A DNA stretch of 64,000 nucleotides from a virus: IMG/VR virus record IMGVR_UViG_3300024255_000017, positions 17,433 through 81,432 of that record. One strand, 5' to 3'. Shown here one piece after another: positions 1 through 64,000 of the stretch. The position numbers were made by a program, and so were the translations under genes. Every line of letters starts with the position of its first letter. Positions within the stretch are counted from its first letter, which is position 1. The notes under the pieces are model-generated. The model saw nothing but the letters and a program-made list of their open reading frames with translations. It was not told the DNA's origin and did not search any database.

Positions 1-2
1 AG

Positions 3-881
3 GTCGCTTTAGCAAATGCATATAATCCTAAGAGAGTGGATTTTAAAAGTGGAGAATGGTACGGATCCAGAAAATTGGATGGAGTAAGATGTATCTGTAG
101 AAAAGAAATGAATACTGTAACATTCTTTTCAAGGAACGGTAAAGAATTTACTACTTTAGGTAATTTGGAAAATGAAATTTCTAAGATAGGTGGAGACTTT
201 ATATTAGACGGAGAAATCTGTATGGTGGATAAAGATGGTAATGAAGACTTCCAAGGAATTATGAAACAGATTCGAAAGAAGGACCATCAAATTGAAAATC
301 CTAAATTCTTTGTATTTGATTATTTAACTTTAGAGGAATTTGATAACAAGACTGGAACTACACCGCTTACTGAAAGACTTAAGAATGGTTATGATATTTT
401 ACCAGAAGGAATTAACTCTTCTATGTTGGAATTCTTAAAACAAGAACAGTTAACTACTGAGGAAAGATTTACTGAAATTAAAATAGCTGCTGAGGATGCA
501 GGATTTGAAGGAATCATGGTTAGAAAGAATATCGGCTATGAAGGTAAAAGAAGCCATAATCTTCTAAAGGTTAAAAAATTCCATGATGCTGAATACACGG
601 TATTAGAATGTGTTAACGGAACAATGAGATGGACAGAAAATGGTAAACAAGTTGAAAAGGAAGGATTAAGTAATATTATAATTGAACATAAAGGTAACCG
701 TGTAAGTGTAGGATCTGGATTCTCTAAAGATCAAAGAGAACATTACCTCAACAATCATAATGAATTAGTCGGTAAAACCGTAACCGTTCAATATTTTGAA
801 GAAAGTCAAAATCAGAATGGTGGATATTCACTAAGGTTCCCGGTAGTGAAACACATATATGAGAATGGAAGAAATTGTTAA
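3..881 (+). CDS. ATP-dependent DNA ligase, 5'-truncated by window edge
   Basis: This is a nick-sealing polynucleotide ligase of the covalent nucleotidyltransferase superfamily. The adenylation motif KLDGVR is visible, with the nucleophilic Lys encoded at about 72-74, followed by LDGEI, a FFVFDYL segment, EGIMVRK (motif IV type) and LLKVKK (motif V type). The C-terminal part, roughly the last 100 residues, looks like the OB domain. The frame is open from base 3 through the GTG at 36, and the residues before that GTG (NPKR, then VDFKSGEWYGSRKLDG) run smoothly into the adenylation domain, so the true start lies left of the window. DNA rather than RNA ligase is favoured by the motif order but not proven. 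The gene overlaps the next one in a TAATG junction. Confidence 0.88.
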   Translation, partial: VALANAYNPKRVDFKSGEWYGSRKLDGVRCICRKEMNTVTFFSRNGKEFTTLGNLENEISKIGGDFILDGEICMVDKDGNEDFQGIMKQIRKKDHQIENPKFFVFDYLTLEEFDNKTGTTPLTERLKNGYDILPEGINSSMLEFLKQEQLTTEERFTEIKIAAEDAGFEGIMVRKNIGYEGKRSHNLLKVKKFHDAEYTVLECVNGTMRWTENGKQVEKEGLSNIIIEHKGNRVSVGSGFSKDQREHYLNNHNELVGKTVTVQYFEESQNQNGGYSLRFPVVKHIYENGRNC

Positions 882-1531
882 TGTATCCATTTCATATCTC
901 ACCTGTGGTGAAGCAACAGAAATTAACCGATATATATTGTATGGAATTATTTGAAAAGTATAGAAAATGGGGGAAGGACATAACTGTCTTTGACGTTGAC
1001 GATACTTTGATTGTAACCAAAAGTAAAATTAGAGTATTTAATCCAAAAACAGGATATGAGATTGATCTTACTCCACAAGAATTTAATACATTTAAAACTA
1101 AGCCTCATGATGAGTTTGATTTTAATGACTTTAGAGATTTAGAAATTCTTAAGGCTGGTAAAATAATTGATTGGGTTTTTAGGATACTCAAAAGAACAAT
1201 TGCAAAAGGTACCGCTGTAGGTATTATTACTGCAAGAGATGATTCAAAACTTATCTATGATTTTCTAATGCATAACGGTGTTGATGTTAATCCTGATTTT
1301 ATCTTTGCAATCAATGATCCTAATTTAGGATTCACTGGCTCTACTGCACAAAAGAAAAAAGACGCCTTTATGAAATTTGTGCAAATGGGATTTAGGAATT
1401 TTCAATTCTTTGATGATGATAAAGAAAATATAAGAATTGCAAATAGCCTCAATAAAGAATTACCTGAGGTAAAAATGAAAGCTACTTTAATTAAACAAAA
1501 ATGGATCCCAAACTTCAGCGACTTCAAATAA
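881..1531 (+). CDS. HAD-superfamily phosphatase
   Basis: This 216-residue protein is a haloacid-dehalogenase-type phosphohydrolase. It has motif I FDVDDTL (nucleophile Asp38, general acid Asp40), a motif II-like IITARDD, and a motif IV acidic cluster FFDDDKEN near residue 170. I chose the ATG at 881 because it overlaps the ligase stop as TAATG; a TTG at 875 would add only two residues. Next to a ligase it may be a polynucleotide 3'-phosphatase, like the phosphatase half of T4 Pnkp, which cleans ends before sealing. There is no kinase P-loop, and a nucleotide phosphatase is equally possible. The end overlaps the deaminase gene by 31 bases. Confidence 0.75.
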   Translation: MYPFHISPVVKQQKLTDIYCMELFEKYRKWGKDITVFDVDDTLIVTKSKIRVFNPKTGYEIDLTPQEFNTFKTKPHDEFDFNDFRDLEILKAGKIIDWVFRILKRTIAKGTAVGIITARDDSKLIYDFLMHNGVDVNPDFIFAINDPNLGFTGSTAQKKKDAFMKFVQMGFRNFQFFDDDKENIRIANSLNKELPEVKMKATLIKQKWIPNFSDFK

Positions 1532-1974
1532 AGCTAAAAGCATTCACTAATATTTTATTAAGTATTAGAGATCTTTCAAATTCTTCTACTACTAAGGTTG
1601 GTTGTATGGCAATAAAGAAAGACTTTAGTAAAATAGCAAGCTTCGGATATAATGGCTCTTATAGTGGAGCTGAAACGAATAGTAATACTGGAACTGAAGA
1701 AGATTCTTTAACACCAGGAGAAAGTGGATTTATTCACGCTGAGGTAAATATGATTGCTAAGTTTCAAGAATACGATCCACAAAATTATATAATACTCTTA
1801 ACACTTTCTCCGTGTAAAATGTGCACCAAGATTCTGGTTAATGCCGGATTTAAGCATGTTTATTGGATGCAAAATTATCGTGATACTTCTCACCTTGAGA
1901 TTTTTAATGAATGTAATGTGACACACGGTAAAATTTTCAACCTATTAAATGACTACCGCATAATAAAGGACTGA
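1501..1974 (+). CDS. deoxycytidylate (dCMP) deaminase
   Basis: The product converts dCMP to dUMP, feeding dTTP synthesis during phage replication. The zinc-dependent deaminase signature is complete: HAE at residues 79-81 (zinc ligand His and catalytic Glu) and PCKMC at 104-108 (two zinc-binding Cys). The N-terminus (SNSSTTKVGCMAIKKD) has the usual dCMP-deaminase spacing to HAE. At 157 residues it is somewhat shorter than T4 Cd (about 190). It overlaps the HAD gene and closes this metabolic block: its TGA stop forms the first bases of a promoter-like motif serving the next gene. Confidence 0.9.
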   Translation: MDPKLQRLQIKLKAFTNILLSIRDLSNSSTTKVGCMAIKKDFSKIASFGYNGSYSGAETNSNTGTEEDSLTPGESGFIHAEVNMIAKFQEYDPQNYIILLTLSPCKMCTKILVNAGFKHVYWMQNYRDTSHLEIFNECNVTHGKIFNLLNDYRIIKD

Positions 1975-1999
1975 ATATATACTAAAAATAGCAAGTCCT
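1967..1999 (+). promoter_or_regulatory. late-promoter-like motif inside an inverted repeat
   Basis: The 20-mer tgaatatatactaaaaatag (1972-1991) is repeated exactly at 8991-9010. Flanking arms AGGACT (1967-1972) and AGTCCT (1994-1999) are complementary, and the right arm ends one base before the TTG start at 2001. The distance from the 20-mer to the start codon (29 bases) is the same as at the second copy. The promoter role is inferred from similarity to the T4 late TATAAATA box. Confidence 0.55.
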
Positions 2000-2000
2000 C

Positions 2001-2582
2001 TTGGTTGTAGAAGCACTAACATTTAAACTTTCCTTAGACTTTTTTGTTTACTTAAAAAAGTACAAGATAGCAGTGTCAAAAATCCGTATTGGGTTTTTTG
2101 ATGTTGCTGAAAATAAATCAACATACACTGATTTTAGTAGCATTGATGAAATGGAATTATTTTACCAGAGTAATTATGTACCATTTGATCCATGTTTTGT
2201 TGGAGACTTAGCATCTATACAGGTATTTATAGGTGAAAGCAGTCTATATGATTTTACTACAGAATACCGAGCGGAGAATATTACAAAGGTTTTTAAGCTT
2301 ACTCCTGGTTCATCATTTGATATACAAAGAAATAAGCAGAGAGAAATTTTAATTAATAGACAAGTTGGGTTTATAAACAGAGCAGTTGAAGATTATAGAA
2401 AATTCTGGAATGAAATTAATAGAATATATACAACAGGCATTTATTCTATATGCTATGCACAACCAGGATGGTCAGAAGGTACTTGGTATTTAGATCAACT
2501 AAGATTAGCATTTACAGAAAAAGATGATGTGGCGGAATTCCCATATGATGATGTAAATATTATTCCTGAACCACCTGAATAA
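2001..2582 (+). CDS. unknown protein upstream of collagen-like fibre
   Basis: I do not recognise this 193-residue protein. It has no signal peptide or membrane helix and ends in an acidic, Pro-containing tail (NIIPEPPE). The TTG start is supported by position: an in-frame TAG at 1989 limits extension, and the start lies exactly as far from the upstream 20-mer promoter motif as the ATG of the 9020 gene does from its identical copy. It sits 20 bases before the fibre gene and probably shares its transcript, which fits a fibre-attachment or chaperone role, but the sequence itself does not show this. Confidence 0.6.
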   Translation: MVVEALTFKLSLDFFVYLKKYKIAVSKIRIGFFDVAENKSTYTDFSSIDEMELFYQSNYVPFDPCFVGDLASIQVFIGESSLYDFTTEYRAENITKVFKLTPGSSFDIQRNKQREILINRQVGFINRAVEDYRKFWNEINRIYTTGIYSICYAQPGWSEGTWYLDQLRLAFTEKDDVAEFPYDDVNIIPEPPE

Positions 2583-2602
2583 ATAAAAAAAGAATAGGTT
2601 AA

Positions 2603-5600
2603 ATGGCATTCAATCTAAAAGAATATATCATCTACAGAAATGAAATTAAAAGGGAACTTTTTAATGGTGAGGTAGATGAAAATTTTAAAGCAGTAGCTAA
2701 TCCGTGGGTAGACAATAGAACATATGACACTGGGCATATTGTATATCACCCAGTAGAAGTATTAGAACCTACCGGTGTTACCAGTGTGGTAACAGAAACT
2801 CTAGTTTGGTGGAGAGCAAATAGACGAACTACACAAGGTGTGTTTGTAACAGCTGAGTGGGATATCATTGGTGGTATTGGAACTGGCGACGTGACAGTAG
2901 GCTCAGCAAATGGTTATGGTAAAATAGTTGTTAATTATACAGGTGCTACACCTTTATTAGCAGCAGCAAATGATTTTACTTTAAATTCTACAATTGCAAA
3001 CGATACATTTAGATTAATAGCCGGAGATGGTGTTCAATTACAATATGATAGTACTGTTAATGCAATTAAATTAATTAACTCTTCTGCTGGTGGTGAAATA
3101 AATCAAGGATTAAATATAGGTATAGGCGTAGGTGTACAGAATGTGTTCGGCGGAATGAGTGGTACTACTTTAACCTTTAGAGGACTTAATGCATCTAATA
3201 CATATAGTTCATTAGGTGAACCTTTAGCATTAGCTTTAAATTCACCTAACCAATCTGTTGTTTATAATTTTGATTCTTCTTTAATTGACTTAGCAACTCT
3301 TAATAATAACAATACCGATATTAATAGCCTAGGAAATGTTAATGCATCTGCAGCAGGAACTTCTGAATTTTTACAATATGATGGTAACAATTGGGTAAAC
3401 GTAACGGCAGCTGCTGCTGGTTTGCTTGGAAGTCAAGGTGTAACCGGGTCCCAAGGTTTACAAGGTTTACAAGGTAATGATGGTTTCGGCTTACAGGGTA
3501 CTATAGGTGCACAAGGTATACAGGGAACTCAAGGTTTACAAGGTTTACAAGGTAATGATGGTTTCGGCTTACAAGGTACGCAAGGTGTACAAGGAGAAGC
3601 ATCAACTATATCAGGACCTCCTGGTACACAAGGTGCACAAGGTGTAGGATTGCAAGGTGCTAGCGGTGGTACTGGTTTACAAGGATTTGTAGGTACTCAA
3701 GGAACCAAAGGAGATCAAGGTGGTTTTGGTGGTGCTTCTTTTGATTATAATTTCAATATACAAACATCTGTGGCTGATCCAGGCTTTAGTTATGTTTCTG
3801 TAAATAATACAGATCAATATTTAGCTAACATAATGGCCATTAACGACTTTGGTGTTACAGGAAATAATATATCAACCTTTTTAGAAACTATAAGAAGTTC
3901 CACATCAATACCTAAAGGTCATGTAAGGATTACATCACAAAGCGATGCTAATGAATTTATACTTTGGCAAATAACAGAAGTGTATGATAGACCTTCTTCT
4001 GGTGGAACATGGTGGGAATTAGATGTTGTACCAGTTGCTTATACGGAAAATGCTCCATTTATAATGGATGAAGATGTTCTAGTATCATTTGTTGTAACAG
4101 GTGATAGAGGAGCTCAAGGTACTGAAGGAAGTGGTACACAAGGAACAACAGGTTTACAAGGAACTCAAGGTTTACAAGGAACTTTAGGTACTCAAGGTAT
4201 TCAAGGTTTACAAGGCGTCCAAGGTTTACAAGGAACTGATGGTTTACAAGGAACACAAGGTTTACAAGGAACTGATGGTTTACAAGGAACGGATGGAACA
4301 CAAGGTGTACAAGGTTCAGGTTCTCAAGGAACTCAAGGTTTACAAGGTTTACAAGGAACTCAAGGTTTACAAGGTTTACAAGGTTCAGGTACTCAAGGAA
4401 CTCAAGGTTTACAAGGTTTACAAGGTTCAGGTTCTCAAGGTGTACAAGGTTTATCCGGTTCTATAAGTGGATCCGTTGCATACGGTTCTATGCTATTAGA
4501 TAGTACAGCACCAGGAATAACATTAACAAATTCTTATGTAGGTTTACTATTATCTTCTGGTGAAATAAATCAAATGACATACGTTGCTTCAGGTGGAAGC
4601 CCGCAAGGTAATGTACTAAGTATTGATGCTAATGAAGCCGGCAATTATGAAATTAACTTTACTCTTAGTGGAGTAGCCGCATCAACTGTTGGTATTTTTG
4701 CTGAAATATTTGTTAATGGTACTCCATACGGTGTAAGTGGTGCTACTGAAATCCGATCAACTTTTAATGCAAACGATTATAATAGCATGTCTACTGTAGA
4801 TATATTGGATCTTAATGGCGGTGATCAAGTTGAGGTTAGAATTAAGGACACAGCAGGTACTTTTGTAAATTTCGCAACAGCAAATATTTCACTTACATTA
4901 GTTAAACTTGTTGGTAATGGAGATCCTGGTACACAAGGAACACAAGGTTTACAAGGTATTTCTGGTTCAGGTAGCCAAGGTACATTAGGAGCCCAGGGAA
5001 TAGATGGTTCGCAAGGAATTCAAGGATTAGACGGTTCACAAGGAACTCAAGGATTACAAGGTTTACAAGGTTTACAAGGAACCGATGGTTCTCAAGGTTT
5101 ACAAGGAACTGATGGTTCTCAAGGTATTCAAGGTTTACAAGGTTTACAAGGAACTGATGGAACACAAGGAGCCCAAGGTTTACAAGGTTTACAAGGTATA
5201 CTCGGCGCACAAGGTATACAAGGCTTACAAGGAGCTGTAGGAAACACCGGTTCACAAGGAACTATAGGAATTAACGGCTTAGGTTCTGGTTGTATTGCCG
5301 GTGGTACATTTGGCTGGTCAACCGTTGCCAATACTTTAAATCCCGGCAATCCAAATGTCATTTCGATGAATGCCCAGACTACAGGTGGTGTTACTATAAT
5401 TTATATAGGTAGTAATATTATTCATCCAGTTGCCCTTAATGTAGGTGACACTATTTCATTTAACATATCACAAAATGGAATTAATGCATTATATACGGTA
5501 AACAGTATTACCGGTAATGTTGGATATGATGCTCTAGGTGTTACATTCCAAACTGGAAATTATACTATATTACCTGCGTCCACCCCTGGATTATTTGATG

Positions 5601-6781
5601 ACTATACATATTGTATATACCCTGCAGTTGTGGCAGGATCTCAAGGAACTCAAGGAACTAATGGTTTACAAGGAACTAATGGTTTACAAGGAGCTAATGG
5701 AGCTAATGGTGCATGCGTTGAAATACCAGGAGCAAACTATATCTCACAGCTTCCATTAAATTCTGGTTCTCTTGCTTCTTTTGAAGTAGCAGTTAATGTA
5801 GCATCCGGTGGAATCACTAGTAATATTACCGAAATATTTTTAGGACTTGCTAGTGGAGCTCTACAACCGAGCACGGGTTTACCTCCAGGTAGTACAATAA
5901 CATTATCAATATCACCTGCAAATACTACCACATCAATATTTACTGTAAACAGTTCTACTATTGTTGGTGTAACCGGAATTGTTTATGATGTTACTTACGT
6001 TAGTGGTTTAGATTTTAGTACCACCGGTCAGGACCATCGATTATGTACTTCAACCGCAGGTGTACAAGGTGTACTCGGTTTACAAGGTATACTCGGTGTA
6101 CAAGGTGTACTCGGTTTACAAGGTGTACAGGGTGCAGGTGGAGGAAGTGGAACCGAATTAAGAAGAGAAATAGTAAAATCATCGTTTAGATCTCCTACAG
6201 GTTTACCTGCTTATATAAGTGGTGATCCAGGAACTAGTTCATTTAGAATAGGTTCTCCTAGTGATAGTAATTTAACTGATGGTGGTGGATGGAATGCTGC
6301 GTATTGGAGTTCTACCACTACTGGTGGAATACTAACTGGTGTTAATGGAACTCAAGACCAATTCTTGTTAATGGGTAATGGTATTCCTTTAACAAAGAGT
6401 TATGATATTAATGATCAGATATCCTTTAGAGGAGTGGTCGTTGGCCAAAAAGCAAGTGGTGCATATACGTCATCTTCAAAAATTGCAATTAATTTATATA
6501 AACTAAAATGTGGTATACTTGGCGATGGAACTAATGAATGGGAAACTGTATCATCTACTGTTGTATTGTCCAGTAACGTTGTAACCGAAACTAATATTGA
6601 CGGTGAAGGTAGAGGTAGGATTTGTATTAATGGCGCATTTACACTTGATCAACCTGTTAATAGATTTGTTGAATATTTAGCGGTAGGTTTTGCTACAACT
6701 GTTGATGGTGATGAAAGTTTCGGTGGAAATGACATTATTGCATCTTATGTATTATATGAAGGTACTGACCCACAGCCTTAA
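2603..6781 (+). CDS. collagen-like tail fibre protein
   Basis: This 1392-residue structural protein is probably a receptor-binding or decorating fibre. Near the N-terminus, about residues 33-92, the pattern NPWVDNRTYDTGHIVYH ... VWWRAN ... AEWDIIGG resembles a chitin-binding/ChtBD3-like module. Five Gly-X-Y collagen-like tracts follow, at about residues 276-373, 503-618, 774-895, 1012-1038 and 1152-1180, separated by Ser/Thr/Asn-rich beta domains. The tracts are dominated by GLQ, GTQ and GTD with almost no Pro, so any triple helix must be stabilised differently from animal collagen. The C-terminal roughly 210 residues form a separate domain that may be a trimerisation or receptor-binding tip. 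Confidence 0.85.
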   Translation: MAFNLKEYIIYRNEIKRELFNGEVDENFKAVANPWVDNRTYDTGHIVYHPVEVLEPTGVTSVVTETLVWWRANRRTTQGVFVTAEWDIIGGIGTGDVTVGSANGYGKIVVNYTGATPLLAAANDFTLNSTIANDTFRLIAGDGVQLQYDSTVNAIKLINSSAGGEINQGLNIGIGVGVQNVFGGMSGTTLTFRGLNASNTYSSLGEPLALALNSPNQSVVYNFDSSLIDLATLNNNNTDINSLGNVNASAAGTSEFLQYDGNNWVNVTAAAAGLLGSQGVTGSQGLQGLQGNDGFGLQGTIGAQGIQGTQGLQGLQGNDGFGLQGTQGVQGEASTISGPPGTQGAQGVGLQGASGGTGLQGFVGTQGTKGDQGGFGGASFDYNFNIQTSVADPGFSYVSVNNTDQYLANIMAINDFGVTGNNISTFLETIRSSTSIPKGHVRITSQSDANEFILWQITEVYDRPSSGGTWWELDVVPVAYTENAPFIMDEDVLVSFVVTGDRGAQGTEGSGTQGTTGLQGTQGLQGTLGTQGIQGLQGVQGLQGTDGLQGTQGLQGTDGLQGTDGTQGVQGSGSQGTQGLQGLQGTQGLQGLQGSGTQGTQGLQGLQGSGSQGVQGLSGSISGSVAYGSMLLDSTAPGITLTNSYVGLLLSSGEINQMTYVASGGSPQGNVLSIDANEAGNYEINFTLSGVAASTVGIFAEIFVNGTPYGVSGATEIRSTFNANDYNSMSTVDILDLNGGDQVEVRIKDTAGTFVNFATANISLTLVKLVGNGDPGTQGTQGLQGISGSGSQGTLGAQGIDGSQGIQGLDGSQGTQGLQGLQGLQGTDGSQGLQGTDGSQGIQGLQGLQGTDGTQGAQGLQGLQGILGAQGIQGLQGAVGNTGSQGTIGINGLGSGCIAGGTFGWSTVANTLNPGNPNVISMNAQTTGGVTIIYIGSNIIHPVALNVGDTISFNISQNGINALYTVNSITGNVGYDALGVTFQTGNYTILPASTPGLFDDYTYCIYPAVVAGSQGTQGTNGLQGTNGLQGANGANGACVEIPGANYISQLPLNSGSLASFEVAVNVASGGITSNITEIFLGLASGALQPSTGLPPGSTITLSISPANTTTSIFTVNSSTIVGVTGIVYDVTYVSGLDFSTTGQDHRLCTSTAGVQGVLGLQGILGVQGVLGLQGVQGAGGGSGTELRREIVKSSFRSPTGLPAYISGDPGTSSFRIGSPSDSNLTDGGGWNAAYWSSTTTGGILTGVNGTQDQFLLMGNGIPLTKSYDINDQISFRGVVVGQKASGAYTSSSKIAINLYKLKCGILGDGTNEWETVSSTVVLSSNVVTETNIDGEGRGRICINGAFTLDQPVNRFVEYLAVGFATTVDGDESFGGNDIIASYVLYEGTDPQP
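3430..6145 (+). repeat. five Gly-X-Gln collagen-like coding repeat tracts
   Basis: The tracts lie at 3430-3722, 4111-4458, 4924-5286, 5638-5716 and 6059-6145. They are built from 9-base units such as caaggttta and caaggaact, encoding GLQ/GTQ/GTD triplets, with Gln almost always CAA. Near-identical units recur in the fibre genes at 58687 and 62199. Confidence 0.9.
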
Positions 6782-6837
6782 CATTTAATTAAACAATTTT
6801 CTTTTTCCAAGTATAATAATTATAAAATGATACAAGT

Positions 6838-7329
6838 ATGGAAAATACAGAAGAAGTAAACCTACAGTGGATAAAGGGAGATAAGTTCGGTTCAGTAGAA
6901 ACAGTTGAAAGTACTGAAGGTGAATGGACGATATTTAAAAACGGTGGTAGGATAGCAACAAATTTACTTAGCGAATTTTTAGAACCAATAGATGGTGAAC
7001 CTTTAGATTTTAATCCGCCTAACCCAGCATTAATACAAGCAGCCGAGGTATATAAAGAAAAGGTACCACCACAAAAGGCTATTACATCTCCAATAAGAAC
7101 ACTCTTTGATAAACAGAAAAAGAATGATAAAGTAAAACTGAATCTTTCATTTCCAATAGACGTTCCTAAAAAGGCTATATATGAAATTATTAGTTCTTCA
7201 TTTGATAGTGAAGAAGTAAATGATGAATTAGAAGTCTTTATTAAAAATCAAATATCCGAAGACTTAATTTTAAATAGTCTTTTTGATAGCATTAAAGAAT
7301 TAATTAAAACTAGATACGGTATTGACTAG
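6838..7329 (+). CDS. unknown 163-residue protein
   Basis: I do not recognise this gene. The N-terminal half (LQWIKGDKFGSVETVES ... WTIFKNGGRIATNLLSEFLEPI) looks like a small beta-rich domain. A Pro-rich linker around residues 58-80 leads to a charged, probably helical C-terminal half containing a PIDVPKKAIYEIISSSFD segment. It lacks signal peptide and membrane segments. A 56-base gap with a TTTTCTTTTT tract separates it from the fibre gene, so it may have its own transcription start. It is followed by a run of small, tightly packed genes. Confidence 0.65.
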   Translation: MENTEEVNLQWIKGDKFGSVETVESTEGEWTIFKNGGRIATNLLSEFLEPIDGEPLDFNPPNPALIQAAEVYKEKVPPQKAITSPIRTLFDKQKKNDKVKLNLSFPIDVPKKAIYEIISSSFDSEEVNDELEVFIKNQISEDLILNSLFDSIKELIKTRYGID

Positions 7330-7342
7330 GCAATTTAACTTA

Positions 7343-7351
7343 TAATATATA
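7343..7351 (+). promoter_or_regulatory. late-promoter-like TAATATATA motif
   Basis: The motif lies in the 36-base gap before the gene at 7366, 23 bases from its ATG. It matches the recurrent AATATATA element and resembles the T4 late promoter box. A promoter role is inferred. Confidence 0.4.
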
Positions 7352-7365
7352 ATAAAATCAATCAT

Positions 7366-7740
7366 ATGACACAAGCACCAAATAGAAGACAGAGAAGATT
7401 AGCGATGAAGTACCAAGGACTTCTTAAAGCAAAGAGTAAATTACCATTTCATAAGTGGATGGAAGTTACTATGCAAAATATTAAACAGGGAAAGGAGTTA
7501 CATGCTGCAACTGTTGATGCTCAAGATAAAAGACTAACAGAGCAATTAGAAAGTATGGAAGAAAGAAAGATAGAAGCATGGAAGGATACCGGGTATAATG
7601 ATAAGGAGATTGAAATGTTAAGAGAAGCTAATGCTATCTTATCCGTTAAAGATAAGGAGACTTGGCATACTGATAAGAAGGTCGCTAGAAAATTAATGAA
7701 AGAAGCTAGAGAATCTTTAAATAAAAGACTAAATGATTAA
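7366..7740 (+). CDS. unknown basic helical protein
   Basis: This 124-residue Lys/Arg/Glu-rich protein is predicted to be almost entirely helical. It has a very basic N-terminus (PNRRQRRLAMKYQ) and an amphipathic middle (LTEQLESMEERKIEAWKD) likely to form a coiled coil. I do not recognise the family. It is the first of four overlapping small genes (7366-8993) that appear to form one transcription unit just before the baseplate tube genes. T4 has small hub-assembly genes (26, 51, 28) in an analogous setting, but I see no sequence similarity that would justify assigning one. Confidence 0.65.
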   Translation: MTQAPNRRQRRLAMKYQGLLKAKSKLPFHKWMEVTMQNIKQGKELHAATVDAQDKRLTEQLESMEERKIEAWKDTGYNDKEIEMLREANAILSVKDKETWHTDKKVARKLMKEARESLNKRLND

Positions 7741-8062
7741 AATTGTTTTAGAGCCTGCCAGAAATGGAGTAATAAAAAGAGTGATTAATGATAATCATGG
7801 TGGTGGGAAAGAACAGTGGACCTCAACCGATGTATTTGAATCCAATGAAGATCATAGGAATAAGTTTGAATATATCATGAGATTCTTTTATGAGCTTGCT
7901 GACGATTTAAGTTTAGAGTGCGGTAATAAATTTGAAAAACAAGTTTTAACAATTGGCACTGAATGGGGAACTCATTATGAACCTAATCAAAAAGAAGTAG
8001 AAAGTAAAATAAAAGAACTCCAAGCTGAGATCGATTTATTATCTGAATGGAAACAAACATAG
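7733..8062 (+). CDS. unknown 109-residue protein
   Basis: I do not recognise this family. The N-terminus (MIKIVLEPARNGVIKRVINDNHGGGKEQWTS is the region) looks like a beta hairpin with a glycine-rich turn. The middle is mixed, and the C-terminal 25 residues (KEVESKIKELQAEIDLLSEW) form a likely coiled coil. It overlaps the preceding gene by 8 bases and the next by 16, indicating translational coupling in a small-gene operon. Confidence 0.6.
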   Translation: MIKIVLEPARNGVIKRVINDNHGGGKEQWTSTDVFESNEDHRNKFEYIMRFFYELADDLSLECGNKFEKQVLTIGTEWGTHYEPNQKEVESKIKELQAEIDLLSEWKQT

Positions 8063-8433
8063 AATTTAATTTCATATATTCAAAAGACGCAGTAAAAGTA
8101 AAATCGTTTTTAGGAAATGTACCAAGAAATATTGAGTGTATCAATTATATGGACATTTTTAATAAGCTAACGAAAAATGACTTTTATCAATTTGAACCAT
8201 CTGATGCTGTTGTATCTTCCTACTTAATGAAGCAACTGCAAACGGTATTTGATAGGAATGCTGTGTCTATTTTTTATGTGTTAGGTAATTTAAATGAGCC
8301 TACTGTTACAGGAATAAAAACTTATGTGGAATCTTTAACTAATAATGAAATCACATATAACATATATCATTCACCTGACATTAATGTAAATGGTAGCGCT
8401 AAGCTATTTGAAAATGTCATTGAGTTTGAATGA
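8047..8433 (+). CDS. unknown 128-residue protein
   Basis: I do not recognise this protein. It appears to be an alpha/beta protein without membrane segments. The ATG lies inside the end of the previous gene and its own stop overlaps the next start in an ATGA junction, both typical of coupled phage genes. Recurrent Asn and Asp and the absence of low complexity argue for a folded soluble protein. The position before the tube and hub genes is compatible with a tail-assembly factor, but this is only a contextual guess. Confidence 0.6.
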   Translation: METNIEFNFIYSKDAVKVKSFLGNVPRNIECINYMDIFNKLTKNDFYQFEPSDAVVSSYLMKQLQTVFDRNAVSIFYVLGNLNEPTVTGIKTYVESLTNNEITYNIYHSPDINVNGSAKLFENVIEFE

Positions 8434-8993
8434 AAGCACACAGAATATTTACCAAAGGACAAATCGTATATTGCCTACTATCCTCTTTTAGTAGGCCTAA
8501 TGTTTTGTTGCCAGTAAAAGGACTTATTGTAGATACACAATGGGATCCTATTAATCCTCTTTATCAAATTCGTATTATTAAGATGTATGATAATATGAAA
8601 TATCTTAAGTCTCATTTTTTTGATATGAACTTTAAATATGAGTTTAACAATAGGGCTAGAAAAATGCCTATTAAAAAAGAAGACTTTAAAAATGTAAAAT
8701 CATTAGAAGATAGATTTGACGAAAGTGATAGAGATAGGCTATATGTAATTGTAGAATCTGTTATGTGTAAGAAAACTAAAAATGATTTACAAGGTTTATT
8801 TGAAAAAGTTCAATTTTATATAATATCAAAAAACCTAAAAGAAATAAGAGATATATCATCAAGGCCGTTTTTTAAAGGTTCTCTTTCTACTGATAGCTCA
8901 CAAGAGTTTAATGTTAGGTTTAAAAAAGGGTGGGTGGATAAATTCCAAAAAGGAGATATTGACATTGATAAGTATCTCAACAGCTTAGGCTGA
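8430..8993 (+). CDS. unknown 187-residue protein
   Basis: I do not recognise this family. The first 60 residues (IFTKGQIVYCLLSSFSRPNV ... PVKGLIVDTQWD ... YQIRIIKMYD) look like an SH3- or OB-like small barrel. The rest is charged and probably helical. It is the last gene of the 7366-8993 cluster; its TGA stop is part of the promoter-like 20-mer before the 9020 gene, so the cluster ends exactly where a new transcript is predicted to begin. Confidence 0.62.
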   Translation: MKAHRIFTKGQIVYCLLSSFSRPNVLLPVKGLIVDTQWDPINPLYQIRIIKMYDNMKYLKSHFFDMNFKYEFNNRARKMPIKKEDFKNVKSLEDRFDESDRDRLYVIVESVMCKKTKNDLQGLFEKVQFYIISKNLKEIRDISSRPFFKGSLSTDSSQEFNVRFKKGWVDKFQKGDIDIDKYLNSLG

Positions 8994-9014
8994 ATATATA
9001 CTAAAAATAGTCTA
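8986..9014 (+). promoter_or_regulatory. second copy of the 20-mer promoter-like motif, inside an inverted repeat
   Basis: tgaatatatactaaaaatag at 8991-9010 is identical to 1972-1991 and likewise begins with the upstream gene's TGA stop. Arms TAGGCT (8986-8991) and AGTCTA (9009-9014) can pair with one G-U wobble as RNA. The ATG at 9020 is 29 bases from the motif start. Confidence 0.55.
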
Positions 9015-9019
9015 TCTAT

Positions 9020-10807
9020 ATGTCCACAACAACAACAGGAAGTAACAGCAGTGTAAATAATAACATGGCACCTAATCCTAATTCACCATCGCCTAATAGG
9101 CTAGGTGTTTTTGGTGGTGAATCCACGGGTTTTGCTCATGGTGTTGAAACTGAGATGGCTAAATCATTTTATTCTAATGGAGCAGTGCCAGATCAATTTG
9201 GTGTAGCTACAGGTATGAAAGCAGTTGTACCTAGATCCATATTTAACAGATATGCTTTATTTAATTTTAGAGGTTTACATGGTGGACTAACCGGCGGAAA
9301 ACCTTTTACTGATTTTAAGGATAGTCCTGATAATGCTACTATGGGTGGCTCGGATTCAAAGAATGTTTCCATCGCCAAACTTATAGATTATTTTAATACC
9401 AATTATCCTAGGATATCATATACTGCGCAAGATTTCTTATATTGTAAATATTATAAACAAATACCAGTGAATCACCTTATTACATTAAGGCGTTTCCCAA
9501 CACCAGTAAATGATAACATATTTGATTTAAAAATGGATATAGCAGGAAAGGATCCTGATACGCCTAGAGCTGCAGAAAATGTAGATGCTACACAAACTGC
9601 CGGTGTTACTGCCATTACATATTTAGGTGAAAAGGCAGGAAATAAATTAGATGACATATTAACAATGTCTTATGGTTTAAACTATAAGGAAGTTAAATCT
9701 GAAATGGAAGATATTAGCAGTGGTGACGGTGGTTATACTTCTCAACCTTTCTATTCTAAAATGGGCGGTGTAGGTAAAGCAACTGCTGATGCATTTAAAG
9801 GAATTAGCTCAAGACAAAAATTTGCCAAACAAAATATGTCTACTGGTGATCAGCTAGGAACTACTTATGCTAACTTTGTAATAGGACCTGTTAATGTTAT
9901 TGATTCTACTCAGATTAGAGATCGTGGTATGAAATTTTCAAATGACTTAAAACTTAATTTTGAATATGAACTAAAATCTCTTAATTATGTTAATCCTAAA
10001 ATTGCAATGATTGACATTATTAGTAATATGTTAACAATGACTTATAATAATGGACAATTTTTTGGTGGTGGTCAAAGGTACTATGGTAGTGCTGGTGCCG
10101 TTGCTAGTCAATTTGGAGATATTAATAAATTAAAACAAGGAGACTTTAGTGGTTATATAGGAAGTGTAGTTACCGATGTTGAAACCGGATTTAAAAGTGT
10201 ATTTGGTGATTCTAATGGTAATGTAAATGCTGAGAGTGGAATTGAAGGATTACTTAAGGTTGGTAAAACTCTGTTAGGTAATATGCTAGGTGGATTCTTA
10301 AGTGATAACGTTGGGGCCGTTTCAGGTACCCAGGCATCTAAAGCTTTGATAAGTGCAGAGCCTACCGGTGATTGGCATGTAACTGTAGGTAATCCACTTA
10401 ACCCAATTGTTACAATGGGTAATATGTATTGTGATAATTCAACAATGACTTTAGGTCATGGTTTAGGGTATGATGATTTTCCAATGGAGGTTAAATTTGA
10501 AATTGATCTAAAACATGGTAAGCCTAGAGATAAAGGCGATATAGAAAATATGTTTAATGCCGGTCGTGGTAGAATTTACGCGTCAGCACAAGGCGAAGAA
10601 GATATTTTAAATTTAGCAGGTTTAGATGTTGCAACTTATGGAGCAGTTAAAGCAGGAAAAAGTCAAACAGAAGCTACACAAGGTGCACGTGCTGGTAATA
10701 CTAAAAGTAGTCAAATATCCAATATAAAAGATAATCCAAATAAACAAGCAACTAGCGATAGTGCCGAGTATATTTCTAATACGGTAAGTATGTTTATTGA
10801 TTCTTAA
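9020..10807 (+). CDS. baseplate tail-tube-type structural protein (gp48/gp54-like)
   Basis: This 595-residue protein is probably a baseplate tube or tube-initiator component. Features fitting this are a Ser/Thr/Asn-rich N-terminus, a segment RRFPTPVNDNIFD, a helical stretch around residues 310-345 (LKLNFEYELKSLNYVNPK then AMIDIISNMLTMTYN), and a C-terminal tube-like domain around 450-520 with GDWHVTVGNP, MGNMYCDNSTMTLGHGLGYDDFPMEV, and the KHGKPRDKGDIENMFNAGRGR loop common in baseplate tube proteins of large myophages. It starts the hub cluster that runs to 15526. The assignment rests on my memory of the family and on context, so gp48 versus gp54 is left open. Confidence 0.6.
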   Translation: MSTTTTGSNSSVNNNMAPNPNSPSPNRLGVFGGESTGFAHGVETEMAKSFYSNGAVPDQFGVATGMKAVVPRSIFNRYALFNFRGLHGGLTGGKPFTDFKDSPDNATMGGSDSKNVSIAKLIDYFNTNYPRISYTAQDFLYCKYYKQIPVNHLITLRRFPTPVNDNIFDLKMDIAGKDPDTPRAAENVDATQTAGVTAITYLGEKAGNKLDDILTMSYGLNYKEVKSEMEDISSGDGGYTSQPFYSKMGGVGKATADAFKGISSRQKFAKQNMSTGDQLGTTYANFVIGPVNVIDSTQIRDRGMKFSNDLKLNFEYELKSLNYVNPKIAMIDIISNMLTMTYNNGQFFGGGQRYYGSAGAVASQFGDINKLKQGDFSGYIGSVVTDVETGFKSVFGDSNGNVNAESGIEGLLKVGKTLLGNMLGGFLSDNVGAVSGTQASKALISAEPTGDWHVTVGNPLNPIVTMGNMYCDNSTMTLGHGLGYDDFPMEVKFEIDLKHGKPRDKGDIENMFNAGRGRIYASAQGEEDILNLAGLDVATYGAVKAGKSQTEATQGARAGNTKSSQISNIKDNPNKQATSDSAEYISNTVSMFIDS

Positions 10808-10821
10808 TATAATTATTAAAT

Positions 10822-11373
10822 ATGAATGTAAAATCATTAACTTTAAAAAATAAATTAACATTAGATAGAACAGGTGAAGGTTATTGGGACCTTACTGCGC
10901 CTTCGTTTATTTATGATGCTGATCTTGGTGTTAGGGCATTGCATTATGTTACACAAGATCAGATAGGTAGAATAGATAAGATATCAGAGGTGTATTTTGG
11001 TAGTGGTGAATTTATAGATGCTATCTGTGTAGTTAATAATATCTTTAATCCTTTTAGTGTTAATGAAGGTGATGTTTTAATAATACCTAATTTAAAGAGA
11101 AAGGATATAGTTTATAAGAAACCTAACCCAGCAGTAACTCCGTCCGCGCCACAACAGGCTTATGTAGATACAGGCAGACAGAGTGAAAAGGATCAAGGAA
11201 GAATGCAAAGATTAATAGAAAAGGCAAAGAGTAGTGAAGCTGGCGTAAAACAACCAATGCCACCTAATATGCTACAGCCAGGCCAAGAATCAAAAACCTA
11301 TAGCGGTGGTAAAATACAACTAGGAACTAATTTAAAAAGTAAAAGTACTTTAAAGAAATCACAAACTAATTAA
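10822..11373 (+). CDS. 53: baseplate wedge subunit with LysM-like domain (gp53-like)
   Basis: This 183-residue protein is close in length to T4 gp53 (196 residues), the wedge subunit that joins wedges around the hub. It contains a LysM-like segment at about residues 45-90, in which YFGSGEFIDAICVVNNIF is followed by NPFSVNEGDVLIIPNL, preceded by a conserved-looking YDADLGVRALHYVTQDQIGRID region. The C-terminal 80 residues are Pro/Gln/Lys-rich and likely flexible. It lies 14 bases after the tube-type gene and 2 bases before the hub gene, consistent with baseplate co-assembly. Confidence 0.72.
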   Translation: MNVKSLTLKNKLTLDRTGEGYWDLTAPSFIYDADLGVRALHYVTQDQIGRIDKISEVYFGSGEFIDAICVVNNIFNPFSVNEGDVLIIPNLKRKDIVYKKPNPAVTPSAPQQAYVDTGRQSEKDQGRMQRLIEKAKSSEAGVKQPMPPNMLQPGQESKTYSGGKIQLGTNLKSKSTLKKSQTN

Positions 11374-11375
11374 AT

Positions 11376-12875
11376 ATGTCTGCAGTAGAAAGAAATATAT
11401 TAACTGTGGTAGAACCTACCATTGTACTTGATGAATTAGAAATGACTGATGTTGAGAGTGGTACTGAAAACTCGGATGGTGAAACTATGAAAGAAAAACC
11501 ATCAAAGTTTTCTACGATGATACCGCTTATTAAGATTAACAATTATGAAGTACAGGGTGATAGATTGGAAATGTTTGAGCTTGAGTGTACAGGATTTTAT
11601 CCTACATGTAGATTTAGTTTCTTTGATAGGGATGGTATGTTTACTGCTAGATTTTTTCCTAAAGATGGAGACTTAATTCAGTTATACATTAGATCACAAG
11701 GTGATGAAACTACATTTAAGCCAATAAGAATTGATTTTACTATTGAAAATATTAAACCGCTAGGTGGTGGTGGTGCAACAAATACCTCATCACAATTAAT
11801 GGTTGAAGGCAGAATGAATGTACCTAACTTATTTACAGAGAAGGTACAGTTTCAGGATAACACAAGTTGGAATTCTTTACTTGCAATAGCAGAAGGATTA
11901 AAATTAGGGTATGCTTCAAATGTAGAAGATACTGCAGATCAGCAAGTTTGGACTAACCCATACGATACTTCTGAAAAATTCATACAAGATATTACTTCAA
12001 ATTCATACTTAAATGATGAGTCATTTTTTACTGCTTACATTGATCCTTACTATTACTTAACCTTTGTTGATGCTAATAAATTTTTTGGACAAGACGGTGA
12101 TTTAGAAGTTAGTCAAATGTTTCAGCAGAATGCAATGGATACTATGGGTAGTGGAGATCAAGCTGAAACTGATAATGAGTTTCCAAATATGCTAAGTAAT
12201 CAGTTAGATTTTCAAGGAACTGCCAGATACATATCTAAATATCAACAAGTAAATAATAGTGGTAAGATTAGTAAAAATAATGGCTATAAAAGATTTACAC
12301 AATATTGGGACTTAAATGCAAAAGAATTTGTAAGTGAATTTGTAGATCCCTTAACTACTGATACAGAAGGAATGGTACCAGTCACTAAAGGTAGAGTAAC
12401 ACCAGAAGGTGAAGTAGAAGGTCCTAGAGAAGAACAAGTTAAGTTTAAATTTTTAGGTACACAAGGGGATAATGTACACGAGAATTATTATTATGCATCT
12501 ATACAAAATTTTCAAAACCTCGCAGAAATTAATAAGCTAGGTATGACTATTGAATTAGATACAGTTAATCCTGCTATATTAAGGTATAGTAGAATTTATT
12601 GTCATATGATGGAAACTGCTCAGATGGTAAAGGGTGTTTTAACTGCTACTGAAAATGATGAGAATGCACCAACTGATACACAAAGAAGAAAGGAGACACC
12701 TGATAATGCAGGTAGTGATACTTCAAATGAATTTGGGGTTATTAACGAATACCTTTCTGGTTTTTATGTTATCACAGGTATAGAATATTTTATGACAAAA
12801 GGTCCTCAGGCAGGTGGAGCAGGAATGAGACAGAGATTACATTTACGTAGAAGAGAGGTTACTCCTACAACATAA
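11376..12875 (+). CDS. 27: baseplate hub protein (gp27-like)
   Basis: This 499-residue protein is likely the trimeric hub that carries the gp5-type spike and connects to the tail tube. The N-terminal region after a 40-residue acidic leader has the hub pattern FELECTGFYPTCRFSFFDRD ... FFPKDGDLIQLYIRS ... IRIDFTIENI, which is a tail-tube-like beta fold. A second region around 170-245 (NTSWNSLLAIAEGLKLGYAS, then DPYYYLTFVD) is typical of gp27/gpD-type hubs. T4 gp27 has 391 residues, so this version is longer, partly through an Asp/Glu/Thr-rich insert near 420-450. Its neighbours (gp53-like, gp5-like) agree with the assignment. Confidence 0.75.
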   Translation: MSAVERNILTVVEPTIVLDELEMTDVESGTENSDGETMKEKPSKFSTMIPLIKINNYEVQGDRLEMFELECTGFYPTCRFSFFDRDGMFTARFFPKDGDLIQLYIRSQGDETTFKPIRIDFTIENIKPLGGGGATNTSSQLMVEGRMNVPNLFTEKVQFQDNTSWNSLLAIAEGLKLGYASNVEDTADQQVWTNPYDTSEKFIQDITSNSYLNDESFFTAYIDPYYYLTFVDANKFFGQDGDLEVSQMFQQNAMDTMGSGDQAETDNEFPNMLSNQLDFQGTARYISKYQQVNNSGKISKNNGYKRFTQYWDLNAKEFVSEFVDPLTTDTEGMVPVTKGRVTPEGEVEGPREEQVKFKFLGTQGDNVHENYYYASIQNFQNLAEINKLGMTIELDTVNPAILRYSRIYCHMMETAQMVKGVLTATENDENAPTDTQRRKETPDNAGSDTSNEFGVINEYLSGFYVITGIEYFMTKGPQAGGAGMRQRLHLRRREVTPTT

Positions 12876-12876
12876 A

Positions 12877-12885
12877 GAATAAATA
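12877..12885 (+). promoter_or_regulatory. late-promoter-like GAATAAATA motif
   Basis: The motif lies 21 bases before the ATG at 12898 in a 22-base gap. Short arms ATAAA (12872-12876) and TTTAT (12893-12897) flank it, the right arm touching the start codon; with only five A/T pairs this hairpin is weak. Confidence 0.4.
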
Positions 12886-12897
12886 AAAAAAATTTAT

Positions 12898-14289
12898 ATG
12901 CCTAAACTCGAGTTATATAATCCGTTAGACCCTAAGGGAGTTCCTGAAGATTACCTAAATGCTGATAAGCTAGGTAATTTGACAGGTCAGTTTCCAAGTT
13001 CTTATGATTTTGCAAAATCATTTGTCACACCAAGCTTTAGCGCGCTAGGTGGAGGGAATGGTGTTACTGCTTTAGACGATCCAACTTATTTAGGATTTAA
13101 TATTAGATTTGATATTATGAGTCCTTTATTTAATGGGGGAACAACAGGTGCACCACAGCAACCTAGACCAGGTGGTAGTGATGCTGTTGCAGCTGAGCCT
13201 AATACTCATTCAGGTACGCCTACTCATCCAGGTGGAGAATCTGCTGTTGGGTATTTAGAATCTATTGGGCAAACCACTAGAGCTAGTTATTTGAAAGCAT
13301 TCATTCAAGGCATAAGAGAAATAGAAATAAAAAGACCTTATTATTTTCAGACCATCGAAGGTGTAACGGAAGCATACAATAAAACAATGGATATGACTCC
13401 TTATGGTGGATCTGCCGAAGGTGAAGGTATTACCGTAGGATTATTAGAAGCTATTGATTTAAAAATGTCTGCATTATTTAGTTTATATAAAGCTGCGTGT
13501 TATGATGTTAAGTATAGAAGAAACATTATTCCAATTAATTTAAGATATTTTAATTGTTATGTTGATATACTAGAAATTAGAAAATTTAAATCTGTTGCAA
13601 AAGCGACAACTGCAGGTAATCCTAACTCACCAGAAAATGACATAACCAGGCTAGTAAACAACAATACCTCGACTATTACATTTAGATTTGAGGAATGTAT
13701 TTTTGATCCTACTGCAAGTGGCCAGGTATTTGCAAATGTTGCAAACGATGGAAGTAGTTCATGGGCAACATCACAAATGAAATGGAGTTATGGAAGATGT
13801 GAAATGGAATCTCAATTTTCTGGATATGATTCAGCTATAAAAGATCAAGCTAGATTACAACCATCTTCGATAAATGGTGAAACTAATTTACAGAATAGGA
13901 TATTAGATAAACAGACATTTAGTGAACAGCTTGCAGGTAAGGCTGATGCATTTAAAGATGGCCTTGTAAAAGGGGCTACTAATCTTGCGGAGAGAACTAT
14001 TAACTCCTTTACACAAGGTTTGGTATTTGGTAATGTATTTGGTATAAGAAATAATTTAGTAGGAGCTATTAATAATCCACAAGGTTTAATTAATTCTTTA
14101 GCTGGTGCAGCAGTACAGGAATTGGCAGGTAACGCGGCTCGAGGTATAAATCAAAGTATAGATGATAATATATTTTCTGGTCAAATACCTTCTGCTAGTG
14201 GAGATAATTTAAGTGGAACAGAAAACATATTTGGGCCTGGACCATCAGGACCAGGTGGTAATTTTAGTGGTGGTAATATTTTTGAATAA
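12898..14289 (+). CDS. baseplate tube/cap structural protein (gp48/gp54-like)
   Basis: This is a 463-residue structural protein. A central tube-like domain around residues 130-310 includes a helix with IEIKRPYYFQTIEGVTEAYN, the segment YKAACYDVKYRRNIIPINLR, YFNCYVDILEIRKF, and a beta meander with ITFRFEECIFDP and MKWSYGRCEMES. This layout resembles the proteins that terminate or initiate the tail tube at the baseplate. N- and C-terminal extensions are Gly/Ser/Asn/Pro-rich, the latter ending in GPGPSGPGGNFSGGNIFE. It overlaps the spike gene in a TAATG junction. Which of gp48 or gp54 it matches cannot be settled by eye. Confidence 0.6.
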   Translation: MPKLELYNPLDPKGVPEDYLNADKLGNLTGQFPSSYDFAKSFVTPSFSALGGGNGVTALDDPTYLGFNIRFDIMSPLFNGGTTGAPQQPRPGGSDAVAAEPNTHSGTPTHPGGESAVGYLESIGQTTRASYLKAFIQGIREIEIKRPYYFQTIEGVTEAYNKTMDMTPYGGSAEGEGITVGLLEAIDLKMSALFSLYKAACYDVKYRRNIIPINLRYFNCYVDILEIRKFKSVAKATTAGNPNSPENDITRLVNNNTSTITFRFEECIFDPTASGQVFANVANDGSSSWATSQMKWSYGRCEMESQFSGYDSAIKDQARLQPSSINGETNLQNRILDKQTFSEQLAGKADAFKDGLVKGATNLAERTINSFTQGLVFGNVFGIRNNLVGAINNPQGLINSLAGAAVQELAGNAARGINQSIDDNIFSGQIPSASGDNLSGTENIFGPGPSGPGGNFSGGNIFE

Positions 14290-15203
14290 TGGGAAAACTA
14301 ACAACAAAAGATTTAAAAGATGATAATCTTAAAGGTACTCAATGGATAGGAATTGTTGAAGATACCGAGGATGATTTATTTGAAGGTAGATGTAGAGTTA
14401 GAGTCTACGGAAAAATGGATCAAAGAGAAGATCCTGAAGATCCTGCAAGTGCATACCTTATGCCTACTGAATCTTTGCCGTGGTCAAGACCATCGGTATC
14501 ATCTTCAGGCGGAAGCAATACTGGGAGCGGTACATTTTCAGTACCTAAACTTGGTACTATATTAAGAATGAGTTTTGATAATGGTAATTATTATTCACCA
14601 GTATACCACGAATCTCTATACCCTTCTGATGAGACTAAGGCGGAGATAGAAGCAGCGTACCCTAATTCACATGTATTAATATATGATACAGCATTTGGGT
14701 TATCTGGTGATCTACAATCCGGTAGTGCAGAGGTAACAAACGAAAGGGAAGGTGAACATATTAAAGTTTTCTTTACAGAGGAAAAAGGTTTAATGATGGA
14801 CTATACTACAACCGAAGGACCAACCACGGTTAATATAAAGCCTGATAACTCAGTTGAAATAATAAATGCAAACGGAGATTCTATTGTAATGCTTAATGAT
14901 GGTAATATAACATTTACACATTCTGCTCAGTTTACAATTAATAGTGGAGCTGACACTGTAATTAACGCTACAACAGATACACTTATTAACTGTGTTAATG
15001 CAGTAGTAACTGCAACAGGTGAAACACATATTAATTCACCAAGAATTAAATTAGGAGAAGCGGCTGCTGAGGCTGTTATTAAAGGTGATACATTTGCAGG
15101 TATATTTGATTCACATTATCATATTGGTAATTTAGGTGCTCCTACTAGCCCACCTAATAAAGTAACCGCGCCTGCTTTAAGTAAGAAGAATACAACCGAC
15201 TAA
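14289..15203 (+). CDS. 5: central spike protein, gp5/gpV type, no lysozyme domain
   Basis: This 304-residue protein is the membrane-piercing spike. Residues 15-120 form the OB-fold typical of gp5/VgrG (WIGIVEDTEDDLFEGRCRVR at 19-38, then KLGTILRMSFDNGNYYSPVY). Residues 150-270 are short alternating beta strands suited to a triple-stranded beta-helix (VNIKPDNSVEIINANGDSIV and onward). The C-terminus FDSHYHIG has the HxH motif seen at the iron-binding tip of P2 gpV-type spikes. T4 gp5 (575 residues) carries a lysozyme domain between OB and helix; here the linker is too short for one, so cell-wall cleavage must come from another protein or not be needed. Confidence 0.78.
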   Translation: MGKLTTKDLKDDNLKGTQWIGIVEDTEDDLFEGRCRVRVYGKMDQREDPEDPASAYLMPTESLPWSRPSVSSSGGSNTGSGTFSVPKLGTILRMSFDNGNYYSPVYHESLYPSDETKAEIEAAYPNSHVLIYDTAFGLSGDLQSGSAEVTNEREGEHIKVFFTEEKGLMMDYTTTEGPTTVNIKPDNSVEIINANGDSIVMLNDGNITFTHSAQFTINSGADTVINATTDTLINCVNAVVTATGETHINSPRIKLGEAAAEAVIKGDTFAGIFDSHYHIGNLGAPTSPPNKVTAPALSKKNTTD

Positions 15204-15210
15204 TATATAA
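15202..15210 (+). promoter_or_regulatory. late-promoter-like TAATATATA motif
   Basis: The motif lies 31 bases before the ATG at 15233 and overlaps the stop codon of the spike gene. A second T4-like box (ctataaata) follows just downstream. A promoter role is inferred. Confidence 0.4.
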
Positions 15211-15232
15211 ACTATAAATAAAACAATAAATT

Positions 15233-15526
15233 ATGCCTTTAGTACCACCAGTAATTATATCAGGAATGGATGCTGCCTTTGTTGCAGGGATGAATGCCAT
15301 GAACGCATTTTCAACCGGAGCGGAGGGTACTCAGCAAAATGATCCAGGCGCTGTGATTGCTGCCGGGGCTGCTGCCTTTGCTGCTGTAGCTGGACCATCA
15401 ATAGATGCTTACATAAGATCACAAGTTATAATTTTGCCACCTGGGCAAGCCGTTGCAACCGCAGGATCACCTGCAGCACAGGTTGGGGCAACAACTGCAC
15501 CTTCACCACCAGCTATTATTGCATAA
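15233..15526 (+). CDS. small Ala/Gly-rich protein, possible spike tip
   Basis: This 97-residue protein is rich in Ala, Gly and Pro. Its first 70 residues (ISGMDAAFVAGMNAMNAF, then AGAAAFAAVAGPSIDAYIRS) are hydrophobic and helical, and the tail ends PPGQAVATAGSPAAQVG followed by Ser/Pro repeats. It directly follows the spike gene, where T4 and relatives encode small proteins including the PAAR tip gp5.4. The PAAR signature itself is not visible, so the tip role is a positional guess. The hydrophobic helices would equally fit a membrane-active or tape-associated peptide. Confidence 0.5.
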   Translation: MPLVPPVIISGMDAAFVAGMNAMNAFSTGAEGTQQNDPGAVIAAGAAAFAAVAGPSIDAYIRSQVIILPPGQAVATAGSPAAQVGATTAPSPPAIIA

Positions 15527-15575
15527 TCTTAAACTATTAGATATTCTAAGGTATAATAATTAAATCTAAGACAGG

Positions 15576-15584
15576 TAATATATA
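15576..15584 (+). promoter_or_regulatory. late-promoter-like TAATATATA motif
   Basis: The motif is in the 87-base gap before the S1-like gene, 38 bases from its ATG. The remainder of the gap is AT-rich with no other clear signal; the last 12 bases before the ATG are A-rich and lack a Shine-Dalgarno sequence. Confidence 0.4.
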
Positions 15585-15613
15585 ATCTATAATAACACTT
15601 TAATAAAAAAATA

Positions 15614-16786
15614 ATGATTGAACAAGAAATCACAGTTATGAATGGTGATGATCCATTTGATACTACAACGATAAAAGTAATGGTTCCTAAAGGTACTAAA
15701 TTAATGAGTACTGAAGCTTATGCTGCTGATGTAATGGCAATGTATGATTTATCAGAGATTGATGAAAAGAGGCTAAGGATGTCCGAGGAGAGTACCAATT
15801 ATATTACACAAGGTGAAATTGTTTATATTAAAACTGAGATTCAAAATATAGATGGTGAAGATACTGAAGTTAAAAAAGAAGCTCTAGTAGAAATATCAAG
15901 AAAGAATACAGCTATATGTAATCTTTTAAAAGAACCTAAAGAAATTGTTGACCAATTAGAAAAAGGTATGATTGTTGATATTAAAGTCAAAGATCATAAA
16001 CAAGGAACAATGTATGCTTCTATCGGTGATGCAATGGATGAAGTTAAACGTAATGAAATTTACAATGCCATTGGAAATAAGTCAATCGGTTTTACTGGTA
16101 AAGTTAAAGAATTAATCCATGGAGGATATTGGGTTGAAGTTGGTGGAGTTCAATGTTTTATGCCAGGTTCGTTAGGTGGATTAAATAAGCTACATAATTT
16201 TGAAGCTATAGTAGGAAAAGAATTAATCGTTATGCCTATTACATATTCAAATGAAAAACAAACCATTGTCGTTTCACATAGGGAGTATTTAAGAACTATG
16301 ATCCCAACAGCAGTAGAAAATCTTAGAGAAAATATTAAAGAACCTATTATAGGAATAGTAACCGGTACAACTAAGTTTGGTGTATTTGCTGAATTTAATG
16401 AATCCTTAACTGGACTTATACCTAAAAATGAATTGGATGAATCTACTTTACAATTATTCGATAATAGAAGTATAAAGCCAGGTGATGAGATTAATTTCTG
16501 GACAAAGGAAATTATTTCAGAAAGAAAAATTATTTTAAGCCAAGCCGGTCCTAAAATTGATTTATGGGATGGGGCTGATGAAAAATATAAACCTATGATG
16601 ATCACAGAAGGTAAAGTTACTAAGGTTACGAAGTATGGTGCATTTGTAGAATTGGAAAAAGGTATCAGTGGACTTATTCATAAAACTAAGCTAAAGGATA
16701 CTGAAGTTTCAAAAGGTGATGTTGTTAATGTTAAAATCGGCAGTGTTAATACTAGTGATCGTAAGATTACTATGAACTTAGTATAA
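15614..16786 (+). CDS. ribosomal protein S1-like multi-S1-domain RNA-binding protein
   Basis: This 390-residue protein carries at least three S1 (OB-fold) repeats. They lie at about residues 155-220 (IGFTGKVKELIHGGYWVEVG ... FMPGS), 240-305 (IGIVTGTTKFGVFAEFNESL ... GLIPKNEL) and 325-390 (EGKVTKVTKYGAFVELEKGI ... GLIHKTKL). A degenerate fourth is possible at 65-150. It is shorter than cellular S1 (about 560 residues in E. coli). S1 docks mRNA on the ribosome, mainly where Shine-Dalgarno pairing is weak, so it could favour phage late mRNAs with A-rich leaders. It is preceded by its own promoter-like motif and lies between spike and wedge genes. A polynucleotide-phosphorylase-type role is unlikely because no catalytic domain is present. 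Confidence 0.82.
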   Translation: MIEQEITVMNGDDPFDTTTIKVMVPKGTKLMSTEAYAADVMAMYDLSEIDEKRLRMSEESTNYITQGEIVYIKTEIQNIDGEDTEVKKEALVEISRKNTAICNLLKEPKEIVDQLEKGMIVDIKVKDHKQGTMYASIGDAMDEVKRNEIYNAIGNKSIGFTGKVKELIHGGYWVEVGGVQCFMPGSLGGLNKLHNFEAIVGKELIVMPITYSNEKQTIVVSHREYLRTMIPTAVENLRENIKEPIIGIVTGTTKFGVFAEFNESLTGLIPKNELDESTLQLFDNRSIKPGDEINFWTKEIISERKIILSQAGPKIDLWDGADEKYKPMMITEGKVTKVTKYGAFVELEKGISGLIHKTKLKDTEVSKGDVVNVKIGSVNTSDRKITMNLV

Positions 16787-16788
16787 CC

Positions 16789-16827
16789 TTTATCCTGGTT
16801 TGGAATATATAAACAAATCAGGATAAA
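16789..16827 (+). promoter_or_regulatory. promoter-like motif enclosed by a 9-bp inverted repeat
   Basis: Arms TTTATCCTG (16789-16797) and CAGGATAAA (16819-16827) are perfectly complementary and enclose GAATATATA (16803-16811). The right arm ends one base before the ATG at 16829. Read-through RNA could form the hairpin; RNA started from the enclosed motif could not. Confidence 0.65.
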
Positions 16828-16828
16828 T

Positions 16829-18127
16829 ATGTATTCTAACGAACAACTTAATGCTATACATTCTTCAAAGATAGGTTTTGAATTTGAGTTTTTTTCAAAT
16901 GAAAATTTAGACCTTACTAAAGAAGGCTTAGCACAAACCTTAAACAAGGCAATTAGAGTAGAAGAAAAAGCTCATAGTGACTTTACACCTACTCAAGATA
17001 TCTTTAAATTAGAACCAGATAATTCCGGTGGTACTGGAATGATTGAACTGGTAACCGGGCCTCTGCCTTTTGTTGAAGCTAAGATAATTATGGCTAAAAC
17101 TTTAAAATGGATTAGAGAAAATGGAAAGACTAATGAAAGATGTTCAATCCATGTTAATATTGCATTTGATGGAAAAAAGCTAGGACCTATTGTTAATATG
17201 TCTAAATTAGATGTAGGTAAATTTGTACTTAACTTTGATGAAAACAAAGTATATGAAGCCTTTCCAAATAGAAGAGATTCTGTTTATGCAAAATCTATAA
17301 AGTTTATTGTACCTCTAAGTGGTATGACCCAACCATCACCAGAAAAAAATCTTTGGAAAAACTATATGTTTGTCAAAGAGAAGTATTATGGTATTAATTT
17401 TGAAAAGTTACAAAAGGGTTATATTGAATTTAGGTATCTTGGTGGTGCCGATTATGAAAAGAGGTATTCTACAATACTTTCAATGACCGAACATTTTATT
17501 ACTTCATTGTATGAAACTTTGGTTAATCCACAATACAATGAATCTGACTTAAAAGTTTTAGATAAGATTTTAGAAAAACATAAAACTGTTGTTGAATCTT
17601 ACAGAACCTATTCTTCATTTAAAGAAAAATTTCCGAAAGTTCATTTAATGATTGATCTAAAAACGTATGATCAAATTGTTGAAATGTATTACCCTAAAAT
17701 TAGAGAAAAGATTTTTGATTTAATTACTAGGGCTGATATGAATGAAGGATTAATTAATTATGATAGTGATACTGGAAGAATACAGATTAAAGATGCTAAG
17801 CTAATGAGATGTTTTGAAATAAGCGGTGTTGATATTGTTGATTCAGTTATTCAAGGAAATATAGTTAATTGTGATATCTTTGGATGTGACCTTAAGAATT
17901 CATCAGTATTTGAATCTAACTTATTTGGCGCGACTGTAGCAGAAGACTGTAAAATAGAAGAATCGTATGTTAGTAGAAATGTAATAGTCGAGAAAAGTTA
18001 TGTATTTGGAAAAAGAGGAGTATTCAGCGGAGAAATGGTTGGAGGTATTTTTAGACAAGGTAGAGCAACCCCTCTTGCAAGATTTGGTGATAATACTGAA
18101 GTAATAGAAATAGAAAAAATTAAGTAA
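16829..18127 (+). CDS. amidoligase (glutamine-synthetase-like fold) fused to beta-helix
   Basis: This 432-residue protein has an N-terminal amidoligase_2-type COOH-NH2 ligase domain of the glutamine-synthetase-like fold. Visible motifs are IGFEFEF (residues 15-21, metal/ATP-binding Glu pair), EPDNSGGTGMIELVTGPL, CSIHVNI and YIEFRYLGGADYEKR. From about 326 to 393 runs a pentapeptide-like array (GVDIVDSVIQGNIVNCDIFG and onward) predicted to be a short right-handed beta-helix. Such enzymes form amide or isopeptide bonds using ATP. Its place between S1-like and wedge genes suggests modification of a phage or host protein or a cell-wall peptide, but the substrate cannot be read from sequence. It is 4 bases from the next gene. 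Confidence 0.72.
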   Translation: MYSNEQLNAIHSSKIGFEFEFFSNENLDLTKEGLAQTLNKAIRVEEKAHSDFTPTQDIFKLEPDNSGGTGMIELVTGPLPFVEAKIIMAKTLKWIRENGKTNERCSIHVNIAFDGKKLGPIVNMSKLDVGKFVLNFDENKVYEAFPNRRDSVYAKSIKFIVPLSGMTQPSPEKNLWKNYMFVKEKYYGINFEKLQKGYIEFRYLGGADYEKRYSTILSMTEHFITSLYETLVNPQYNESDLKVLDKILEKHKTVVESYRTYSSFKEKFPKVHLMIDLKTYDQIVEMYYPKIREKIFDLITRADMNEGLINYDSDTGRIQIKDAKLMRCFEISGVDIVDSVIQGNIVNCDIFGCDLKNSSVFESNLFGATVAEDCKIEESYVSRNVIVEKSYVFGKRGVFSGEMVGGIFRQGRATPLARFGDNTEVIEIEKIK

Positions 18128-18131
18128 GAAT

Positions 18132-18998
18132 ATGGCTAGGAATAAAAGCTGGTGTAACCCAGATAACCAAGAATGTTTAGACGCACTCATAAAGGAAATT
18201 AATGATGATTTAACTGTAGGTTGTCAAATACCTTTTACTGTGCCTAAGAAAGAGTTGGCTCATATTATAACTAGAGCTAAAGATTATTTTTATAAAATAT
18301 ATGAAGATAGTGTAGAAGAAATGTTTATTGCATTACCGAGATCTGCCTGGGGTGAAGCTGAGTTTAGACAAGGTATTAGTCATAACAGTACAACTGGAGC
18401 TAATCCTAATAAGTTAACAGAGAAGGATGTGAATAATCCTAGAGGTGTTGTAAAAATGCCTTCTACTGTTTGGGCAGTTAATAATGTATTCCAAATAAAT
18501 GGATTCTCTGGTGAGGATGGTGGATTTGGAGATAGTTCATTTTCCGCAGGTGATCCTGACTTTTCATTAGATAAATTTATATACTCTGATGTATATGGAG
18601 CTGGGATTGGTTCAGAGGATTTAATGTACTATGTAATTAATTCAAAATTTATAGATAATGCAAGGCAGGTTTTACAAGCTCAGATATCATATAACTATAA
18701 TAGGTTAACTAAGAAGTTTAGATTTATGGGGGAGTTACCTAAAAATGGCGCATGTATATTTCAGGTTTATAATACTATTCCTGATTGTGATCTTTTTCAA
18801 GATGAAGCATTTATAAGATACTGCTGTGGTATGGCTAAGATTCAATTAGCTAGAATCGTAGGAACCTTTCAATTTAACCTACCAGGTAATATTACTATTA
18901 ATTATGATTTAATTTCTGGTGAAGGGAGAGAAGAAGTTGATAGAATAGTAGAAGAGATAAAAGGTGATGAAGGCGTGGATTACTTTTTCACTGGATAA
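18132..18998 (+). CDS. probable virion structural protein, unassigned
   Basis: This 288-residue soluble protein has a helical N-terminal part (PKKELAHIITRAKDYFYKIY), a Gly/Asp/Ser-rich middle and a C-terminal part with MAKIQLARIVGTFQFNLPGN then ITINYDLISGEGREEVDRIV. The last segment, beta strands followed by a Glu-rich helix, resembles neck or wedge proteins of T4-type phages, but I cannot name the counterpart. It lies 4 bases after the amidoligase gene and just before gp25, so it could be that enzyme's substrate or simply part of the wedge operon. Confidence 0.6.
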   Translation: MARNKSWCNPDNQECLDALIKEINDDLTVGCQIPFTVPKKELAHIITRAKDYFYKIYEDSVEEMFIALPRSAWGEAEFRQGISHNSTTGANPNKLTEKDVNNPRGVVKMPSTVWAVNNVFQINGFSGEDGGFGDSSFSAGDPDFSLDKFIYSDVYGAGIGSEDLMYYVINSKFIDNARQVLQAQISYNYNRLTKKFRFMGELPKNGACIFQVYNTIPDCDLFQDEAFIRYCCGMAKIQLARIVGTFQFNLPGNITINYDLISGEGREEVDRIVEEIKGDEGVDYFFTG

Positions 18999-19027
18999 AA
19001 TATAATCTAAGACCCTCAAAAAATGTA

Positions 19028-19054
19028 GAGAATATATAATAAAAGAATATTCTC
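19028..19054 (+). promoter_or_regulatory. promoter-like motif overlapping an 8-bp inverted repeat
   Basis: GAGAATAT (19028-19035) pairs with ATATTCTC (19047-19054). GAATATATA occupies 19030-19038 and the right arm ends one base before the ATG at 19056. The 26-base spacing from motif to start equals that before the genes at 16829, 31652 and 42878. Confidence 0.65.
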
Positions 19055-19055
19055 A

Positions 19056-19421
19056 ATGATAAAAGAAATATACAGTAGAGACATAGATGCACCGAAGTAC
19101 AATGATGATGTAATCGAGGTGACAGATCAATTACAACAGCTTATTCTTAAGATTGAGAATTGTTTGTTTACAAGACAAGGTGATGTTTTAGGTTCTCCTA
19201 ACATGGGATGTAATTTAGATGATCTTGTCTTTTCTTTGGTATTAAACGAATCGGTTATTTCCCAAAGGATTAGTAACCAAATTCAGTCATATTGCTTAAA
19301 CAGTAGTAGTTCTGCTTTTGGGTTAGATGTAAGAGTACAATTTTACAGCACAGTAGATAGAAACGGTTGTTTAGTTGATATTTATATAAATGAAGAGAGA
19401 GTCATTGGGGCTTTATTTTAA
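19056..19421 (+). CDS. 25: baseplate wedge protein gp25
   Basis: This 121-residue protein matches the GPW/gp25 family in size (T4 gp25, 132 residues) and pattern: a helix with TDQLQQLILKIENCLFTRQG, the segment DVLGSPNMGCNLDDLVF, and a C-terminal beta pair (GLDVRVQFYS, LVDIYINEE). gp25 sits at the core of the wedge and nucleates sheath assembly in contractile systems. It is followed 14 bases later by the gp6 gene, the canonical 25-6 order. The usual acidic Glu of the family's early motif is replaced by Asp (TRQGD). Confidence 0.82.
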   Translation: MIKEIYSRDIDAPKYNDDVIEVTDQLQQLILKIENCLFTRQGDVLGSPNMGCNLDDLVFSLVLNESVISQRISNQIQSYCLNSSSSAFGLDVRVQFYSTVDRNGCLVDIYINEERVIGALF

Positions 19422-19435
19422 AAATAAAATAGTTA

Positions 19436-21292
19436 ATGTCATTTTTTAGTAAAACAAGAATAAAGGCAACAGAGTTATTCTTTGATGCATTTCAATATTT
19501 ACAACGTCAGTATGACCAAGCTGGTGAGGTGTTTACTCCTGCTTCTCCATTTGGACAAATACTTACAGTGGTTGCAAACCTAGGTGAGTTAATTTTATTT
19601 TATATTGAAGCAGTAGCAACTGAGCTTAATATTAGTAGAGCTAGAAATATTGAATCAATATATGGATTATCAAGATTAACTGGTCATGATCCTACTAGAG
19701 GTATATCTTCACAAGGTATAATTGGATTAAGATTAAACACATCTGCTGCAACTCTTGTTGAAGGGGATTTTGTTCAAATACTAAATTACGTAGAATTAGA
19801 AGTTGGTCAAAACAACCTATCTTACTTTTTAAAATTTGATAGTGATTATATTAGATTAGAAAAAACTACAAGATCATTTGTAAATGTACAATTAATTCAA
19901 GGTGAAAGAGAAGATCAAAAATTTACTGGTACTGGCTTAGATTTACAGAGTTACAATTTAACTACCAAAGATCCAACTGACCAATATATGGTTAGCATAC
20001 ATGTTGATGGTAAGCTATGGAAAAATGTAAATTCATTATATGACATGAATAACGGTGAGGAAGCTGTTATGGTAAAAACAAGTGTAAATGGTGGAATAAC
20101 AATTTTCTTTGGTAATAAGCAATTTGGAGAACCGCCTGCTTTAGGATCTATTATAAAAGTTACATATGTAAAAACTAGAGGATCTGCTGGTAATATAGGT
20201 GGTAAAAATATAGATTTAAAATTTAAAGATCCTGGTACGGATTCACAAGGGAACGAGGTTAATTTAGATGAAGTACTATCATTAAATATTGTAAGAAATC
20301 CTATGTTCGGTTCTGATAGTGAAGATCCACAGTTTACAAGATTGATTGCACCGTATCAAAGTAATTCATTTGTTTTAGCCAATCCTAATAATTACATTTA
20401 CTATTTAAGTAAGTATGACTTCTTTTCTTTCGTAGATGCATATAATACTAAAGATGACCAGTATTTGGATGATGACAATATTATATACTTATTTTTAATA
20501 CCTGATATTGCTAAAAAGATAACAAGTGATAGAGATTATTTTAATGTTCCTGTTGAAGAGTTCACATTAACAGCAGATGAAAAAGAAATGGTATATGAAA
20601 TTTTAAATGAGAGCGGTAGACAAATAGTTACAGCTGAAGTTAGAATTAATGATCCTGTAGTTAAAAGATATGCAATGAATATTGTTATAAGATATGTGGA
20701 AGGTTTTGATAAAGACGAAATACATGCATCTATAAGAGAGCAACTTAGTACATATTTTATATACATAAACAGAAGAGATAGAATTCCTAGATCAGATATT
20801 ATTTCAATTATTGAAAATGTAGATGGTGTAGATTCTGTAAATGTATTCTTTATTTCTGAAGAGAACGAAAAAGCAATAAGAGATGGTTTTTATGAAGTAC
20901 CGGTTTATGGTACAGATCCAGTAACCGATCAAAGAGTATTAATAGAAACTAATAAAATTACCATTAGAGGTGATGAAGATCCACAGTTAGGATTAGATGA
21001 GTTTGGTGATGTTGTTATTGGACCTGAGGATTTAGCAATCATAAGAGGTGGTTGGGATGATAGGAATGGATCATTCTATGAAGCAACACCTAACAAGAAT
21101 GCACTAAGTTCACTTAACATATTCTTTAAAGGTACCATACCTAATAACCTTTATAATAAAACTCAGCAAGCTAAGTTTAATGATCTTAAGAGAAGTAGAG
21201 GAACTACGATTGCAACGGGAGGTAACTCAAGAAGCACTAACACTGGAAGATTACAAGATAATCCTACATTAAAAGCAATAAGAGGAAAATAA
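19436..21292 (+). CDS. 6: baseplate wedge protein gp6 (baseplate J-like)
   Basis: This 618-residue protein (T4 gp6 has 660) dimerises to form the iris-like ring of the baseplate. The N-terminal helical region contains FDAFQYLQRQYDQAGEVFTP and then ARNIESIYGLSRLTGHDPTR, typical of baseplate-J proteins. A Gly-rich beta domain follows (VNGGITIFFGNKQFGEPPAL), then the C-terminal J-like alpha/beta region with VRYVEGFDKDE-type strands and RRDRIPRSDIISIIENVDGV. The last 70 residues are polar and probably flexible. It follows gp25 and precedes a small gene and a gp7-sized gene. Confidence 0.82.
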   Translation: MSFFSKTRIKATELFFDAFQYLQRQYDQAGEVFTPASPFGQILTVVANLGELILFYIEAVATELNISRARNIESIYGLSRLTGHDPTRGISSQGIIGLRLNTSAATLVEGDFVQILNYVELEVGQNNLSYFLKFDSDYIRLEKTTRSFVNVQLIQGEREDQKFTGTGLDLQSYNLTTKDPTDQYMVSIHVDGKLWKNVNSLYDMNNGEEAVMVKTSVNGGITIFFGNKQFGEPPALGSIIKVTYVKTRGSAGNIGGKNIDLKFKDPGTDSQGNEVNLDEVLSLNIVRNPMFGSDSEDPQFTRLIAPYQSNSFVLANPNNYIYYLSKYDFFSFVDAYNTKDDQYLDDDNIIYLFLIPDIAKKITSDRDYFNVPVEEFTLTADEKEMVYEILNESGRQIVTAEVRINDPVVKRYAMNIVIRYVEGFDKDEIHASIREQLSTYFIYINRRDRIPRSDIISIIENVDGVDSVNVFFISEENEKAIRDGFYEVPVYGTDPVTDQRVLIETNKITIRGDEDPQLGLDEFGDVVIGPEDLAIIRGGWDDRNGSFYEATPNKNALSSLNIFFKGTIPNNLYNKTQQAKFNDLKRSRGTTIATGGNSRSTNTGRLQDNPTLKAIRGK

Positions 21293-21293
21293 T

Positions 21294-21563
21294 ATGAATA
21301 TAGCCACAGAGAAAAGAACCGGTATGCCTAGTGTCTACAAAGCTACCTATGAAGAAGGCTGGGAGTTAAAAAACCTAGGTAATGACTATAATGAAAATTT
21401 AATGAGAAATTCATTTTCAAATTATATGTTTAGGAATGAAAGACTTTCAACCTTTTTAGATTCTTACTTAAAGCCTATTATGACATTTTGGATTAATAAA
21501 GTAAAATACCTTAGAATCTATTATAACTTTGGCGTGCCTAAAGATTACCAAAAAATAAATTAA
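21294..21563 (+). CDS. small unknown wedge-operon protein
   Basis: This 89-residue protein sits between gp6 and a gp7-sized gene with one-base gaps on each side, so it is surely co-expressed with the wedge. It is rich in aromatic residues (SNYMFRNERLSTFLDSYLKP, then WINKVKYLRIYYNFGVPK) and probably helical. There is no signal peptide. I do not recognise the family. A small wedge clamp or an assembly chaperone would fit the position. Confidence 0.62.
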   Translation: MNIATEKRTGMPSVYKATYEEGWELKNLGNDYNENLMRNSFSNYMFRNERLSTFLDSYLKPIMTFWINKVKYLRIYYNFGVPKDYQKIN

Positions 21564-21564
21564 G

Positions 21565-24500
21565 ATGGTTAATAACTGGAAACATTTAAATTTCTTTGAT
21601 AAAGGTGGTAAGTATCTTAATTTTGATTATGACCCATCCGAAGATAGATGGTCAGGTACTATGTACTTACCTGAAGTGTCTATAGGTTTATTTGAAGTTG
21701 GTCAAATTTTTATATTAGAAGAGTTTGTAAATAGAAATACTAATCTAAAGGAGTTTGGCTTTCCTCATGGTGTTGAGGTTGCAACAGGTACTACTGGGTC
21801 TACTGGTGGAGTTTGTGAATGGACCGCTGAATGGGAAACAACAGATCCTAATGAAATATTCTTATTTCAATTTGACATGGATTTTAATACAGGTACACAG
21901 ACCTCTTTAGAGATGGAAGCTGATGGTCCACCTTTAGAAATTATAACAGAATTAGAAATATCATTAAATTCAGATCCTACTGAAACTATTGATCCTCAAG
22001 GGTATACCGTTACTGATGTAATTAACGCTGAGGCATTACAGCTCAATGTTGCAATAAGGTCAGAAAAAGAAAATACATTTAAAAGAACATTACTTATAAA
22101 GGATAGCTGCACAGATAAAATTATTGCAGAAATATTAATATATGGAGAGACTACTGGTGAAGACGAAAGATTAAGAGTTATGACTCAGAATATGGGTTAT
22201 AATATTTTAGAATCAGATAGTGAAATATTTAGAAATACAAATATAAAAGAACTGCTGCCTGACTTTGATGAGGTTAATTTGAAGAGAAAGGAAATTATGA
22301 TGGAAGGTTATAATATCTATCCATTCATCGGTTCTTATAAAGGTTTAATAAATGCAATAAAGTTTTTTGGATATGATACTTTAAAAGTTAGAGAGTTCTG
22401 GAAAAACGTTGATGCTAATTCACCGATGTTTGGCAAATACATTATGAGTAATGATATTGATGTTTTTGAACCAACGGTTCAACTAAATGATAAAAAAATA
22501 ACTTTACCTAATAAAAGGTTTAGAAAAACTAGTTTGTTTAGTTTAGTTTATAGAATTAATAACATTGTGCCTAATAGATTTGATGAAGAGTCATTACCTA
22601 TAACTGAAGAGAATTATGATTTTACTATTGAAGAAATTTTAATTAAGTTATTTGGATTAAAGAAAAAATTAGAAAATGAATTTTTACCACTTAATGCTAG
22701 AATTAAAGATATAACAGGTGAGGCTGATTTTTTCGGATTACTTGAAGTTGTTAATACATTAAGTAGAAATGATAAAAGAGAAATTGTAGCAGGTATAGAT
22801 ACCAACTTTAAATTGTCAACTGAAGATTGTATATACATGGAGGACCTAAGATCATTTAGTTCATTCTGTCTAGCATCAGAAGGGATAGTTGATGAAGCTA
22901 TTGTTAATTTTTGTAATGCTTATATTGCACCACTCTCACCGGTTAATGCAATAGGTAGAAATTTATTGTTAGGTCCAACTACACCAGGACAGGTTTACCC
23001 ACCATCACCAATAGGACCGGATTTTAATGGACCTATGGGAATCCCATATGATGGAAGTAATGTTACAATAGCAGGATTAGCTGATGCATTTTTAGCATAC
23101 TTTACTAGATATGCACCAGATTTAAATAAGGTTGGAGCGTGGCCTGATGGGGAGTCTTCATACTATCTTCCAGATAAACCAGGTATACCAGTTGGTGCAA
23201 TGACAATTTTAGAAAACGATTCTTTTAATAATATAACTTGGGATAATGTTGATTCTACTTGGGACCAGTTAAATGATGCCAATAAATTCTTTACATTTGA
23301 TATAGATCCACAGGGTGTTGCTGCAGGCGATGTATTTACAATTAATGACCCAGACACTAACACAGGAGCTACATATACTGCTGTTCTTGGTGATACTGAT
23401 ACTGATGTAAGAAATGCTTTATATAATCAACTTATAGCATTGAGTAATTTATTTAACCAACCGTGGATATGGTGGGATATTACAAAAGAGACTGGTGTAA
23501 CCGGGGATGTTCTTAGATTATTTGGTCAAAATGTAGATAGATTAAAAGTAACATGCCAATCATCATTTGGGTCTGCTTTGCTATTTAACCAATTACCAGG
23601 TGAAACGTTATTTACTTGGGATGGTATTGAACGTGGAAATTTTGAAGAAATAGAATGGACAATTTATAAGGAAGAGACTGATATTTCTCCATCATACTAC
23701 AAGGTATTTAGAGGACCTCTATCACAGTATAATAAATTGCCAATAATATTACCGTATGTTGGAACATATAGTGTAGAGATGAAGCTATTTGATCTGTATA
23801 ACAATATATCATCTAATGTAAAGACTGATTTTATTTGTGTAGAAAATAGAGAGGTTGAATATTCAGGTTGGTACCAAGCAAGGAAAGCTAACTATAGCTG
23901 GAACAGCGAGGCTAAAGAAGTTTGGAATAATTATGGCTCATTATGGAATTTACCTATTACACCTAGTGTTACATGGGATGAAGAAAGTCCTAGCTTATAT
24001 GAATCACTTGATAGGGTTAATGCTATTCTTAATAACTTTGGTTTAGGTGCTTCACCAGACTTTCAATTATTGAATTACCAAGATGATGGTAAAGCTAGTT
24101 TTAGTGGCCCATACAGATGGGATAATTTAACAACGGGTGGTTGGAACGATACTTATCATTTATGGTGGGATATGACTAGTACATCTGGTGATACTCCTGC
24201 ATTCTTTCAGTTTAAAGAAGTTCAACCAGAAACATATTTAAAAATTACAGCATTAAACGGAGATACAGCAGAACATTATTTTGACTCTTCTATAACTACA
24301 TTAGCTGAAGCAGCCGCTGATTTAAATGTAAGTACTAATACTATTATTAATAAGTATGTATATAATGTTGTATATGACGCATCTAATAATCAGATGTTTG
24401 TACAAGCAGTTTGTAGATATTTTGGGTTACATGGAGATTTTAAAAATGTGGATATAGTATATGCAGACGGTGATAATGTTTGCCCATCTACTGGAACCGG

Positions 24501-24852
24501 TTCACCGTGGCCAACTGGAGATGACAATTGTCCTAGTTTAATTTATAGAAAAGGACAAAGTGTAGCAAGCAACCCGACATGGAACACTGCTAAGTTTATA
24601 AATAATGGAAAGACTTTACCAAAAATGACTTGGCTTATGTTTGTTTATGATAAATGTAAGATACCTGGTAAAGGTAAGCCTAGATGGATAATTAAGAATA
24701 CAACTAACTCCAGCATGGCTGATATATATTTTGAGAGTAAATACTTAACTTATTTGTTTAAGAATTCAGGGAAATATGAAATCACCCTTGAACTTACTGA
24801 TACGAATGGGAATAAATATAAAAAGAATAGAAATATTCTAGTAATTAAATAA
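21565..24852 (+). CDS. large baseplate wedge protein, possible gp7 counterpart
   Basis: This 1095-residue protein lies after gp25 and gp6 where T4 has gp7 (1032 residues), and the similar length supports a wedge role. No family motif is certain. The N-terminus (NFFDKGGKYLNFDYDPSEDR) is followed by beta-rich segments, a helical stretch at about 225-290 (YNIYPFIGSYKGLINAIKFF), a Pro-rich linker near 470-500, and several Ig-like beta domains in the second half (YSVEMKLFDLYNNISSNVKT; at the end KYEITLELTDTNGNKYKKNR). The repeated PKD/Ig-like ends are a feature of surface-exposed tail proteins. Confidence 0.62.
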   Translation: MVNNWKHLNFFDKGGKYLNFDYDPSEDRWSGTMYLPEVSIGLFEVGQIFILEEFVNRNTNLKEFGFPHGVEVATGTTGSTGGVCEWTAEWETTDPNEIFLFQFDMDFNTGTQTSLEMEADGPPLEIITELEISLNSDPTETIDPQGYTVTDVINAEALQLNVAIRSEKENTFKRTLLIKDSCTDKIIAEILIYGETTGEDERLRVMTQNMGYNILESDSEIFRNTNIKELLPDFDEVNLKRKEIMMEGYNIYPFIGSYKGLINAIKFFGYDTLKVREFWKNVDANSPMFGKYIMSNDIDVFEPTVQLNDKKITLPNKRFRKTSLFSLVYRINNIVPNRFDEESLPITEENYDFTIEEILIKLFGLKKKLENEFLPLNARIKDITGEADFFGLLEVVNTLSRNDKREIVAGIDTNFKLSTEDCIYMEDLRSFSSFCLASEGIVDEAIVNFCNAYIAPLSPVNAIGRNLLLGPTTPGQVYPPSPIGPDFNGPMGIPYDGSNVTIAGLADAFLAYFTRYAPDLNKVGAWPDGESSYYLPDKPGIPVGAMTILENDSFNNITWDNVDSTWDQLNDANKFFTFDIDPQGVAAGDVFTINDPDTNTGATYTAVLGDTDTDVRNALYNQLIALSNLFNQPWIWWDITKETGVTGDVLRLFGQNVDRLKVTCQSSFGSALLFNQLPGETLFTWDGIERGNFEEIEWTIYKEETDISPSYYKVFRGPLSQYNKLPIILPYVGTYSVEMKLFDLYNNISSNVKTDFICVENREVEYSGWYQARKANYSWNSEAKEVWNNYGSLWNLPITPSVTWDEESPSLYESLDRVNAILNNFGLGASPDFQLLNYQDDGKASFSGPYRWDNLTTGGWNDTYHLWWDMTSTSGDTPAFFQFKEVQPETYLKITALNGDTAEHYFDSSITTLAEAAADLNVSTNTIINKYVYNVVYDASNNQMFVQAVCRYFGLHGDFKNVDIVYADGDNVCPSTGTGSPWPTGDDNCPSLIYRKGQSVASNPTWNTAKFINNGKTLPKMTWLMFVYDKCKIPGKGKPRWIIKNTTNSSMADIYFESKYLTYLFKNSGKYEITLELTDTNGNKYKKNRNILVIK

Positions 24853-24861
24853 AGAAAAGAA

Positions 24862-25506
24862 ATGGCAATTAGCGTAACAGAAATTCTTGGAACAGATTCG
24901 TTATCCGGATCCAGACTGGTATTGAATGATAACTTCAATATCTTGACCAGTGAAATTAATGCAATGGAGGTTTATTTTAATCCTACCGCAGGAACACTCA
25001 GTAATCTACAAAACGTGCAAACAGAAGCACTAAGAGTAGGTTTAAGTACTGTTCTATTAGACATTAATGCTTCTACATTTGATGTATTAACAAATGTTAA
25101 TATGACAGGTAATCTTAACCTTAATGGTGGAGGATTATTTAGAAATGATGTAGATCCACAAACATTAAACGATGGTTTTGCAACAGGGTTACCTGGTGTA
25201 ATTACTGTTGGTACAAGTACAGCAATACCACCATATACAGTGGAGAGAGTTGGAAATAGTACCGGTACTGTAGTAACTATACAGCTTAATGATGGTGCAA
25301 TTGGTCAAGAATTATTTTTTGTATACTCCGAAGCACAAACAGGATTGATCACTATCCAAGGTGCATCTACTCCATTAGTACTACCAGGTGGTACTAAAAT
25401 TGATTTAGATGCGCAAGGTAAAACTGCTCACCTACTTTGTGTAGACGATGGTACAGGAAATGGGGTTTGGTTCTTAGTAGGTGGAACTGGTTATACAATA
25501 AGTTAA
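24862..25506 (+). CDS. fibre/baseplate attachment protein
   Basis: This 214-residue protein has an N-terminus (AISVTEILGTDSLSGSRLVL, then NDNFNILTSEINAM) that resembles the N-terminus of the collagen-like protein at 36264 (AITIQELIASDTVSQAVDKI, then NFNFDQL). The shared module is likely a baseplate-docking segment. A short helix, a Gly/Asn beta region and a compact C-terminal beta domain (GNSTGTVVTIQLNDGAIGQE) follow. It may correspond functionally to T4 gp8/gp9/gp10-type peripheral proteins, but I see no direct similarity. Confidence 0.58.
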   Translation: MAISVTEILGTDSLSGSRLVLNDNFNILTSEINAMEVYFNPTAGTLSNLQNVQTEALRVGLSTVLLDINASTFDVLTNVNMTGNLNLNGGGLFRNDVDPQTLNDGFATGLPGVITVGTSTAIPPYTVERVGNSTGTVVTIQLNDGAIGQELFFVYSEAQTGLITIQGASTPLVLPGGTKIDLDAQGKTAHLLCVDDGTGNGVWFLVGGTGYTIS

Positions 25507-25524
25507 TAAAAAGAAAAACGATAC

Positions 25525-27642
25525 ATGGCAACGACGCCTTTAATTAAAACGCCGCAGGCTGATGGGGGTACATTTTATACCTTCTCTTCATCTGCACGAG
25601 ATCTCTCAAAGACCCTTAACAATGATGAGCTTAAGTTGGTCTTTTCTAAGTTTGTGCTTTTAAATATACCGGATTTTGATAGACTAAATCCAGTAAGTTT
25701 TGATAGTTATGAAAACTATATGCAATTTGATACTATAGATGGTATGATTGCAAGTGGTGGTTTAAAGGGTGATCCTAATGTTAACTTTACCGAAAGTCTT
25801 CAGAATTACGCGCTGAACTTAGAGGAGTTAATCATTAGTGATTCATCATATGATAATACAACACAGAGATCTGTAGCTGAAAGAGTATTCTTTAAATGGA
25901 TGAAAGAAACAGGTGCAATGAGATTTAGACCTGCTACTAATTTAGAGAAAAATCCTGGAGTAACACGACCTCTATTTGTAGAAGAAGATACAATGGAGAC
26001 TGGTGATTATCAGTACAGGAGAGTTGTAAAATATGTAGGTGATATAGATATTGTAAATAATGTAGATAAAGCAGGTGAGGCTTATACTGAACTTTATATT
26101 AATGTACCGACTGAAGTAGGTGGTACTCCAACTATTTTATTTGATTCTATTTCAGATGCAAACTATCAACCTAGTTTAAGAATACAAGGTAAAGATGAAT
26201 TTATTTTAGGTCGTGGCCCAAGCACAGTACAACCACAAGGTTTAAGTATTAATGCATTTTATGATTATGATGATCCACTACAGGGTGATCCTGCAAATGG
26301 AGGTTATACAGATCCTAATGCTAACTGGATGTTAGAACCTAATCCACCTACATCTAAAGAATCTTATTTTACTGAACCTAATACATTTACTAATACTGCT
26401 AATATTAATATAAGAAAATATCCTGCTGATTATGGTAATCCTCCAGGGTTTAACGGTTCTGCTTATGTTAGGAATCAACTAGATGGAATTTCTGTAGATT
26501 TTACACCTAATGATTATGAGCAGATTATAACAGATCCAACAATTGCAACAATACCCCAATTTAATGGAACTGATTTAGCAAGTACATTTGAATTTAATGC
26601 CGTGTTAGTTTATTATGACATGGTAGATACTAGTAACACTGCAAATACTGTTACTAATCTTTATGGTATTTTATTAGTGGATAATATTACACCAACAACA
26701 GATGGTGGCTATATTCAAAGATACCCTAAATATAAACCTAATAAAGTAACAGGACAGAACGGAAACAGTTATGGATTTAAAATTAATTTACGATTTGATG
26801 CTTCACCAGGAACGGCCGGTATCGACACAATCGTTAATGACTATAATACATTTTCAATGCAGCTCTTCAGTGAAGCGACTGCACAACTACAAGAATCAGC
26901 TAAAATATTCCAATCTCAACAATTAGAAATATCTGAATTAGATCAAAAGGTTCAAACTTTAGAAAATCAAATAACTAACGTAGCAGATGTCACTTCTCTA
27001 CAAGCACAGATCACAAGTGTACAAAATCAATTAGATAATGCTAACTTGGCATTTGCCAACGATACTGTTTTATTAGATCTTATTGCTAAAAATTCTGATG
27101 AGATACAAGGTTTAGCAAATGGAAATGTACCGGTATCTTTACAATATAATACAGACGTGGTAAGACAGGGTACTGGTATAAGTGTAGATACTAATACACC
27201 TAATTTAATAACTGTATCATTAGCTACACAGGAATACTCGTTTGTGATTCCTTTTAATTCAAGTGAAACTGTTATAGATACATTAAATCCATTAAATCTA
27301 AACACCGCTTTACCACAAGTGTTTACTGAATTGGTAACCTATACAAATATGTTAAGGTTGGATACGGTTAATGAAGCAGGTGGTGATTTAAATATTTACA
27401 TAGATGATACTATGATACAATGGAAAACTGGTCAAACTTTTAGATTAGCATTTAATAATAATTTAAATATAGGATCAAGAAATATAAGACTATGGACCGA
27501 TGCACCTAGTAGACTTAATACTGGTTCGTTTGGTATTTCAATGGGAGTGATTCCAAATTCTGAAATTTCCACAAAACCTATAATAGAATTTATATGTACA
27601 GAGCAAGGTATTTTAAATTTCGTGTTTGATATCATTAAATAA
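25525..27642 (+). CDS. large tail/baseplate protein with coiled coil
   Basis: This 705-residue protein is unassigned. It is beta-rich with many Asn/Asp/Pro loops up to about residue 440. A long coiled coil follows at about 455-510 (AQLQESAKIFQSQQLEISEL, then DQKVQTLENQITNV and LQAQITSVQNQLDNANL). The C-terminal 170 residues form a beta domain (SRNIRLWTDAPSRLNTGSFG). The stalk-plus-globular-end layout fits a trimeric short fibre or wedge spike. It is 18 bases after the previous gene and 25 before the next. Confidence 0.6.
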   Translation: MATTPLIKTPQADGGTFYTFSSSARDLSKTLNNDELKLVFSKFVLLNIPDFDRLNPVSFDSYENYMQFDTIDGMIASGGLKGDPNVNFTESLQNYALNLEELIISDSSYDNTTQRSVAERVFFKWMKETGAMRFRPATNLEKNPGVTRPLFVEEDTMETGDYQYRRVVKYVGDIDIVNNVDKAGEAYTELYINVPTEVGGTPTILFDSISDANYQPSLRIQGKDEFILGRGPSTVQPQGLSINAFYDYDDPLQGDPANGGYTDPNANWMLEPNPPTSKESYFTEPNTFTNTANINIRKYPADYGNPPGFNGSAYVRNQLDGISVDFTPNDYEQIITDPTIATIPQFNGTDLASTFEFNAVLVYYDMVDTSNTANTVTNLYGILLVDNITPTTDGGYIQRYPKYKPNKVTGQNGNSYGFKINLRFDASPGTAGIDTIVNDYNTFSMQLFSEATAQLQESAKIFQSQQLEISELDQKVQTLENQITNVADVTSLQAQITSVQNQLDNANLAFANDTVLLDLIAKNSDEIQGLANGNVPVSLQYNTDVVRQGTGISVDTNTPNLITVSLATQEYSFVIPFNSSETVIDTLNPLNLNTALPQVFTELVTYTNMLRLDTVNEAGGDLNIYIDDTMIQWKTGQTFRLAFNNNLNIGSRNIRLWTDAPSRLNTGSFGISMGVIPNSEISTKPIIEFICTEQGILNFVFDIIK

Positions 27643-27667
27643 ATAATAAAAGAAAGAAGAAAAATAA

Positions 27668-30600
27668 ATGGCTGAAAATAATTCAATATCAACAATGCTT
27701 CCGGAGCTTCTTAGACTTTTTAATAATTCTTTAGAAAGTTTTGAGAAAGTTAATCAGGCCATAACTTCTAGTAATGAGTCGGTAACTATTAATATTCAAA
27801 ACAATGACGGAACAAATTCAAGAGTAACTATTCCTAGTTTTGGTTTTCTAAAAAATTCAGTAGATAGGCTACAGAATAATATTGATACTATTACAAATGT
27901 TGGTGGTCAAAACAGTTCTATTAGATTATCTGATGGTACCTTTAGAAAATTAGTATTAGCTAAACTACCAACAGAAGCAATAGACTTAACTTCGATTAAT
28001 TCAATTGAGAATTTTAATATTAAACCTAATTGGTTTTTTGAAGAATTAATTAATCCTCTTCTTTACGTATCATTTGATTTAACTGGGCAGGTTCCTATAG
28101 ACACAGAAAGAGCAATAATCCAAAGATACATATTAAATACAAATACCCAGAGTAAGATTAACTTTTTTAATAATACTTATAACGGTAGAGCAGATATAAG
28201 TTATGATGAATTTTTACAACAAATAGTTGAACGAAATATTTCATATGTATTAGATGAGGATGTTGTAGATTTACCACCAAGAGTTAAAAGATATACTGGA
28301 AAGTTTAGTGTACTTAGAATATCAGATGTTACTTCTACTGATGTAATAAATGGAGCTAGTGTAACAACACAACGCAAACAATATAAATTAAATAAGATTT
28401 TTTATACTGATGTAGAGGCTGACTTTGATGACACAGTACAGCTTTCAGTAGGAGATAGTCTTGAGGTTCTTTCTAATCCAATAAGCACAAGATATAAAGT
28501 AACTAATGTTGACTCTAGTACAAACACAGTTATTGTAGAATTAGTTGAAGGATCGGATCCAATTAGAATAGGCGCGGATCAGTTAAAAATTGCATCTTCA
28601 TTAGAAGATAATGTTCAAGTTGATGTTACAGTAGGATTCAATGAGAGGTGTATTACTTTTGTAAAACCTATTGATCCTGATTCAAAAATACCTGCAGTAA
28701 ATTGGTCACCAGGTAGTGGATATTATACTAATACATTGACAACCATTAATGCTGATGGTGTTAAACAAACATTAGCAGAGTATTACCAACAGAGTGCAAT
28801 TGATTTTGGATCAATGTTACTTTCTTTTGCTGATGATAAGATACCAACAACTAGAGAAGGTATTAAACCTAACTCTCCTATTTTAAATGATAGTGATTTT
28901 TCAGTTAAATTAATTAATGCTCAAGTGAGTGATTCATCTTCGATAGTTGAACTTACTGATCTTAATAACCAGAAAAATACGATAGAAGCTACATTAAAAG
29001 AATTGGATGGTGCAATTGCACAAAGCAGAACTAAAATTCAAACCACTAATTATAAAACTGAAGTAGAAAGAGATGCTGATAAGAATGCATTACAAGGTTT
29101 AATTACCGAGAGATCTTCGCAAGCTGAATTATATGCATCGGTTGTTAAAGAGATTGATGCTAAAGCAAAAGATAATTCAGTATCTAGTATTACACCTAAA
29201 TATAGAGCTCGTGGTTTTTGGGCGATGCCAGAAGAAAAATCTACACCGGCAACTGGTCTACAGTCAATAGTTAAATTTAAGACTAGGTATAGATACTTAT
29301 CCAGCGACGGCGCAGCAAACCCAGTTGATCAATTTACATTTAAGGATGGTTCAGGTGATACACAAGGTGCGTTTTCAAATTATAATATTGTAGAAAGTAC
29401 ACTAAGACCTAGAGCAAAGAGTTCTCTAACTGGTGTATACCAGTGGGTTGATATAAATACTGATAATGCAGATGCTGTTAATATTAATCAATTAGATATC
29501 CCAATAAGAAAAGGTGAGCAAGTAGAGGTTCAAGTAAAATCTATATCCGAGGCAGGATGGCCATCTAATCCATTAGAAAGCGATTGGTCTAATTCTATAA
29601 TTCTTACATTCCCAGCAGATCTTAGTTCAGATAATGCAACAGAGGCTATCATAAATCAAAATCAGCAAGATTTAGCAAAAGTAGCATTAGAACAAGATTT
29701 AAATGAAATGGGAATACAGGAACATTTAAGTTCTTCCTTTGTTGCTAATGAAACTTATTTTGCTCATTCTAGTCCGGTAATTGCATCAGGATTTTTATCG
29801 GAAAACCAAACGCCTATTGACTTATTTACAAAGTTATCACAGATGCAATCCCAATTGGATTTATTCCAAGAGTTACTTGCACAGGCACAGGGTAATTTGG
29901 TGGTTACTATAATTGATGATCAGGGTAATGTACAAAATCTAAAAAGAAATTCAGTAACAAAAATATTTGCTGGTTTCTATGCACAGGAGGTTACTAATCT
30001 TGATGATCCAAGAGGGGCTATTATATCCAAAACATTCTTTATTAACTTAGCTAATAACGAACAAACTGGTTTAAGGTTAATTTCTAGAATATCTGGTAAT
30101 AGAAGCCGAATGGTTAAGCAATCAGAAAATCCTAATTATGTTGGTAATATTAGCTCTATTACAGGTGGTACTACAATATTACCTGCAACATATTCATGGT
30201 TAGATAATAGCCAAGCAAACCAAAGCAACAATCAACCAACGTTTAAATCTGATGATGCAGATTATAATACAGTAAGAAAATATGATCTTACTCCTATTAT
30301 ATTATCTAACCCTGATGTAACAGCTCAGACTAAGTATGGGCAAACTACATCATTATCACCTTTTCAATCAACACAGAATAAAAACCAATTTATAAATAGT
30401 AGGTTTAGTGATGTTTCATCTGAAAATGATTTTTACAGTTATAGCAGACCTGGTGATGGTAAATTTACATTTAATTTAGATACTGCTGAAAACTTTTATG
30501 GAAGACAAAATGGAACAATGGGTACAACTTCTGGTCAGTTTATTTGGGGTGGTGGTTTTAATGAAGATGGTACGCCATTCACTGCAGGAAGTTACCCGGT

Positions 30601-31597
30601 TGCAGCAACACCTGATGATATATTAGAAATCCAAATAACTCACCCTTATGTAACTAGCTACGCTACTTATAAGAAGGCATATGAAAATATGACAGGAGAT
30701 ACTAGTAATACCACATTACCGTCAACAATACCGCCTCTTGGGATTGATTGTACAACTGGTGGAAATGGTACTGCAAATATTCTATTTAGACAATCTAGAT
30801 TTATAACTTTGACATCGGATGCGCAATTAGGTAAATCTCAAGCCATCTACTTAAATGAAAATGCTGTTGATTTAACTGCATTAAGTAGTAGTACAGATTT
30901 TAATGGAATCGTATGGCCTAATGGTCAACAATTACAGGCTAGCCCATCTATTACTGCTATTGGTCCATTAGGACAAGCAGGGGATCCTAATTTAGTAGAC
31001 GGCGGGTCAGGTTATAGTAGAAATGTTAAAGGTGCATTTGAAAACTTTGATCAATATACACTAGGACAACAGGGATGTGGATCATATCTCTTTGTGTCGT
31101 CTGATGACCACTTAAATTTACAGACAGGTGGAGATTCAGCACAATCTTCAAAATTAATACAATTCGGTCAACAAAATTCAATAAACATACCTATGGTATT
31201 TCAATATAGAATGACTGATTACTTTGGTACTGGTTCAGGTGCTGATGGTGGTATAGGTAATATTGGTGGAGATTCTACTGGTGCTACTACAAATATAACT
31301 TATGCAAAGAAAATAGGATTTGATATTTATCCTAATAACTCAGAGCCTTACCAATATGATGTTGAAATATTTGCAAAATACCGATCAAACAAATTAAATA
31401 TAAATGTGTTCCCAACTAAAACAGTAACCAAAGGGTTAAATGATTTAGAAAAGGTATTAACGAAACTAAGCCCAACAGTTACTTCAACTAGAGTTAACAG
31501 AATAGTTAACGAAGGTGGCGTAGGTGGCGGTCGTGGTGGTGGAATTAACAGAGGTTTATTTACTGAGGATAGTGGCCCTGGTAACAATGTACTGTAA
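27668..31597 (+). CDS. giant tail protein with fibronectin-like region
   Basis: This 1309-residue protein is unassigned. The N-terminal 40 residues are helical and Ser/Asn-rich. A coiled coil lies at about 430-500 (LNNQKNTIEATLKELDGAIA onward). Downstream, about 515-660, a fibronectin-type-III-like arrangement is suggested by LQSIVKFKTRYRYLS ... YQWVDINTD ... KGEQVEVQVKSISEAGWPSN. The C-terminal part has Gly-rich loops and ends in a basic/Gly segment (GGVGGGRGGGINRGLFTEDS). Fn3-like modules are common in phage tail proteins that contact the cell surface. It probably belongs to the peripheral baseplate. Confidence 0.6.
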   Translation: MAENNSISTMLPELLRLFNNSLESFEKVNQAITSSNESVTINIQNNDGTNSRVTIPSFGFLKNSVDRLQNNIDTITNVGGQNSSIRLSDGTFRKLVLAKLPTEAIDLTSINSIENFNIKPNWFFEELINPLLYVSFDLTGQVPIDTERAIIQRYILNTNTQSKINFFNNTYNGRADISYDEFLQQIVERNISYVLDEDVVDLPPRVKRYTGKFSVLRISDVTSTDVINGASVTTQRKQYKLNKIFYTDVEADFDDTVQLSVGDSLEVLSNPISTRYKVTNVDSSTNTVIVELVEGSDPIRIGADQLKIASSLEDNVQVDVTVGFNERCITFVKPIDPDSKIPAVNWSPGSGYYTNTLTTINADGVKQTLAEYYQQSAIDFGSMLLSFADDKIPTTREGIKPNSPILNDSDFSVKLINAQVSDSSSIVELTDLNNQKNTIEATLKELDGAIAQSRTKIQTTNYKTEVERDADKNALQGLITERSSQAELYASVVKEIDAKAKDNSVSSITPKYRARGFWAMPEEKSTPATGLQSIVKFKTRYRYLSSDGAANPVDQFTFKDGSGDTQGAFSNYNIVESTLRPRAKSSLTGVYQWVDINTDNADAVNINQLDIPIRKGEQVEVQVKSISEAGWPSNPLESDWSNSIILTFPADLSSDNATEAIINQNQQDLAKVALEQDLNEMGIQEHLSSSFVANETYFAHSSPVIASGFLSENQTPIDLFTKLSQMQSQLDLFQELLAQAQGNLVVTIIDDQGNVQNLKRNSVTKIFAGFYAQEVTNLDDPRGAIISKTFFINLANNEQTGLRLISRISGNRSRMVKQSENPNYVGNISSITGGTTILPATYSWLDNSQANQSNNQPTFKSDDADYNTVRKYDLTPIILSNPDVTAQTKYGQTTSLSPFQSTQNKNQFINSRFSDVSSENDFYSYSRPGDGKFTFNLDTAENFYGRQNGTMGTTSGQFIWGGGFNEDGTPFTAGSYPVAATPDDILEIQITHPYVTSYATYKKAYENMTGDTSNTTLPSTIPPLGIDCTTGGNGTANILFRQSRFITLTSDAQLGKSQAIYLNENAVDLTALSSSTDFNGIVWPNGQQLQASPSITAIGPLGQAGDPNLVDGGSGYSRNVKGAFENFDQYTLGQQGCGSYLFVSSDDHLNLQTGGDSAQSSKLIQFGQQNSINIPMVFQYRMTDYFGTGSGADGGIGNIGGDSTGATTNITYAKKIGFDIYPNNSEPYQYDVEIFAKYRSNKLNINVFPTKTVTKGLNDLEKVLTKLSPTVTSTRVNRIVNEGGVGGGRGGGINRGLFTEDSGPGNNVL

Positions 31598-31601
31598 ACA
31601 T

Positions 31602-31651
31602 TTAATTTTTCACTAATCGTTTGGTGAATAAATAAAAAAAGTGAAAATTAA
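31602..31651 (+). promoter_or_regulatory. promoter-like GAATAAATA inside a long imperfect inverted repeat
   Basis: The left arm TTAATTTTTCAC (31602-31613) pairs with GTGAAAATTAA (31641-31651) with one bulged T, giving 11 pairs. GAATAAATA occupies 31626-31634. The right arm abuts the ATG at 31652. Confidence 0.62.
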
Positions 31652-34600
31652 ATGGCCGAAAAATTATTTGATAAAGCATCCTATAGTATAGCTAGAACTA
31701 ATCCTAAGTTAACAGGTAATGTTAAACTTGTTAGTGATGGTAGTAATTTGTATCTAGAATCATTTAGTGCTAATACTGAACTGTCATCTTCTACATTTAA
31801 AGCATTTAAAATAAGTGGTAAAGATACTTATGATAGAGATGTTTGGAAATTCTTTCAAGGTGGAAAGTTCCCAGCACAATTAGCATATGAGGTATTCCAA
31901 GAATACCAAGATGTATCAGTATTATCCCAATATCAAAACCAGTATGAAATGTTTTATTCAGCTGGTACTAGATCAGTCTCGTCCAATTCATATTCTCAAG
32001 AGTTAGGAATGCTCGCGCCTTTATGGTTAAACGAACAAATTCCTGAAAAATTTGTAATATTTAGAATAGACAATCCTGCTGCTGTTAATAATATAATGGC
32101 AACAGTACAAAACACCAATTCTGATTTAGCACAAACATCAGCTGCATTTACTAAAAATGTTTTGGAGAATTGTACTGCCGTTAAAACTTTTGATTTAACA
32201 ACAAATAGTTTACTAGGATCTTATATTAGAAACTATAGATCACAAGAATCCTTTCCTGCATCACCGCTAAATATTTCATGGAGAAAGGATGAAGCAATGC
32301 AATGGGCAGGAATTAATTACAGTAAAGGTGGATTCACATCGGCTGGTAGTTTTTCATATGATGGGATAGTCACAGAAGATGCTACTATTATACAAAATGA
32401 ATTCTTTTTTACTGAAGGGTTTGAAAGAAATAATGTTTTATTAGCTAATCTAATTAACATGGAATTTTTATTTACTGATGAAACTGCTTCTGATTATTCG
32501 GTAAACAGATACTTTGGTTTATATGTAAATGAAGTAGAGGAAGGTCGTTTTGATTTATCAGGAGAAGGGTTTTATAAAAATATTGAAAAAACACAATTAC
32601 CTAAAATAACCACCATCACTGAAGTATCGGAACAATTAAATACACCGTTTGAAATTTCTAACAGTCAAGGTGTTTTACTTTATATTGATCCAGCTAAAAC
32701 AGAAACTATTACAGGTGTACCAACTCCTAGTAGAGTAAATGAAGTTGAGTCAATCTTTTATGTTAAAGATAAAGAAGAAAATTTTCATACTGTTAAGAAA
32801 GGATCTAAATGGGGTACTAATCAAATAAGAATTTTTGATACGGCTGTTGATGTATCAAAATTTGCTGGTTTTAAAAGCCCTGATACTTTTGCAGATGCAA
32901 AAATTATTAATAGAAAAGGTAAAGCTACATGTTCTTTTAAAATTGCAAATGAATTATTAAACGGGTTAAGTATTACGTTTTATGATGGAATAGATTTAAT
33001 AGGAGAAGTTGCAGCTACTTCAATAGAGGCACCTGTACCAGGATCCAATAAACAGCAATTCTTTAATCCTAATGGAACTAATCAAGAAATAGCTAAAGCA
33101 ATAACTAATGCAATAAATCAAGGCATATCACCAGAGAAAAGATTTTTTGTAGCTTCTTATAATGATGATACCGTTTATGTTCAGTCAAGATTTGGTGGGA
33201 GCAGATTTAATAGACTTAACTTTAAGATTAATTATTCAGCATACCCTTTACAGATAGATAATTTAGTAACCTATCCACTTGCTACAATAGTAGATGATAA
33301 TAAAAACTTTGTTGGTGGTAATGATGTAAATTCATCTTTATTAAGAGTTGCTAATGGCGACCAAGATAGATTTGTATTAGGTAATTGGATTCAGTCAAAA
33401 AATGGTTACGCTGAAATAGGTAACTGGGTTCCTTACTTAGAAAATCCAGTAGAAGACAACACAGGAACTGTTACAAGCTATAAAGAAATCGATGAGTATG
33501 TTATTATAACTTTAAATGATAATCAGATACAAGTTACTAATAGTGGACAAGTTGCACTGTACTCTGACTATAAACCTTCGTTTGGTAGATTTTCAATATT
33601 TCCTATGAAGGATTTTGATTATGACTTCTTTAGTACTATGTATAGTCAAATGGGTGAATTAGATTATGAGTATGATCAATATAACGTAGGCAGCGGCGGT
33701 GTATATTACAATATTAGTGCTAATCCTAATGTTAGAGATTTTTATGATTCTGGTGGATTTTTTAAATTAGTGGGGTTATTAAGAGAGGCAGACCCGGACA
33801 AAGATTTTGATTCAGTCATTTCTTCAGAGTATGACAGATTAGAAGAAAACTTTTTAAGGCAGCAATCAGTAGCATCTAGAGTTATTCCATATATTAATAA
33901 ATGGTCTTGGGTAAACGAAGGTAAGAATGTTAGAAACCTTCCATATAGTTTAAATGTTAATGAAGCATTTAGCCAAAATAATTTTTCACCTTCTAAATAT
34001 ACAACAGGACAAAATGCAGAAGGGTTTACTCATGAATGGTATTACTTATGTGAATTTCCAGATTACTTTAATAATTCAGCAGCAATAAAAAGTTCATGGA
34101 GTTATATTGATAAGGCACCTGTTGATACTATAGAAACAAATCCTTTAACTGGTGCGGTATACACACCAGGTACTTTTCAAAAGGTTGATAGAGATTATTT
34201 TAATGATTATTTTATAGTAGATAAATTTACAACCGGTGGTGTTGTTAATTTAATTGACAGACAATTAAGATATGGTAGATTTAGCGGTGGTGATGAAAAG
34301 AATTTTGCAGAATCATTTTTGCGCGGTGTTAGGATTATTGCAAAAACTAAAGCGGATGTTTTAGCTAAACCTAATTTTAATGCAAGGTCACAAAAATATG
34401 TTAGTGACGGTAGATTTAATGATTATAGATTTTCAGTAATGTTAATTCCTAATGCACCAGATAAACCTGAAACTCAGGTGAAGTTTGTAAAAAATGATAA
34501 ATGGAAAACTGTTGTTATGATGGTATTCTTAGCATTAGAAAATGACTGTATAAATGGTATAGGTGACCAGAGTATTGACCGAACAACATTGTATTCATAT

Positions 34601-36256
34601 GAAAGTCATTTTGTAGGAAGTCCTGTAATAGGTGAATCATGTAAACCGTTTATAAATCCACTAGGGGATTATGAATATTTAGATGGCCCTCTACAAGGAG
34701 CAATTAATTTTAGTGCATCTGGTTGGAATGGAGCAGCTGATGCATTCTTAATACAGGGTACTATGGATTCTAATGGAAATTTAACTAGATTTTTACGTGA
34801 TGTTTCTATAGGTTCTAGTGGTAACTTTAATTCAATAGAAATGGTGATAGGTTCAGATGTCTATGAGATTAACGATATTGTTAAAGTTATAAGTGATGAT
34901 AGATTATTTGCTAAAACTATATTAAAGAATGGTAGCAGTTTTGTACCTGGTGGATTATCACCATCTATAAATGATGCGAAGAGTGCCGATTATAAGGTAA
35001 TCGGTGGTGGCTTTAATACATATTCATCCAGATTAAATGATACTGGTTTTGCAACATTATTTAGATTTATTAATGAAGGTGCACCTGGTATTATTTATGA
35101 AACTATTGACGAGGATGGAAATAGAGTGCTATCACCTGATGGTTCTATTGCTGAAACCTTCTCTATAGAACTTAGAGCACAAGAAGATATTTTAAAATCA
35201 GTTTACATAGGGAGGTTACCAGATCCTGCTAAACCGACTAAGTTTAATCTTACCGATGTTATAGGCTATGATTTATCACTTCAGACAAAACCTAGAATAA
35301 CACCAATTGGAAGACATGCTGGAACATATCAACCTACTACCAAGAACTTATTTTATTTCAGAGATCCTTATATAGACCTTTTAGTTATAACTGGTGATGA
35401 TGCAGTGTATAAAGAAAAGGTAAAAGATTTATGTAGGTATTCAAATACTCAGTTTAATTCTAGTGATACTCAAAATTTTGGTCAATTAAGAAATCTGTTT
35501 TATCATAAAGTAAACGAAGAAGATCCATCCACTATATTAGAGCTTTCAACAGAGGATGCATTCTTAAGTCTATATCCACTCATAAATGAAATTGGTATAG
35601 CAAAAAGAGACTTCTATATATTTTCTTCTAACTGGGAACCTTCTTATTTTAGAAAGAGTATAGATAAATCTGAAGTTGAATCCATCATAGGCACACGATC
35701 CATGACAGAGAAAAAATCCTTCCTAGGTTCTAAATATTTAAAGGTTCCACATGAAATTAAACTAGAAACATTTTTACATGAGCCTGTTGCAGTTAAAGCT
35801 GCGATAAAACAACCTAGCTTAATAAAAGGTACATTTATGACCAGGGAGAATGACACTTCTGTATTATTCTATATGTTTATACAAAAAAGATTAATTCAAT
35901 TTTTATTCGAACCTATTAAGGAACAGTTTAAAAAATACATTAAGCCTGAATTTGGTTTTGGTGATATTGATACATTAGATGATGATGTTGAGAGATACAT
36001 AACTCAAAATATTTTACATCTATATAAGTTAGATAGTATTGACTTTTATGTTAAAAGTACCAGAGTTGATGCACCGTTGGATTATTCTACTGCTCAGTTA
36101 AATAATGCTGATAAAGTAGAAAATGGTTTAACTGTTAATACTTCAATAGGATCAAAAATATTAAATACAAATCCATTTGATCTTAGCCTAATATATAACA
36201 AAAGAAAGGGTTTTACTGAATCATTTGGATTTAGCATTACTATAGTTAAAAAATAA
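31652..36256 (+). CDS. very large tail/baseplate structural protein
   Basis: At 1534 residues this is the longest complete gene in the window, and I do not recognise it. It is soluble, rich in Asn, Asp, Phe and Tyr, with beta-strand-like repeats throughout and no collagen tract, signal peptide or coiled coil. The first 120 residues include a segment FFQGGKFPAQLAYEVFQEYQ followed by SQYQNQYEMFYSAGTRS. A late helical stretch around 1420-1480 (FYMFIQKRLIQFLFEPIKEQ) may pack against the baseplate. It has its own hairpin-enclosed promoter-like motif and is followed 7 bases later by a fibre gene. Confidence 0.58.
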   Translation: MAEKLFDKASYSIARTNPKLTGNVKLVSDGSNLYLESFSANTELSSSTFKAFKISGKDTYDRDVWKFFQGGKFPAQLAYEVFQEYQDVSVLSQYQNQYEMFYSAGTRSVSSNSYSQELGMLAPLWLNEQIPEKFVIFRIDNPAAVNNIMATVQNTNSDLAQTSAAFTKNVLENCTAVKTFDLTTNSLLGSYIRNYRSQESFPASPLNISWRKDEAMQWAGINYSKGGFTSAGSFSYDGIVTEDATIIQNEFFFTEGFERNNVLLANLINMEFLFTDETASDYSVNRYFGLYVNEVEEGRFDLSGEGFYKNIEKTQLPKITTITEVSEQLNTPFEISNSQGVLLYIDPAKTETITGVPTPSRVNEVESIFYVKDKEENFHTVKKGSKWGTNQIRIFDTAVDVSKFAGFKSPDTFADAKIINRKGKATCSFKIANELLNGLSITFYDGIDLIGEVAATSIEAPVPGSNKQQFFNPNGTNQEIAKAITNAINQGISPEKRFFVASYNDDTVYVQSRFGGSRFNRLNFKINYSAYPLQIDNLVTYPLATIVDDNKNFVGGNDVNSSLLRVANGDQDRFVLGNWIQSKNGYAEIGNWVPYLENPVEDNTGTVTSYKEIDEYVIITLNDNQIQVTNSGQVALYSDYKPSFGRFSIFPMKDFDYDFFSTMYSQMGELDYEYDQYNVGSGGVYYNISANPNVRDFYDSGGFFKLVGLLREADPDKDFDSVISSEYDRLEENFLRQQSVASRVIPYINKWSWVNEGKNVRNLPYSLNVNEAFSQNNFSPSKYTTGQNAEGFTHEWYYLCEFPDYFNNSAAIKSSWSYIDKAPVDTIETNPLTGAVYTPGTFQKVDRDYFNDYFIVDKFTTGGVVNLIDRQLRYGRFSGGDEKNFAESFLRGVRIIAKTKADVLAKPNFNARSQKYVSDGRFNDYRFSVMLIPNAPDKPETQVKFVKNDKWKTVVMMVFLALENDCINGIGDQSIDRTTLYSYESHFVGSPVIGESCKPFINPLGDYEYLDGPLQGAINFSASGWNGAADAFLIQGTMDSNGNLTRFLRDVSIGSSGNFNSIEMVIGSDVYEINDIVKVISDDRLFAKTILKNGSSFVPGGLSPSINDAKSADYKVIGGGFNTYSSRLNDTGFATLFRFINEGAPGIIYETIDEDGNRVLSPDGSIAETFSIELRAQEDILKSVYIGRLPDPAKPTKFNLTDVIGYDLSLQTKPRITPIGRHAGTYQPTTKNLFYFRDPYIDLLVITGDDAVYKEKVKDLCRYSNTQFNSSDTQNFGQLRNLFYHKVNEEDPSTILELSTEDAFLSLYPLINEIGIAKRDFYIFSSNWEPSYFRKSIDKSEVESIIGTRSMTEKKSFLGSKYLKVPHEIKLETFLHEPVAVKAAIKQPSLIKGTFMTRENDTSVLFYMFIQKRLIQFLFEPIKEQFKKYIKPEFGFGDIDTLDDDVERYITQNILHLYKLDSIDFYVKSTRVDAPLDYSTAQLNNADKVENGLTVNTSIGSKILNTNPFDLSLIYNKRKGFTESFGFSITIVKK

Positions 36257-36263
36257 TAATAAA

Positions 36264-38834
36264 ATGGCGATAACCATACAAGAATTAATTGCATCAGATA
36301 CTGTTTCACAGGCTGTAGATAAGATTAATTTTAATTTTGATCAACTGATACTTAATGGCGGTGGTCCTTTAGGCCCGTCAGGTCCACAAGGCCCGGCAGG
36401 TCCAATTGGTGGTAGAGGAGAACGTGGTACAGAGTGGTATGAAGATGACTCAGTAACCGGACCAGGTAAAGACCCAAATGCCTTCCCACCAACTTTGCTT
36501 CCATTAAAGGCAGATTACTATCTACAATTTGATGGACAAGTTTGGGAATATAATGGTAGCTTATGGGAAGAGACGGAGGTTAATCTTACAGGACCGCAAG
36601 GCCCTACTGGTGCATCGGTTGGATTATCACAATTTGGTAATTCACCTAATCCTGGTAACCCAGGTGGCGTTGCACCAAATAATTATGCACAGAACGCTAA
36701 GAACGTAGGGTACCCTTCATTAATGGCAGCAGGATCACAGACTATTTCTACTGACAATCAAGGTGTACCTACCTTTGCTGTTGGTATTGCAGGACCTAAT
36801 GATATTGCAACATATCCTAATGGTGTATCTGTAACACAAGACTTTAGATTACTAGAAGAGTTTGCAGGAACACTTGATTCAACTAATACAAGTTTTCTAT
36901 TACATCAGAAAAACAGCGGTGCTACTGCGTTGCGTTTTATGGGCGGTATTCAAGCAGGTGAAAATTTTGAGCAGCTAGATTATAGTAAGTTATCACAAAT
37001 AAAGTTATCTTCTGATGACACTTTAAATATATCAGTACCTAAATCACCTACTGCTATAAATAACATAAATGATACTATTGGTTTTAATATAGAAACTGCC
37101 GAAAGAGGTCAGACTTATAGATCTGGTGCTGGGTTTAAGTTTGTTACTGGAACAAAAGGTGGGTCTGGGTCACCGTTCTTTAATTCTAATTTTGAAGCAA
37201 CGGTTTCTACATTTAATCCACTAGGTAGCTCTGAAAAGGGTAAATTTGATTTAAACACCACTGGTACTGGTGCTATTACTAGGCTACAGATGGGTGGTGA
37301 TGATATAACAATACCTACCACGACATCAGCTACTGGGTTTTTAGTAGCGGAGGCTAGGAATATAGATCTTGTGTCTTCAAGCCAAATTGAACTTAATGCA
37401 GGATCTGATGCTTATATAAAATCCCAAGGAGCTACTTTAACCGTTGATGGTAATATTCAATTAAGTACAGTAGCAACAGGTGAAATTAATCTTACTTCTA
37501 ATGGTAGTGGAGATGTAATTTTAAAATCAGATGGAGGAGGTATTACTGGAATATATAGTAATCTTTCTATAGGTTTAGCTGCTGGTTCACTATCTGAAAC
37601 TTTCTTTGACCTTGACACAGTAGGTGGTGCCTTTCTTAAAACACAGGTAGTTAATAATAATATTATACTTGATGCATCAGGAACGAGCAATAGTATTGAA
37701 TTAAAAGCTAGAGAAAATATTGAACTGCGAACTACTTCTGCTGATTCTAATATCTTCCCTAATGTTAAAGCTTTATTTGATGGTGTAACTAATCCATCTA
37801 TTTCATATAGAGGTAAATCAACATGGGGAGCATCTTTAGCACAGGTACCTAATTCGCTTATAAATGCACCGGTATATAAACATGAATGGACAAACCTAGC
37901 GGCAGCAGATGCTCCTATACTTGGTGGTTCAGTAGTAAGGCAAATGGGTAGTCAATCTTATATGACTAATTCAGGTGTACAATACCAACAATATAATGAT
38001 GGGTTTACTGCTATGATGATTGGTAAACCTGCCTATAATAGCGGTGTGCTAGGTGGTGATAGATTAGGATTATTTGTCAACAATCTAGCCAGTACAGTAC
38101 CGCCACAATTTAGTAATTCTGGGACAGTAAAGGAAAATCCGGCAATGGAGCAAGTTAGAATAGATTCCACGACTACTAAAATTAGTAATAATTTTTGTTT
38201 AGGTGGTGAAAACGGGAATGAAGTATTAAATCTTGACCCGCTATGGGACACTACAGATATTGACGGGAGGACTATTGAAATTACCCCTGGTACCCCATAT
38301 TTACAAGTTAACATAGGTACATTTACACCAGTGAATAGTCAAATAGCAATTAATAGTATGCCTTTTGGAAATCGTACACAGGCATGGGAATGTGATTTAA
38401 TATTAAAATTTAACCCATCCAATATGTATCATGGGGCGCAGTTTATTATTGAAATATATAACATGCCATCTAAGTTTGCATGGAGTGGAAACTATAACAG
38501 TAGCTATGCTACACAGTATGGAAAAATAAATGTATTTTATGAAAATTTAGATAATGCAGGTACTGTTACTACAAAGTCAGCAGGATCAATTGAGACTGAT
38601 GCTAATGATATCTCAGGTTTTGGTAGTGGTACAACTACATATACAGCTAAAGTTGGCCTGTATAAATTTGGTTTTAGTAACATGGGTGTTAAAACTTTTT
38701 ATAATGGAAACGGTGTGGGTGCCGCCGGTGGATTAAATTTACAAAAAGGGTGGACATTACATCAATCTATCTTTACTACGTTCCAAGAAGAAAATAATAC
38801 CTCATACAGTATGCAGGCACCGGCTAATTCATAA
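36264..38834 (+). CDS. tail fibre protein with short collagen-like segment
   Basis: This 856-residue protein has an N-terminal docking module shared with the 24862 gene product (AITIQELIASDTVSQAVDKI), then a short Pro-containing collagen-like segment at about 33-54 (GPLGPSGPQGPAGPIGGRGE), then WEYNGSLWEETEVNLTGPQG. A long parallel-beta region follows (about 330-500, AEARNIDLVSSSQIELNAGS and similar alternating strands) that looks like a triple beta-helix shaft. The C-terminal 200 residues form a separate beta domain. Unlike the other collagen-like genes, the Gly triplets here contain Pro. Confidence 0.72.
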   Translation: MAITIQELIASDTVSQAVDKINFNFDQLILNGGGPLGPSGPQGPAGPIGGRGERGTEWYEDDSVTGPGKDPNAFPPTLLPLKADYYLQFDGQVWEYNGSLWEETEVNLTGPQGPTGASVGLSQFGNSPNPGNPGGVAPNNYAQNAKNVGYPSLMAAGSQTISTDNQGVPTFAVGIAGPNDIATYPNGVSVTQDFRLLEEFAGTLDSTNTSFLLHQKNSGATALRFMGGIQAGENFEQLDYSKLSQIKLSSDDTLNISVPKSPTAINNINDTIGFNIETAERGQTYRSGAGFKFVTGTKGGSGSPFFNSNFEATVSTFNPLGSSEKGKFDLNTTGTGAITRLQMGGDDITIPTTTSATGFLVAEARNIDLVSSSQIELNAGSDAYIKSQGATLTVDGNIQLSTVATGEINLTSNGSGDVILKSDGGGITGIYSNLSIGLAAGSLSETFFDLDTVGGAFLKTQVVNNNIILDASGTSNSIELKARENIELRTTSADSNIFPNVKALFDGVTNPSISYRGKSTWGASLAQVPNSLINAPVYKHEWTNLAAADAPILGGSVVRQMGSQSYMTNSGVQYQQYNDGFTAMMIGKPAYNSGVLGGDRLGLFVNNLASTVPPQFSNSGTVKENPAMEQVRIDSTTTKISNNFCLGGENGNEVLNLDPLWDTTDIDGRTIEITPGTPYLQVNIGTFTPVNSQIAINSMPFGNRTQAWECDLILKFNPSNMYHGAQFIIEIYNMPSKFAWSGNYNSSYATQYGKINVFYENLDNAGTVTTKSAGSIETDANDISGFGSGTTTYTAKVGLYKFGFSNMGVKTFYNGNGVGAAGGLNLQKGWTLHQSIFTTFQEENNTSYSMQAPANS

Positions 38835-38863
38835 TTAGAAGATTAATATTTAAATAAATAAAA

Positions 38864-39106
38864 ATGACAAAAAAGGAAAAAAAGGAATTAACTAGTTTTG
38901 TAGATAGATATAAACAAATAGAAACTTCTATTGATCTAATGCAAAAAAGTATTTTAAGTTTAGCTGATAAAAGAGATAAACTTTTTGATGAATTAGATAC
39001 CATGAAAAGTCAAGAAAAAACTTTTATGGAAAAGCTTATTAAAAAATATGGAGAAAGTAATGTTACTCCTTATAAGTTAATGAAAATTTACGAGGAAGGT
39101 ATATGA
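38864..39106 (+). CDS. small coiled-coil protein
   Basis: This 80-residue, Lys/Glu-rich protein is almost wholly helical with a heptad pattern (YKQIETSIDLMQKSILSLAD, then KRDKLFDELDTMKSQEKTFM). It has no membrane segment. Its stop overlaps the start of the membrane-anchored protein gene in an ATGA junction, so the two are probably made together and may interact. I do not recognise the family. Confidence 0.65.
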   Translation: MTKKEKKELTSFVDRYKQIETSIDLMQKSILSLADKRDKLFDELDTMKSQEKTFMEKLIKKYGESNVTPYKLMKIYEEGI

Positions 39107-39873
39107 TAATTTTAAAAAACATAATAGCGATAATCACTGATCCTAAAAATACAAGAATGTTTTTATTAGGTGGTATTGTAGTGTTGTGTTTTTTATTGTT
39201 TAGACAGTGCGAACAAACTAATATAGCAAAGAGTGAAGCTACTAAGATTAGTAATAATTGGAAAGCTTCGTTAGATACAATTGAAAACTATATTGACAAA
39301 AATGGAAATGCTGCCGCTGAAATAAGAGCTCTTAATTTAACATTAGAAGAAATTGAAGATGAGCTAGAGTTTGAGAAAGATAAACCGCCGTTGACTATTA
39401 TTAAAACTGAAACGGTAATAAAGGAAGTTATTGTAGAGGTACCGGTAAATGTTATTGATACTATATTAGGTAATTTTAATTCAGCATTAACAGTTTCCGA
39501 TTCTGCTACCTGGGGTAAAAGTTTTAGAGATATTGGAGTTTTTGTTCCTTATGAAATTGATGGTACTTTAATAAATTTTGGTAATGCTACTATTGATCTA
39601 AAACAAAATATATTTTTATCTGCCTCATTAACAAGAGACAATAAAACAAAAGAATTATTTGTAAATCTTTTAACTGATTATCCTGGTACTACTTTTAATA
39701 GTGCAGAAGGTATATTAATTGACCAAAGGAGTAGCGCGTTTAAAAGCTTACAATATGAAAACAGAAAAACATTAGGACTAGGATTACAACTAGGTGTCGG
39801 TTTCAGCGGTAACGGAGTTGCACCTTATGTTGGTATAGGTTTAAACTATACCCCTAAGTTTTTACAATGGTAA
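39103..39873 (+). CDS. membrane-anchored envelope protein, possible spanin-like
   Basis: This 256-residue protein has one N-terminal transmembrane helix at about residues 18-36 (MFLLGGIVVLCFLLFRQC) followed by a helical coiled-coil region (45-90), a Val-rich linker (IIKTETVIKEVIVEVPVNVI), and a C-terminal beta region with outer-membrane-like strands (LGLGLQLGVGFSGNGVAPYV, ending YTPKFLQW). The topology, an inner-membrane anchor with a periplasmic coiled coil, would fit an inner-membrane spanin in lysis. The Cys after the helix is not in a lipobox. I saw no holin or endolysin nearby, so another envelope role is possible. Confidence 0.6.
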   Translation: MIILKNIIAIITDPKNTRMFLLGGIVVLCFLLFRQCEQTNIAKSEATKISNNWKASLDTIENYIDKNGNAAAEIRALNLTLEEIEDELEFEKDKPPLTIIKTETVIKEVIVEVPVNVIDTILGNFNSALTVSDSATWGKSFRDIGVFVPYEIDGTLINFGNATIDLKQNIFLSASLTRDNKTKELFVNLLTDYPGTTFNSAEGILIDQRSSAFKSLQYENRKTLGLGLQLGVGFSGNGVAPYVGIGLNYTPKFLQW

Positions 39874-39885
39874 ATAAATAAAATA

Positions 39886-41265
39886 ATGGAATCATCTAAA
39901 TTTTTACAATTATCAGAAGGAATATTATTAGAGTATATTTACACTAGTCAATCTGAACCAACTGAACTTAACACTGCTGACTATCCGATAGACATAATGC
40001 GAGACGGTCATACCGGTGGTAGCTATCTATTTAATACAAGTGATGTTTCGGCTGAAATGGGTAACTATACAGATATCTCTGCTGCTGCTATTAATGTAAA
40101 TAAAACTCAGTACGCATATTTAGATACTGATATAGGAGTACCTTATAATGATTTTGATCCATTATTGACTAACACGGTAGACCTCCTACAGACGTTCTCC
40201 CCTCAGCTAAATATAGCATATGATAAAATAAGAGTACATTTTATCTCAGGCTTTTCATTTACAGGATTTGATGGTATTATATTTGAAACCTTAGTACCTC
40301 GTAGGGATGGTGTATTATTAAACCTATCTTCAATAAACTTTTTAAAGACTGATACTCCGGTATTTAATCCAGATCCAGTTTTAATAAATGATAATCTTTA
40401 TGCCAGTTTTATTGAATGGAGAGTACCATCTCTTTACTTCATGAATAACAGCTTTAATGCTGCTGATTCTAATGGCCTAGGATTTAAGTTAACTGAAGGT
40501 AAAGGATTTTTAAGTACTCCTACAATTACATTTAAGGCTACAGGTATTTATGAAACTATAGTTGAAAATAGTTATAGCTATTATAATGTAGAAGAAATAA
40601 ATTCAGTTACATTACCAAGTAGGGATATTTATGATAATCTTTATGCTAGTGTTACAGAGGCGGAAGGTGGTGATTATTTTGAATTAACAGGTTTGGTAAC
40701 AGGTTCAACATTTTCTAATTTTATAAGTCAGCTAAACGCCACGTCAGGTGGAGCAAACAATATAGTATTTCATGAAATTAATGTGAGTGAGCAAATAGAT
40801 ACTTCATTTGTTAAGACTAGCACACAGGTATTTACACAGACTAACAGTTTTGATAATCCTATTCTATTTAGACCAATTATTTTAAATAGTGCTATTGCCG
40901 CTTCTTTTACAATTAATTATATGCTAAGAATTTATAACCGAGCTGATAATACTCAGATAATTAAGCAAGCTAAATTAACTTCATTTGATGTAAAGAAATA
41001 CGGAAGGCGATTAATGAAAATAAATTTAGGAGTAGTTCCAACTGTGGCTAATGTATACAATCAAATTGCACCGAATGATGGAAACAATATTATTGTAAAC
41101 AATGGTGGAAATGGAGGAGCTGGACAAACAACAGAAAAAATAGTAGAACAACTGGTAGTGAAAACTAAGTATGTAACTTCATTTAGAGATAAATTACATG
41201 TGAAGGCGTCAATATCTCCAGCTAAAATACAAACAATAACAGAAACCGATGGATCAACAGAATAA
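39886..41265 (+). CDS. tail/baseplate structural protein, unassigned
   Basis: This 459-residue beta-rich soluble protein has repeated strand patterns (YDKIRVHFISGFSFTGFDGI, then ATGIYETIVENSYSYYNVEE). A C-terminal Asn/Gly linker (NNIIVNNGGNGGAGQTTE) is followed by a basic strand region (TKYVTSFRDKLHVKASISPA). It overlaps the next gene by 17 bases. The position after the fibre genes and before the tail-tube-like gene suggests a tail component, but I cannot match it to a T4 protein. Confidence 0.55.
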   Translation: MESSKFLQLSEGILLEYIYTSQSEPTELNTADYPIDIMRDGHTGGSYLFNTSDVSAEMGNYTDISAAAINVNKTQYAYLDTDIGVPYNDFDPLLTNTVDLLQTFSPQLNIAYDKIRVHFISGFSFTGFDGIIFETLVPRRDGVLLNLSSINFLKTDTPVFNPDPVLINDNLYASFIEWRVPSLYFMNNSFNAADSNGLGFKLTEGKGFLSTPTITFKATGIYETIVENSYSYYNVEEINSVTLPSRDIYDNLYASVTEAEGGDYFELTGLVTGSTFSNFISQLNATSGGANNIVFHEINVSEQIDTSFVKTSTQVFTQTNSFDNPILFRPIILNSAIAASFTINYMLRIYNRADNTQIIKQAKLTSFDVKKYGRRLMKINLGVVPTVANVYNQIAPNDGNNIIVNNGGNGGAGQTTEKIVEQLVVKTKYVTSFRDKLHVKASISPAKIQTITETDGSTE

Positions 41266-42289
41266 CAAAGAAGAACGCGTTAGTGCATTTACAAAACCAT
41301 TAGCTTCTTTACCTTTAGTATCAACGGCTCCTATTGGAGTTTCAACTAATGTAGCTACAACTAAACCTTACCAAGAATATTTTCAAAGGTTTGTAGTATT
41401 AGATCCGGATGCTAGAACTTTACCTAACGGCGATGGGGTTATAAGAATATCACCATTTGATGATTATGTTATTTTTACAATATATGATGACACTATAGGA
41501 TCTGTTCCAGTTGATCCAGCAAATCAGAAAAAAGCAAATCCTAATGAAGCGGCCGCCGCTGTTAATACAGCTGAAAAGCCAATTGATCTTAGTAACGTAG
41601 GAACTATTACTTTAGTTTTTGTTGGTGAGAACGATGAAATTAGAATACCTAATTGGACACAGGTACAAACCGTGGATCTTTCACAAGGTCAGGTATTATT
41701 TAGAATAGACAAAGAAAGCTCAAAAAAGATATTAGCATTAGATAATAATAACTTTTATATCTCTACAAGAATGGAGGACATTAATGGTACTAGTGATGAA
41801 AGCGTATTATATACCGGTACCTTTTTAGGATTGGTTGATGCAGCCAAAGAAACTATGACAGCTAAAATGGAGGCACAGGTTGCCTTATATTCAGACGAGC
41901 TTGCGAGATTGCAATTACTGATAGCGAATTATAAATCTAATGAAGCTGAATACCAATCTACTATAGTAGAACTAAATGATACTGTTGAAGTATTAGAAAA
42001 TTCTAATCTTAAGTTAACGGATGAAGTAGCTACTTTATCTAAGGAATTAGGAAGTACAGAATCTGAGTTAGCAATTGAAGAAGCTAGAAATGCTCAATTA
42101 AGAGCTAATCTTGCTAAGAAAAGAAAAATTCAGGTAATGGGATTAAAGGTGTTGGCTGATCAAGCTAGATCAAAAGCAGTTAAACGAAGATACTTTAGAC
42201 AATCAGCTAAATCTAATCAAAGCTTTAGTACTACAAACAATGCAATAAGTGTACCAAGAAGACCGAGTAGTTTTAGACAGGTTTCATAA
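41249..42289 (+). CDS. tail-associated protein with long coiled coil
   Basis: This 346-residue protein has a compact N-terminal beta domain (about 35-200, including GVIRISPFDDYVIFTIYDDT and GTITLVFVGENDEIRIPNWT), then a long coiled coil at about 205-295 (ALYSDELARLQLLIANYKSN and VEVLENSNLKLTDEVATLSK), then a strongly basic Ser-rich tail (RSKAVKRRYFRQSAKSNQSF). A beta head, stalk and basic tail fit a fibre-hinge or whisker-like protein, though I do not recognise it. It overlaps the upstream gene and lies 10 bases before the tube-like gene. Confidence 0.55.
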   Translation: MDQQNNKEERVSAFTKPLASLPLVSTAPIGVSTNVATTKPYQEYFQRFVVLDPDARTLPNGDGVIRISPFDDYVIFTIYDDTIGSVPVDPANQKKANPNEAAAAVNTAEKPIDLSNVGTITLVFVGENDEIRIPNWTQVQTVDLSQGQVLFRIDKESSKKILALDNNNFYISTRMEDINGTSDESVLYTGTFLGLVDAAKETMTAKMEAQVALYSDELARLQLLIANYKSNEAEYQSTIVELNDTVEVLENSNLKLTDEVATLSKELGSTESELAIEEARNAQLRANLAKKRKIQVMGLKVLADQARSKAVKRRYFRQSAKSNQSFSTTNNAISVPRRPSSFRQVS

Positions 42290-42299
42290 TAGATAAGAT

Positions 42300-42854
42300 A
42301 TGATATTAAGCGCAAGAAATAACCAGTTTAAATTTGAATTTCCTAGAAATTTTATTCCTAAGGAAATATCAGATAAGTATAAGCCATACTTAAATAGAAT
42401 GCCAGGTGCTATGATTAAAGAACCTATCGATTATTTTAATTATGGAATACAATCAATGAATTTACCTGGACCTTCATTTGATCCAGTAACACAAAATGAC
42501 TTTCCTGGAAATACTAGAAGATTTAGAACAAGTCTACCTAAGCAAGAACTGTTTGATAAAGATCTAACTATTACGATGCAAGCATTTGATGGTTGGGTTA
42601 ATTATTGGATGGCTATCGAAGTATTTGATTACTATTATAAACAGAGTGGAAAAAATCCGTTTGTACCAGAAGGTATTGGATTGCAAATGATTGATGGTGA
42701 TGGAAATATTTTTGTTACTTGTCAATTAAAAGATATGATAATGACTGGTGTTAGCGCATTAGATTTAAATTTCTCAAGCAACACGATAGAATTTCAAACA
42801 TTTGATATTAATTTTACATATAACATTTTAGAAACTAAAGTTAATCTTGTCTAA
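42300..42854 (+). CDS. tail-tube-fold protein (gp19/gp54-like)
   Basis: This 184-residue protein has the pattern of the tail-tube fold: an N-terminal segment NNQFKFEFPRNFIPKEISDK, a mid region ELFDKDLTITMQAFDGWVNY then WMAIEVFDYYYKQSGKNPFV, and paired strands GNIFVTCQLKDMIMTGVSAL and FQTFDINFTYNIL at the end. T4 gp19 has 163 residues. The gene could encode the main tube subunit or a tube-like baseplate protein. An absent sheath gene nearby makes the second option credible. Confidence 0.55.
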   Translation: MILSARNNQFKFEFPRNFIPKEISDKYKPYLNRMPGAMIKEPIDYFNYGIQSMNLPGPSFDPVTQNDFPGNTRRFRTSLPKQELFDKDLTITMQAFDGWVNYWMAIEVFDYYYKQSGKNPFVPEGIGLQMIDGDGNIFVTCQLKDMIMTGVSALDLNFSSNTIEFQTFDINFTYNILETKVNLV

Positions 42855-42860
42855 TATATA
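42852..42860 (+). promoter_or_regulatory. late-promoter-like TAATATATA motif
   Basis: The motif is 26 bases before the ATG at 42878. Imperfect arms CTTGTCTA (42846-42853) and TAGAAAG (42867-42873) could pair with one bulge, a weak version of the hairpin seen at other starts. Confidence 0.42.
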
Positions 42861-42877
42861 AACAAATAGAAAGAGCA

Positions 42878-43234
42878 ATGAAAACATTTAAAGATTACCT
42901 TACTGAAAGTCATGATGATTCTATAGATATACAAAATCTAATAAATGAATCTTATGATTTAACAGAAGAACAAGAAACTGCAATAGATAATGCAGTTGAT
43001 AGAATTATGGAAGAACATAATAACGGAAAAGATTTAGAAGTTATTATGGAAGAAATAATTAATGAAGGTATATTAGGATCTGTTTTAGGTGGTCTTACTG
43101 GTTTTGCTTTAGGTAAATCTGTAGGAAAGGCTATCGCAAAGGTACTAGGTATTCAAAAAGGAGCCTTGTATGATTTATTAACCAGTCGATTAATTGGTGC
43201 TGCATTAGGTGCAGTATTAGGTAAAAGACTTTAA
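42878..43234 (+). CDS. small glycine-zipper protein with capsid-targeting-like N-terminus
   Basis: This 118-residue protein begins MKTFKDYLTES, closely resembling the T4 capsid targeting sequence MKTYQEFIAE, which directs internal proteins into the prohead and is removed by the gp21 protease after Glu. A charged helical region follows (LTEEQETAIDNAVDRIMEEH), then a Gly-zipper hydrophobic region (GILGSVLGGLTGFALGKSVG and RLIGAALGAVLGKRL) able to enter membranes. I infer an internal head protein delivered with the DNA, perhaps acting at the host membrane. The parallel is by pattern only. Confidence 0.62.
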   Translation: MKTFKDYLTESHDDSIDIQNLINESYDLTEEQETAIDNAVDRIMEEHNNGKDLEVIMEEIINEGILGSVLGGLTGFALGKSVGKAIAKVLGIQKGALYDLLTSRLIGAALGAVLGKRL

Positions 43235-43244
43235 TCCAATATAA

Positions 43245-43919
43245 TTGATTTACTCAGGTATAGATTTTTCTCTCAATAGTCCAGGTACATGTACACAGGA
43301 CCATAAAGGCAAATACACATTTATTACATTCTTTAATTACGGTAATAGAATATGGGATGAAGAAGGTAGAAAGATACCAAAGTCCTTTTCGGTTCATAAA
43401 GAACTAATGGATAGCAAAACAATATTAGGATTTCCTTATTATAGACAAGTAAAGGATAAGGACTTTTTACTCAGGGAACGAGAAAAACTCACAGATGGCC
43501 AAAACATAGCCGAATTAATGTCAAATATTTTAATAACCTTATATGGAACAAAAAACCATAAGATTGCATTAGAAGGGTTCTCCTATGGTTCAAAAGGAAA
43601 TTCATTCATTGACATTGTTCAGTATAATACATTTTTAAGAAATGAAATAGTTAATGCTTGGGGTGTAGAAAATATCTCAATTTACCAACCATCCCATGTT
43701 AAGAAATTAGCAGGTAAAGGTAATGCAAACAAACATTACATGGTTAAGGCATTCCAAGACGACGTTTTTAATGATAAAGATTTAAGGAAAACAGATTTAT
43801 GGAAATGGACTCAAGGTAAAGACTTTACAGAAAAGATCCCTAAACCAATAGATGACTTAGTAGATGCGTACTTTATACTAAATGCTAATAAAGAAAAAGG
43901 GTGGTCATTAAATACTTAA
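43245..43919 (+). CDS. RuvC-like Holliday-junction resolvase
   Basis: This 224-residue RNase H-fold nuclease has all four acidic motifs of the RuvC family: Asp7 (GIDFSLNSPG), Glu110 (ALEGFSYGSKG), and the closing pair Asp204/Asp207 (IDDLVDAYFI), plus a KKLAGKGNANK segment before the last motif. It would cut branched replication intermediates before packaging, the job done by gp49 (endonuclease VII) in T4. It starts with TTG; an in-frame TAA directly upstream (43242-43244) excludes an earlier start. It is 10 bases after the internal-protein gene. Confidence 0.8.
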   Translation: MIYSGIDFSLNSPGTCTQDHKGKYTFITFFNYGNRIWDEEGRKIPKSFSVHKELMDSKTILGFPYYRQVKDKDFLLREREKLTDGQNIAELMSNILITLYGTKNHKIALEGFSYGSKGNSFIDIVQYNTFLRNEIVNAWGVENISIYQPSHVKKLAGKGNANKHYMVKAFQDDVFNDKDLRKTDLWKWTQGKDFTEKIPKPIDDLVDAYFILNANKEKGWSLNT

Positions 43920-44024
43920 TACATAGAAAACCACTAAATACATTGAGTCTAGTAATTACATACTTCTCTTTCTTTAATTAGTTATATTTTATATATAGCA
44001 ACTAGAACTTAGTTTCAGAATATT

Positions 44025-44291
44025 ATGATAAAAGCAATAAAAAATAGAATATTTATTAAAAAAGATGAATTACCAGAAAAAATTGGTAGTATATATGTAC
44101 CTAAAACCGAAGGTCAGTATGCTCCACCTTATTCAGGTACAATCATATCTGTAGGTGGTGGCATAGAGGATTCAGATTACAAAATAGGTTCACGAGTACT
44201 ATTTCACGACTTAGCAGGTACAGAGTTTAAATATAATGGCGATACTATATTCAGCATCAGAGAAAACGATGTAACCGCTATTATGCAATAA
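44025..44291 (+). CDS. co-chaperonin GroES / gp31-like
   Basis: This 88-residue protein has the GroES pattern: N-terminal IKAIKNRIFIKKDELPEKIG, then GSIYVPKTEGQYAPPYSGTI, ISVGGGIEDSDYKIGSRVLF, and the closing IFSIRENDVTAIMQ. It caps host GroEL to fold phage proteins, as gp31 does for the T4 capsid protein. It is shorter than E. coli GroES (97) and T4 gp31 (111). The mobile-loop region is short with PKTEGQYAPP where GroES has its hydrophobic GroEL-contact tripeptide. A 105-base AT-rich gap precedes it with a TATATATAG element (43992-44000). Confidence 0.85.
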   Translation: MIKAIKNRIFIKKDELPEKIGSIYVPKTEGQYAPPYSGTIISVGGGIEDSDYKIGSRVLFHDLAGTEFKYNGDTIFSIRENDVTAIMQ

Positions 44292-44298
44292 AAAAGTT

Positions 44299-44321
44299 CT
44301 ATTTAGACTGAAACTAAATAG
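44299..44321 (+). terminator. stem-loop after the co-chaperonin gene
   Basis: CTATTTAG (44299-44306) pairs perfectly with CTAAATAG (44314-44321) across a 7-base loop, eight bases after the GroES-like stop codon. No T-run follows, so it is a weak terminator at best and may instead be an mRNA 3'-end stabiliser. Confidence 0.5.
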
Positions 44322-44327
44322 AGATAT

Positions 44328-44336
44328 GAATATATA
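44328..44336 (+). promoter_or_regulatory. promoter-like GAATATATA motif before gp32-like gene
   Basis: The motif is the same element as at other gene starts, but here it lies 161 bases from the ATG at 44489, giving an unusually long leader. This is the only such long leader in the window. Confidence 0.45.
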
Positions 44337-44388
44337 ATAAACAAAGGAATCAATATTATATTGGTACTTTTTAAATGGCATATAACAA

Positions 44389-44483
44389 GGCAAAGTATAT
44401 CGGCAATACCCGGGCAAATTAAAGATAGGCAATGTTTTGTTATGGCTTAAATTAAATAAATAACAAACAAATAAAAAAGGCAA
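44389..44483 (+). promoter_or_regulatory. leader of SSB gene with five GGCAA repeats
   Basis: GGCAA occurs at 44389-44393, 44402-44406, 44413-44417, 44428-44432 and 44479-44483 within the long leader, which also holds a 15-codon open frame (44375-44422). T4 gp32 controls its own translation by binding its leader cooperatively after nucleation at a pseudoknot. An equivalent autoregulatory operator here is an inference. Confidence 0.4.
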
Positions 44484-44488
44484 TTAAA

Positions 44489-45412
44489 ATGGCAAATGAA
44501 TTCGACATTTTCAGTGTTAGCGTCAAGGACCTAGACACTGGAGACAGACCGCAAACAACAAGCGATCTTTACACACCAAAACCTGATCAAGGTTCAGACG
44601 GTACTTACCGTTCACTAATTAGGTTTCTACCTAATGTAAAAAATCCACGCAAACCTTTCGTTCGTAAATATGTCTACTGGTTAGAAGACAGAGATGGCAA
44701 TGGTTTTTACGCAGACTCACCTTCAACGGTTGGAGACAAATGTGCTGTACAGGACATGTTCTTTAAACTTAGAAACTCTGAATCTGCTGTAGACAAAAAG
44801 ATGTCAGAGGGACTTAAGCGTAGAGAAGTATTTTATGCATTAGTACAAATCGTAAAGGATCCACAAAACAGAGATCTTGAAGGTCAAATTAAAGTAATGA
44901 AATTTGGTTATAAGATCAAGACAAAAATTGATGAGGAGTTAAATCCACAATTTGATGAACCAACACAAGTATTCGATCCGTTTGAAGGAAAGAATTTTGA
45001 ATTGGTAATTTCAAAGAAAGGTGGATATCCAAACTACGATTCATGTAAATTCCAAGGGAGTAGATCTCCAATGTCAATTAAAGGTGATGATGTAACCGCA
45101 GATGATGCAGGAAGAACTGCAATTCTCGATTATATTAAAGATGCACCGGATTTAGGCAACTTTGACTACAGACCATGGACTGACGATCAAAGAAACAAAG
45201 TAATGGGCGTACTTTCACAATTTAGTAACCCAGGTTCTTCTATTGATACTGTTACTGCAAGACAAGCTCCGGCTGCTCCTGCTGCAACTAAAGCAGCGGC
45301 TGCTAAGGTAACAGAAACTTCTGCACCTGCTGAAACTGCTACTGCAACTAAAACTGAAGATTCTTCTAAAGGAGATGATTTTGATGATTTCATTAATGGT
45401 TTAGATCTTTAA
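44489..45412 (+). CDS. 32: single-stranded DNA-binding protein, gp32-like
   Basis: This 307-residue protein (T4 gp32 has 301) coats ssDNA in replication and recombination. The core contains YRSLIRFLPNVKNPRKPFVR, KYVYWLEDRDGNGFY, and VVSKKGGYPNYDSC-like strands, matching gp32 of T4 relatives. An Ala/Pro/Thr-rich linker (about 254-290) leads to an acidic tip DDFDDFINGLDL, the usual interaction tail for partner proteins. Only two Cys are visible (DKCAV, DSCKF), so the T4-type His/Cys3 zinc site does not appear to be conserved. It heads a run of replication and recombination genes. Confidence 0.85.
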   Translation: MANEFDIFSVSVKDLDTGDRPQTTSDLYTPKPDQGSDGTYRSLIRFLPNVKNPRKPFVRKYVYWLEDRDGNGFYADSPSTVGDKCAVQDMFFKLRNSESAVDKKMSEGLKRREVFYALVQIVKDPQNRDLEGQIKVMKFGYKIKTKIDEELNPQFDEPTQVFDPFEGKNFELVISKKGGYPNYDSCKFQGSRSPMSIKGDDVTADDAGRTAILDYIKDAPDLGNFDYRPWTDDQRNKVMGVLSQFSNPGSSIDTVTARQAPAAPAATKAAAAKVTETSAPAETATATKTEDSSKGDDFDDFINGLDL

Positions 45413-45416
45413 TGAT

Positions 45417-46490
45417 ATGGGAACAGAAGTATTAATATCTTCTGAAATGAAAGCTCGGATCATCGATAAGGTGGTCCGAGTTCTTCACCTTAATCATTCT
45501 CACCCAGAAAAAAGGAGAATGTTAGAAAGTAAGGAACGATTAAATTTTGCATGTCCTTACTGTGGAGACTCAACAGATTCAGTAAGAAAAAAGAGAGGTA
45601 ATCTTTATTGGAAAAATTTACAATTCCACTGTTACAATTGTTCAGCTCACGAGAGTTTAGATGTTTTCTTAAAGGATCATAATTTAAACTTTGAAGGCGA
45701 AGACCGTATAGATGTAATTAATTTCATTAAGGAAAATAGAAAAAACTTTTCTTTAGGTGAAACTTTAGAATTTCATTTATTTGATAAGGCAAATAAATTA
45801 GCATTATCATTTGATGAAGTTGCATTAGGTTTTAATGTATATCCTATTAATTCATTAACATACCGAGCATACCCATATCTTAAAAGTAGATTACTCCATC
45901 ACAAAACTGAAAAATTCGGTTATGACCCAAGGAGAAAAGAGCTTTATGTTTTTAACTTAAATAAAAATAAAAAGATAATAGGATTCCAGGTTAGAGCATT
46001 AGAAGATACGAGTGGCCCTAAATATAAAACTTGGAATATAGAAAGAATATATGATAGGCTAAAAAAACAATTGAATGTATCTGAGGATGAACTTGATTCT
46101 TTAAATAAAATATCAATGATATTCGGAATCTTAACAGTTGACTTAGGTAGAGGATTTACGATATTTGAAGGACCTATAGATTCTTTCTTTATGTCAAACA
46201 CATTAGGCTTAACTGGTGTTAAAAAGCAAATTTTAGATTTTGATGAAATACCAACAGCAAGATATATGTTTGATAATGATTATGAAGGTAAAGCTAAAAT
46301 GATTCAGAAACTAAAGAAAGGGCAAACAGTTTTTATGTGGGATAAATATTTAAAGGATTTTGGAATACCTAAGAAAAAGGTAAAGGATTTAAATGACCTA
46401 GTTAAATATGAATTTAAAAATAGGACTGGGTGTTTAAATGAGTTGGATAAATATTTTACAAACAATCATTTAGATTTAATTTTCTTATGA
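45417..46490 (+). CDS. 61: DNA primase, gp61-like
   Basis: This 357-residue DnaG-type primase (T4 gp61 has 342) makes RNA primers for lagging-strand synthesis. An N-terminal zinc-binding domain has Cys46/Cys49 (CPYCGDS) and Cys72/Cys75 (HCYNC). A TOPRIM-like core has Glu251 (IFEGPIDS) and Asp286/Asp288 (MFDNDYEG). No helicase domain is fused; a gp41-type helicase is not in this window. It starts 4 bases after the SSB gene and overlaps the next gene in an ATGA junction. Confidence 0.85.
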   Translation: MGTEVLISSEMKARIIDKVVRVLHLNHSHPEKRRMLESKERLNFACPYCGDSTDSVRKKRGNLYWKNLQFHCYNCSAHESLDVFLKDHNLNFEGEDRIDVINFIKENRKNFSLGETLEFHLFDKANKLALSFDEVALGFNVYPINSLTYRAYPYLKSRLLHHKTEKFGYDPRRKELYVFNLNKNKKIIGFQVRALEDTSGPKYKTWNIERIYDRLKKQLNVSEDELDSLNKISMIFGILTVDLGRGFTIFEGPIDSFFMSNTLGLTGVKKQILDFDEIPTARYMFDNDYEGKAKMIQKLKKGQTVFMWDKYLKDFGIPKKKVKDLNDLVKYEFKNRTGCLNELDKYFTNNHLDLIFL

Positions 46491-46702
46491 TAAAAAAATA
46501 TAATGAATTTGTGGTTGAACAGTTCGAAGATTTTTATAATGACTTAGAAACTTCTAAGAAAAAGCTTAAATTATTTACTAAGTTTAAAAAGATAGAAACT
46601 GATAATGTAAAAAGTAATTTTTCTTTACCTCAACCTAAAAGAAAATTTCAACCAAAGATTAAAAGTTACAAAAAGATTAATAACGATAAAGGAGTATTTT
46701 AA
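46487..46702 (+). CDS. small basic protein with targeting-like N-terminus
   Basis: This 71-residue protein is very Lys-rich, with a basic C-terminal half (QPKRKFQPKIKSYKKINNDK). The N-terminus MIKKYNEFVVEQ resembles the T4 capsid-targeting pattern MKTYQEFIAE in spacing and ends in a possible protease site (V-x-E). It sits between primase and uvsY-like genes with overlaps on both sides. It may be a DNA-binding internal protein or a small replication accessory factor. The family is unknown to me. Confidence 0.55.
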   Translation: MIKKYNEFVVEQFEDFYNDLETSKKKLKLFTKFKKIETDNVKSNFSLPQPKRKFQPKIKSYKKINNDKGVF

Positions 46703-47151
46703 TGGCATTTGATGATACACAAATAAAGGAAGCTAACGAACAGTTAGAAATTAGATTAGGCTCGGATAGAGATGATTGGAAAACAAAGATCAAAGATCTT
46801 GTTTCTAAGTTAAAAAGCATGAATGAGTTAGCTGAATGTCAAGTAAGAATGCTATCCTATCGCCAGATATTATTAGATAAAGTAACTGATTTTAAAACAA
46901 CCATATATAAAAGGAATGCTACTTGGGATAAGTATTATAAAAACCAATACCGGGAGTATTCAATTAATTACGATGTTAAACTAACGAATGGCGAAAAACA
47001 TCAATTTATAAAAGCCGATCTGTCTTCTTTAAAAACTCAAATCGACATGTTGCAATCACATATAGATTATTACTATGAATGCATTAAGACTTTAGATAAC
47101 ATGGCATTTGCAATAAGAAACAGAATAAACTTAGATGATAAGGAATTTTAA
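46702..47151 (+). CDS. uvsY: recombination mediator, UvsY-like
   Basis: This 149-residue protein (T4 UvsY has 137) would load the UvsX recombinase on gp32-coated ssDNA. It is helical, with a central basic segment (IYKRNATWDKYYKNQYREYS) and a C-terminal half (ADLSSLKTQIDMLQSHIDYY, then MAFAIRNRINL) that resembles the end of UvsY (GFAIKHI region). The immediate uvsW-like neighbour reproduces the T4 uvsY/uvsW pairing. It has one of the few Shine-Dalgarno-like sequences here (aaaggag, about 10 bases before the ATG) and starts in a TAATG overlap. Confidence 0.7.
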   Translation: MAFDDTQIKEANEQLEIRLGSDRDDWKTKIKDLVSKLKSMNELAECQVRMLSYRQILLDKVTDFKTTIYKRNATWDKYYKNQYREYSINYDVKLTNGEKHQFIKADLSSLKTQIDMLQSHIDYYYECIKTLDNMAFAIRNRINLDDKEF

Positions 47152-48653
47152 TGGAACTATCTCTGTCTGAAAATAAAAAGTTTTTAGTAATTGATTCATG
47201 TACCGAATTGGAATATGAACAGTTAAAATCTAGTCTTACTAAGAAAATAGAAGGGTGGCGGTTTCACCCTCTGGTAAAGAAAAAGGTTTGGGATGGTAAC
47301 ATTTCATTTATTAAAAGAAACAAAATACCAGCAGGATTATGGAAAGAAGTAATTGACATTTGCAAACAATATGATTATCAATTTACTTTAAATGGTATAA
47401 CTGATATTTTTGATACTTCAATAGATGAAGAAACTTTTAAGAAGTGGGCAGATGAATTTTTTGCAAAGTCTGAAATTAAACCGAGAGACTATCAAATAGA
47501 CGCAGCAATAAAGATTTTAAAGTATAGGAGATGTTTAGCTGAATTGGCAACTTCTGCAGGTAAAACTTTAATTTCATTTATGGTAGTTGCTTATATGATG
47601 GAACAATTAGGTAAAAAGAAAATCTTAATGATTGTACCTAATGTAAGTTTAGTAGTTCAAGCAAGCGGAGATTTTGAAGAATATAATAAAGGTAGAGTAC
47701 CAATTAAAATTCAACAGATTTATGCCGGTGTGAAATTAAGAAAGAGCTCTAATGTAGTTATAGGTACTTATCAATCATTAACTAAAAAGGATGAGGAATA
47801 CTTTAGTCAATTTGATGCTGTCTTTGTAGATGAAACTCATAAAGCAAAAGCAAATTCAATCCAGAAGATAATGGATAAATGCTGGCACTGCGACTATAGA
47901 TTTGGTTTAAGTGGTACTATTCCTAAAAGAGGAACTGTAAATAGACTAAGTTTAATGTCAGCGATGGGACCTTTGGTAACTCAAGTAAAGGCTGCTCATT
48001 TACAGGAAGAAGGGCATATTGCAAAATGTAAAGTATTACAGATACACATGGAATATGCAACCGATGCTCAAAAAGAAGCATTCTCGTCTTTATCTAAAAA
48101 TCCGTATGATAGGCAAAAGTTATTTAGTTTAGAACAAAACTTTATTAATGAAAGTGAAAAGAGGCTAGATTTTGTTTGCCAAGTAATTAAAAAGTCTACA
48201 TCCAATTCACTAGTGTTATTTCATAAAATAGCTTATGGTGAAAAAATATACAAAAAACTTAGGACAATAACAGATAAGAAGGTTTACTATGTTGATGGTT
48301 CTGTTAAGTCTGATTTTAGAGAAGAATTTAAAAAGAGAATGGAAAAGAACGATGATGTTATTATTGTAGCATCATACGGAACATTCTCAACAGGTATTTC
48401 AATTAAAAACATTCATAACATTTTCTTTACCGAATCATTTAAATCAGAAGTGATCATTAGACAATCGATAGGTAGAGGTTTAAGAAAGCATGAAGCTAAA
48501 GATGTTGTAAAAATATATGACTTCATTGATGATTTTAGATATAAAGTGGATGATCACGATTGGGTAAATTATATTTATAGACATGGTATGGAAAGAAGAA
48601 AAATCTATAAAGAAGAAAAGTTCCCATTCGAAGTACAGAATGTTAGATACTAA
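47151..48653 (+). CDS. uvsW: RNA-DNA / recombination helicase, UvsW-like
   Basis: This 500-residue superfamily-2 helicase matches T4 UvsW (503) in length. Motif I is TSAGKT (Lys138), motif II VDETH (227-230), motif III GLSGT, and motif VI IGRGLRK near residue 445. The N-terminal 100 residues (GWRFHPLVKKKVWDGNISFI) match the small DNA-binding domain typical of UvsW. UvsW unwinds R-loops and branched DNA, switching replication from origin- to recombination-dependent mode. It follows the UvsY-like gene in a TAATG overlap. Confidence 0.88.
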   Translation: MELSLSENKKFLVIDSCTELEYEQLKSSLTKKIEGWRFHPLVKKKVWDGNISFIKRNKIPAGLWKEVIDICKQYDYQFTLNGITDIFDTSIDEETFKKWADEFFAKSEIKPRDYQIDAAIKILKYRRCLAELATSAGKTLISFMVVAYMMEQLGKKKILMIVPNVSLVVQASGDFEEYNKGRVPIKIQQIYAGVKLRKSSNVVIGTYQSLTKKDEEYFSQFDAVFVDETHKAKANSIQKIMDKCWHCDYRFGLSGTIPKRGTVNRLSLMSAMGPLVTQVKAAHLQEEGHIAKCKVLQIHMEYATDAQKEAFSSLSKNPYDRQKLFSLEQNFINESEKRLDFVCQVIKKSTSNSLVLFHKIAYGEKIYKKLRTITDKKVYYVDGSVKSDFREEFKKRMEKNDDVIIVASYGTFSTGISIKNIHNIFFTESFKSEVIIRQSIGRGLRKHEAKDVVKIYDFIDDFRYKVDDHDWVNYIYRHGMERRKIYKEEKFPFEVQNVRY

Positions 48654-48660
48654 TATAGAA

Positions 48661-48710
48661 TATCTTTCTCATGAGAGATGGATATATAAAAAAAGAATCA
48701 AAAAAAGATA
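48661..48710 (+). promoter_or_regulatory. promoter-like GGATATATA within a 7-bp inverted repeat
   Basis: TATCTTT (48661-48667) pairs with AAAGATA (48704-48710); GGATATATA lies at 48680-48688 and a separate palindrome TCTCATGAGA at 48667-48676. The ATG follows at 48718. This is the only gap between uvsW and the acidic-protein gene. Confidence 0.5.
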
Positions 48711-48717
48711 AAATATA

Positions 48718-50256
48718 ATGAAACCAATCAAAAAGTTTTCAATGATGTCTAAAGCCGAAGGTTCAATTAATGAATCGGCAGATGTCAATCATGATGCTGT
48801 AATGGATCTTGTTAAAAAGATGGGTTACGAAAGCGTTGAAGAATTAAAGAAAGAAAAAAATCTTTTAACTAAATTAGAAGGTTTATTAAAAGATGTCTCC
48901 CCTAAAGACGATATTTCTGAGGATGAACTAGAAGAAGACAGAGCCGAGGATATAGCTGATGAAGTTAAAAAGAAAGGCGAACCTAAGTCATTAGAATCTG
49001 AAGAAGATAAAGATGATGATAAAGTTAGTGCCGAAGGTGAAGTTGCTGAAACTGATGAAGTAGAAGAAGATGCCGCTGAAGAAATAGAAGATGAAGTATT
49101 AGCTAAAGGCGAACCTAAAGATGTAGAAGATAAGGCAGGTGATAAGGTATCTGATGATCCTGAAATTACTGCTGAAGTTCCTGCTGAAGCTGATGAAGTT
49201 GAAGATGAAGATGGTGTTGAGGTTGCTGCTGAAGAAGAAGAAACTCCAGCTGCTACTAAAAGAATCATGGCCTTCGAAGATTTTATTAAAGAAAAAGAAG
49301 TTACAGTAAACAAGAATATCAAATATGCCGATGATGCTGAAGAACCAGAAGATTATTCTGTTGTTGCTGCATCCGCTAAACCATTAGCTGAAGACGATGA
49401 TGAAGATGAAGGTGAAGATGATGAAAAGGAAGGTAATGAATTAGAAGATAAAGGCGATAAGAAAGTTGATTCTGAAGATGACAAAGAAAAGGCTGACCAT
49501 TATAAAGGAGCTGTTAAATCTGATGACTCTGAAATTGATGCATTAAAGAAAGATGCTGAATATGATGAAGAAGAAGAAAAGAAAGATGAATCAAGAATTA
49601 TGTCTTTTTCAAATTTTGTAACTGAATCATATGATGAGGATGAAGTAGAAGAAGAAGAAGAAATAGAAGCTGAGGAAGAAGAAGCTGTAGAAGAAGGCGT
49701 AGGTGAAGTAATTACTAAAGTTACAGGAGATGAAATCGCTGATGAAGAAGCAGGTGATGATGGCCTTGCTATTCCTGCAGAAAAAGGTGACGGTTCTGAA
49801 ACTGCTGCTGGTATTGCTGGAGATATAATGGATATGGGTAAAGTAAAAGTTCAACCTGAAGCAAAGGGTGAAGAATTAGTTACTAAAGACCAAAACATTA
49901 CAACTGAAGTAAAAGGTGAAGCTGACGATCTTAAGGATGCTACTGAAGTTCCTGCAGAAATGGGAGACGGTTCTGAATCTGCCGCAGGTATTGCTGGAGA
50001 CATAATGAATATGGGTAAAGTAAAAGTTCAACCTGAAGCAAAAGGTGCTGCATTAGTTGGAGAAGCTAAGATTAATGAAAAGGATATTACTTCTGCTGAT
50101 GAATTTAAAGAATATGCAATGGCAATGCTAAAAGATGCATTCGGAGATGATTTTGATGAAACTAAAGCAACTGAAACTGCTGATGGTTTAATTGATAAGT
50201 ATGGTGAAGATTACGGCGCAATGGTCGGAGCTTTACAATCTACTATGGGATCATAA
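48718..50256 (+). CDS. highly acidic modular protein with internal capsid-targeting-like motifs
   Basis: This 512-residue protein is extremely rich in Glu and Asp. Two copies of a motif resembling the T4 capsid targeting sequence occur internally: RIMAFEDFIKE (182-192) and RIMSFSNFVTES (293-304), each after an acidic tract. A 33-residue unit (PAEKGDGSETAAGIAGDI ...) is repeated around 352-384 and 411-443. The C-terminal 50 residues (ADEFKEYAMAMLKDAFGDDF) form a compact helical domain. I infer a prohead core or internal protein cut by the phage head protease at several Glu sites. Scaffold is an alternative, since T4 scaffold gp22 is also acidic, but no capsid gene is nearby. Confidence 0.6.
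   Translation: MKPIKKFSMMSKAEGSINESADVNHDAVMDLVKKMGYESVEELKKEKNLLTKLEGLLKDVSPKDDISEDELEEDRAEDIADEVKKKGEPKSLESEEDKDDDKVSAEGEVAETDEVEEDAAEEIEDEVLAKGEPKDVEDKAGDKVSDDPEITAEVPAEADEVEDEDGVEVAAEEEETPAATKRIMAFEDFIKEKEVTVNKNIKYADDAEEPEDYSVVAASAKPLAEDDDEDEGEDDEKEGNELEDKGDKKVDSEDDKEKADHYKGAVKSDDSEIDALKKDAEYDEEEEKKDESRIMSFSNFVTESYDEDEVEEEEEIEAEEEEAVEEGVGEVITKVTGDEIADEEAGDDGLAIPAEKGDGSETAAGIAGDIMDMGKVKVQPEAKGEELVTKDQNITTEVKGEADDLKDATEVPAEMGDGSESAAGIAGDIMNMGKVKVQPEAKGAALVGEAKINEKDITSADEFKEYAMAMLKDAFGDDFDETKATETADGLIDKYGEDYGAMVGALQSTMGS
49771..50046 (+). repeat. two 99-base coding repeats in the acidic protein gene
   Basis: Copies at 49771-49869 and 49948-50046 encode nearly identical 33-residue units that differ at a few positions (KGDGSET versus MGDGSES; DIMDMG versus DIMNMG). 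They are in the same frame and 177 bases apart, indicating internal duplication. Confidence 0.8.
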
Positions 50257-50271
50257 TAAATTAAACTAAAC

Positions 50272-51543
50272 ATGAAACATATAAAATTGTTTGAACAGTG
50301 GCTGACTGACAAAAGTCAGCCATTGTTGTTAGAAGGTGGTGCCGCTGGTCACATGGCTCATCCATTTGATGATAAGGATTTAACCTTTGGTGATTTTAAG
50401 GCAATGATAGATGCTGGTCTTAGAGGTGAATTAAACTTTGAAGAAGAGGCTACTGAAAAGACTGATGGACAAAATGCATTTGCTACCATTCAAGATGGTG
50501 AAGTTAAATTTGCAAGAAACAAAACAGAGTTAAAGAATCCAATGACTCTTTCTGAATTTAAGAATAAATTTGAAGGTCATCCTAGTAAATTAGTACAAGA
50601 TACTTTTCAATTTGCTGCACAGGATTTGGCTAGGTTGCTAATGGGTCTTTCACCAGCTGACCAAGAAAAGTATTTTAAGAATGGAAAAGACTTTATGAAC
50701 ATGGAGTTAATCTACTCGCAAAACCCTAATGTTATTCTTTATGATACAGATGTTATTCAATTTCATGGTATAAAAGAAACAGATGGAAATGGTAATATTA
50801 CAGGTACTAATAATAAACCTGCAAAGGAAATTGCAAATATACTTAAAAAGGTACAATCAGATATTGGTAAAACTTTTAAAATAATTCCACCTAGAGTTAT
50901 TAAATTGCAAAAGGATTTGGATTTTACCACAAACAAGAAAAAATTTATAAATCAAGTTAATGCTTTAGAAAAAAGATACGGTTTAACTGATAGCGATGAG
51001 GTTGGTAAATATCATGAAATGTGGTGGAGAGAATTAATTGATAAACAATTCCCTACATTATCCCAAGATGTAAAAGAAGGCTTACTTAAGAGGTGGGCAT
51101 ACGGTGATAAGAAGAGTTTAAATATGAGATCTCTTGCTAAACAAATTGGACCTAAAGAAGCTGCGATGGTTAAAAAGTTTGATAAAGAAGATGTTGCCAA
51201 AAAGTATAAAGAAAACATTAGACCGTTTGAAGATCTGTTCTTAGAATTAGGATCTGTGATTCTTAAAAATGCATCTGACTTTTTAGCGGCTAATCCATCT
51301 GAGGAGGCACAAAGACTAAGAGCTCAAATTCAAACCGCAGGAAGTAACATTAAAAAGACTGGTGGCGCTGACCAAGTAAGAAAGGTAGAAGCCGAACTAG
51401 CAAGGCTTGATAGAATTGGTGGAATAGAATCAATATTTCCAACTGAAGGTTTAGTATTTAAATATAAAGGAAAAATTTATAAACTTACTGGTACATTTGC
51501 CGCAATTAATCAACTATTAGGTATCATTAAGTACGGTAGGTAA
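50272..51543 (+). CDS. ligase-fold nucleotidyltransferase with capsid-targeting-like leader
   Basis: This 423-residue protein has the covalent nucleotidyltransferase signature: motif I EKTDGQN with nucleophile Lys63, a FMNMELI segment (motif III/IIIa type), and at the C-terminus EGLVFKYKG (392-400, motif IV) plus IYKLTG (motif V). The region between motifs III and IV is expanded by about 200 residues, largely helical. The N-terminus MKHIKLFEQWL ... LLLEGG looks like a targeting leader with a possible cut after Glu21. The family resembles proteins in other T4-type marine phages with the same EKTDGQN motif. RNA ligase or capping-type activity is possible; the substrate is unknown. Confidence 0.65.
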   Translation: MKHIKLFEQWLTDKSQPLLLEGGAAGHMAHPFDDKDLTFGDFKAMIDAGLRGELNFEEEATEKTDGQNAFATIQDGEVKFARNKTELKNPMTLSEFKNKFEGHPSKLVQDTFQFAAQDLARLLMGLSPADQEKYFKNGKDFMNMELIYSQNPNVILYDTDVIQFHGIKETDGNGNITGTNNKPAKEIANILKKVQSDIGKTFKIIPPRVIKLQKDLDFTTNKKKFINQVNALEKRYGLTDSDEVGKYHEMWWRELIDKQFPTLSQDVKEGLLKRWAYGDKKSLNMRSLAKQIGPKEAAMVKKFDKEDVAKKYKENIRPFEDLFLELGSVILKNASDFLAANPSEEAQRLRAQIQTAGSNIKKTGGADQVRKVEAELARLDRIGGIESIFPTEGLVFKYKGKIYKLTGTFAAINQLLGIIKYGR

Positions 51544-51559
51544 AATAGTAGATACACCT

Positions 51560-51576
51560 ATACAGCTCACCTGTAT
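51560..51576 (+). ncRNA. first of three tandem stem-loops
   Basis: ATACAG (51560-51565) pairs with CTGTAT (51571-51576) across a 5-base loop, shortly after the ligase-fold gene. With the next two hairpins it forms a compact structured 3' region that could be a processed small RNA; this is tentative. Confidence 0.35.
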
Positions 51577-51604
51577 TAAGAGATAACATTTACGGTATTT
51601 GTAT

Positions 51605-51627
51605 ATACTCTGATTAGTACAGAGTAT
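51605..51627 (+). ncRNA. second of three tandem stem-loops
   Basis: ATACTCTG (51605-51612) pairs perfectly with CAGAGTAT (51620-51627) across a 7-base loop. It lies immediately upstream of the terminator hairpin. An RNA role is tentative. Confidence 0.4.
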
Positions 51628-51630
51628 GAT

Positions 51631-51659
51631 AAAGGATAGGTATATACTATCCTTTTTTT
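51631..51659 (+). terminator. intrinsic (Rho-independent) terminator
   Basis: AAAGGATAG (51631-51639) pairs perfectly with CTATCCTTT (51647-51655) across a 7-base loop and runs into seven Ts (51653-51659). This is the clearest terminator in the window and ends the transcript carrying the first ligase-fold gene. Confidence 0.82.
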
Positions 51660-51678
51660 ATATAGCTATTTAATCAAA

Positions 51679-51687
51679 GAATATATA
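51679..51687 (+). promoter_or_regulatory. promoter-like GAATATATA motif
   Basis: The motif lies just after the terminator and 32 bases before the ATG at 51711, so the two signals together separate two transcription units. Confidence 0.5.
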
Positions 51688-51710
51688 AATTGACAATATA
51701 AAATAAGCAA

Positions 51711-54700
51711 ATGAAAGAGTTAACTCAAATTTATAAAGATGCAGGCCAACAATTAATAGAAGATCTTTTTAAGGACTATCTTGTAGTATCCGAAAAGCTA
51801 TCCGGTTCTTCATTTTCATTTAAAAAGAATGGTGAAGGAATTACTTTTTATAAAGGTGGAAACCAAAAGCCTATTAACTTAATTGATAGGACTATAATGG
51901 TTTATTATGAAAAGCCTATTAATTTTATAAAATCTGTAACTAGTAAAAACCTTTCTTCTATTCCTGAGAATTGGAAGTTCTGTTTTCAATATTTTGTAAA
52001 TACTAATCCTGGTATTATTACTTATGATAGGCTACCTAAAAATAATTTAGTACTTACTCATATTAAAGTAATGACACCAGCCGGTAAAGTTACAAAGGTT
52101 ATAGAAGATCCTAGGGTAATTAGAGACTGGGCAAACGCATTAGGTGTTACTCCACTACTTCCACTATTTAAAGGTTACTTAACAGAAGATCAAAAGAAAA
52201 AGATTAAAGAATTTTTAGAAACACCAAAAGAAGATCATGCTGAGATTTTTAGCACTAATTCATTTGCTGAATATTTACTTAGAATTTTAAATCCTAATAT
52301 TCAATCAACGACTTTACAAAATGATCTTAAGAAGCCTATAGAATCTATTGTATTTAAATTTTATAAATCTGGCACCAAACAAGTTATTGCTGCTAAGTTG
52401 ATAGATCCTTATACAATTAACTTAATGAAAGAAAAGGAACCTATAGATATGAGAAAGGCTCCTGCTGATATTAATGAAATTATTTTATTGGATCTTTTAG
52501 CATTTATAGAAGAAAGAGGAATTAAGAAGCATGAAATTTTAGGTGATGGTGAAGATATGAGATACATAGAATTGGTCTCAAATATATTCAATGACTATGT
52601 AACCAAAAGAGGAAAGGATATTGCAATGATTGATATTGAAAAAGCTGATTTTGCTAAAGGTAAAGAATTTGATTTAAATGTAGAATTAATACCAAGCCAA
52701 AGAACTAAAGATATCCTTAATAGTAACCCTAAGCTAAAAGACTTATTTAAAATAATACTAGGTTCTTTAAAAAAGAAAAGAAAGAATACTGGTAATATTA
52801 TGACACCATCTGTTATTGAAGATTTTAATAAAATGGTAGATAAAGTAACCGATGTAATTCAAACAAAAGATGATGGTAAATTTAAAACTTTTGATGATTA
52901 CTTAAAAATTAAATCTACCAATGAATCTCTTTTGCCTAATGCCGAGGAACTATTAATTGAAGATAAAGTATTAGACTATAACAATTTTATTAATCTAGGT
53001 AAAGTTATTGTAGAAGAAAAAGGAAAGACTTTAATTAAGAACAAAAAAACTGGAGACGAATATGAAGTAAAAAATCCAGATCCTAAGAAGCATGAAATTG
53101 TAGAACCTGGTGGCAAATCTAATAAGACCGATGAACCTAGGAAAGATTCAAGTGAAAAGATGGGAAAGCTTACAACTAGAGTTGAAGATAAGGTTAAAGA
53201 AATAACAGATCCTACACAGAAGAAAAACGCTGAGGCAGTATTAGATGCAGTTAAGATATTTAATAATCCTGACGCTTCAATGGAAGATAAAGTTGAACAA
53301 GTTAAAAAACTAAATGATGCAGGCCTTATCTTCAGAAATAGTGAATCGGCAAAGGCTACAAAAATGTATCTTGATTCTTCTGCAACTGGATTAAGTAGAA
53401 AGGAATTAATACCAGACACAGGATCTCCTAGTGAAATGGCTAAGGCCATGAAAGAATTCGGTTTAGATAAACTACAAGGTGAAGGTGGTAAGATTGGTAG
53501 AAAGGAAATGACTGGTGCTAAATTATTTGGTGAAGAAAAGGTTGTTAAGGTAAAAACTAAAGTCCTAGATAATGGTATTCAAATCGGAGAAGGTAAAATT
53601 GAAAAGACAAAGATACCATCTGACGAAAAACTTTTATCCGTTTATGGATCTAAAGAAGAGGCTGATCTAGCAAAGAAATATCTAGAAAGAAGAAATAAAA
53701 TTGTTGATGAAGCAATGAAATCTTTTAAAGATGGTGATATGTCAATCATAGAACCTGTTTCTAATACTCCGCCTAACACTTCAGAAAATAGAAAGAAACT
53801 AAAGGATGCAACTAGTGATACTATCAGAGAAGGTTTTGATGAGCAGTTTAAAAAGACAGGTAGAAAACCTAATGCCAAGCAGCAAGAAGTGTTAGATGGT
53901 TTTAGTAATCTTAAGGACATTAAAGATCCTAAAGAATATGACAAGAAGCTACATGATCTTACTGAAGAATTATTTGCAGATCCTTTCTTTGATAGTGCAA
54001 CCGCCGATGTTGCAGAGTTAGTGACTTATATGAGTGAATTAAATAAAGGCAACGAAGTATATATGCCTTCTGCTTCTAATTATCCATTAGGAGATATTAT
54101 ATCAATATCACCAGAGAAAATAGATTTTGAAAAAGATTCACCTGAAGAAATACAAAGAAAGGTACAGTTAATTTATAACGGTGTTGAAGCTAGGTCAATT
54201 AAAAAGGGTGCAGGTGGTGCATCAGCATCTGGAGTAAAAACTGATATGTCAGAGTTTAAAGAAATAACAAATAAGAAAGGTGATAAGATTAGTCCTAAGG
54301 ATGTTAAGAATGACTTATCAGATCTTTCTAATAAAGATAAGGTTTATAAAGAACTCATGTTTGGCGATGCTAGTAAAGCAGAATCAACAATTAACAACAT
54401 AGCTGAAAAATATGACTTTGACTTAGAGGATCCTAAATTTAAAGCAAGGAGAGATAAGTCAGTACAGTCTGCAATTAATAATATACTTAGTAAACCTAAA
54501 TGCGAGGGTACTGATGAGAAAAAGTTAAAGCAAAAATTGGATGCATATTTTAATCAAGGCGAAATGTATGAGAGTTTATACAATGAAAATGTAAAAGAAC
54601 AGTTATTTGTTAATGAACAATACAAATATAGTAAAACTAACGGCTTAGATGTAAATAGAACTGATGGTGTAAAAACGATGGCTAAAGTAAACTTTGCATT

Positions 54701-54776
54701 TTCTGCAGGTTCATGGAGTTGTGATGGTAGACCGTCTAACCCAGTTCCTACTAGATTTGTAAATGATAAGAGTTAA
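51711..54776 (+). CDS. large protein with N-terminal ligase-fold nucleotidyltransferase domain
   Basis: This 1021-residue protein has motif I SEKLSGSS with candidate nucleophile Lys29, WKFCFQYF (motif III type), NLVLTHIKV, and SIVFKFYKSG followed by AAKLIDP (motifs IV and V) before about residue 250. That fits a divergent RNA-ligase-like domain. The remaining 750 residues are highly charged, mostly helical and Lys/Asp/Glu-rich, with a targeting-like stretch FKTFDDYLKIKSTNESLL near 400. The size and charge suit an internal virion protein ejected with DNA. Enzymatic activity is unproven: motif I has Ser where the usual Asp stands (KLSG rather than KLDG). Confidence 0.58.
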   Translation: MKELTQIYKDAGQQLIEDLFKDYLVVSEKLSGSSFSFKKNGEGITFYKGGNQKPINLIDRTIMVYYEKPINFIKSVTSKNLSSIPENWKFCFQYFVNTNPGIITYDRLPKNNLVLTHIKVMTPAGKVTKVIEDPRVIRDWANALGVTPLLPLFKGYLTEDQKKKIKEFLETPKEDHAEIFSTNSFAEYLLRILNPNIQSTTLQNDLKKPIESIVFKFYKSGTKQVIAAKLIDPYTINLMKEKEPIDMRKAPADINEIILLDLLAFIEERGIKKHEILGDGEDMRYIELVSNIFNDYVTKRGKDIAMIDIEKADFAKGKEFDLNVELIPSQRTKDILNSNPKLKDLFKIILGSLKKKRKNTGNIMTPSVIEDFNKMVDKVTDVIQTKDDGKFKTFDDYLKIKSTNESLLPNAEELLIEDKVLDYNNFINLGKVIVEEKGKTLIKNKKTGDEYEVKNPDPKKHEIVEPGGKSNKTDEPRKDSSEKMGKLTTRVEDKVKEITDPTQKKNAEAVLDAVKIFNNPDASMEDKVEQVKKLNDAGLIFRNSESAKATKMYLDSSATGLSRKELIPDTGSPSEMAKAMKEFGLDKLQGEGGKIGRKEMTGAKLFGEEKVVKVKTKVLDNGIQIGEGKIEKTKIPSDEKLLSVYGSKEEADLAKKYLERRNKIVDEAMKSFKDGDMSIIEPVSNTPPNTSENRKKLKDATSDTIREGFDEQFKKTGRKPNAKQQEVLDGFSNLKDIKDPKEYDKKLHDLTEELFADPFFDSATADVAELVTYMSELNKGNEVYMPSASNYPLGDIISISPEKIDFEKDSPEEIQRKVQLIYNGVEARSIKKGAGGASASGVKTDMSEFKEITNKKGDKISPKDVKNDLSDLSNKDKVYKELMFGDASKAESTINNIAEKYDFDLEDPKFKARRDKSVQSAINNILSKPKCEGTDEKKLKQKLDAYFNQGEMYESLYNENVKEQLFVNEQYKYSKTNGLDVNRTDGVKTMAKVNFAFSAGSWSCDGRPSNPVPTRFVNDKS

Positions 54777-54792
54777 AATTATTAAAGGATCT

Positions 54793-54801
54793 GAATAAAT
54801 A
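54793..54801 (+). promoter_or_regulatory. late-promoter-like GAATAAATA motif
   Basis: The motif is 21 bases before the ATG at 54814 in the short gap after the 1021-residue gene. Confidence 0.45.
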
Positions 54802-54813
54802 AAAAAAGTGTAC

Positions 54814-56184
54814 ATGGATAATCTAAAAAACATACAAGATTTTATAACAGAAAAAAGAGTTACTGTTAAGAGGAGATATACTGAAAATCACCCAGCTAAA
54901 AATGTATCTACTTCGGCTAGAGTACGTTCTGCTATTTTAGATGCTGTTGCTGATGGTCATTTAACTGAAGACGAGGTTAGCAATATCTTATCTGAAATAA
55001 AGGCTCATAAAAGATGGCTTAAAAGAAATGCAGGATTGTTTAATATTAGTGAAGACGAAACTGGAGTTAAGAGATATTCTTTATCACCGTATGGTCATAG
55101 AGTAAGAACTGCAACCGCACCAATTAATGAAGCTTTAAAAGTACCTCATAAAGAAAAGGGTAAAAAACCAGTAAATATGTTTGTTGGTAGATTCCAACCT
55201 TTTACATTAGGGCATGTTAAAGTATTTGAAAAAATGTATAAAGAAAATGGTTTACCTGTAGTTGTTTATATGGTAAGAGGTAGTAGGCCTGATCCAGAGA
55301 AAAGACCATTTGATGAAGATATGCAACAAGCTATGTTTGCTAAAATGAAAAAGCAATATCCATTTTTGGAAGCAAGTATTGTAGTTCCTAACGGAGCAAT
55401 TGATACAATGTTTGCAGCAGCAAGACCAACGTATGAACCTATGATGTGGGGTTATGGTACTGATAGAAAGAAAGATTATGGTGCAATGATTGACAAACAA
55501 TCATACCGAGATCAATTAGGAGTTGATCCAAGTTTTAAGGGTTATGAAATACCAAGAACAGGAGAAAATATTTCAGCATCTAAGGTTAGGAATGCTTTAA
55601 AGATAGATGATGAAAATACTTTTAAGAAAATGACTCCTAAAAGCATACATAGTTTTTATAAACCATTACAAAATATATTAGAACCAATAAAAGAAAATAA
55701 CAATATGAAAAATTTAAAATCACTAACAAGTTTTAGCATTGACGAATCTTTGAATGAAGGTAAAAAAGCTAAAGCAAAAAACCCTAATAAAGTAAACACT
55801 ATAGATGTTGATTTATCTGGAGACGATTCAGATATAATGGATGCAATTAAATCATTTAATCTAAAGGTTAAATCTAACGGAGCCAATAAAGGAACTGGGT
55901 ATGATATGACAGGTAAAAATAAAGATATTCTTGATTATTTACAAAGTGACTATTATGCATTAGATGCTAGCGATATTGAGGATATGTTTCCAGAATTATT
56001 AGAAGGTGAAATCAATGAAGAGTATATTGAATTAATGCCAGAGATTGCAAATGCATTAGGTACAATCCAAATGGACTGGGACAGATGGAAAAATGGACCA
56101 GCAACAGAACCTTCTGATATTAAACCAGCAGCAAAAGAACTTAAAGGTTGGATTACTCGTTGGATGAAACAAAATATTAAATAG
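54814..56184 (+). CDS. NMNAT/cytidylyltransferase-type nucleotidyltransferase with targeting-like leader
   Basis: This 456-residue protein has a HIGH-superfamily nucleotidyltransferase domain at about 118-290: GRFQPFTLGH (125-134) and ISASKVR (253-259) are the two ATP-binding motifs of NMN/pantetheine adenylyltransferases, as in NadM/NadR. The N-terminus LKNIQDFITEKR resembles a capsid-targeting leader. A second such sequence begins at in-frame Met298 (MKNLKSLTSFSIDES), followed by a distinct 150-residue acidic domain, so the gene may be a fusion or have an internal start at 55705. I prefer the ATG at 54814 over GTG at 54808. NAD synthesis is likely but the substrate is not proven. Confidence 0.7.
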   Translation: MDNLKNIQDFITEKRVTVKRRYTENHPAKNVSTSARVRSAILDAVADGHLTEDEVSNILSEIKAHKRWLKRNAGLFNISEDETGVKRYSLSPYGHRVRTATAPINEALKVPHKEKGKKPVNMFVGRFQPFTLGHVKVFEKMYKENGLPVVVYMVRGSRPDPEKRPFDEDMQQAMFAKMKKQYPFLEASIVVPNGAIDTMFAAARPTYEPMMWGYGTDRKKDYGAMIDKQSYRDQLGVDPSFKGYEIPRTGENISASKVRNALKIDDENTFKKMTPKSIHSFYKPLQNILEPIKENNNMKNLKSLTSFSIDESLNEGKKAKAKNPNKVNTIDVDLSGDDSDIMDAIKSFNLKVKSNGANKGTGYDMTGKNKDILDYLQSDYYALDASDIEDMFPELLEGEINEEYIELMPEIANALGTIQMDWDRWKNGPATEPSDIKPAAKELKGWITRWMKQNIK

Positions 56185-56411
56185 TGAATAATTTAATTAA
56201 TGAAAATGAAGCAGGTACTGTTGGCCTAAATCCTAATATGAATGTACAGGGCATGGGAGCAGTTGAGCTTCCAGGCGATCCTGGTTCAGCAAATTCTTTT
56301 GCTACTCAAAAGGTTGGTAGTGGTGATGATCCTGAAGGAAAAAAGAAAAAGAAAAAGAAGATGTTACTTTTATCATTTGATAAGTACATGGAGCTTTTAA
56401 AATCAAAATAA
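56184..56411 (+). CDS. small unknown protein with lysine run
   Basis: This 75-residue protein starts with GTG in a one-base overlap with the previous stop (TAGTG). The N-terminal half is Gly/Asn/Pro-rich (NPNMNVQGMGAVELPGDPGS), then a run of seven Lys (GKKKKKKKM) and a short helix LSFDKYMELLKSK. A short leader NNLINE ends in a possible head-protease site (I-x-E). A DNA-neutralising internal head peptide would fit, but I do not recognise the family. Confidence 0.5.
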   Translation: MNNLINENEAGTVGLNPNMNVQGMGAVELPGDPGSANSFATQKVGSGDDPEGKKKKKKKMLLLSFDKYMELLKSK

Positions 56412-56421
56412 ATAAAGTATA

Positions 56422-58644
56422 ATGGCAGTAATCCCAAAATATACACTTAAGTCCTTGTTTGAGGCAGGTGACTTAATGACACAGGATAGCTTTGATGATT
56501 TTATTGATTCGGCATATAACCCAACACTTGTAGCTGGTGCAGATATACAATTAACAACAGTGTCTACCCCTAGCGGAGATACAATAACTATATCTTCAAC
56601 TGGTAGCGGTGGCGCACCGATTATAGAAGGTCCAGGTATAGATATTACAACAGTTGGTTCTGACAAGAAAATCTCAATTGATTTAAATACAGGTCAAACT
56701 AATCTAATATTTGATGGTAATGATAAGCTAACTTTTGCAGGTGTACATATAAAAGATGAAGGGGCTGCCGTAGGTACTTATCCAACAATTAATTTTGTAG
56801 GTGTTGATGTATTAGCTGAAGATAGTGGAACACCAGGACAAGTAAATGTTTATATACCAACACCAACATTTGCATCACATTATAATACAACAGACGGTAC
56901 AACTAATGGTTTGGTAACTGAAAATACTCCAAGAAATACTGTTAGGATTAGTACTCCTACTTTAGAAGGTACACCTTTCTTTACAGGTGGTTGGGCTGGA
57001 ACAAACCAATATGCATATAATGGCACAGGGGCTGGTCAAAATGTACTTACTACTACCGGGTTAGTAACTGGTCTTAGTCCATCAGGTAGTGGTGATGCAA
57101 AAATACAGATCATTGTAACAGACGGTGGCGGAAACGAAATTAGTAATAATACCTCTCCTGTGTTAGATGGAAACCTAAATTTATTTACACCTGACCTTCA
57201 TTGTACCATCCAGGTAACTGGTTATGCACAAGACACTTCTAAGTGGAAAGGAAAAATCATGGTTAGTGTAGATATGCCGAAGGTATTTCAGGATGCAGGA
57301 TTAAGTGGTGGTCGTTATTTTATAAAAACTATTATGACAACTGATACAGTAACGGATGGAGGAAATGCATATTCTTATATACAAAACGATGTATTTTGGG
57401 ATAAGAATGATTTAGGAGGTTATCCATCCAGTCCACAAATAAATGGTAATGCATCAATTATAGAAAACACTTCATCTATAATATCAAAACACTTAAGCGG
57501 GGTTGAATATTATGTAAGCGGTTCTCAATTTGAAGTTGATGTTACCGATATAGATTATTTAAATAGTAATACTCAAGGAAGATCATCGAGCGCAGTATGG
57601 AATTTCCAAGTGTTAGGTAGTGATTATGGTTTAAGTCCTATCCAAGAAGAGGCATGGAATCCTTCAGCAGGAATGACATTCCCTGGTTGGGATAATAAAT
57701 ATGATACATTAGATATAGATTTTGATTATGATAATTGGCCTATCACTGCATCTAACTATAGATTTAGAAATGATGATGCTACTGTGGCTGCTAGGGTATG
57801 GGATCCATGGGTAAGTAGTTTACCATCAGGAACCAATTCACCAGGTGCAAAAATATTAATTGATACTTATGGAGTTACAAGTGATAATTTAACTGAAAGA
57901 TTTGATGATGAGGCCGAGAGATTAACAACAGTAGGTGGAGCTTATACATCATTTGACTCCGTTACATCATTAGTACCTTCAGGTTTAACTAATCAAACTA
58001 CAAGTGCGTTATCACCAGGTCCTTTTTGTCAAGGAGTAGTAGTAGGAGGTACATTAATTAGACCAGATAAATTCTTTAGTGATAATGGTAATTCACCTGA
58101 CACTAGTGATTTATTAGGAAACTTAGTATTATATAAACCTAATGTAGGTGGAACTAATCCTGATTACAGTGGTGTAGGTTATCAAGTACCTGCAACATTT
58201 CATAGATTATTTGAAGCTAGCTCATCAAATCTAGGAAGACCTATTTCATCATTTGAATTAACATTTAGTGGATCCTTTGTTGGTGGAACTGTTTATGATT
58301 CTTTGGTAAGTAATGATTTAAGAATATATGTTAGAAAGAAAGCAGCTGCATCTGGTTCAAATATAGGAATTACTGCAATACCTCATTCATTACATAATTC
58401 AAATCCATTTAGTGGAAGTTATCAAGATCCACCTGCATCAGTTGATGATAACACACAATCGCAATGTAGAACAACAACGTCTGCAAGCAGTGTAATATCT
58501 GGGTCATTTGGAACTTCTCCTGCTTTAGATGGATTTTATATAGAAGTACAAATACATAATCCACTAATTAGAATAGGTGGAATATCTGCAAAAATAATTT
58601 TTAGTTCAGGTTCACCAACTACCGAGAGCGGTGGTAATGTATAA
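56422..58644 (+). CDS. receptor-binding fibre protein, collagen-free paralogue
   Basis: This 740-residue protein is paralogous to the next gene over its C-terminal 550 residues: GGWAGTNQYAYNG versus GGWSGSNTLR; VWDPWVSS ... AKILIDTYG versus LLDPWSDT ... NKILIDVAH; TFHRLFEA versus IFHRLFND. The N-terminal module (VIPKYTLKSLFEAGDLMTQD) differs and there is no collagen tract. It starts 10 bases after the small Lys-rich gene. It is likely a fibre carrying the same distal domain on a different shaft. Confidence 0.65.
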   Translation: MAVIPKYTLKSLFEAGDLMTQDSFDDFIDSAYNPTLVAGADIQLTTVSTPSGDTITISSTGSGGAPIIEGPGIDITTVGSDKKISIDLNTGQTNLIFDGNDKLTFAGVHIKDEGAAVGTYPTINFVGVDVLAEDSGTPGQVNVYIPTPTFASHYNTTDGTTNGLVTENTPRNTVRISTPTLEGTPFFTGGWAGTNQYAYNGTGAGQNVLTTTGLVTGLSPSGSGDAKIQIIVTDGGGNEISNNTSPVLDGNLNLFTPDLHCTIQVTGYAQDTSKWKGKIMVSVDMPKVFQDAGLSGGRYFIKTIMTTDTVTDGGNAYSYIQNDVFWDKNDLGGYPSSPQINGNASIIENTSSIISKHLSGVEYYVSGSQFEVDVTDIDYLNSNTQGRSSSAVWNFQVLGSDYGLSPIQEEAWNPSAGMTFPGWDNKYDTLDIDFDYDNWPITASNYRFRNDDATVAARVWDPWVSSLPSGTNSPGAKILIDTYGVTSDNLTERFDDEAERLTTVGGAYTSFDSVTSLVPSGLTNQTTSALSPGPFCQGVVVGGTLIRPDKFFSDNGNSPDTSDLLGNLVLYKPNVGGTNPDYSGVGYQVPATFHRLFEASSSNLGRPISSFELTFSGSFVGGTVYDSLVSNDLRIYVRKKAAASGSNIGITAIPHSLHNSNPFSGSYQDPPASVDDNTQSQCRTTTSASSVISGSFGTSPALDGFYIEVQIHNPLIRIGGISAKIIFSSGSPTTESGGNV

Positions 58645-58654
58645 AACTTATGGT

Positions 58655-58663
58655 GAATAAATA
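58655..58663 (+). promoter_or_regulatory. late-promoter-like GAATAAATA motif
   Basis: The motif lies 32 bases before the ATG at 58687. Arms ACTTAT (58646-58651) and ATAAAGT (58677-58683) flank it with one bulge, a weaker case of the hairpin arrangement. Confidence 0.45.
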
Positions 58664-58686
58664 TAAAAAGAAAACAATAAAGTAAT

Positions 58687-61600
58687 ATGGCAGGATTTTC
58701 AATTAATGAAGTAAATAAATTAACCTTTAAAGTACAGGCTGGTGGGGTTATAGATGCTTCAGCCGGAAACAGATGGTACGAATCTTCATTAGCATTCAGT
58801 CCTAATATAAAGGATCCTAGTAGAATACTTACTGATTATAATTTAATACCACCAGCTAATCTGCCAGTAGATGCAGTTAATGCTGCATCAGCAGATCCTG
58901 TAAATATCCAAAATGCATCTGGTCCAGGAGGTTCACAACTTGACCAAGTATATGCTTTTAATAATTCTACTTGGATTTTATATAATACTCCTGGTGATAC
59001 TACATCAGGGTTTAAAAATAATTGGATTTTACCGGCCTCAGTACCACAAGCGGATGGAACACCATCAAATGGATACGGAATTAAGTTATGGTCAGGTAAT
59101 CCTGCGTTAGGTGGTACTGAAATACCTTTATCAGCAGGCCAGGCAAATAATCCTGGTTATGTAGGTTGGGTATTTAATTATGATCAAGGTTTACTTTTTA
59201 TCTCTGATGATTTACAAACTGATATAACAAATAATACAGGAGGTGCATATCCAAACGGTTTTGATTTATACATAACTGGTTTTAGATACATTGGTGCAAC
59301 TGGTGGAGGTGGCGGTGGAGCCCAAGGTACTCAAGGTACTCAAGGTACTGGTGGTGCAGGATCTCAAGGAACTCAAGGTTTACAAGGTACATTAGGAACT
59401 CAAGGTGTACAGGGTTTACAAGGTTCAGGTAGTCAAGGTACATTAGGAACCCAAGGTTTACAAGGAACATTAGGAACTCAAGGAGTTCAAGGTTTACAAG
59501 GTTCAGGATCTCAAGGTACTCAAGGTTTACAAGGAACCGATGGTTTACAAGGAACACAAGGTTTACAAGGTTCAGGATCTCAAGGTACTCAAGGTTTACA
59601 AGGAACCGATGGTTTACAAGGAACACAAGGTTTACAAGGAACTGATGGTTTACAAGGTACTCAAGGTTTACAAGGAACCGATGGTTTACAAGGAACACAG
59701 GGTTTACAAGGTTCAGGATCTCAAGGTACTCAAGGTTTACAAGGAACCGATGGTTTACAAGGCGTTCAAGGTTTACAAGGAACCGATGGTTTACAAGGTG
59801 TTCAAGGTTTACAAGGAACCGATGGTTTACAAGGAGCTCAAGGTTTACAAGGAACTGATGGTTTACAAGGAACTCAAGGTTTACAAGGTGTTCAAGGTTT
59901 ACAAGGTGTTCAAGGTATACTTGGTACAGGTACTCAAGGTACACAAGGTATTAGCGGAGCCGGTGGAAATATAACAGTTGCAAATTCTGATACCACTGAC
60001 GGTTCATCTCCAACATTTTTAGGCGGAACTTATACTAAATTTAATTTTGTGGATCGCCTAGATGATAATAGAGTATATGCACAAGAAGATCCAGGAGACT
60101 CTTCACAAGTCAATGTATTTTTTCCAGCGCCTGATGCTCCAATATATCCTAATTATTTAAATAGGAATGTTGCTACAGGTTCACCAACGCCATCTAACGC
60201 AACTATAGCAGAAAACAATAACCCAGTAAACAGAAGAATAGCAATACCTAATGCCAATCTACAATTTGGACTTCCAGGTGGTAACTATGAAGATGGTGGT
60301 TGGTCAGGTTCTAATACTCTTAGGGCTGTTTATAAACAAGATACACAAGGAACAATTTCACTTGGATCTGGTAATACTGCATCACCTGTAAAAGTAAGAG
60401 GATTCGGTGGAGTTGCAGGATCTGGTGATGGTTCTATTACAATCGATGTTTTAGACGGAGATGGCGTTACTATATTAGAAACGTTTACAGAAAGTAATAT
60501 AATTGCCTCCGGACAATATAAATCTACCAGTGAAAATGTAATATTAACTATAAGCGATTATAATACTTTAGTTAATCCATATAATTCACAAGACGTTTAT
60601 GAAGCATCTGTTAAGGTAGATGTTATTATGGGTGTACCTGGTAGTGGAGCCGGTCTCGGTACAGGTATATTTAATAATACTTTAAATGCTAGTCTTGATC
60701 CAAGAGACGGTGGTAAATTTACAATTAAGATATCTATGACGGCTGATTCATCAGGTTTATTAGTAGATCCACCTTCACCGGATCTTCCATTAGATTATTC
60801 ATATACTGTTTTTGCTGATGCTAACCCAAACACGCCAAGTTTAGCCAGTGCCGCTTCTACGTTCCCTGCTGTTGATTCTGCTAATTTCAGATATATCAGT
60901 GGTATAAAATATTATACTAACGGTACTACTCTATCTTCTTCTGTTGATGATTTACTTACATTAAATGGAAATTCTATAATTGTTAATAATATAAGAACCA
61001 GAATATTTAATTGGTCTGCTAATACATTATCAGTTAATGATACTTCATATAGTTTATCTAATGGGACAATTACTTTAACCCAACCTGGTGTTGTTAATGA
61101 TTGGAATCAAACTTTAATAGATTATGATAATAATGCTTCAACTTTTACAATAGCTAATTCAAATCATAGGTATAGATCACAAGGAGGTAATTCTCAATTT
61201 AGACTTTTGGATCCGTGGTCAGATACTGGCTGGGGTGCAGATTCTACAAAAAACAAAATACTTATTGATGTAGCTCATAGTAATTCAACTGATTTAATTG
61301 AATATTTTAATGTAGAAAACAAAAGGCTATTTAGAGATATTACAGGAAATACATATTCAGCATGGAATAGTCAATCTTCATTATTGGATGTTGCCCAACC
61401 GCCAAATAGTAGAACTTCAGCAATTGTTGAGAATCTATGTCTTGTCGGTGGTGAAGGTATTGCTGCATCAGATTTTTATGCTGATAATGATAGCACAGGT
61501 AATCTACCTACGACTGGTACAATTATTTCTGGAGACTTAAGTAATTACATACCAGCAGGTAATCCTAATTATAATACTATGGGGGATACACCAATATTCC

Positions 61601-62115
61601 ATAGATTATTTAATGATCCATCAAACCCTAATGTGGTAAGCTTTAACTTAACCTTTACTGGTGATCCAGGTGTTAGCGCTAACTTTACCGATGCATTAAG
61701 AAATAGTCAATTAAAAATTTATATTTGGCCAGTAAGCTCAACTCCAAATGCAGCATTACAAGTAGATCCAAATACAGGTACAAATTATACATATTTACCA
61801 ACTTATTTAGATTCTCCACCAGGTAATGCATATCCTAATATACAAGATTCATATGCATTAGCATGTCATGGTGGTAATCAAGGTGGTGCCTGGAGTGCAG
61901 GTGGTTGGATTCCATTTGGTGGAACTGTACCTAATGCTTATACAGGATTAGATGACCCAGGTACATATTTAATGCAGGCATCTTCAGGTGGTAATTTAGG
62001 TGAATTTTCCTTTGGGTCTTCATCTAATGTTGCAGGAGGTGGAGTATATGCTGAGATACAAATTATAGATAGGACGATTAGATTGGATCAAATCCAATAT
62101 ACTCATATCAACTAA
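58687..62115 (+). CDS. collagen-like receptor fibre protein
   Basis: This 1142-residue protein has three parts. The N-terminal 205-residue module contains LTFKVQAGGVIDASAGNRWY, WSGNPALGG and GWVFNYDQGLLFISDDL and is shared with the 62199 gene. A Pro-free Gly-X-Y tract (about 207-426) is made of GLQGTQ, GLQGTD and GSGSQ units. A C-terminal domain of about 700 residues is shared with the 56422 gene. Thus the gene combines the head of one neighbour with the tail of the other, showing module exchange among fibres. It likely forms a trimer with a collagen-like shaft. Confidence 0.78.
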   Translation: MAGFSINEVNKLTFKVQAGGVIDASAGNRWYESSLAFSPNIKDPSRILTDYNLIPPANLPVDAVNAASADPVNIQNASGPGGSQLDQVYAFNNSTWILYNTPGDTTSGFKNNWILPASVPQADGTPSNGYGIKLWSGNPALGGTEIPLSAGQANNPGYVGWVFNYDQGLLFISDDLQTDITNNTGGAYPNGFDLYITGFRYIGATGGGGGGAQGTQGTQGTGGAGSQGTQGLQGTLGTQGVQGLQGSGSQGTLGTQGLQGTLGTQGVQGLQGSGSQGTQGLQGTDGLQGTQGLQGSGSQGTQGLQGTDGLQGTQGLQGTDGLQGTQGLQGTDGLQGTQGLQGSGSQGTQGLQGTDGLQGVQGLQGTDGLQGVQGLQGTDGLQGAQGLQGTDGLQGTQGLQGVQGLQGVQGILGTGTQGTQGISGAGGNITVANSDTTDGSSPTFLGGTYTKFNFVDRLDDNRVYAQEDPGDSSQVNVFFPAPDAPIYPNYLNRNVATGSPTPSNATIAENNNPVNRRIAIPNANLQFGLPGGNYEDGGWSGSNTLRAVYKQDTQGTISLGSGNTASPVKVRGFGGVAGSGDGSITIDVLDGDGVTILETFTESNIIASGQYKSTSENVILTISDYNTLVNPYNSQDVYEASVKVDVIMGVPGSGAGLGTGIFNNTLNASLDPRDGGKFTIKISMTADSSGLLVDPPSPDLPLDYSYTVFADANPNTPSLASAASTFPAVDSANFRYISGIKYYTNGTTLSSSVDDLLTLNGNSIIVNNIRTRIFNWSANTLSVNDTSYSLSNGTITLTQPGVVNDWNQTLIDYDNNASTFTIANSNHRYRSQGGNSQFRLLDPWSDTGWGADSTKNKILIDVAHSNSTDLIEYFNVENKRLFRDITGNTYSAWNSQSSLLDVAQPPNSRTSAIVENLCLVGGEGIAASDFYADNDSTGNLPTTGTIISGDLSNYIPAGNPNYNTMGDTPIFHRLFNDPSNPNVVSFNLTFTGDPGVSANFTDALRNSQLKIYIWPVSSTPNAALQVDPNTGTNYTYLPTYLDSPPGNAYPNIQDSYALACHGGNQGGAWSAGGWIPFGGTVPNAYTGLDDPGTYLMQASSGGNLGEFSFGSSSNVAGGGVYAEIQIIDRTIRLDQIQYTHIN
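59308..59965 (+). repeat. Gly-X-Gln collagen-like coding repeat tract
   Basis: The tract is mostly built from a 36-base unit encoding GLQGTDGLQGTQ, with 9-base sub-units. It is uninterrupted for about 650 bases and near-identical at the DNA level to tracts in the 2603 and 62199 genes. The periodicity also keeps other frames open, which makes spurious ORFs. Confidence 0.88.
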
Positions 62116-62116
62116 A

Positions 62117-62125
62117 GAATAAATA
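62117..62125 (+). promoter_or_regulatory. late-promoter-like GAATAAATA motif
   Basis: The motif is 34 bases before the tiny frame at 62151 and 82 bases before the fibre start at 62199. A second T4-like box (tataaataa) overlaps downstream. Confidence 0.42.
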
Positions 62126-62150
62126 TAAATAATATAGGTAATCATTTAAT

Positions 62151-62198
62151 ATGAAAGTAATAGAAGGTTTTATCAATATAGAAAATAAGATAACTTAA
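62151..62198 (+). CDS. possible 15-residue leader peptide
   Basis: ATG to TAA encodes MKVIEGFINIENKIT, and the TAA is directly followed by the ATG of the fibre gene at 62199. Being so short it may be chance, but the exact stop-start adjacency and the promoter-like motif before it allow a translated leader coupling ribosomes into the fibre gene. Confidence 0.3.
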   Translation: MKVIEGFINIENKIT

Positions 62199-64000
62199 AT
62201 GGGCTTTACAGCAACGGACGTAAGAAAATTAGTATTCAAGGTACAGGCAGGTAATGTTATTGATGCAGATACTAATTTTTATTGGTATCAATCTAATTTA
62301 GAGAATTCAAACACTGTTAAGAGTGGAAGAATTATTGACCAGACGGATTGGGATGTGATACTTGCTAATCAACCAACTTCACCTGTGATGGGTTCTGCTA
62401 ACTCATTAAGTCAAATGACTAATGCAGGCCAAGTTCTTGCTGGTTATGTTGAAAACCAATGGGGTACTGGTACAGGGTTTGCTCCAAACGATACACCTAT
62501 TGTAAATAGATTTGCAACTAGAATGGATTTGGTTGTACCTTCAAACCCTAATACATTAGTAGCATATAATACATTTGGAGATCCTGGATCTGGAAGAAAA
62601 TGGAATTGGATAGGACCAGCCAGTGTAACTACTGCAGCTGGGTTTAAGAATGATTTATATAAAATAGAATTATGGTCAGGTAATCCTACCACGTCTAATG
62701 CTGTATATATTGATCAGACAGTAGGTAAAGACGCAATACCCGGAGTAGCAGGTTGGGTATTTAATTATGACCAAGGTTTACTTTTAGTTTCCGATGATTT
62801 AATTAGTATAGTAGGAGGTTCTACTGGTAATGCAACTTACCCTGCAGGTACAGAATTCTATATAAGAGGTTGGAGGTATATTGGAGCAATGGGATTAGGC
62901 GGAAGCGGTAGTCAAGGTACTCAAGGTACAGCTGGATCAGGATCTCAAGGAACTATAGGTATACAAGGAACCCAAGGTTCAGGAACCCAAGGTACTCAAG
63001 GTTTACAAGGTTTACAAGGAACTGATGGTTCTCAAGGAACTTTAGGTACTCAAGGTATACAAGGTTTACAAGGAACCGATGGTTTACAAGGAACACAAGG
63101 TTTACAAGGTTCAGGATCTCAAGGTACTCAAGGTTTACAAGGAACCGACGGTTTACAAGGAACTCAAGGTTTACAAGGTTTACAAGGAACTGATGGTTTA
63201 CAAGGAACACAAGGTTTACAAGGTTTACAAGGTTCAGGATCTCAGGGTACTCAAGGATTACAAGGAACAGACGGTTTACAAGGAACTCAAGGATTACAAG
63301 GAACCGATGGTTTACAAGGAACTCAAGGTTTACAAGGCTTACAAGGAACTGATGGTTTACAAGGAACCGATGGTTCTCAAGGTACTCAAGGTTTACAAGG
63401 AACCGATGGTTTACAAGGAACACAAGGTTTACAAGGAACTCAAGGTTTACAAGGTTTACAAGGTGCAGGATCTCAAGGAGCACAAGGTTTACAAGGTTTA
63501 CAAGGAACCGATGGTTTACAAGGAACACAAGGTTTACAAGGAGCTGATGGTTTACAAGGAACACAAGGCTTACAAGGTTTACAAGGAATTGATGGTTTAC
63601 AAGGAACTCAAGGTTTACAAGGTTTACAAGGAACCGACGGTTTACAAGGAACTCAAGGATTACAAGGTTTACAAGGTACCGATGGTTTACAAGGAACTCA
63701 AGGTTTACAAGGAACCGACGGTTTACAAGGAACTCAAGGTTTACAAGGTTTACAAGGAACTGATGGTTTACAAGGAACTCAAGGTTTACAAGGTTTACAA
63801 GGAACTGATGGTTTACAAGGAACTCAAGGTTTACAAGGTTTACAAGGTGCAGGATCTCAAGGAGCACAAGGTTTACAAGGTTTACAAGGAACTGATGGTT
63901 TACAAGGGACTCAAGGATTACAAGGTTTACAAGGAACTGATGGAACACAAGGAGTTCAAGGTTTACAAGGTTTACAAGGAACCGATGGTTCTCAAGGTAC
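62199..64000 (+). CDS. collagen-like fibre protein, cut by right window edge
   Basis: The frame is open from ATG 62199 to the end of the window (at least 600 codons). The first 230 residues are paralogous to the N-terminal module of the previous gene: LVFKVQAGNVIDADTNFYWY, LWSGNP, GWVFNYDQGLLLVSDDL, and RGWRYIGAMG before the shaft. From about residue 233 it becomes an unbroken Gly-X-Y tract of GLQGTQ/GLQGTD/GAGSQG units that continues past the edge, already longer than the tract of its neighbour. The C-terminal domain is not visible. Confidence 0.85.
   Translation, partial: MGFTATDVRKLVFKVQAGNVIDADTNFYWYQSNLENSNTVKSGRIIDQTDWDVILANQPTSPVMGSANSLSQMTNAGQVLAGYVENQWGTGTGFAPNDTPIVNRFATRMDLVVPSNPNTLVAYNTFGDPGSGRKWNWIGPASVTTAAGFKNDLYKIELWSGNPTTSNAVYIDQTVGKDAIPGVAGWVFNYDQGLLLVSDDLISIVGGSTGNATYPAGTEFYIRGWRYIGAMGLGGSGSQGTQGTAGSGSQGTIGIQGTQGSGTQGTQGLQGLQGTDGSQGTLGTQGIQGLQGTDGLQGTQGLQGSGSQGTQGLQGTDGLQGTQGLQGLQGTDGLQGTQGLQGLQGSGSQGTQGLQGTDGLQGTQGLQGTDGLQGTQGLQGLQGTDGLQGTDGSQGTQGLQGTDGLQGTQGLQGTQGLQGLQGAGSQGAQGLQGLQGTDGLQGTQGLQGADGLQGTQGLQGLQGIDGLQGTQGLQGLQGTDGLQGTQGLQGLQGTDGLQGTQGLQGTDGLQGTQGLQGLQGTDGLQGTQGLQGLQGTDGLQGTQGLQGLQGAGSQGAQGLQGLQGTDGLQGTQGLQGLQGTDGTQGVQGLQGLQGTDGSQG
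62899..64000 (+). repeat. long collagen-like coding repeat reaching window end
   Basis: About 1.1 kb of near-perfect 9/18/27/36-base periodic sequence encodes Gly-X-Gln/Asp triplets. It is the longest such tract in the window, and its end is not seen. Assembly of this region from short reads would be error-prone. Confidence 0.88.

Follow-up and report, generated by a model that had tools for sequence, protein, structure and literature searches.

The analysed locus and its late-promoter-like motifs

The stretch of DNA analysed here, referred to throughout as the window, is 64 kb long (positions 17433-81432 of an 81,432-base IMG/VR virus record), and its main genes are co-directional on the + strand. 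The gene order starts with DNA ligase, PNK and dCMP deaminase (36-1974), continues with a tail/baseplate run and then with RuvC, ssDNA-binding protein, primase, UvsY and helicase, and passes into another run. LR756500 (462 kb) is a named relative, and the Prevotella Lak phages, Tenacibaculum PTm1 and phage PAU are more distant ones; as these include phages of Bacteroidota, the relatedness of the sequences points to Bacteroidota as the probable host of this large-phage family. An SD-like 4-mer precedes 5 of the 47 starts against an expected 2.3, so that a host without Shine-Dalgarno dependence, as assumed in an earlier note on this DNA, is plausible in view of both observations.

The motif [AG]ATA[AT]ATA is found 13-38 nt upstream of 19 of the 47 starts in the window, while the same search on the reverse strand returns 0 starts and dinucleotide shuffles place it before 2.6 +/- 1.6 starts (maximum 8), which bears out the proposal that T4-late-like motifs precede gene starts. 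AATAWATA is likewise strand-biased, with 27 occurrences versus 5. We regard this TATAAATA-like box (AATAWATA-type) as a putative late promoter comparable to the T4-type, gp55-dependent class, on the grounds of motif, strand bias and position; a protein of two distant relatives (211-aa open frame) has a sigma region 4 match, the contig studied here being incomplete. Four motifs of the form AATAAATA lie just 11-15 nt before a start (38853-38866, 39873-39888, 54794-54808 and 56407-56422), a spacing that would put a T4-like start site at, or 1-2 bases from, the start codon; the late mRNAs may be leaderless here, or the A-rich sequence may be an initiation context instead of a promoter.

Four hairpins around the motif

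Before genes 2001, 16829, 19056 and 31652 the motif lies between, or overlaps, the arms of an inverted repeat (Table 1), an arrangement shared by most orthologs. The motif-to-start spacing is 25 nt at 16829, 19056 and 31652 and 27 nt at 2001. The earlier note had listed nine such sites, six of them with 6-11 pairs and right arms 1-7 bases from the start, and three as weaker cases; these four hold, with 6, 14, 8 and 13 pairs, respectively, and right arms that end 0-1 nt 5' of the start.

Table 1. Parts of the four supported hairpins and the genes that follow them (window coordinates).
Feature	Position	Strand	Remarks
Left arm AGGACT, gene 2001	1967..1972	+	overlaps stop codon of dCMP-deaminase-like gene
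Putative late-promoter motif AATATATA, gene 2001	1974..1981	+	
Right arm AGTCCT, gene 2001	1994..1999	+	one base 5' of TTG start
Gene 2001, 193 aa	2001..2582	+	no function assigned
Left arm TTTATCCTGGTTTG, gene 16829	16789..16802	+	
Putative late-promoter motif AATATATA, gene 16829	16804..16811	+	in hairpin loop
Right arm CAAATCAGGATAAA, gene 16829	16814..16827	+	14 pairs with left arm, one G-U
Gene 16829, amidoligase-like enzyme with C-terminal beta-solenoid (predicted)	16829..18127	+	AlphaFold2 pLDDT 89; Foldseek
Left arm GAGAATAT, gene 19056	19028..19035	+	overlaps first motif bases
Putative late-promoter motif AATATATA, gene 19056	19031..19038	+	
Right arm ATATTCTC, gene 19056	19047..19054	+	one base 5' of ATG
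Gene 19056, probable gp25-like baseplate wedge protein	19056..19421	+	weak: phrog_43 E=0.0014
Left arm TTTAATTTTTCACT, gene 31652	31601..31614	+	one bulged base
Putative late-promoter motif AATAAATA, gene 31652	31627..31634	+	
Right arm AGTGAAAATTAAA, gene 31652	31640..31652	+	extends into A of ATG
Gene 31652, 1534-aa protein	31652..36256	+	no function assigned; N-terminal part matches phrog_31887

Gene 2001 is the first after the ligase, PNK and dCMP deaminase genes and is followed by the tail-fibre-like gene 2603. The modelled product of gene 16829, which has no Pfam match above cut-off, resembles an amidoligase, its Foldseek matches being phage amidoligases and glutamine synthetases; across many phages the protein shows 91-98% identity, against just 50-84% for the 12898-encoded protein of these phages, and its gene sits inside the baseplate gene run. 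Gene 19056 probably encodes a gp25-like wedge protein on the strength of weak matches, that to PF04965 (E=0.045) falling below cut-off.

Compared with dinucleotide shuffles, the hairpin folds at 16829 and 31652 reach z -4.8 and -3.4, and that at 19056 z -2.4, while the stem score at 2001 has p 0.025. Few starts exceed chance in this comparison, these four among them, and four of the five other listed sites do not. Two starts outside the earlier claim were also observed: 24862 has a low fold energy (z -2.4), and 43245 (RuvC-like), which has no late motif, follows a stable fold at 43185-43244 (z -3.2), with a strong stem upstream of its LR756500 ortholog too.

When left and right arms were shuffled among the 16 promoter genes of the window, own arm pairs averaged -7.1 versus -5.4 kcal/mol for permuted ones (p=0.005, 16 promoters). 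The effect is gone without 2001, 16829, 19056 and 31652 (p=0.53) and already loses significance when 16829 and 31652 alone are dropped (p=0.24). The window-internal signal is thus carried by these last two, and the case for 2001 and 19056 depends on the ortholog tests.

Compensatory change in related phages

To compare orthologs we took related loci from IMG/VR and, in 21 ortholog groups, set the duplex energy of each phage's own flanks against that of flanks exchanged between phages. Own flanks pair better in the groups of 16829 (-13.7 versus -8.5), 31652 (-12.0 versus -8.7) and 19056 (-7.9 versus -5.7), each with p<0.0002, and in that of 2001 (-8.7 versus -6.6, p=0.0004, 10 orthologs). None of the other 17 groups falls below p=0.019; 56422 (p=0.019) and 58687 (p=0.023) come close, as borderline cases before correction for 21 tests, and the remaining groups show no signal. 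The swap does not wholly remove relatedness, the other groups being flat under the same conditions. When exchanges are restricted to divergent partners, these four groups stay significant (p 0.0067 or less), own flanks being better in 15/16, 14/15, 18/22 and 9/10 cases for 16829, 31652, 19056 and 2001, respectively; no other group is significant among divergent partners, the lowest value being 0.068 (58687). Arm covariation, proposed in the earlier note as a check, is therefore present in four groups, with nothing clear in the other 17.

Indeed, relatives often have arms of entirely unrelated sequence that still complement each other, while the pairing, the promoter position and the place of the right arm at the start are kept. 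Ortholog arm pairs include GCCCGGTTTAT/ATAAACCGGGC (L089), CATACCAGGTTTAA/TTAAACCTGGTATG (L084), ATTCTGCCTGAA/TTCAGGTAGAAT (L087/L088), TTATCTTT/AAAGATAA (L129), CGCTTT/AAAGCG (L151) and TTTCTCAACCAT/ATGGTTGAGAAA (L158), as well as CAGAATA/TATTCTG in the gp25 group (L090). Both arms have changed together many times, which argues that the arrangement is real and the stem kept by compensatory change. Furthermore, the predicted stem takes in the start codon in L084, L087, L158, L321, L225 and others: in L084 and L087 a perfect or near-perfect stem passes through the AUG, and the L158 right arm consists of the start codon and 9 nt, i.e. the next three codons.

The motif-bearing 16829 orthologs L028, L076 and L338 have weak pairing only. 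In keeping with a hairpin tied to the promoter, 19 different regions upstream of distant amidoligase orthologs that lack the motif form no stem (best p 0.15; these orthologs are distant, their starts are less certain, and the control rows L361 and L371 were left out because their start offset was wrong). LR756500, PAU, Lak and PTm1 have no clear equivalent hairpin at these genes, with perhaps one exception before the 19436 ortholog in LR756500.

Related arrangements also occur at other genes. On the minus strand of L312 (LR756500) a GCTCCAT/ATGGAGC stem with the motif between its arms (position 32229 of the reverse complement) and the start codon in its right arm precedes a 376-aa ORF; judged by this layout, it is the same design in a distant phage. 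Near position 4399 of L223, in the ortholog of gene 6838, an 11-pair perfect repeat (CACTTTAGTTT/AAACTAAAGTG) has AATAAATA and an ATG in its loop. A long palindrome around AATAAATA on the minus strand of L310 (Lak phage; position 34382 of the reverse complement), with a T run after it, is more likely to be a terminator than a hairpin of the promoter kind.

Sites that do not hold

The remaining five of the nine listed sites fall away. At 9020 (stem p 0.22, swap p 0.28) the 6-7 pairs in the window have as their left arm the coding end of the upstream gene (..DKYLNSLG stop), which fixes that arm, and the right arm drifts across relatives without compensation. Sites 12898 and 42878 show no covariation (swap p 0.93 and 0.51, respectively), and 58687 is not confirmed, its swap p of 0.023 being uncorrected for 21 groups and rising to 0.07 against divergent partners; 9020, 12898, 42878 and 58687 are also not distinct from dinucleotide shuffles. 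A promoter hairpin at 48718 is not confirmed by the swap (p 0.61) despite z -2.6 versus shuffles, and its left arm ATATCTTT persists in relatives that have lost or never had the right one. Between the helicase and the next gene (48640-48717) relatives also conserve an element, AGATTCTAATATAGAATATCTTTT, which looks like a small terminator-like stem; ATATCTTT looks like part of such a stem.

A proposed translational switch at selected late genes

We therefore favour, with a probability of roughly three in four, a reading in which a T4-type late promoter lies within an inverted repeat at 2001, 16829, 19056 and 31652, so that read-through mRNA is closed and the gene's own late mRNA open. Motif and arm positions can be read directly from the DNA, as can the covariation at all four genes and, for 16829 and 31652, pairing far beyond what chance would give. 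That the promoter is active, where its RNA begins, that translation is blocked and what purpose this serves are inferred. In read-through mRNA both arms would be present, and the hairpin would pair the start region (in many relatives the start codon itself), thereby blocking 30S entry. By analogy with T4, the late mRNA would begin about 6 nt past the motif, downstream of the left arm, and would thus keep the right arm only, in an open leader of about 12-14 nt, so that the gene would be translated mainly from its own late transcript. In the model, the probability that bases near the start are unpaired is 0.24 in the long RNA and 0.43 in the short one at 16829, and 0.21 and 0.41, respectively, at 31652. 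The change is small for 2001 and 19056, whose stems in the window are short, and at 2001, where the left arm overlaps the stop codon of the preceding gene, ribosomes that reach this codon could disrupt the pairing of the arm.

The promoter-in-hairpin logic put forward in the earlier note thus fits the comparative data at four genes, where it matches the T4 cases, and not elsewhere among its listed sites. Its notion of a general switch does not survive: only about 4 of 16 testable late promoters, about a quarter, have a hairpin, and the control is selective. The 2001 hairpin stands at the early-to-late gene boundary, after the nucleotide-metabolism genes, and its purpose may be late timing, as in the T4 logic. 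Those at 16829, 19056 and 31652 are surrounded by structural genes of the late type, so that insulation from neighbouring late transcripts would serve as purpose equally well as timing. That the main role throughout is to shield certain late genes from the late transcripts of their neighbours rather than to delay them, by hiding the start codon in a little-SD host, is a tentative extension that we consider possible, if rather doubtful; were it true, an individual virion or enzyme gene would be translated only from its own promoter.

Alternatively, the hairpin could serve the upstream mRNA as a 3'-end stabiliser, an RNase processing site or a weak terminator. The left arm begins 2-4 nt past the upstream stop codon at 16829 and 31652, and a terminator-like stem does exist elsewhere in the window, before 48718; the right arms, however, have no U-run after them, such a role would not need a right arm held at or within the start codon, and distant orthologs without the promoter motif are also without the hairpin, all of which makes this explanation improbable. 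Slightly less probable still is that the palindrome acts as DNA and controls late transcription, either by binding a dimer as an operator or by forming a cruciform around the promoter. The arms are symmetric about the promoter, and in a sense/antisense energy test (G-U versus A-C) the control groups departed from expectation both ways, so that it does not tell action as RNA from action as DNA. Arm sequences are nevertheless wholly different between genes and between phages, which argues against a common operator, and loop length and motif distance vary while the right arm keeps its place at the start codon, which in some cases it includes; this placement fits a role in translation initiation better than one at the end of a transcript or as a DNA operator. 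Finally, it is very improbable that AT-rich intergenic DNA produced all nine repeats by chance. Chance holds for 9020, 12898, 42878, 48718 and probably 58687 and suffices for the window once the four genes are removed, but the shuffles refute it at 16829 and 31652, as covariation does at 19056, with 2001 the weakest of the four.

If the promoter-in-hairpin reading is correct, a control known from a few T4 genes would extend to unrelated genes in another phage lineage, where compensatory changes have preserved it time and again and where what must be hidden is the start codon and not an SD site. The ortholog arm swap offers a sequence-only way to find such switches in uncultured phages, and the four genes are concrete targets for RNA work.

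Comparison with known systems

The T4 hairpins at e, soc, 49 and I-TevI to which the earlier note referred are indeed reviewed cases (PMC3014915, PMC2988022), and the same pipeline run as a positive control on 44 T4 promoter-like units ranked I-TevII first and e third. At T4 gene e (lysozyme) late promoters lie between the arms and the right arm covers the translation start, so that read-through RNA is closed and late RNA open (PMC3014915), the arrangement proposed here. T4 e, however, is carried on early read-through transcripts with its SD site hidden, whereas the present genes encode amidoligase-like, gp25-like, large and 193-aa proteins, three of them in a late-type run, with little SD use. 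T4 I-TevI, I-TevII, I-TevIII and segB and Aeh1 mobE likewise have RBS-sequestering hairpins with the promoter so placed that late transcripts lose the left arm (PMC2988022); these are homing endonuclease genes in early or middle transcription units, unlike the four genes, none of which was recognised as a homing endonuclease in family searches. In T4 gene 25 a leader stem aids initiation by compensating an extended SD-AUG spacing (PMC3014915), and 19056, as a likely gp25 relative, also has a leader stem, but the T4 stem is no promoter-in-hairpin switch. The best reading is therefore of a trick already known from phage T4, here in a different phage lineage and at different genes.

Follow-up and report, generated by a model that had tools for sequence, protein, structure and literature searches.

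Why would a T4-like phage keep two ligase-fold proteins and an NMNAT-type enzyme side by side, among peptides that resemble the T4 capsid-targeting sequence (CTS)? The question is posed by a window of 64,000 nucleotides, the whole stretch of DNA that was analysed (positions 17,433 to 81,432 of IMG/VR record IMGVR_UViG_3300024255_000017), whose source record, an 81-kb fragment of the genome of an uncultured T4-like phage, contains no head genes. A preliminary description had proposed that the products of this block are packed into the head, trimmed by the prohead protease and ejected with the DNA in order to counter host defences at entry. Our analysis confirms its observation and partly supports its interpretation. 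The limits it had set, 48718 to 56411, are exactly the start of the first and the end of the last of five tandem open reading frames, all on the plus strand: acid512, lig1, lig2, the NMNAT-type protein and p75 (Table 1).

Table 1. Features of the block and its surroundings, numbered from the first letter of the window.
Feature	Positions	Strand	Basis or remarks
118-aa protein outside the block, closest T4-like leader (MKTFKDYLTE)	42878..43234	+	leader kept in relatives
71-aa protein outside the block, leader MIKKYNEFVVE	46487..46702	+	14.9 bits
acid512, 512 aa, acidic (33% D+E)	48718..50256	+	ORF; internal leader copies
acid512 internal CTS-like copy 1, residues 182-192, RIMAFEDFIKE	49261..49293	+	13.6 bits, 0/400 shuffles; conserved in relatives
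acid512 internal CTS-like copy 2, residues 293-303, RIMSFSNFVTE	49594..49626	+	10.5 bits; conserved in relatives
lig1, protein of predicted RNA-ligase fold, 423 aa, motif I Lys63	50272..51543	+	AF2, Foldseek, invariant Lys63
lig1 N-terminal leader (MKHIKLFEQWLTDKSQPLLLE), candidate cleavage after Glu21	50272..50334	+	25.2 bits
Terminator-like hairpin in the lig1-lig2 gap	51631..51655	+	9 pairs, T tract; not above regional chance number
lig2 ligase domain, residues 1-385, predicted T4 Rnl2-like fold, motif I Lys29	51711..52865	+	AF2, Foldseek
lig2 disordered linker, CTS-like KFKTFDDYLKI and KVLDYNNFINL, [LIV]xE site VIVE	52878..53010	+	7.8 and 9.5 bits
Exchangeable lig2 C-terminal module	53049..54776	+	swapping between phages
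NMNAT protein, 458 aa, weak leader NLKNIQDFITE	54808..56184	+	profiles, motifs, fusions
p75, 75 aa: major-capsid N-arm copy (residues 5-50), then poly-Lys, degenerate CTS-like tail	56184..56411	+	

The block is a stable unit. In all 44 relatives with enough sequence, lig1, lig2 and the NMNAT gene occur together with order and content kept; lig2 and NMNAT are fused in 15 of these 44, and phage Mel-JY01 joins NMNAT to lig1 instead. In 79 of 80 relatives lig1 is preceded by an acid512 homologue, and the lig1 family is almost confined to phage contigs. The motif TATATAAA was considered as a shared late promoter and found too weak, since it precedes 6 of 48 genes where mononucleotide shuffles predict 1.6.

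The peptides that give the block its interest take the form K-[IV]-K-L-[FY]-x-x-[FW]-[LIV]-x-[ED]. A position matrix built solely from the N-termini of another phage genome, and hence out of sample here, places its top match in the 81-kb genome on the N-terminus of lig1 (25.2 bits; 0/400 shuffles). Nine matches reach at least 7.5 bits genome-wide, and six of them fall within the block, whose share of all residues is 9.8% (binomial P 6e-5); one of the six lies in the catalytic domain of the NMNAT protein and probably matches by chance. The claim that CTS-like peptides are interleaved with these genes thus holds beyond chance. That they are of the T4 type is borne out by a positive control, in which the same matrix ranked gp61.1, IPII and IPIII as the top three proteins of T4, and the leader determinants agree with the genetics of T4 IPIII, in which residues 4 and 7 target and residues 8 and 10 govern processing (PMC9026906). 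Applied to the genomes of Tenacibaculum phage PTm1 and Mel-JY01, the matrix found no leader set in either; PTm1, a cultured phage tried as a proxy, also gave no lig1 match and was set aside.

In several relatives, by contrast with chance expectation, the leader is widespread. N-terminal matches of at least 12 bits number 12, 10 and 6 in relatives G003, G005 and G002, against 0.4-0.7 expected over all positions, and the pattern occurs on 24 of 272 genes of relative G001, where 1.1 would be expected. These 24 proteins give no BLAST match body to body and the synonymous codons of their leaders vary, so selection acts on the leader peptide; the same two facts rule out a likeness at the DNA level, whether from recent duplication or from a translation signal. 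The company that the leader keeps points to the head. In G001, G003 and G005 the portal and prohead protease genes flank a leader-bearing gene, the position that gp67/68 occupy in T4, and an S77 (gp21-type) prohead protease was present in six of nine records searched (these three, G002, LR756500 and Mel-JY01). G001 and G003 also carry the leader on homologues of the anti-CBASS protein Acb1, with PF23474 matches at 1.8e-7 and 5e-7 and the 2H motifs HCT and HMT; a phmmer match to solved Acb1 was weak, and so were all PADLOC matches of the leader-bearing proteins. The capsid neighbours suggest that the hosts of this phage group are probably Bacteroidota.

Within the block the leaders are unevenly distributed, and here the preliminary description stood only in part. 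Lig1 has an N-terminal leader, but the N-terminus of lig2 has none, its copies being internal (residues 390-430), and the leader of the NMNAT protein scores a weak 6.1 bits, less than the peptide in its own catalytic domain; this protein probably starts at the ATG at 54814 and not at the GTG at 54808. Nor does cleavage after the Glu of each leader apply to lig1, whose leader in this clade ends in Asp (WLTD). In T4, cutting of the CTS needs Glu, and Asp in its place still permits targeting while blocking processing (PMC9026906). The Asp makes a second site, LLLE21/GG, the better candidate for cleavage: Glu21-Gly22-Gly23 is invariant in the alignment of relatives, and lig1 homologues retain [LIV]xE-GG although the leader is replaced from clade to clade. 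As for acid512, its remote relatives have leader-like N-termini, and it is probably a core or carrier protein of the head.

The small protein p75 matches the major capsid protein of G002 (61% over 46 aa, E 5e-14). T4 gp61.1 likewise copies the N-arm of gp23. Both small proteins combine a CTS with poly-Lys and a copy of the capsid arm, and each mimics the capsid protein of its own phage, although the CTS comes first in T4 and is degenerate and last in p75. This capsid-arm mimicry, the internal leader copies and the exchangeable lig2 module were absent from the preliminary description.

Motif I of both ligase-fold proteins is as first described: EKTDGQN with Lys63 in lig1, invariant in an alignment of 30 relatives, and EKLSGSS with Lys29 in lig2, invariant in 32 sequences. 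Candidates for motifs IV and V are TEGLVFKYKGKIYKLTG in lig1, whose motif residues are invariant in the alignment, and IESIVFKF...KLID in the 1021-aa lig2. The AF2 model of the lig2 ligase domain matches T4 Rnl2 in Foldseek (E 1.1e-5, prob 1.00). Unlike Rnl2, this domain is joined either to NMNAT or to a linker with CTS-like copies that leads into the exchangeable module. By predicted structure lig1 (pLDDT 84, with residues 1-26, the leader region, disordered) appears to be a remoter RNA-ligase fold: its 26 best matches in the PDB are all RNA or DNA ligases, the best of them, T4 RNA ligase 1 (gp63) and fungal Trl1, at weak scores (best E 3e-3), and it has a long helical insertion that these lack. 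Neither protein reached a ligase profile in Pfam, PHROG or NCBIfam, and we therefore speak of an Rnl2-like fold in lig2 and do not file it as an Rnl2 member; compared by sequence with solved structures, lig1, lig2 and NMNAT matched at chance level only. We set aside a role as DNA ligases, since the fold matches are mainly to RNA ligases; an ATP-dependent DNA ligase is encoded elsewhere in the phage, at 36-881. The two proteins had been called end-joining enzymes. Their predicted folds are of the RNA-ligase type, which makes a role in RNA repair more probable than one in joining DNA ends. Catalysis by lig2 may be lost in places, since the lig2 of LR756500 reads SENLDG, without the motif I Lys, and KVAAP replaces KLSGS in some clades with fused lig2.

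The third enzyme had been named an NMNAT, and Pfam (CTP_transf_like, 3.8e-7), PHROG (cytidyltransferase, 1.7e-12) and NCBIfam models support that assignment, the last below their curated cut-offs (TIGR01527 at most 29.1 bits, against 181). A helical domain (residues 15-106) precedes the HIGH-type NMN adenylyltransferase domain (~119-290) and a C-terminal domain from ~300; GRFQPxxxGH is present in 83 and ISA[ST]xVR in 82 of 84 homologues, in keeping with NMN adenylyltransferases of the NadM/NadR kind. NAMPT, the enzyme needed for NAD+ salvage from nicotinamide, occurs in two of seven records (G001 and LR756500, not G002, G003, G005, Mel-JY01 or the 81-kb fragment). Phage NAD+ salvage is known to pair Nampt with Nmnat, with NMNATs fused to Nudix or kinase domains (PMC7824862); our relatives share the NMNAT-type domain and in some cases NAMPT, and differ in fusing NMNAT to an RNA ligase-like protein, not to Nudix or riboside kinase, and in their head-targeting peptides.

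Beyond the ligase domain, lig2 is modular. Its linker is disordered (pLDDT <50 across most of 393-484), and an [LIV]xE site lies behind the CTS-like copies in 26 of 26 distinct linkers, against a background of 18%. The C-terminal module is swapped just after these copies and always behind the site: between phages, ligase domains 99% identical carry unrelated modules, and modules 94-98% identical sit on ligase domains 62-72% identical. The module found here has no match among annotated phages, another module type has one remote match, and a PD-(D/E)xK-like reading of the motif SIKxGxGGAS was considered, is supported by no tool and is not claimed. We tentatively suggest, at rather less than even odds, that the CTS-like peptide is a recombination joint and lig2 a packaged carrier of ligase, internal targeting peptide, protease site and swappable payload, by which the virion would deliver a constant RNA-repair and NAD kit together with a variable injected effector.

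Taken together, we favour the reading, with a probability of roughly 0.58, that the block encodes T4-type internal head proteins, that these comprise RNA-repair and NAD enzymes together with exchangeable cargo, and that a gp21-type protease processes them. The computations show the leaders, the synteny, the predicted folds, the fusions and the exchange of modules; packaging is strongly suggested. Leaders (on lig1, weakly on NMNAT, internal in acid512 and lig2) would attach the proteins to the prohead core, where they would be enclosed during head assembly, and acid512 would serve as acidic core or carrier. The protease could then cut at [LIV]-x-E, freeing lig1 after Glu21 and probably releasing parts of lig2 and of the NMNAT protein. 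We infer that the freed enzymes would leave the head together with the DNA and act against host defence: lig1 and lig2, as ATP-type RNA ligases, might rejoin RNA cut by host nucleases, most likely tRNA, NMNAT could convert NMN to NAD+, and the lig2 module would travel as exchangeable cargo.

Such an arrangement has precedents. The short N-terminal peptide with two aromatics three apart, the [ILV]xE cut site and the unrelated bodies recall T4 IPI-IPIII and Alt; Ip1-3 of T4 enter the cell by injection and inhibit GmrSD enzymes (PMC12373910). Here, unlike in T4, the predicted cargo consists of enzymes (RNA ligases, NMNAT, Acb1, ATP-grasp, kinase), the peptide is found inside proteins and at C-termini as well, and one genome (G001) has up to about 30 leader genes. 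Iyer and co-workers, in the part of their survey considered here (PMC9503650), predict polyvalent or head-packaged NAD/ADPr proteins; the idea of head-packed enzymes deployed at entry is shared, but theirs are recognised through MuF/portal fusion or late-gene neighbourhood and ours through a T4-type targeting peptide, and that part contains no RNA ligase-NMNAT pair that we could find.

Several observations count against the favoured reading: Mel-JY01 has the NMNAT-lig1 fusion and no leader set, Asp closes the lig1 leader, the N-terminus of lig2 is leaderless, the leader of NMNAT is weak, some lig2 proteins may have lost catalysis, NAMPT is in two of seven records, and the 81-kb record contains no head genes. 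It is possible, though unlikely, that the proteins are packaged through their leaders to form a structural core for head assembly or DNA packing, their enzyme domains being vestigial or secondary. Near-universal conservation at a fixed place (44/44) suits a core better than an accessory function tied to particular hosts, the capsid arm is copied in p75, the LR756500 lig2 is without its catalytic Lys, and T4 IPIII affects head form (PMC9026906); however, Lys63, Lys29 and the HIGH motifs hardly vary, which is unexpected for dead domains, and the leader is also found on Acb1 homologues. We consider it quite unlikely that the enzymes act after synthesis in the infected cell, in ordinary RNA repair and NAD supply, and that the N-terminal likeness is non-targeting: one peptide recurs on dozens of unrelated bodies, matches the proven CTS proteins of T4 and occurs at the gp67/68 position, even if large phages commonly have RNA ligases and NAD synthesis (PMC7824862), genes for replication (primase, UvsY, UvsW) lie next to the block and lig2 is without an N-terminal leader.

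Other chemistry is improbable in our view. An NMNAT-ligase pair might add caps or tags to the ends of RNA or protein, or modify them, or it might renew the NAD+ that an NAD-using ligase consumes, and NMNAT-type/ligase-type fusions do recur in two different arrangements, with weak Foldseek scores for lig1 and NMNAT models below curated cut-offs leaving room for it; the predicted lig2 fold is nevertheless that of the ATP-dependent Rnl2-group RNA ligases and not of NAD-dependent DNA ligases. T4 gp63 combines RNA ligase 1 activity with tail-fibre assembly, and the block precedes large fibre- or collagen-like genes (at 56422 and 58687), so that lig1 could be imagined as a fibre assembly factor. This we judge very improbable, since the lig1 leader and the capsid-arm protein p75 point to the head, and we know of no head-targeting leader on gp63.

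Should the internal-head-protein reading hold, the uncultured aquatic T4-like phages that form this large group would bring RNA-mending and NAD+-restoring enzymes into the cell before phage gene expression, and some of them would also bring an anti-CBASS enzyme. The leader profile offers a sequence-only test for head-packaged proteins that recovers known T4 ones. For each relative it yields some 10 to 30 candidates, many of them functionally uncharacterised, which could be screened for counter-defence. Payload exchange at the targeting peptide would be a simple route for phages to swap injected effectors.

The block is best accounted for as a T4-type internal-protein system that carries enzymatic and exchangeable cargo, and we infer the steps from packaging onward, beginning with entry into the head. 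Its mechanically called ORFs encode an acidic protein (acid512), two ligase-fold proteins (lig1 and lig2), an NMNAT protein and a 75-residue protein (p75). The surrounding T4-type genes specify baseplate proteins, tail tube, a RuvC-like nuclease, SSB, primase, a UvsY-like protein and a helicase that, from its sequence, we take to be UvsW-like. The preliminary description had placed motif I of lig1 at EKTDGQN (Lys63) and that of lig2 at EKLSGSS (Lys29), and both sequences and lysines were confirmed. The AlphaFold2 model of lig1 (pLDDT 84) is disordered at residues 1-26, and its best 26 matches among PDB structures are RNA or DNA ligases (Trl1, T4 Rnl1, Rnl2 and Naegleria ligase; best E 3e-3). 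lig2 is predicted to consist of a ligase domain (1-385), a mostly disordered linker to about residue 484 and a second domain (485-1020); its top PDB matches are T4 Rnl2 (1.1e-5), and an NMNAT-type fusion and RNA ligases rank best among viral structure models. The NMNAT protein scores below the curated cut-offs of profile models; the superfamily motifs are kept among its homologues. Elsewhere in the window, an ATP-dependent DNA ligase (PHROG 114, 9e-54) precedes a HAD-type protein with a match to polynucleotide kinase (PHROG 415); it may act as a 3'-phosphatase in end repair.

IMG/VR holds 528 confirmed stretches related to lig1, and bacterial genomes nearly lack it, the matches there being two short MAG contigs. 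Across 80 fetched loci, the relatives used for comparison being metagenomic, the common order is primase, p71, UvsY, helicase, acid512, lig1, lig2, NMNAT, with p71 missing from remote clades. Of the loci, 44 extend 5.2 kb or more beyond lig1, and every one of these has lig2 and NMNAT, as a single ORF in 15 of them. The same gene row with a lig2-NMNAT fusion occurs in LR756500, an uncultured phage of 462 kb, and Microcystis phage Mel-JY01 encodes an NMNAT-lig1 fusion close to terminase and prohead protease. That the same parts are fused in two different ways speaks for a single functional unit. In the LR756500 fusion, motif I reads SENLDGS and the catalytic Lys is missing. A ATATATAAA-like stretch, a possible late promoter, is common to the regions upstream of window positions 42878, 48718 and 51711 (leader or block genes), and TATATAAA lies upstream of 6 of 48 genes (1.6 expected).

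Features of the window, its relatives and T4
Feature	Position	Remark
Window	bases 17433-81432	IMG/VR virus record of 81,432 bases
acid512, lig1, lig2, NMNAT protein, p75	window 48718-56411	all +; directly downstream of helicase
p75	window 56184-56411	
DNA ligase and HAD-type protein	window 36-1531	
lig2-NMNAT fusion	L118:7992-9953	LR756500
Acb1 homologue	L130:2454-3020	G001; leader MKKIKLFEEFLNE
Acb1 homologue	L140:3684-4226	G003; leader MKKIKLFEEFMNE
Leader-bearing protein	L149:19114-20001	G005; zeta-toxin/AAA_33-type P-loop kinase domain
Leader-bearing protein	L124:13389-15074	G002
Clusters of small leader-bearing genes	L133:6248-9808; L138:8287-12472	G001; at least 6 in one run
gp61.1	L168:18966-19130	T4
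S77 prohead protease	L120:18182-19903	G002

In the relative G001, 24 of 272 genes bear a leader pattern resembling the T4 capsid targeting sequence ([FYL]xx[FYW][LIVM]xE within residues 1-24), where internal stretches predict 1.1. These peptides (MK[KH][IV]KLFE[ED]F[LIV]NE) precede unrelated bodies, and their codons vary synonymously. With a position matrix built from 21 leaders of that single genome and used on the others, the lig1 N-terminus is the top match in the window's genome (25.2 bits). N-terminal matches of at least 12 bits number 4 in G000, 6 in G002, 12 in G003 and 10 in G005, against 0.35 to 0.70 at any position in shuffled sequences of the same genomes; nothing in Tenacibaculum phage PTm1 or Mel-JY01 exceeded 10 bits. 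In T4 itself, ranks 1-3 are gp61.1, IPII and IPIII, and rank 9 is the MKTFKEFTSTTT... protein, which we take to be IPI, all T4 gene names being assigned from sequence. The conserved leader columns fit the T4 determinants, in which residues 4 and 7 target and 8 and 10 govern processing (PMC9026906). Since Asp at residue 10 blocks processing and leaves targeting intact (PMC9026906), the lig1 leader, with Asp at the processing position, suggests a candidate cut at a second site, [LIV]xE-GG. The Glu-Gly-Gly there is invariant and the preceding leader differs by clade; it could alternatively owe its conservation to belonging to the domain.

CTS-like copies also occur internally: two in acid512 (13.6 and 10.5 bits, kept in relatives) and two in lig2 (7.8 and 9.5 bits). 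In fused lig2-NMNAT proteins a copy that scores up to 15.6 bits, IMTFEQFINK, forms the C-terminus. The block, with 9.8% of residues, holds 6 of the 9 genome matches of at least 7.5 bits, five of them internal, although the one within the NMNAT catalytic domain is probably due to chance. Downstream of its second copy, lig2 is exchangeable: ligase domains 99% identical (L020/L021 versus L035) carry unrelated modules, and modules 98% (L049 versus L102) or 94% identical (L020 versus L091) follow ligase domains of 72% and 62% identity. An [LIV]xE tripeptide then follows in 26 of 26 distinct linkers, which are related rather than independent events, against 18% of background stretches, and it varies with the module (VIE, LNE, IIE, LSE, INE, IVE). 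Where NMNAT is fused to lig2, its N-terminal domain (15-106) recurs in a separate gene with its own leader (MNFNQFLNE, G001) or a leader-like start (MSNFNDFINN, L067). Judged by sequence, the internal copies, swapped modules, [LIV]xE tripeptides and recurring domain are as expected of a protease-separated module set.

The window's own record lacks head genes. In G001, G003 and G005 a small leader-bearing protein sits between portal and S77 protease, the position of T4 gp67 and gp68, and leader-like genes lie downstream of the capsid gene in G002, G003 and G005. In p75 the capsid N-arm is copied over 46 residues (61%, E 5e-14), and T4 gp61.1 aligns to gp23 residues 57-93, spanning the gp23 processing site, with a score of 82 where 500 shuffles reach at most 47; the matching alignments mark the two as one design. 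T4 gp61.1 is composed of a CTS, the gp23 N-arm copy and poly-Lys, and p75 has the same parts, with the capsid protein of its own clade as the model. Small head proteins that mimic the capsid arm may thus form a conserved class. The G002 protease has a long C-terminal extension of repeated Y-x-x-Y-[LIV]-[AG]-E units that resemble targeting peptide plus cut site, probably a fused core or scaffold part.

Injected inhibitors are already known from T4, namely Ip1-3 (PMC12373910), and head-packaged enzymes that act on NAD+ derivatives have been proposed before in general terms (PMC9503650). Among the papers searched, largely open-access ones, we met neither an RNA ligase-NMNAT unit nor an Acb1 that bears a targeting peptide, and no case of internal targeting peptides combined with module swapping. 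Among leader-bearing proteins of relatives, some match ATP-grasp families and one of G005 is a zeta/AAA_33-type kinase, and the small-gene clusters of G001 are a possible store of injected proteins. NAD+ salvage would be complete with NAMPT, which was found in G001, on a gene without a leader, and in LR756500, and in no other record searched. Leader-bearing proteins of G001 and G003 also include homologues of the anti-CBASS protein Acb1 (PF23474, 1.8e-7 and 5e-7). Acb1 may be injected together with the DNA in these phages, and its leader is the most direct hint of counter-defence proteins in the leader set.
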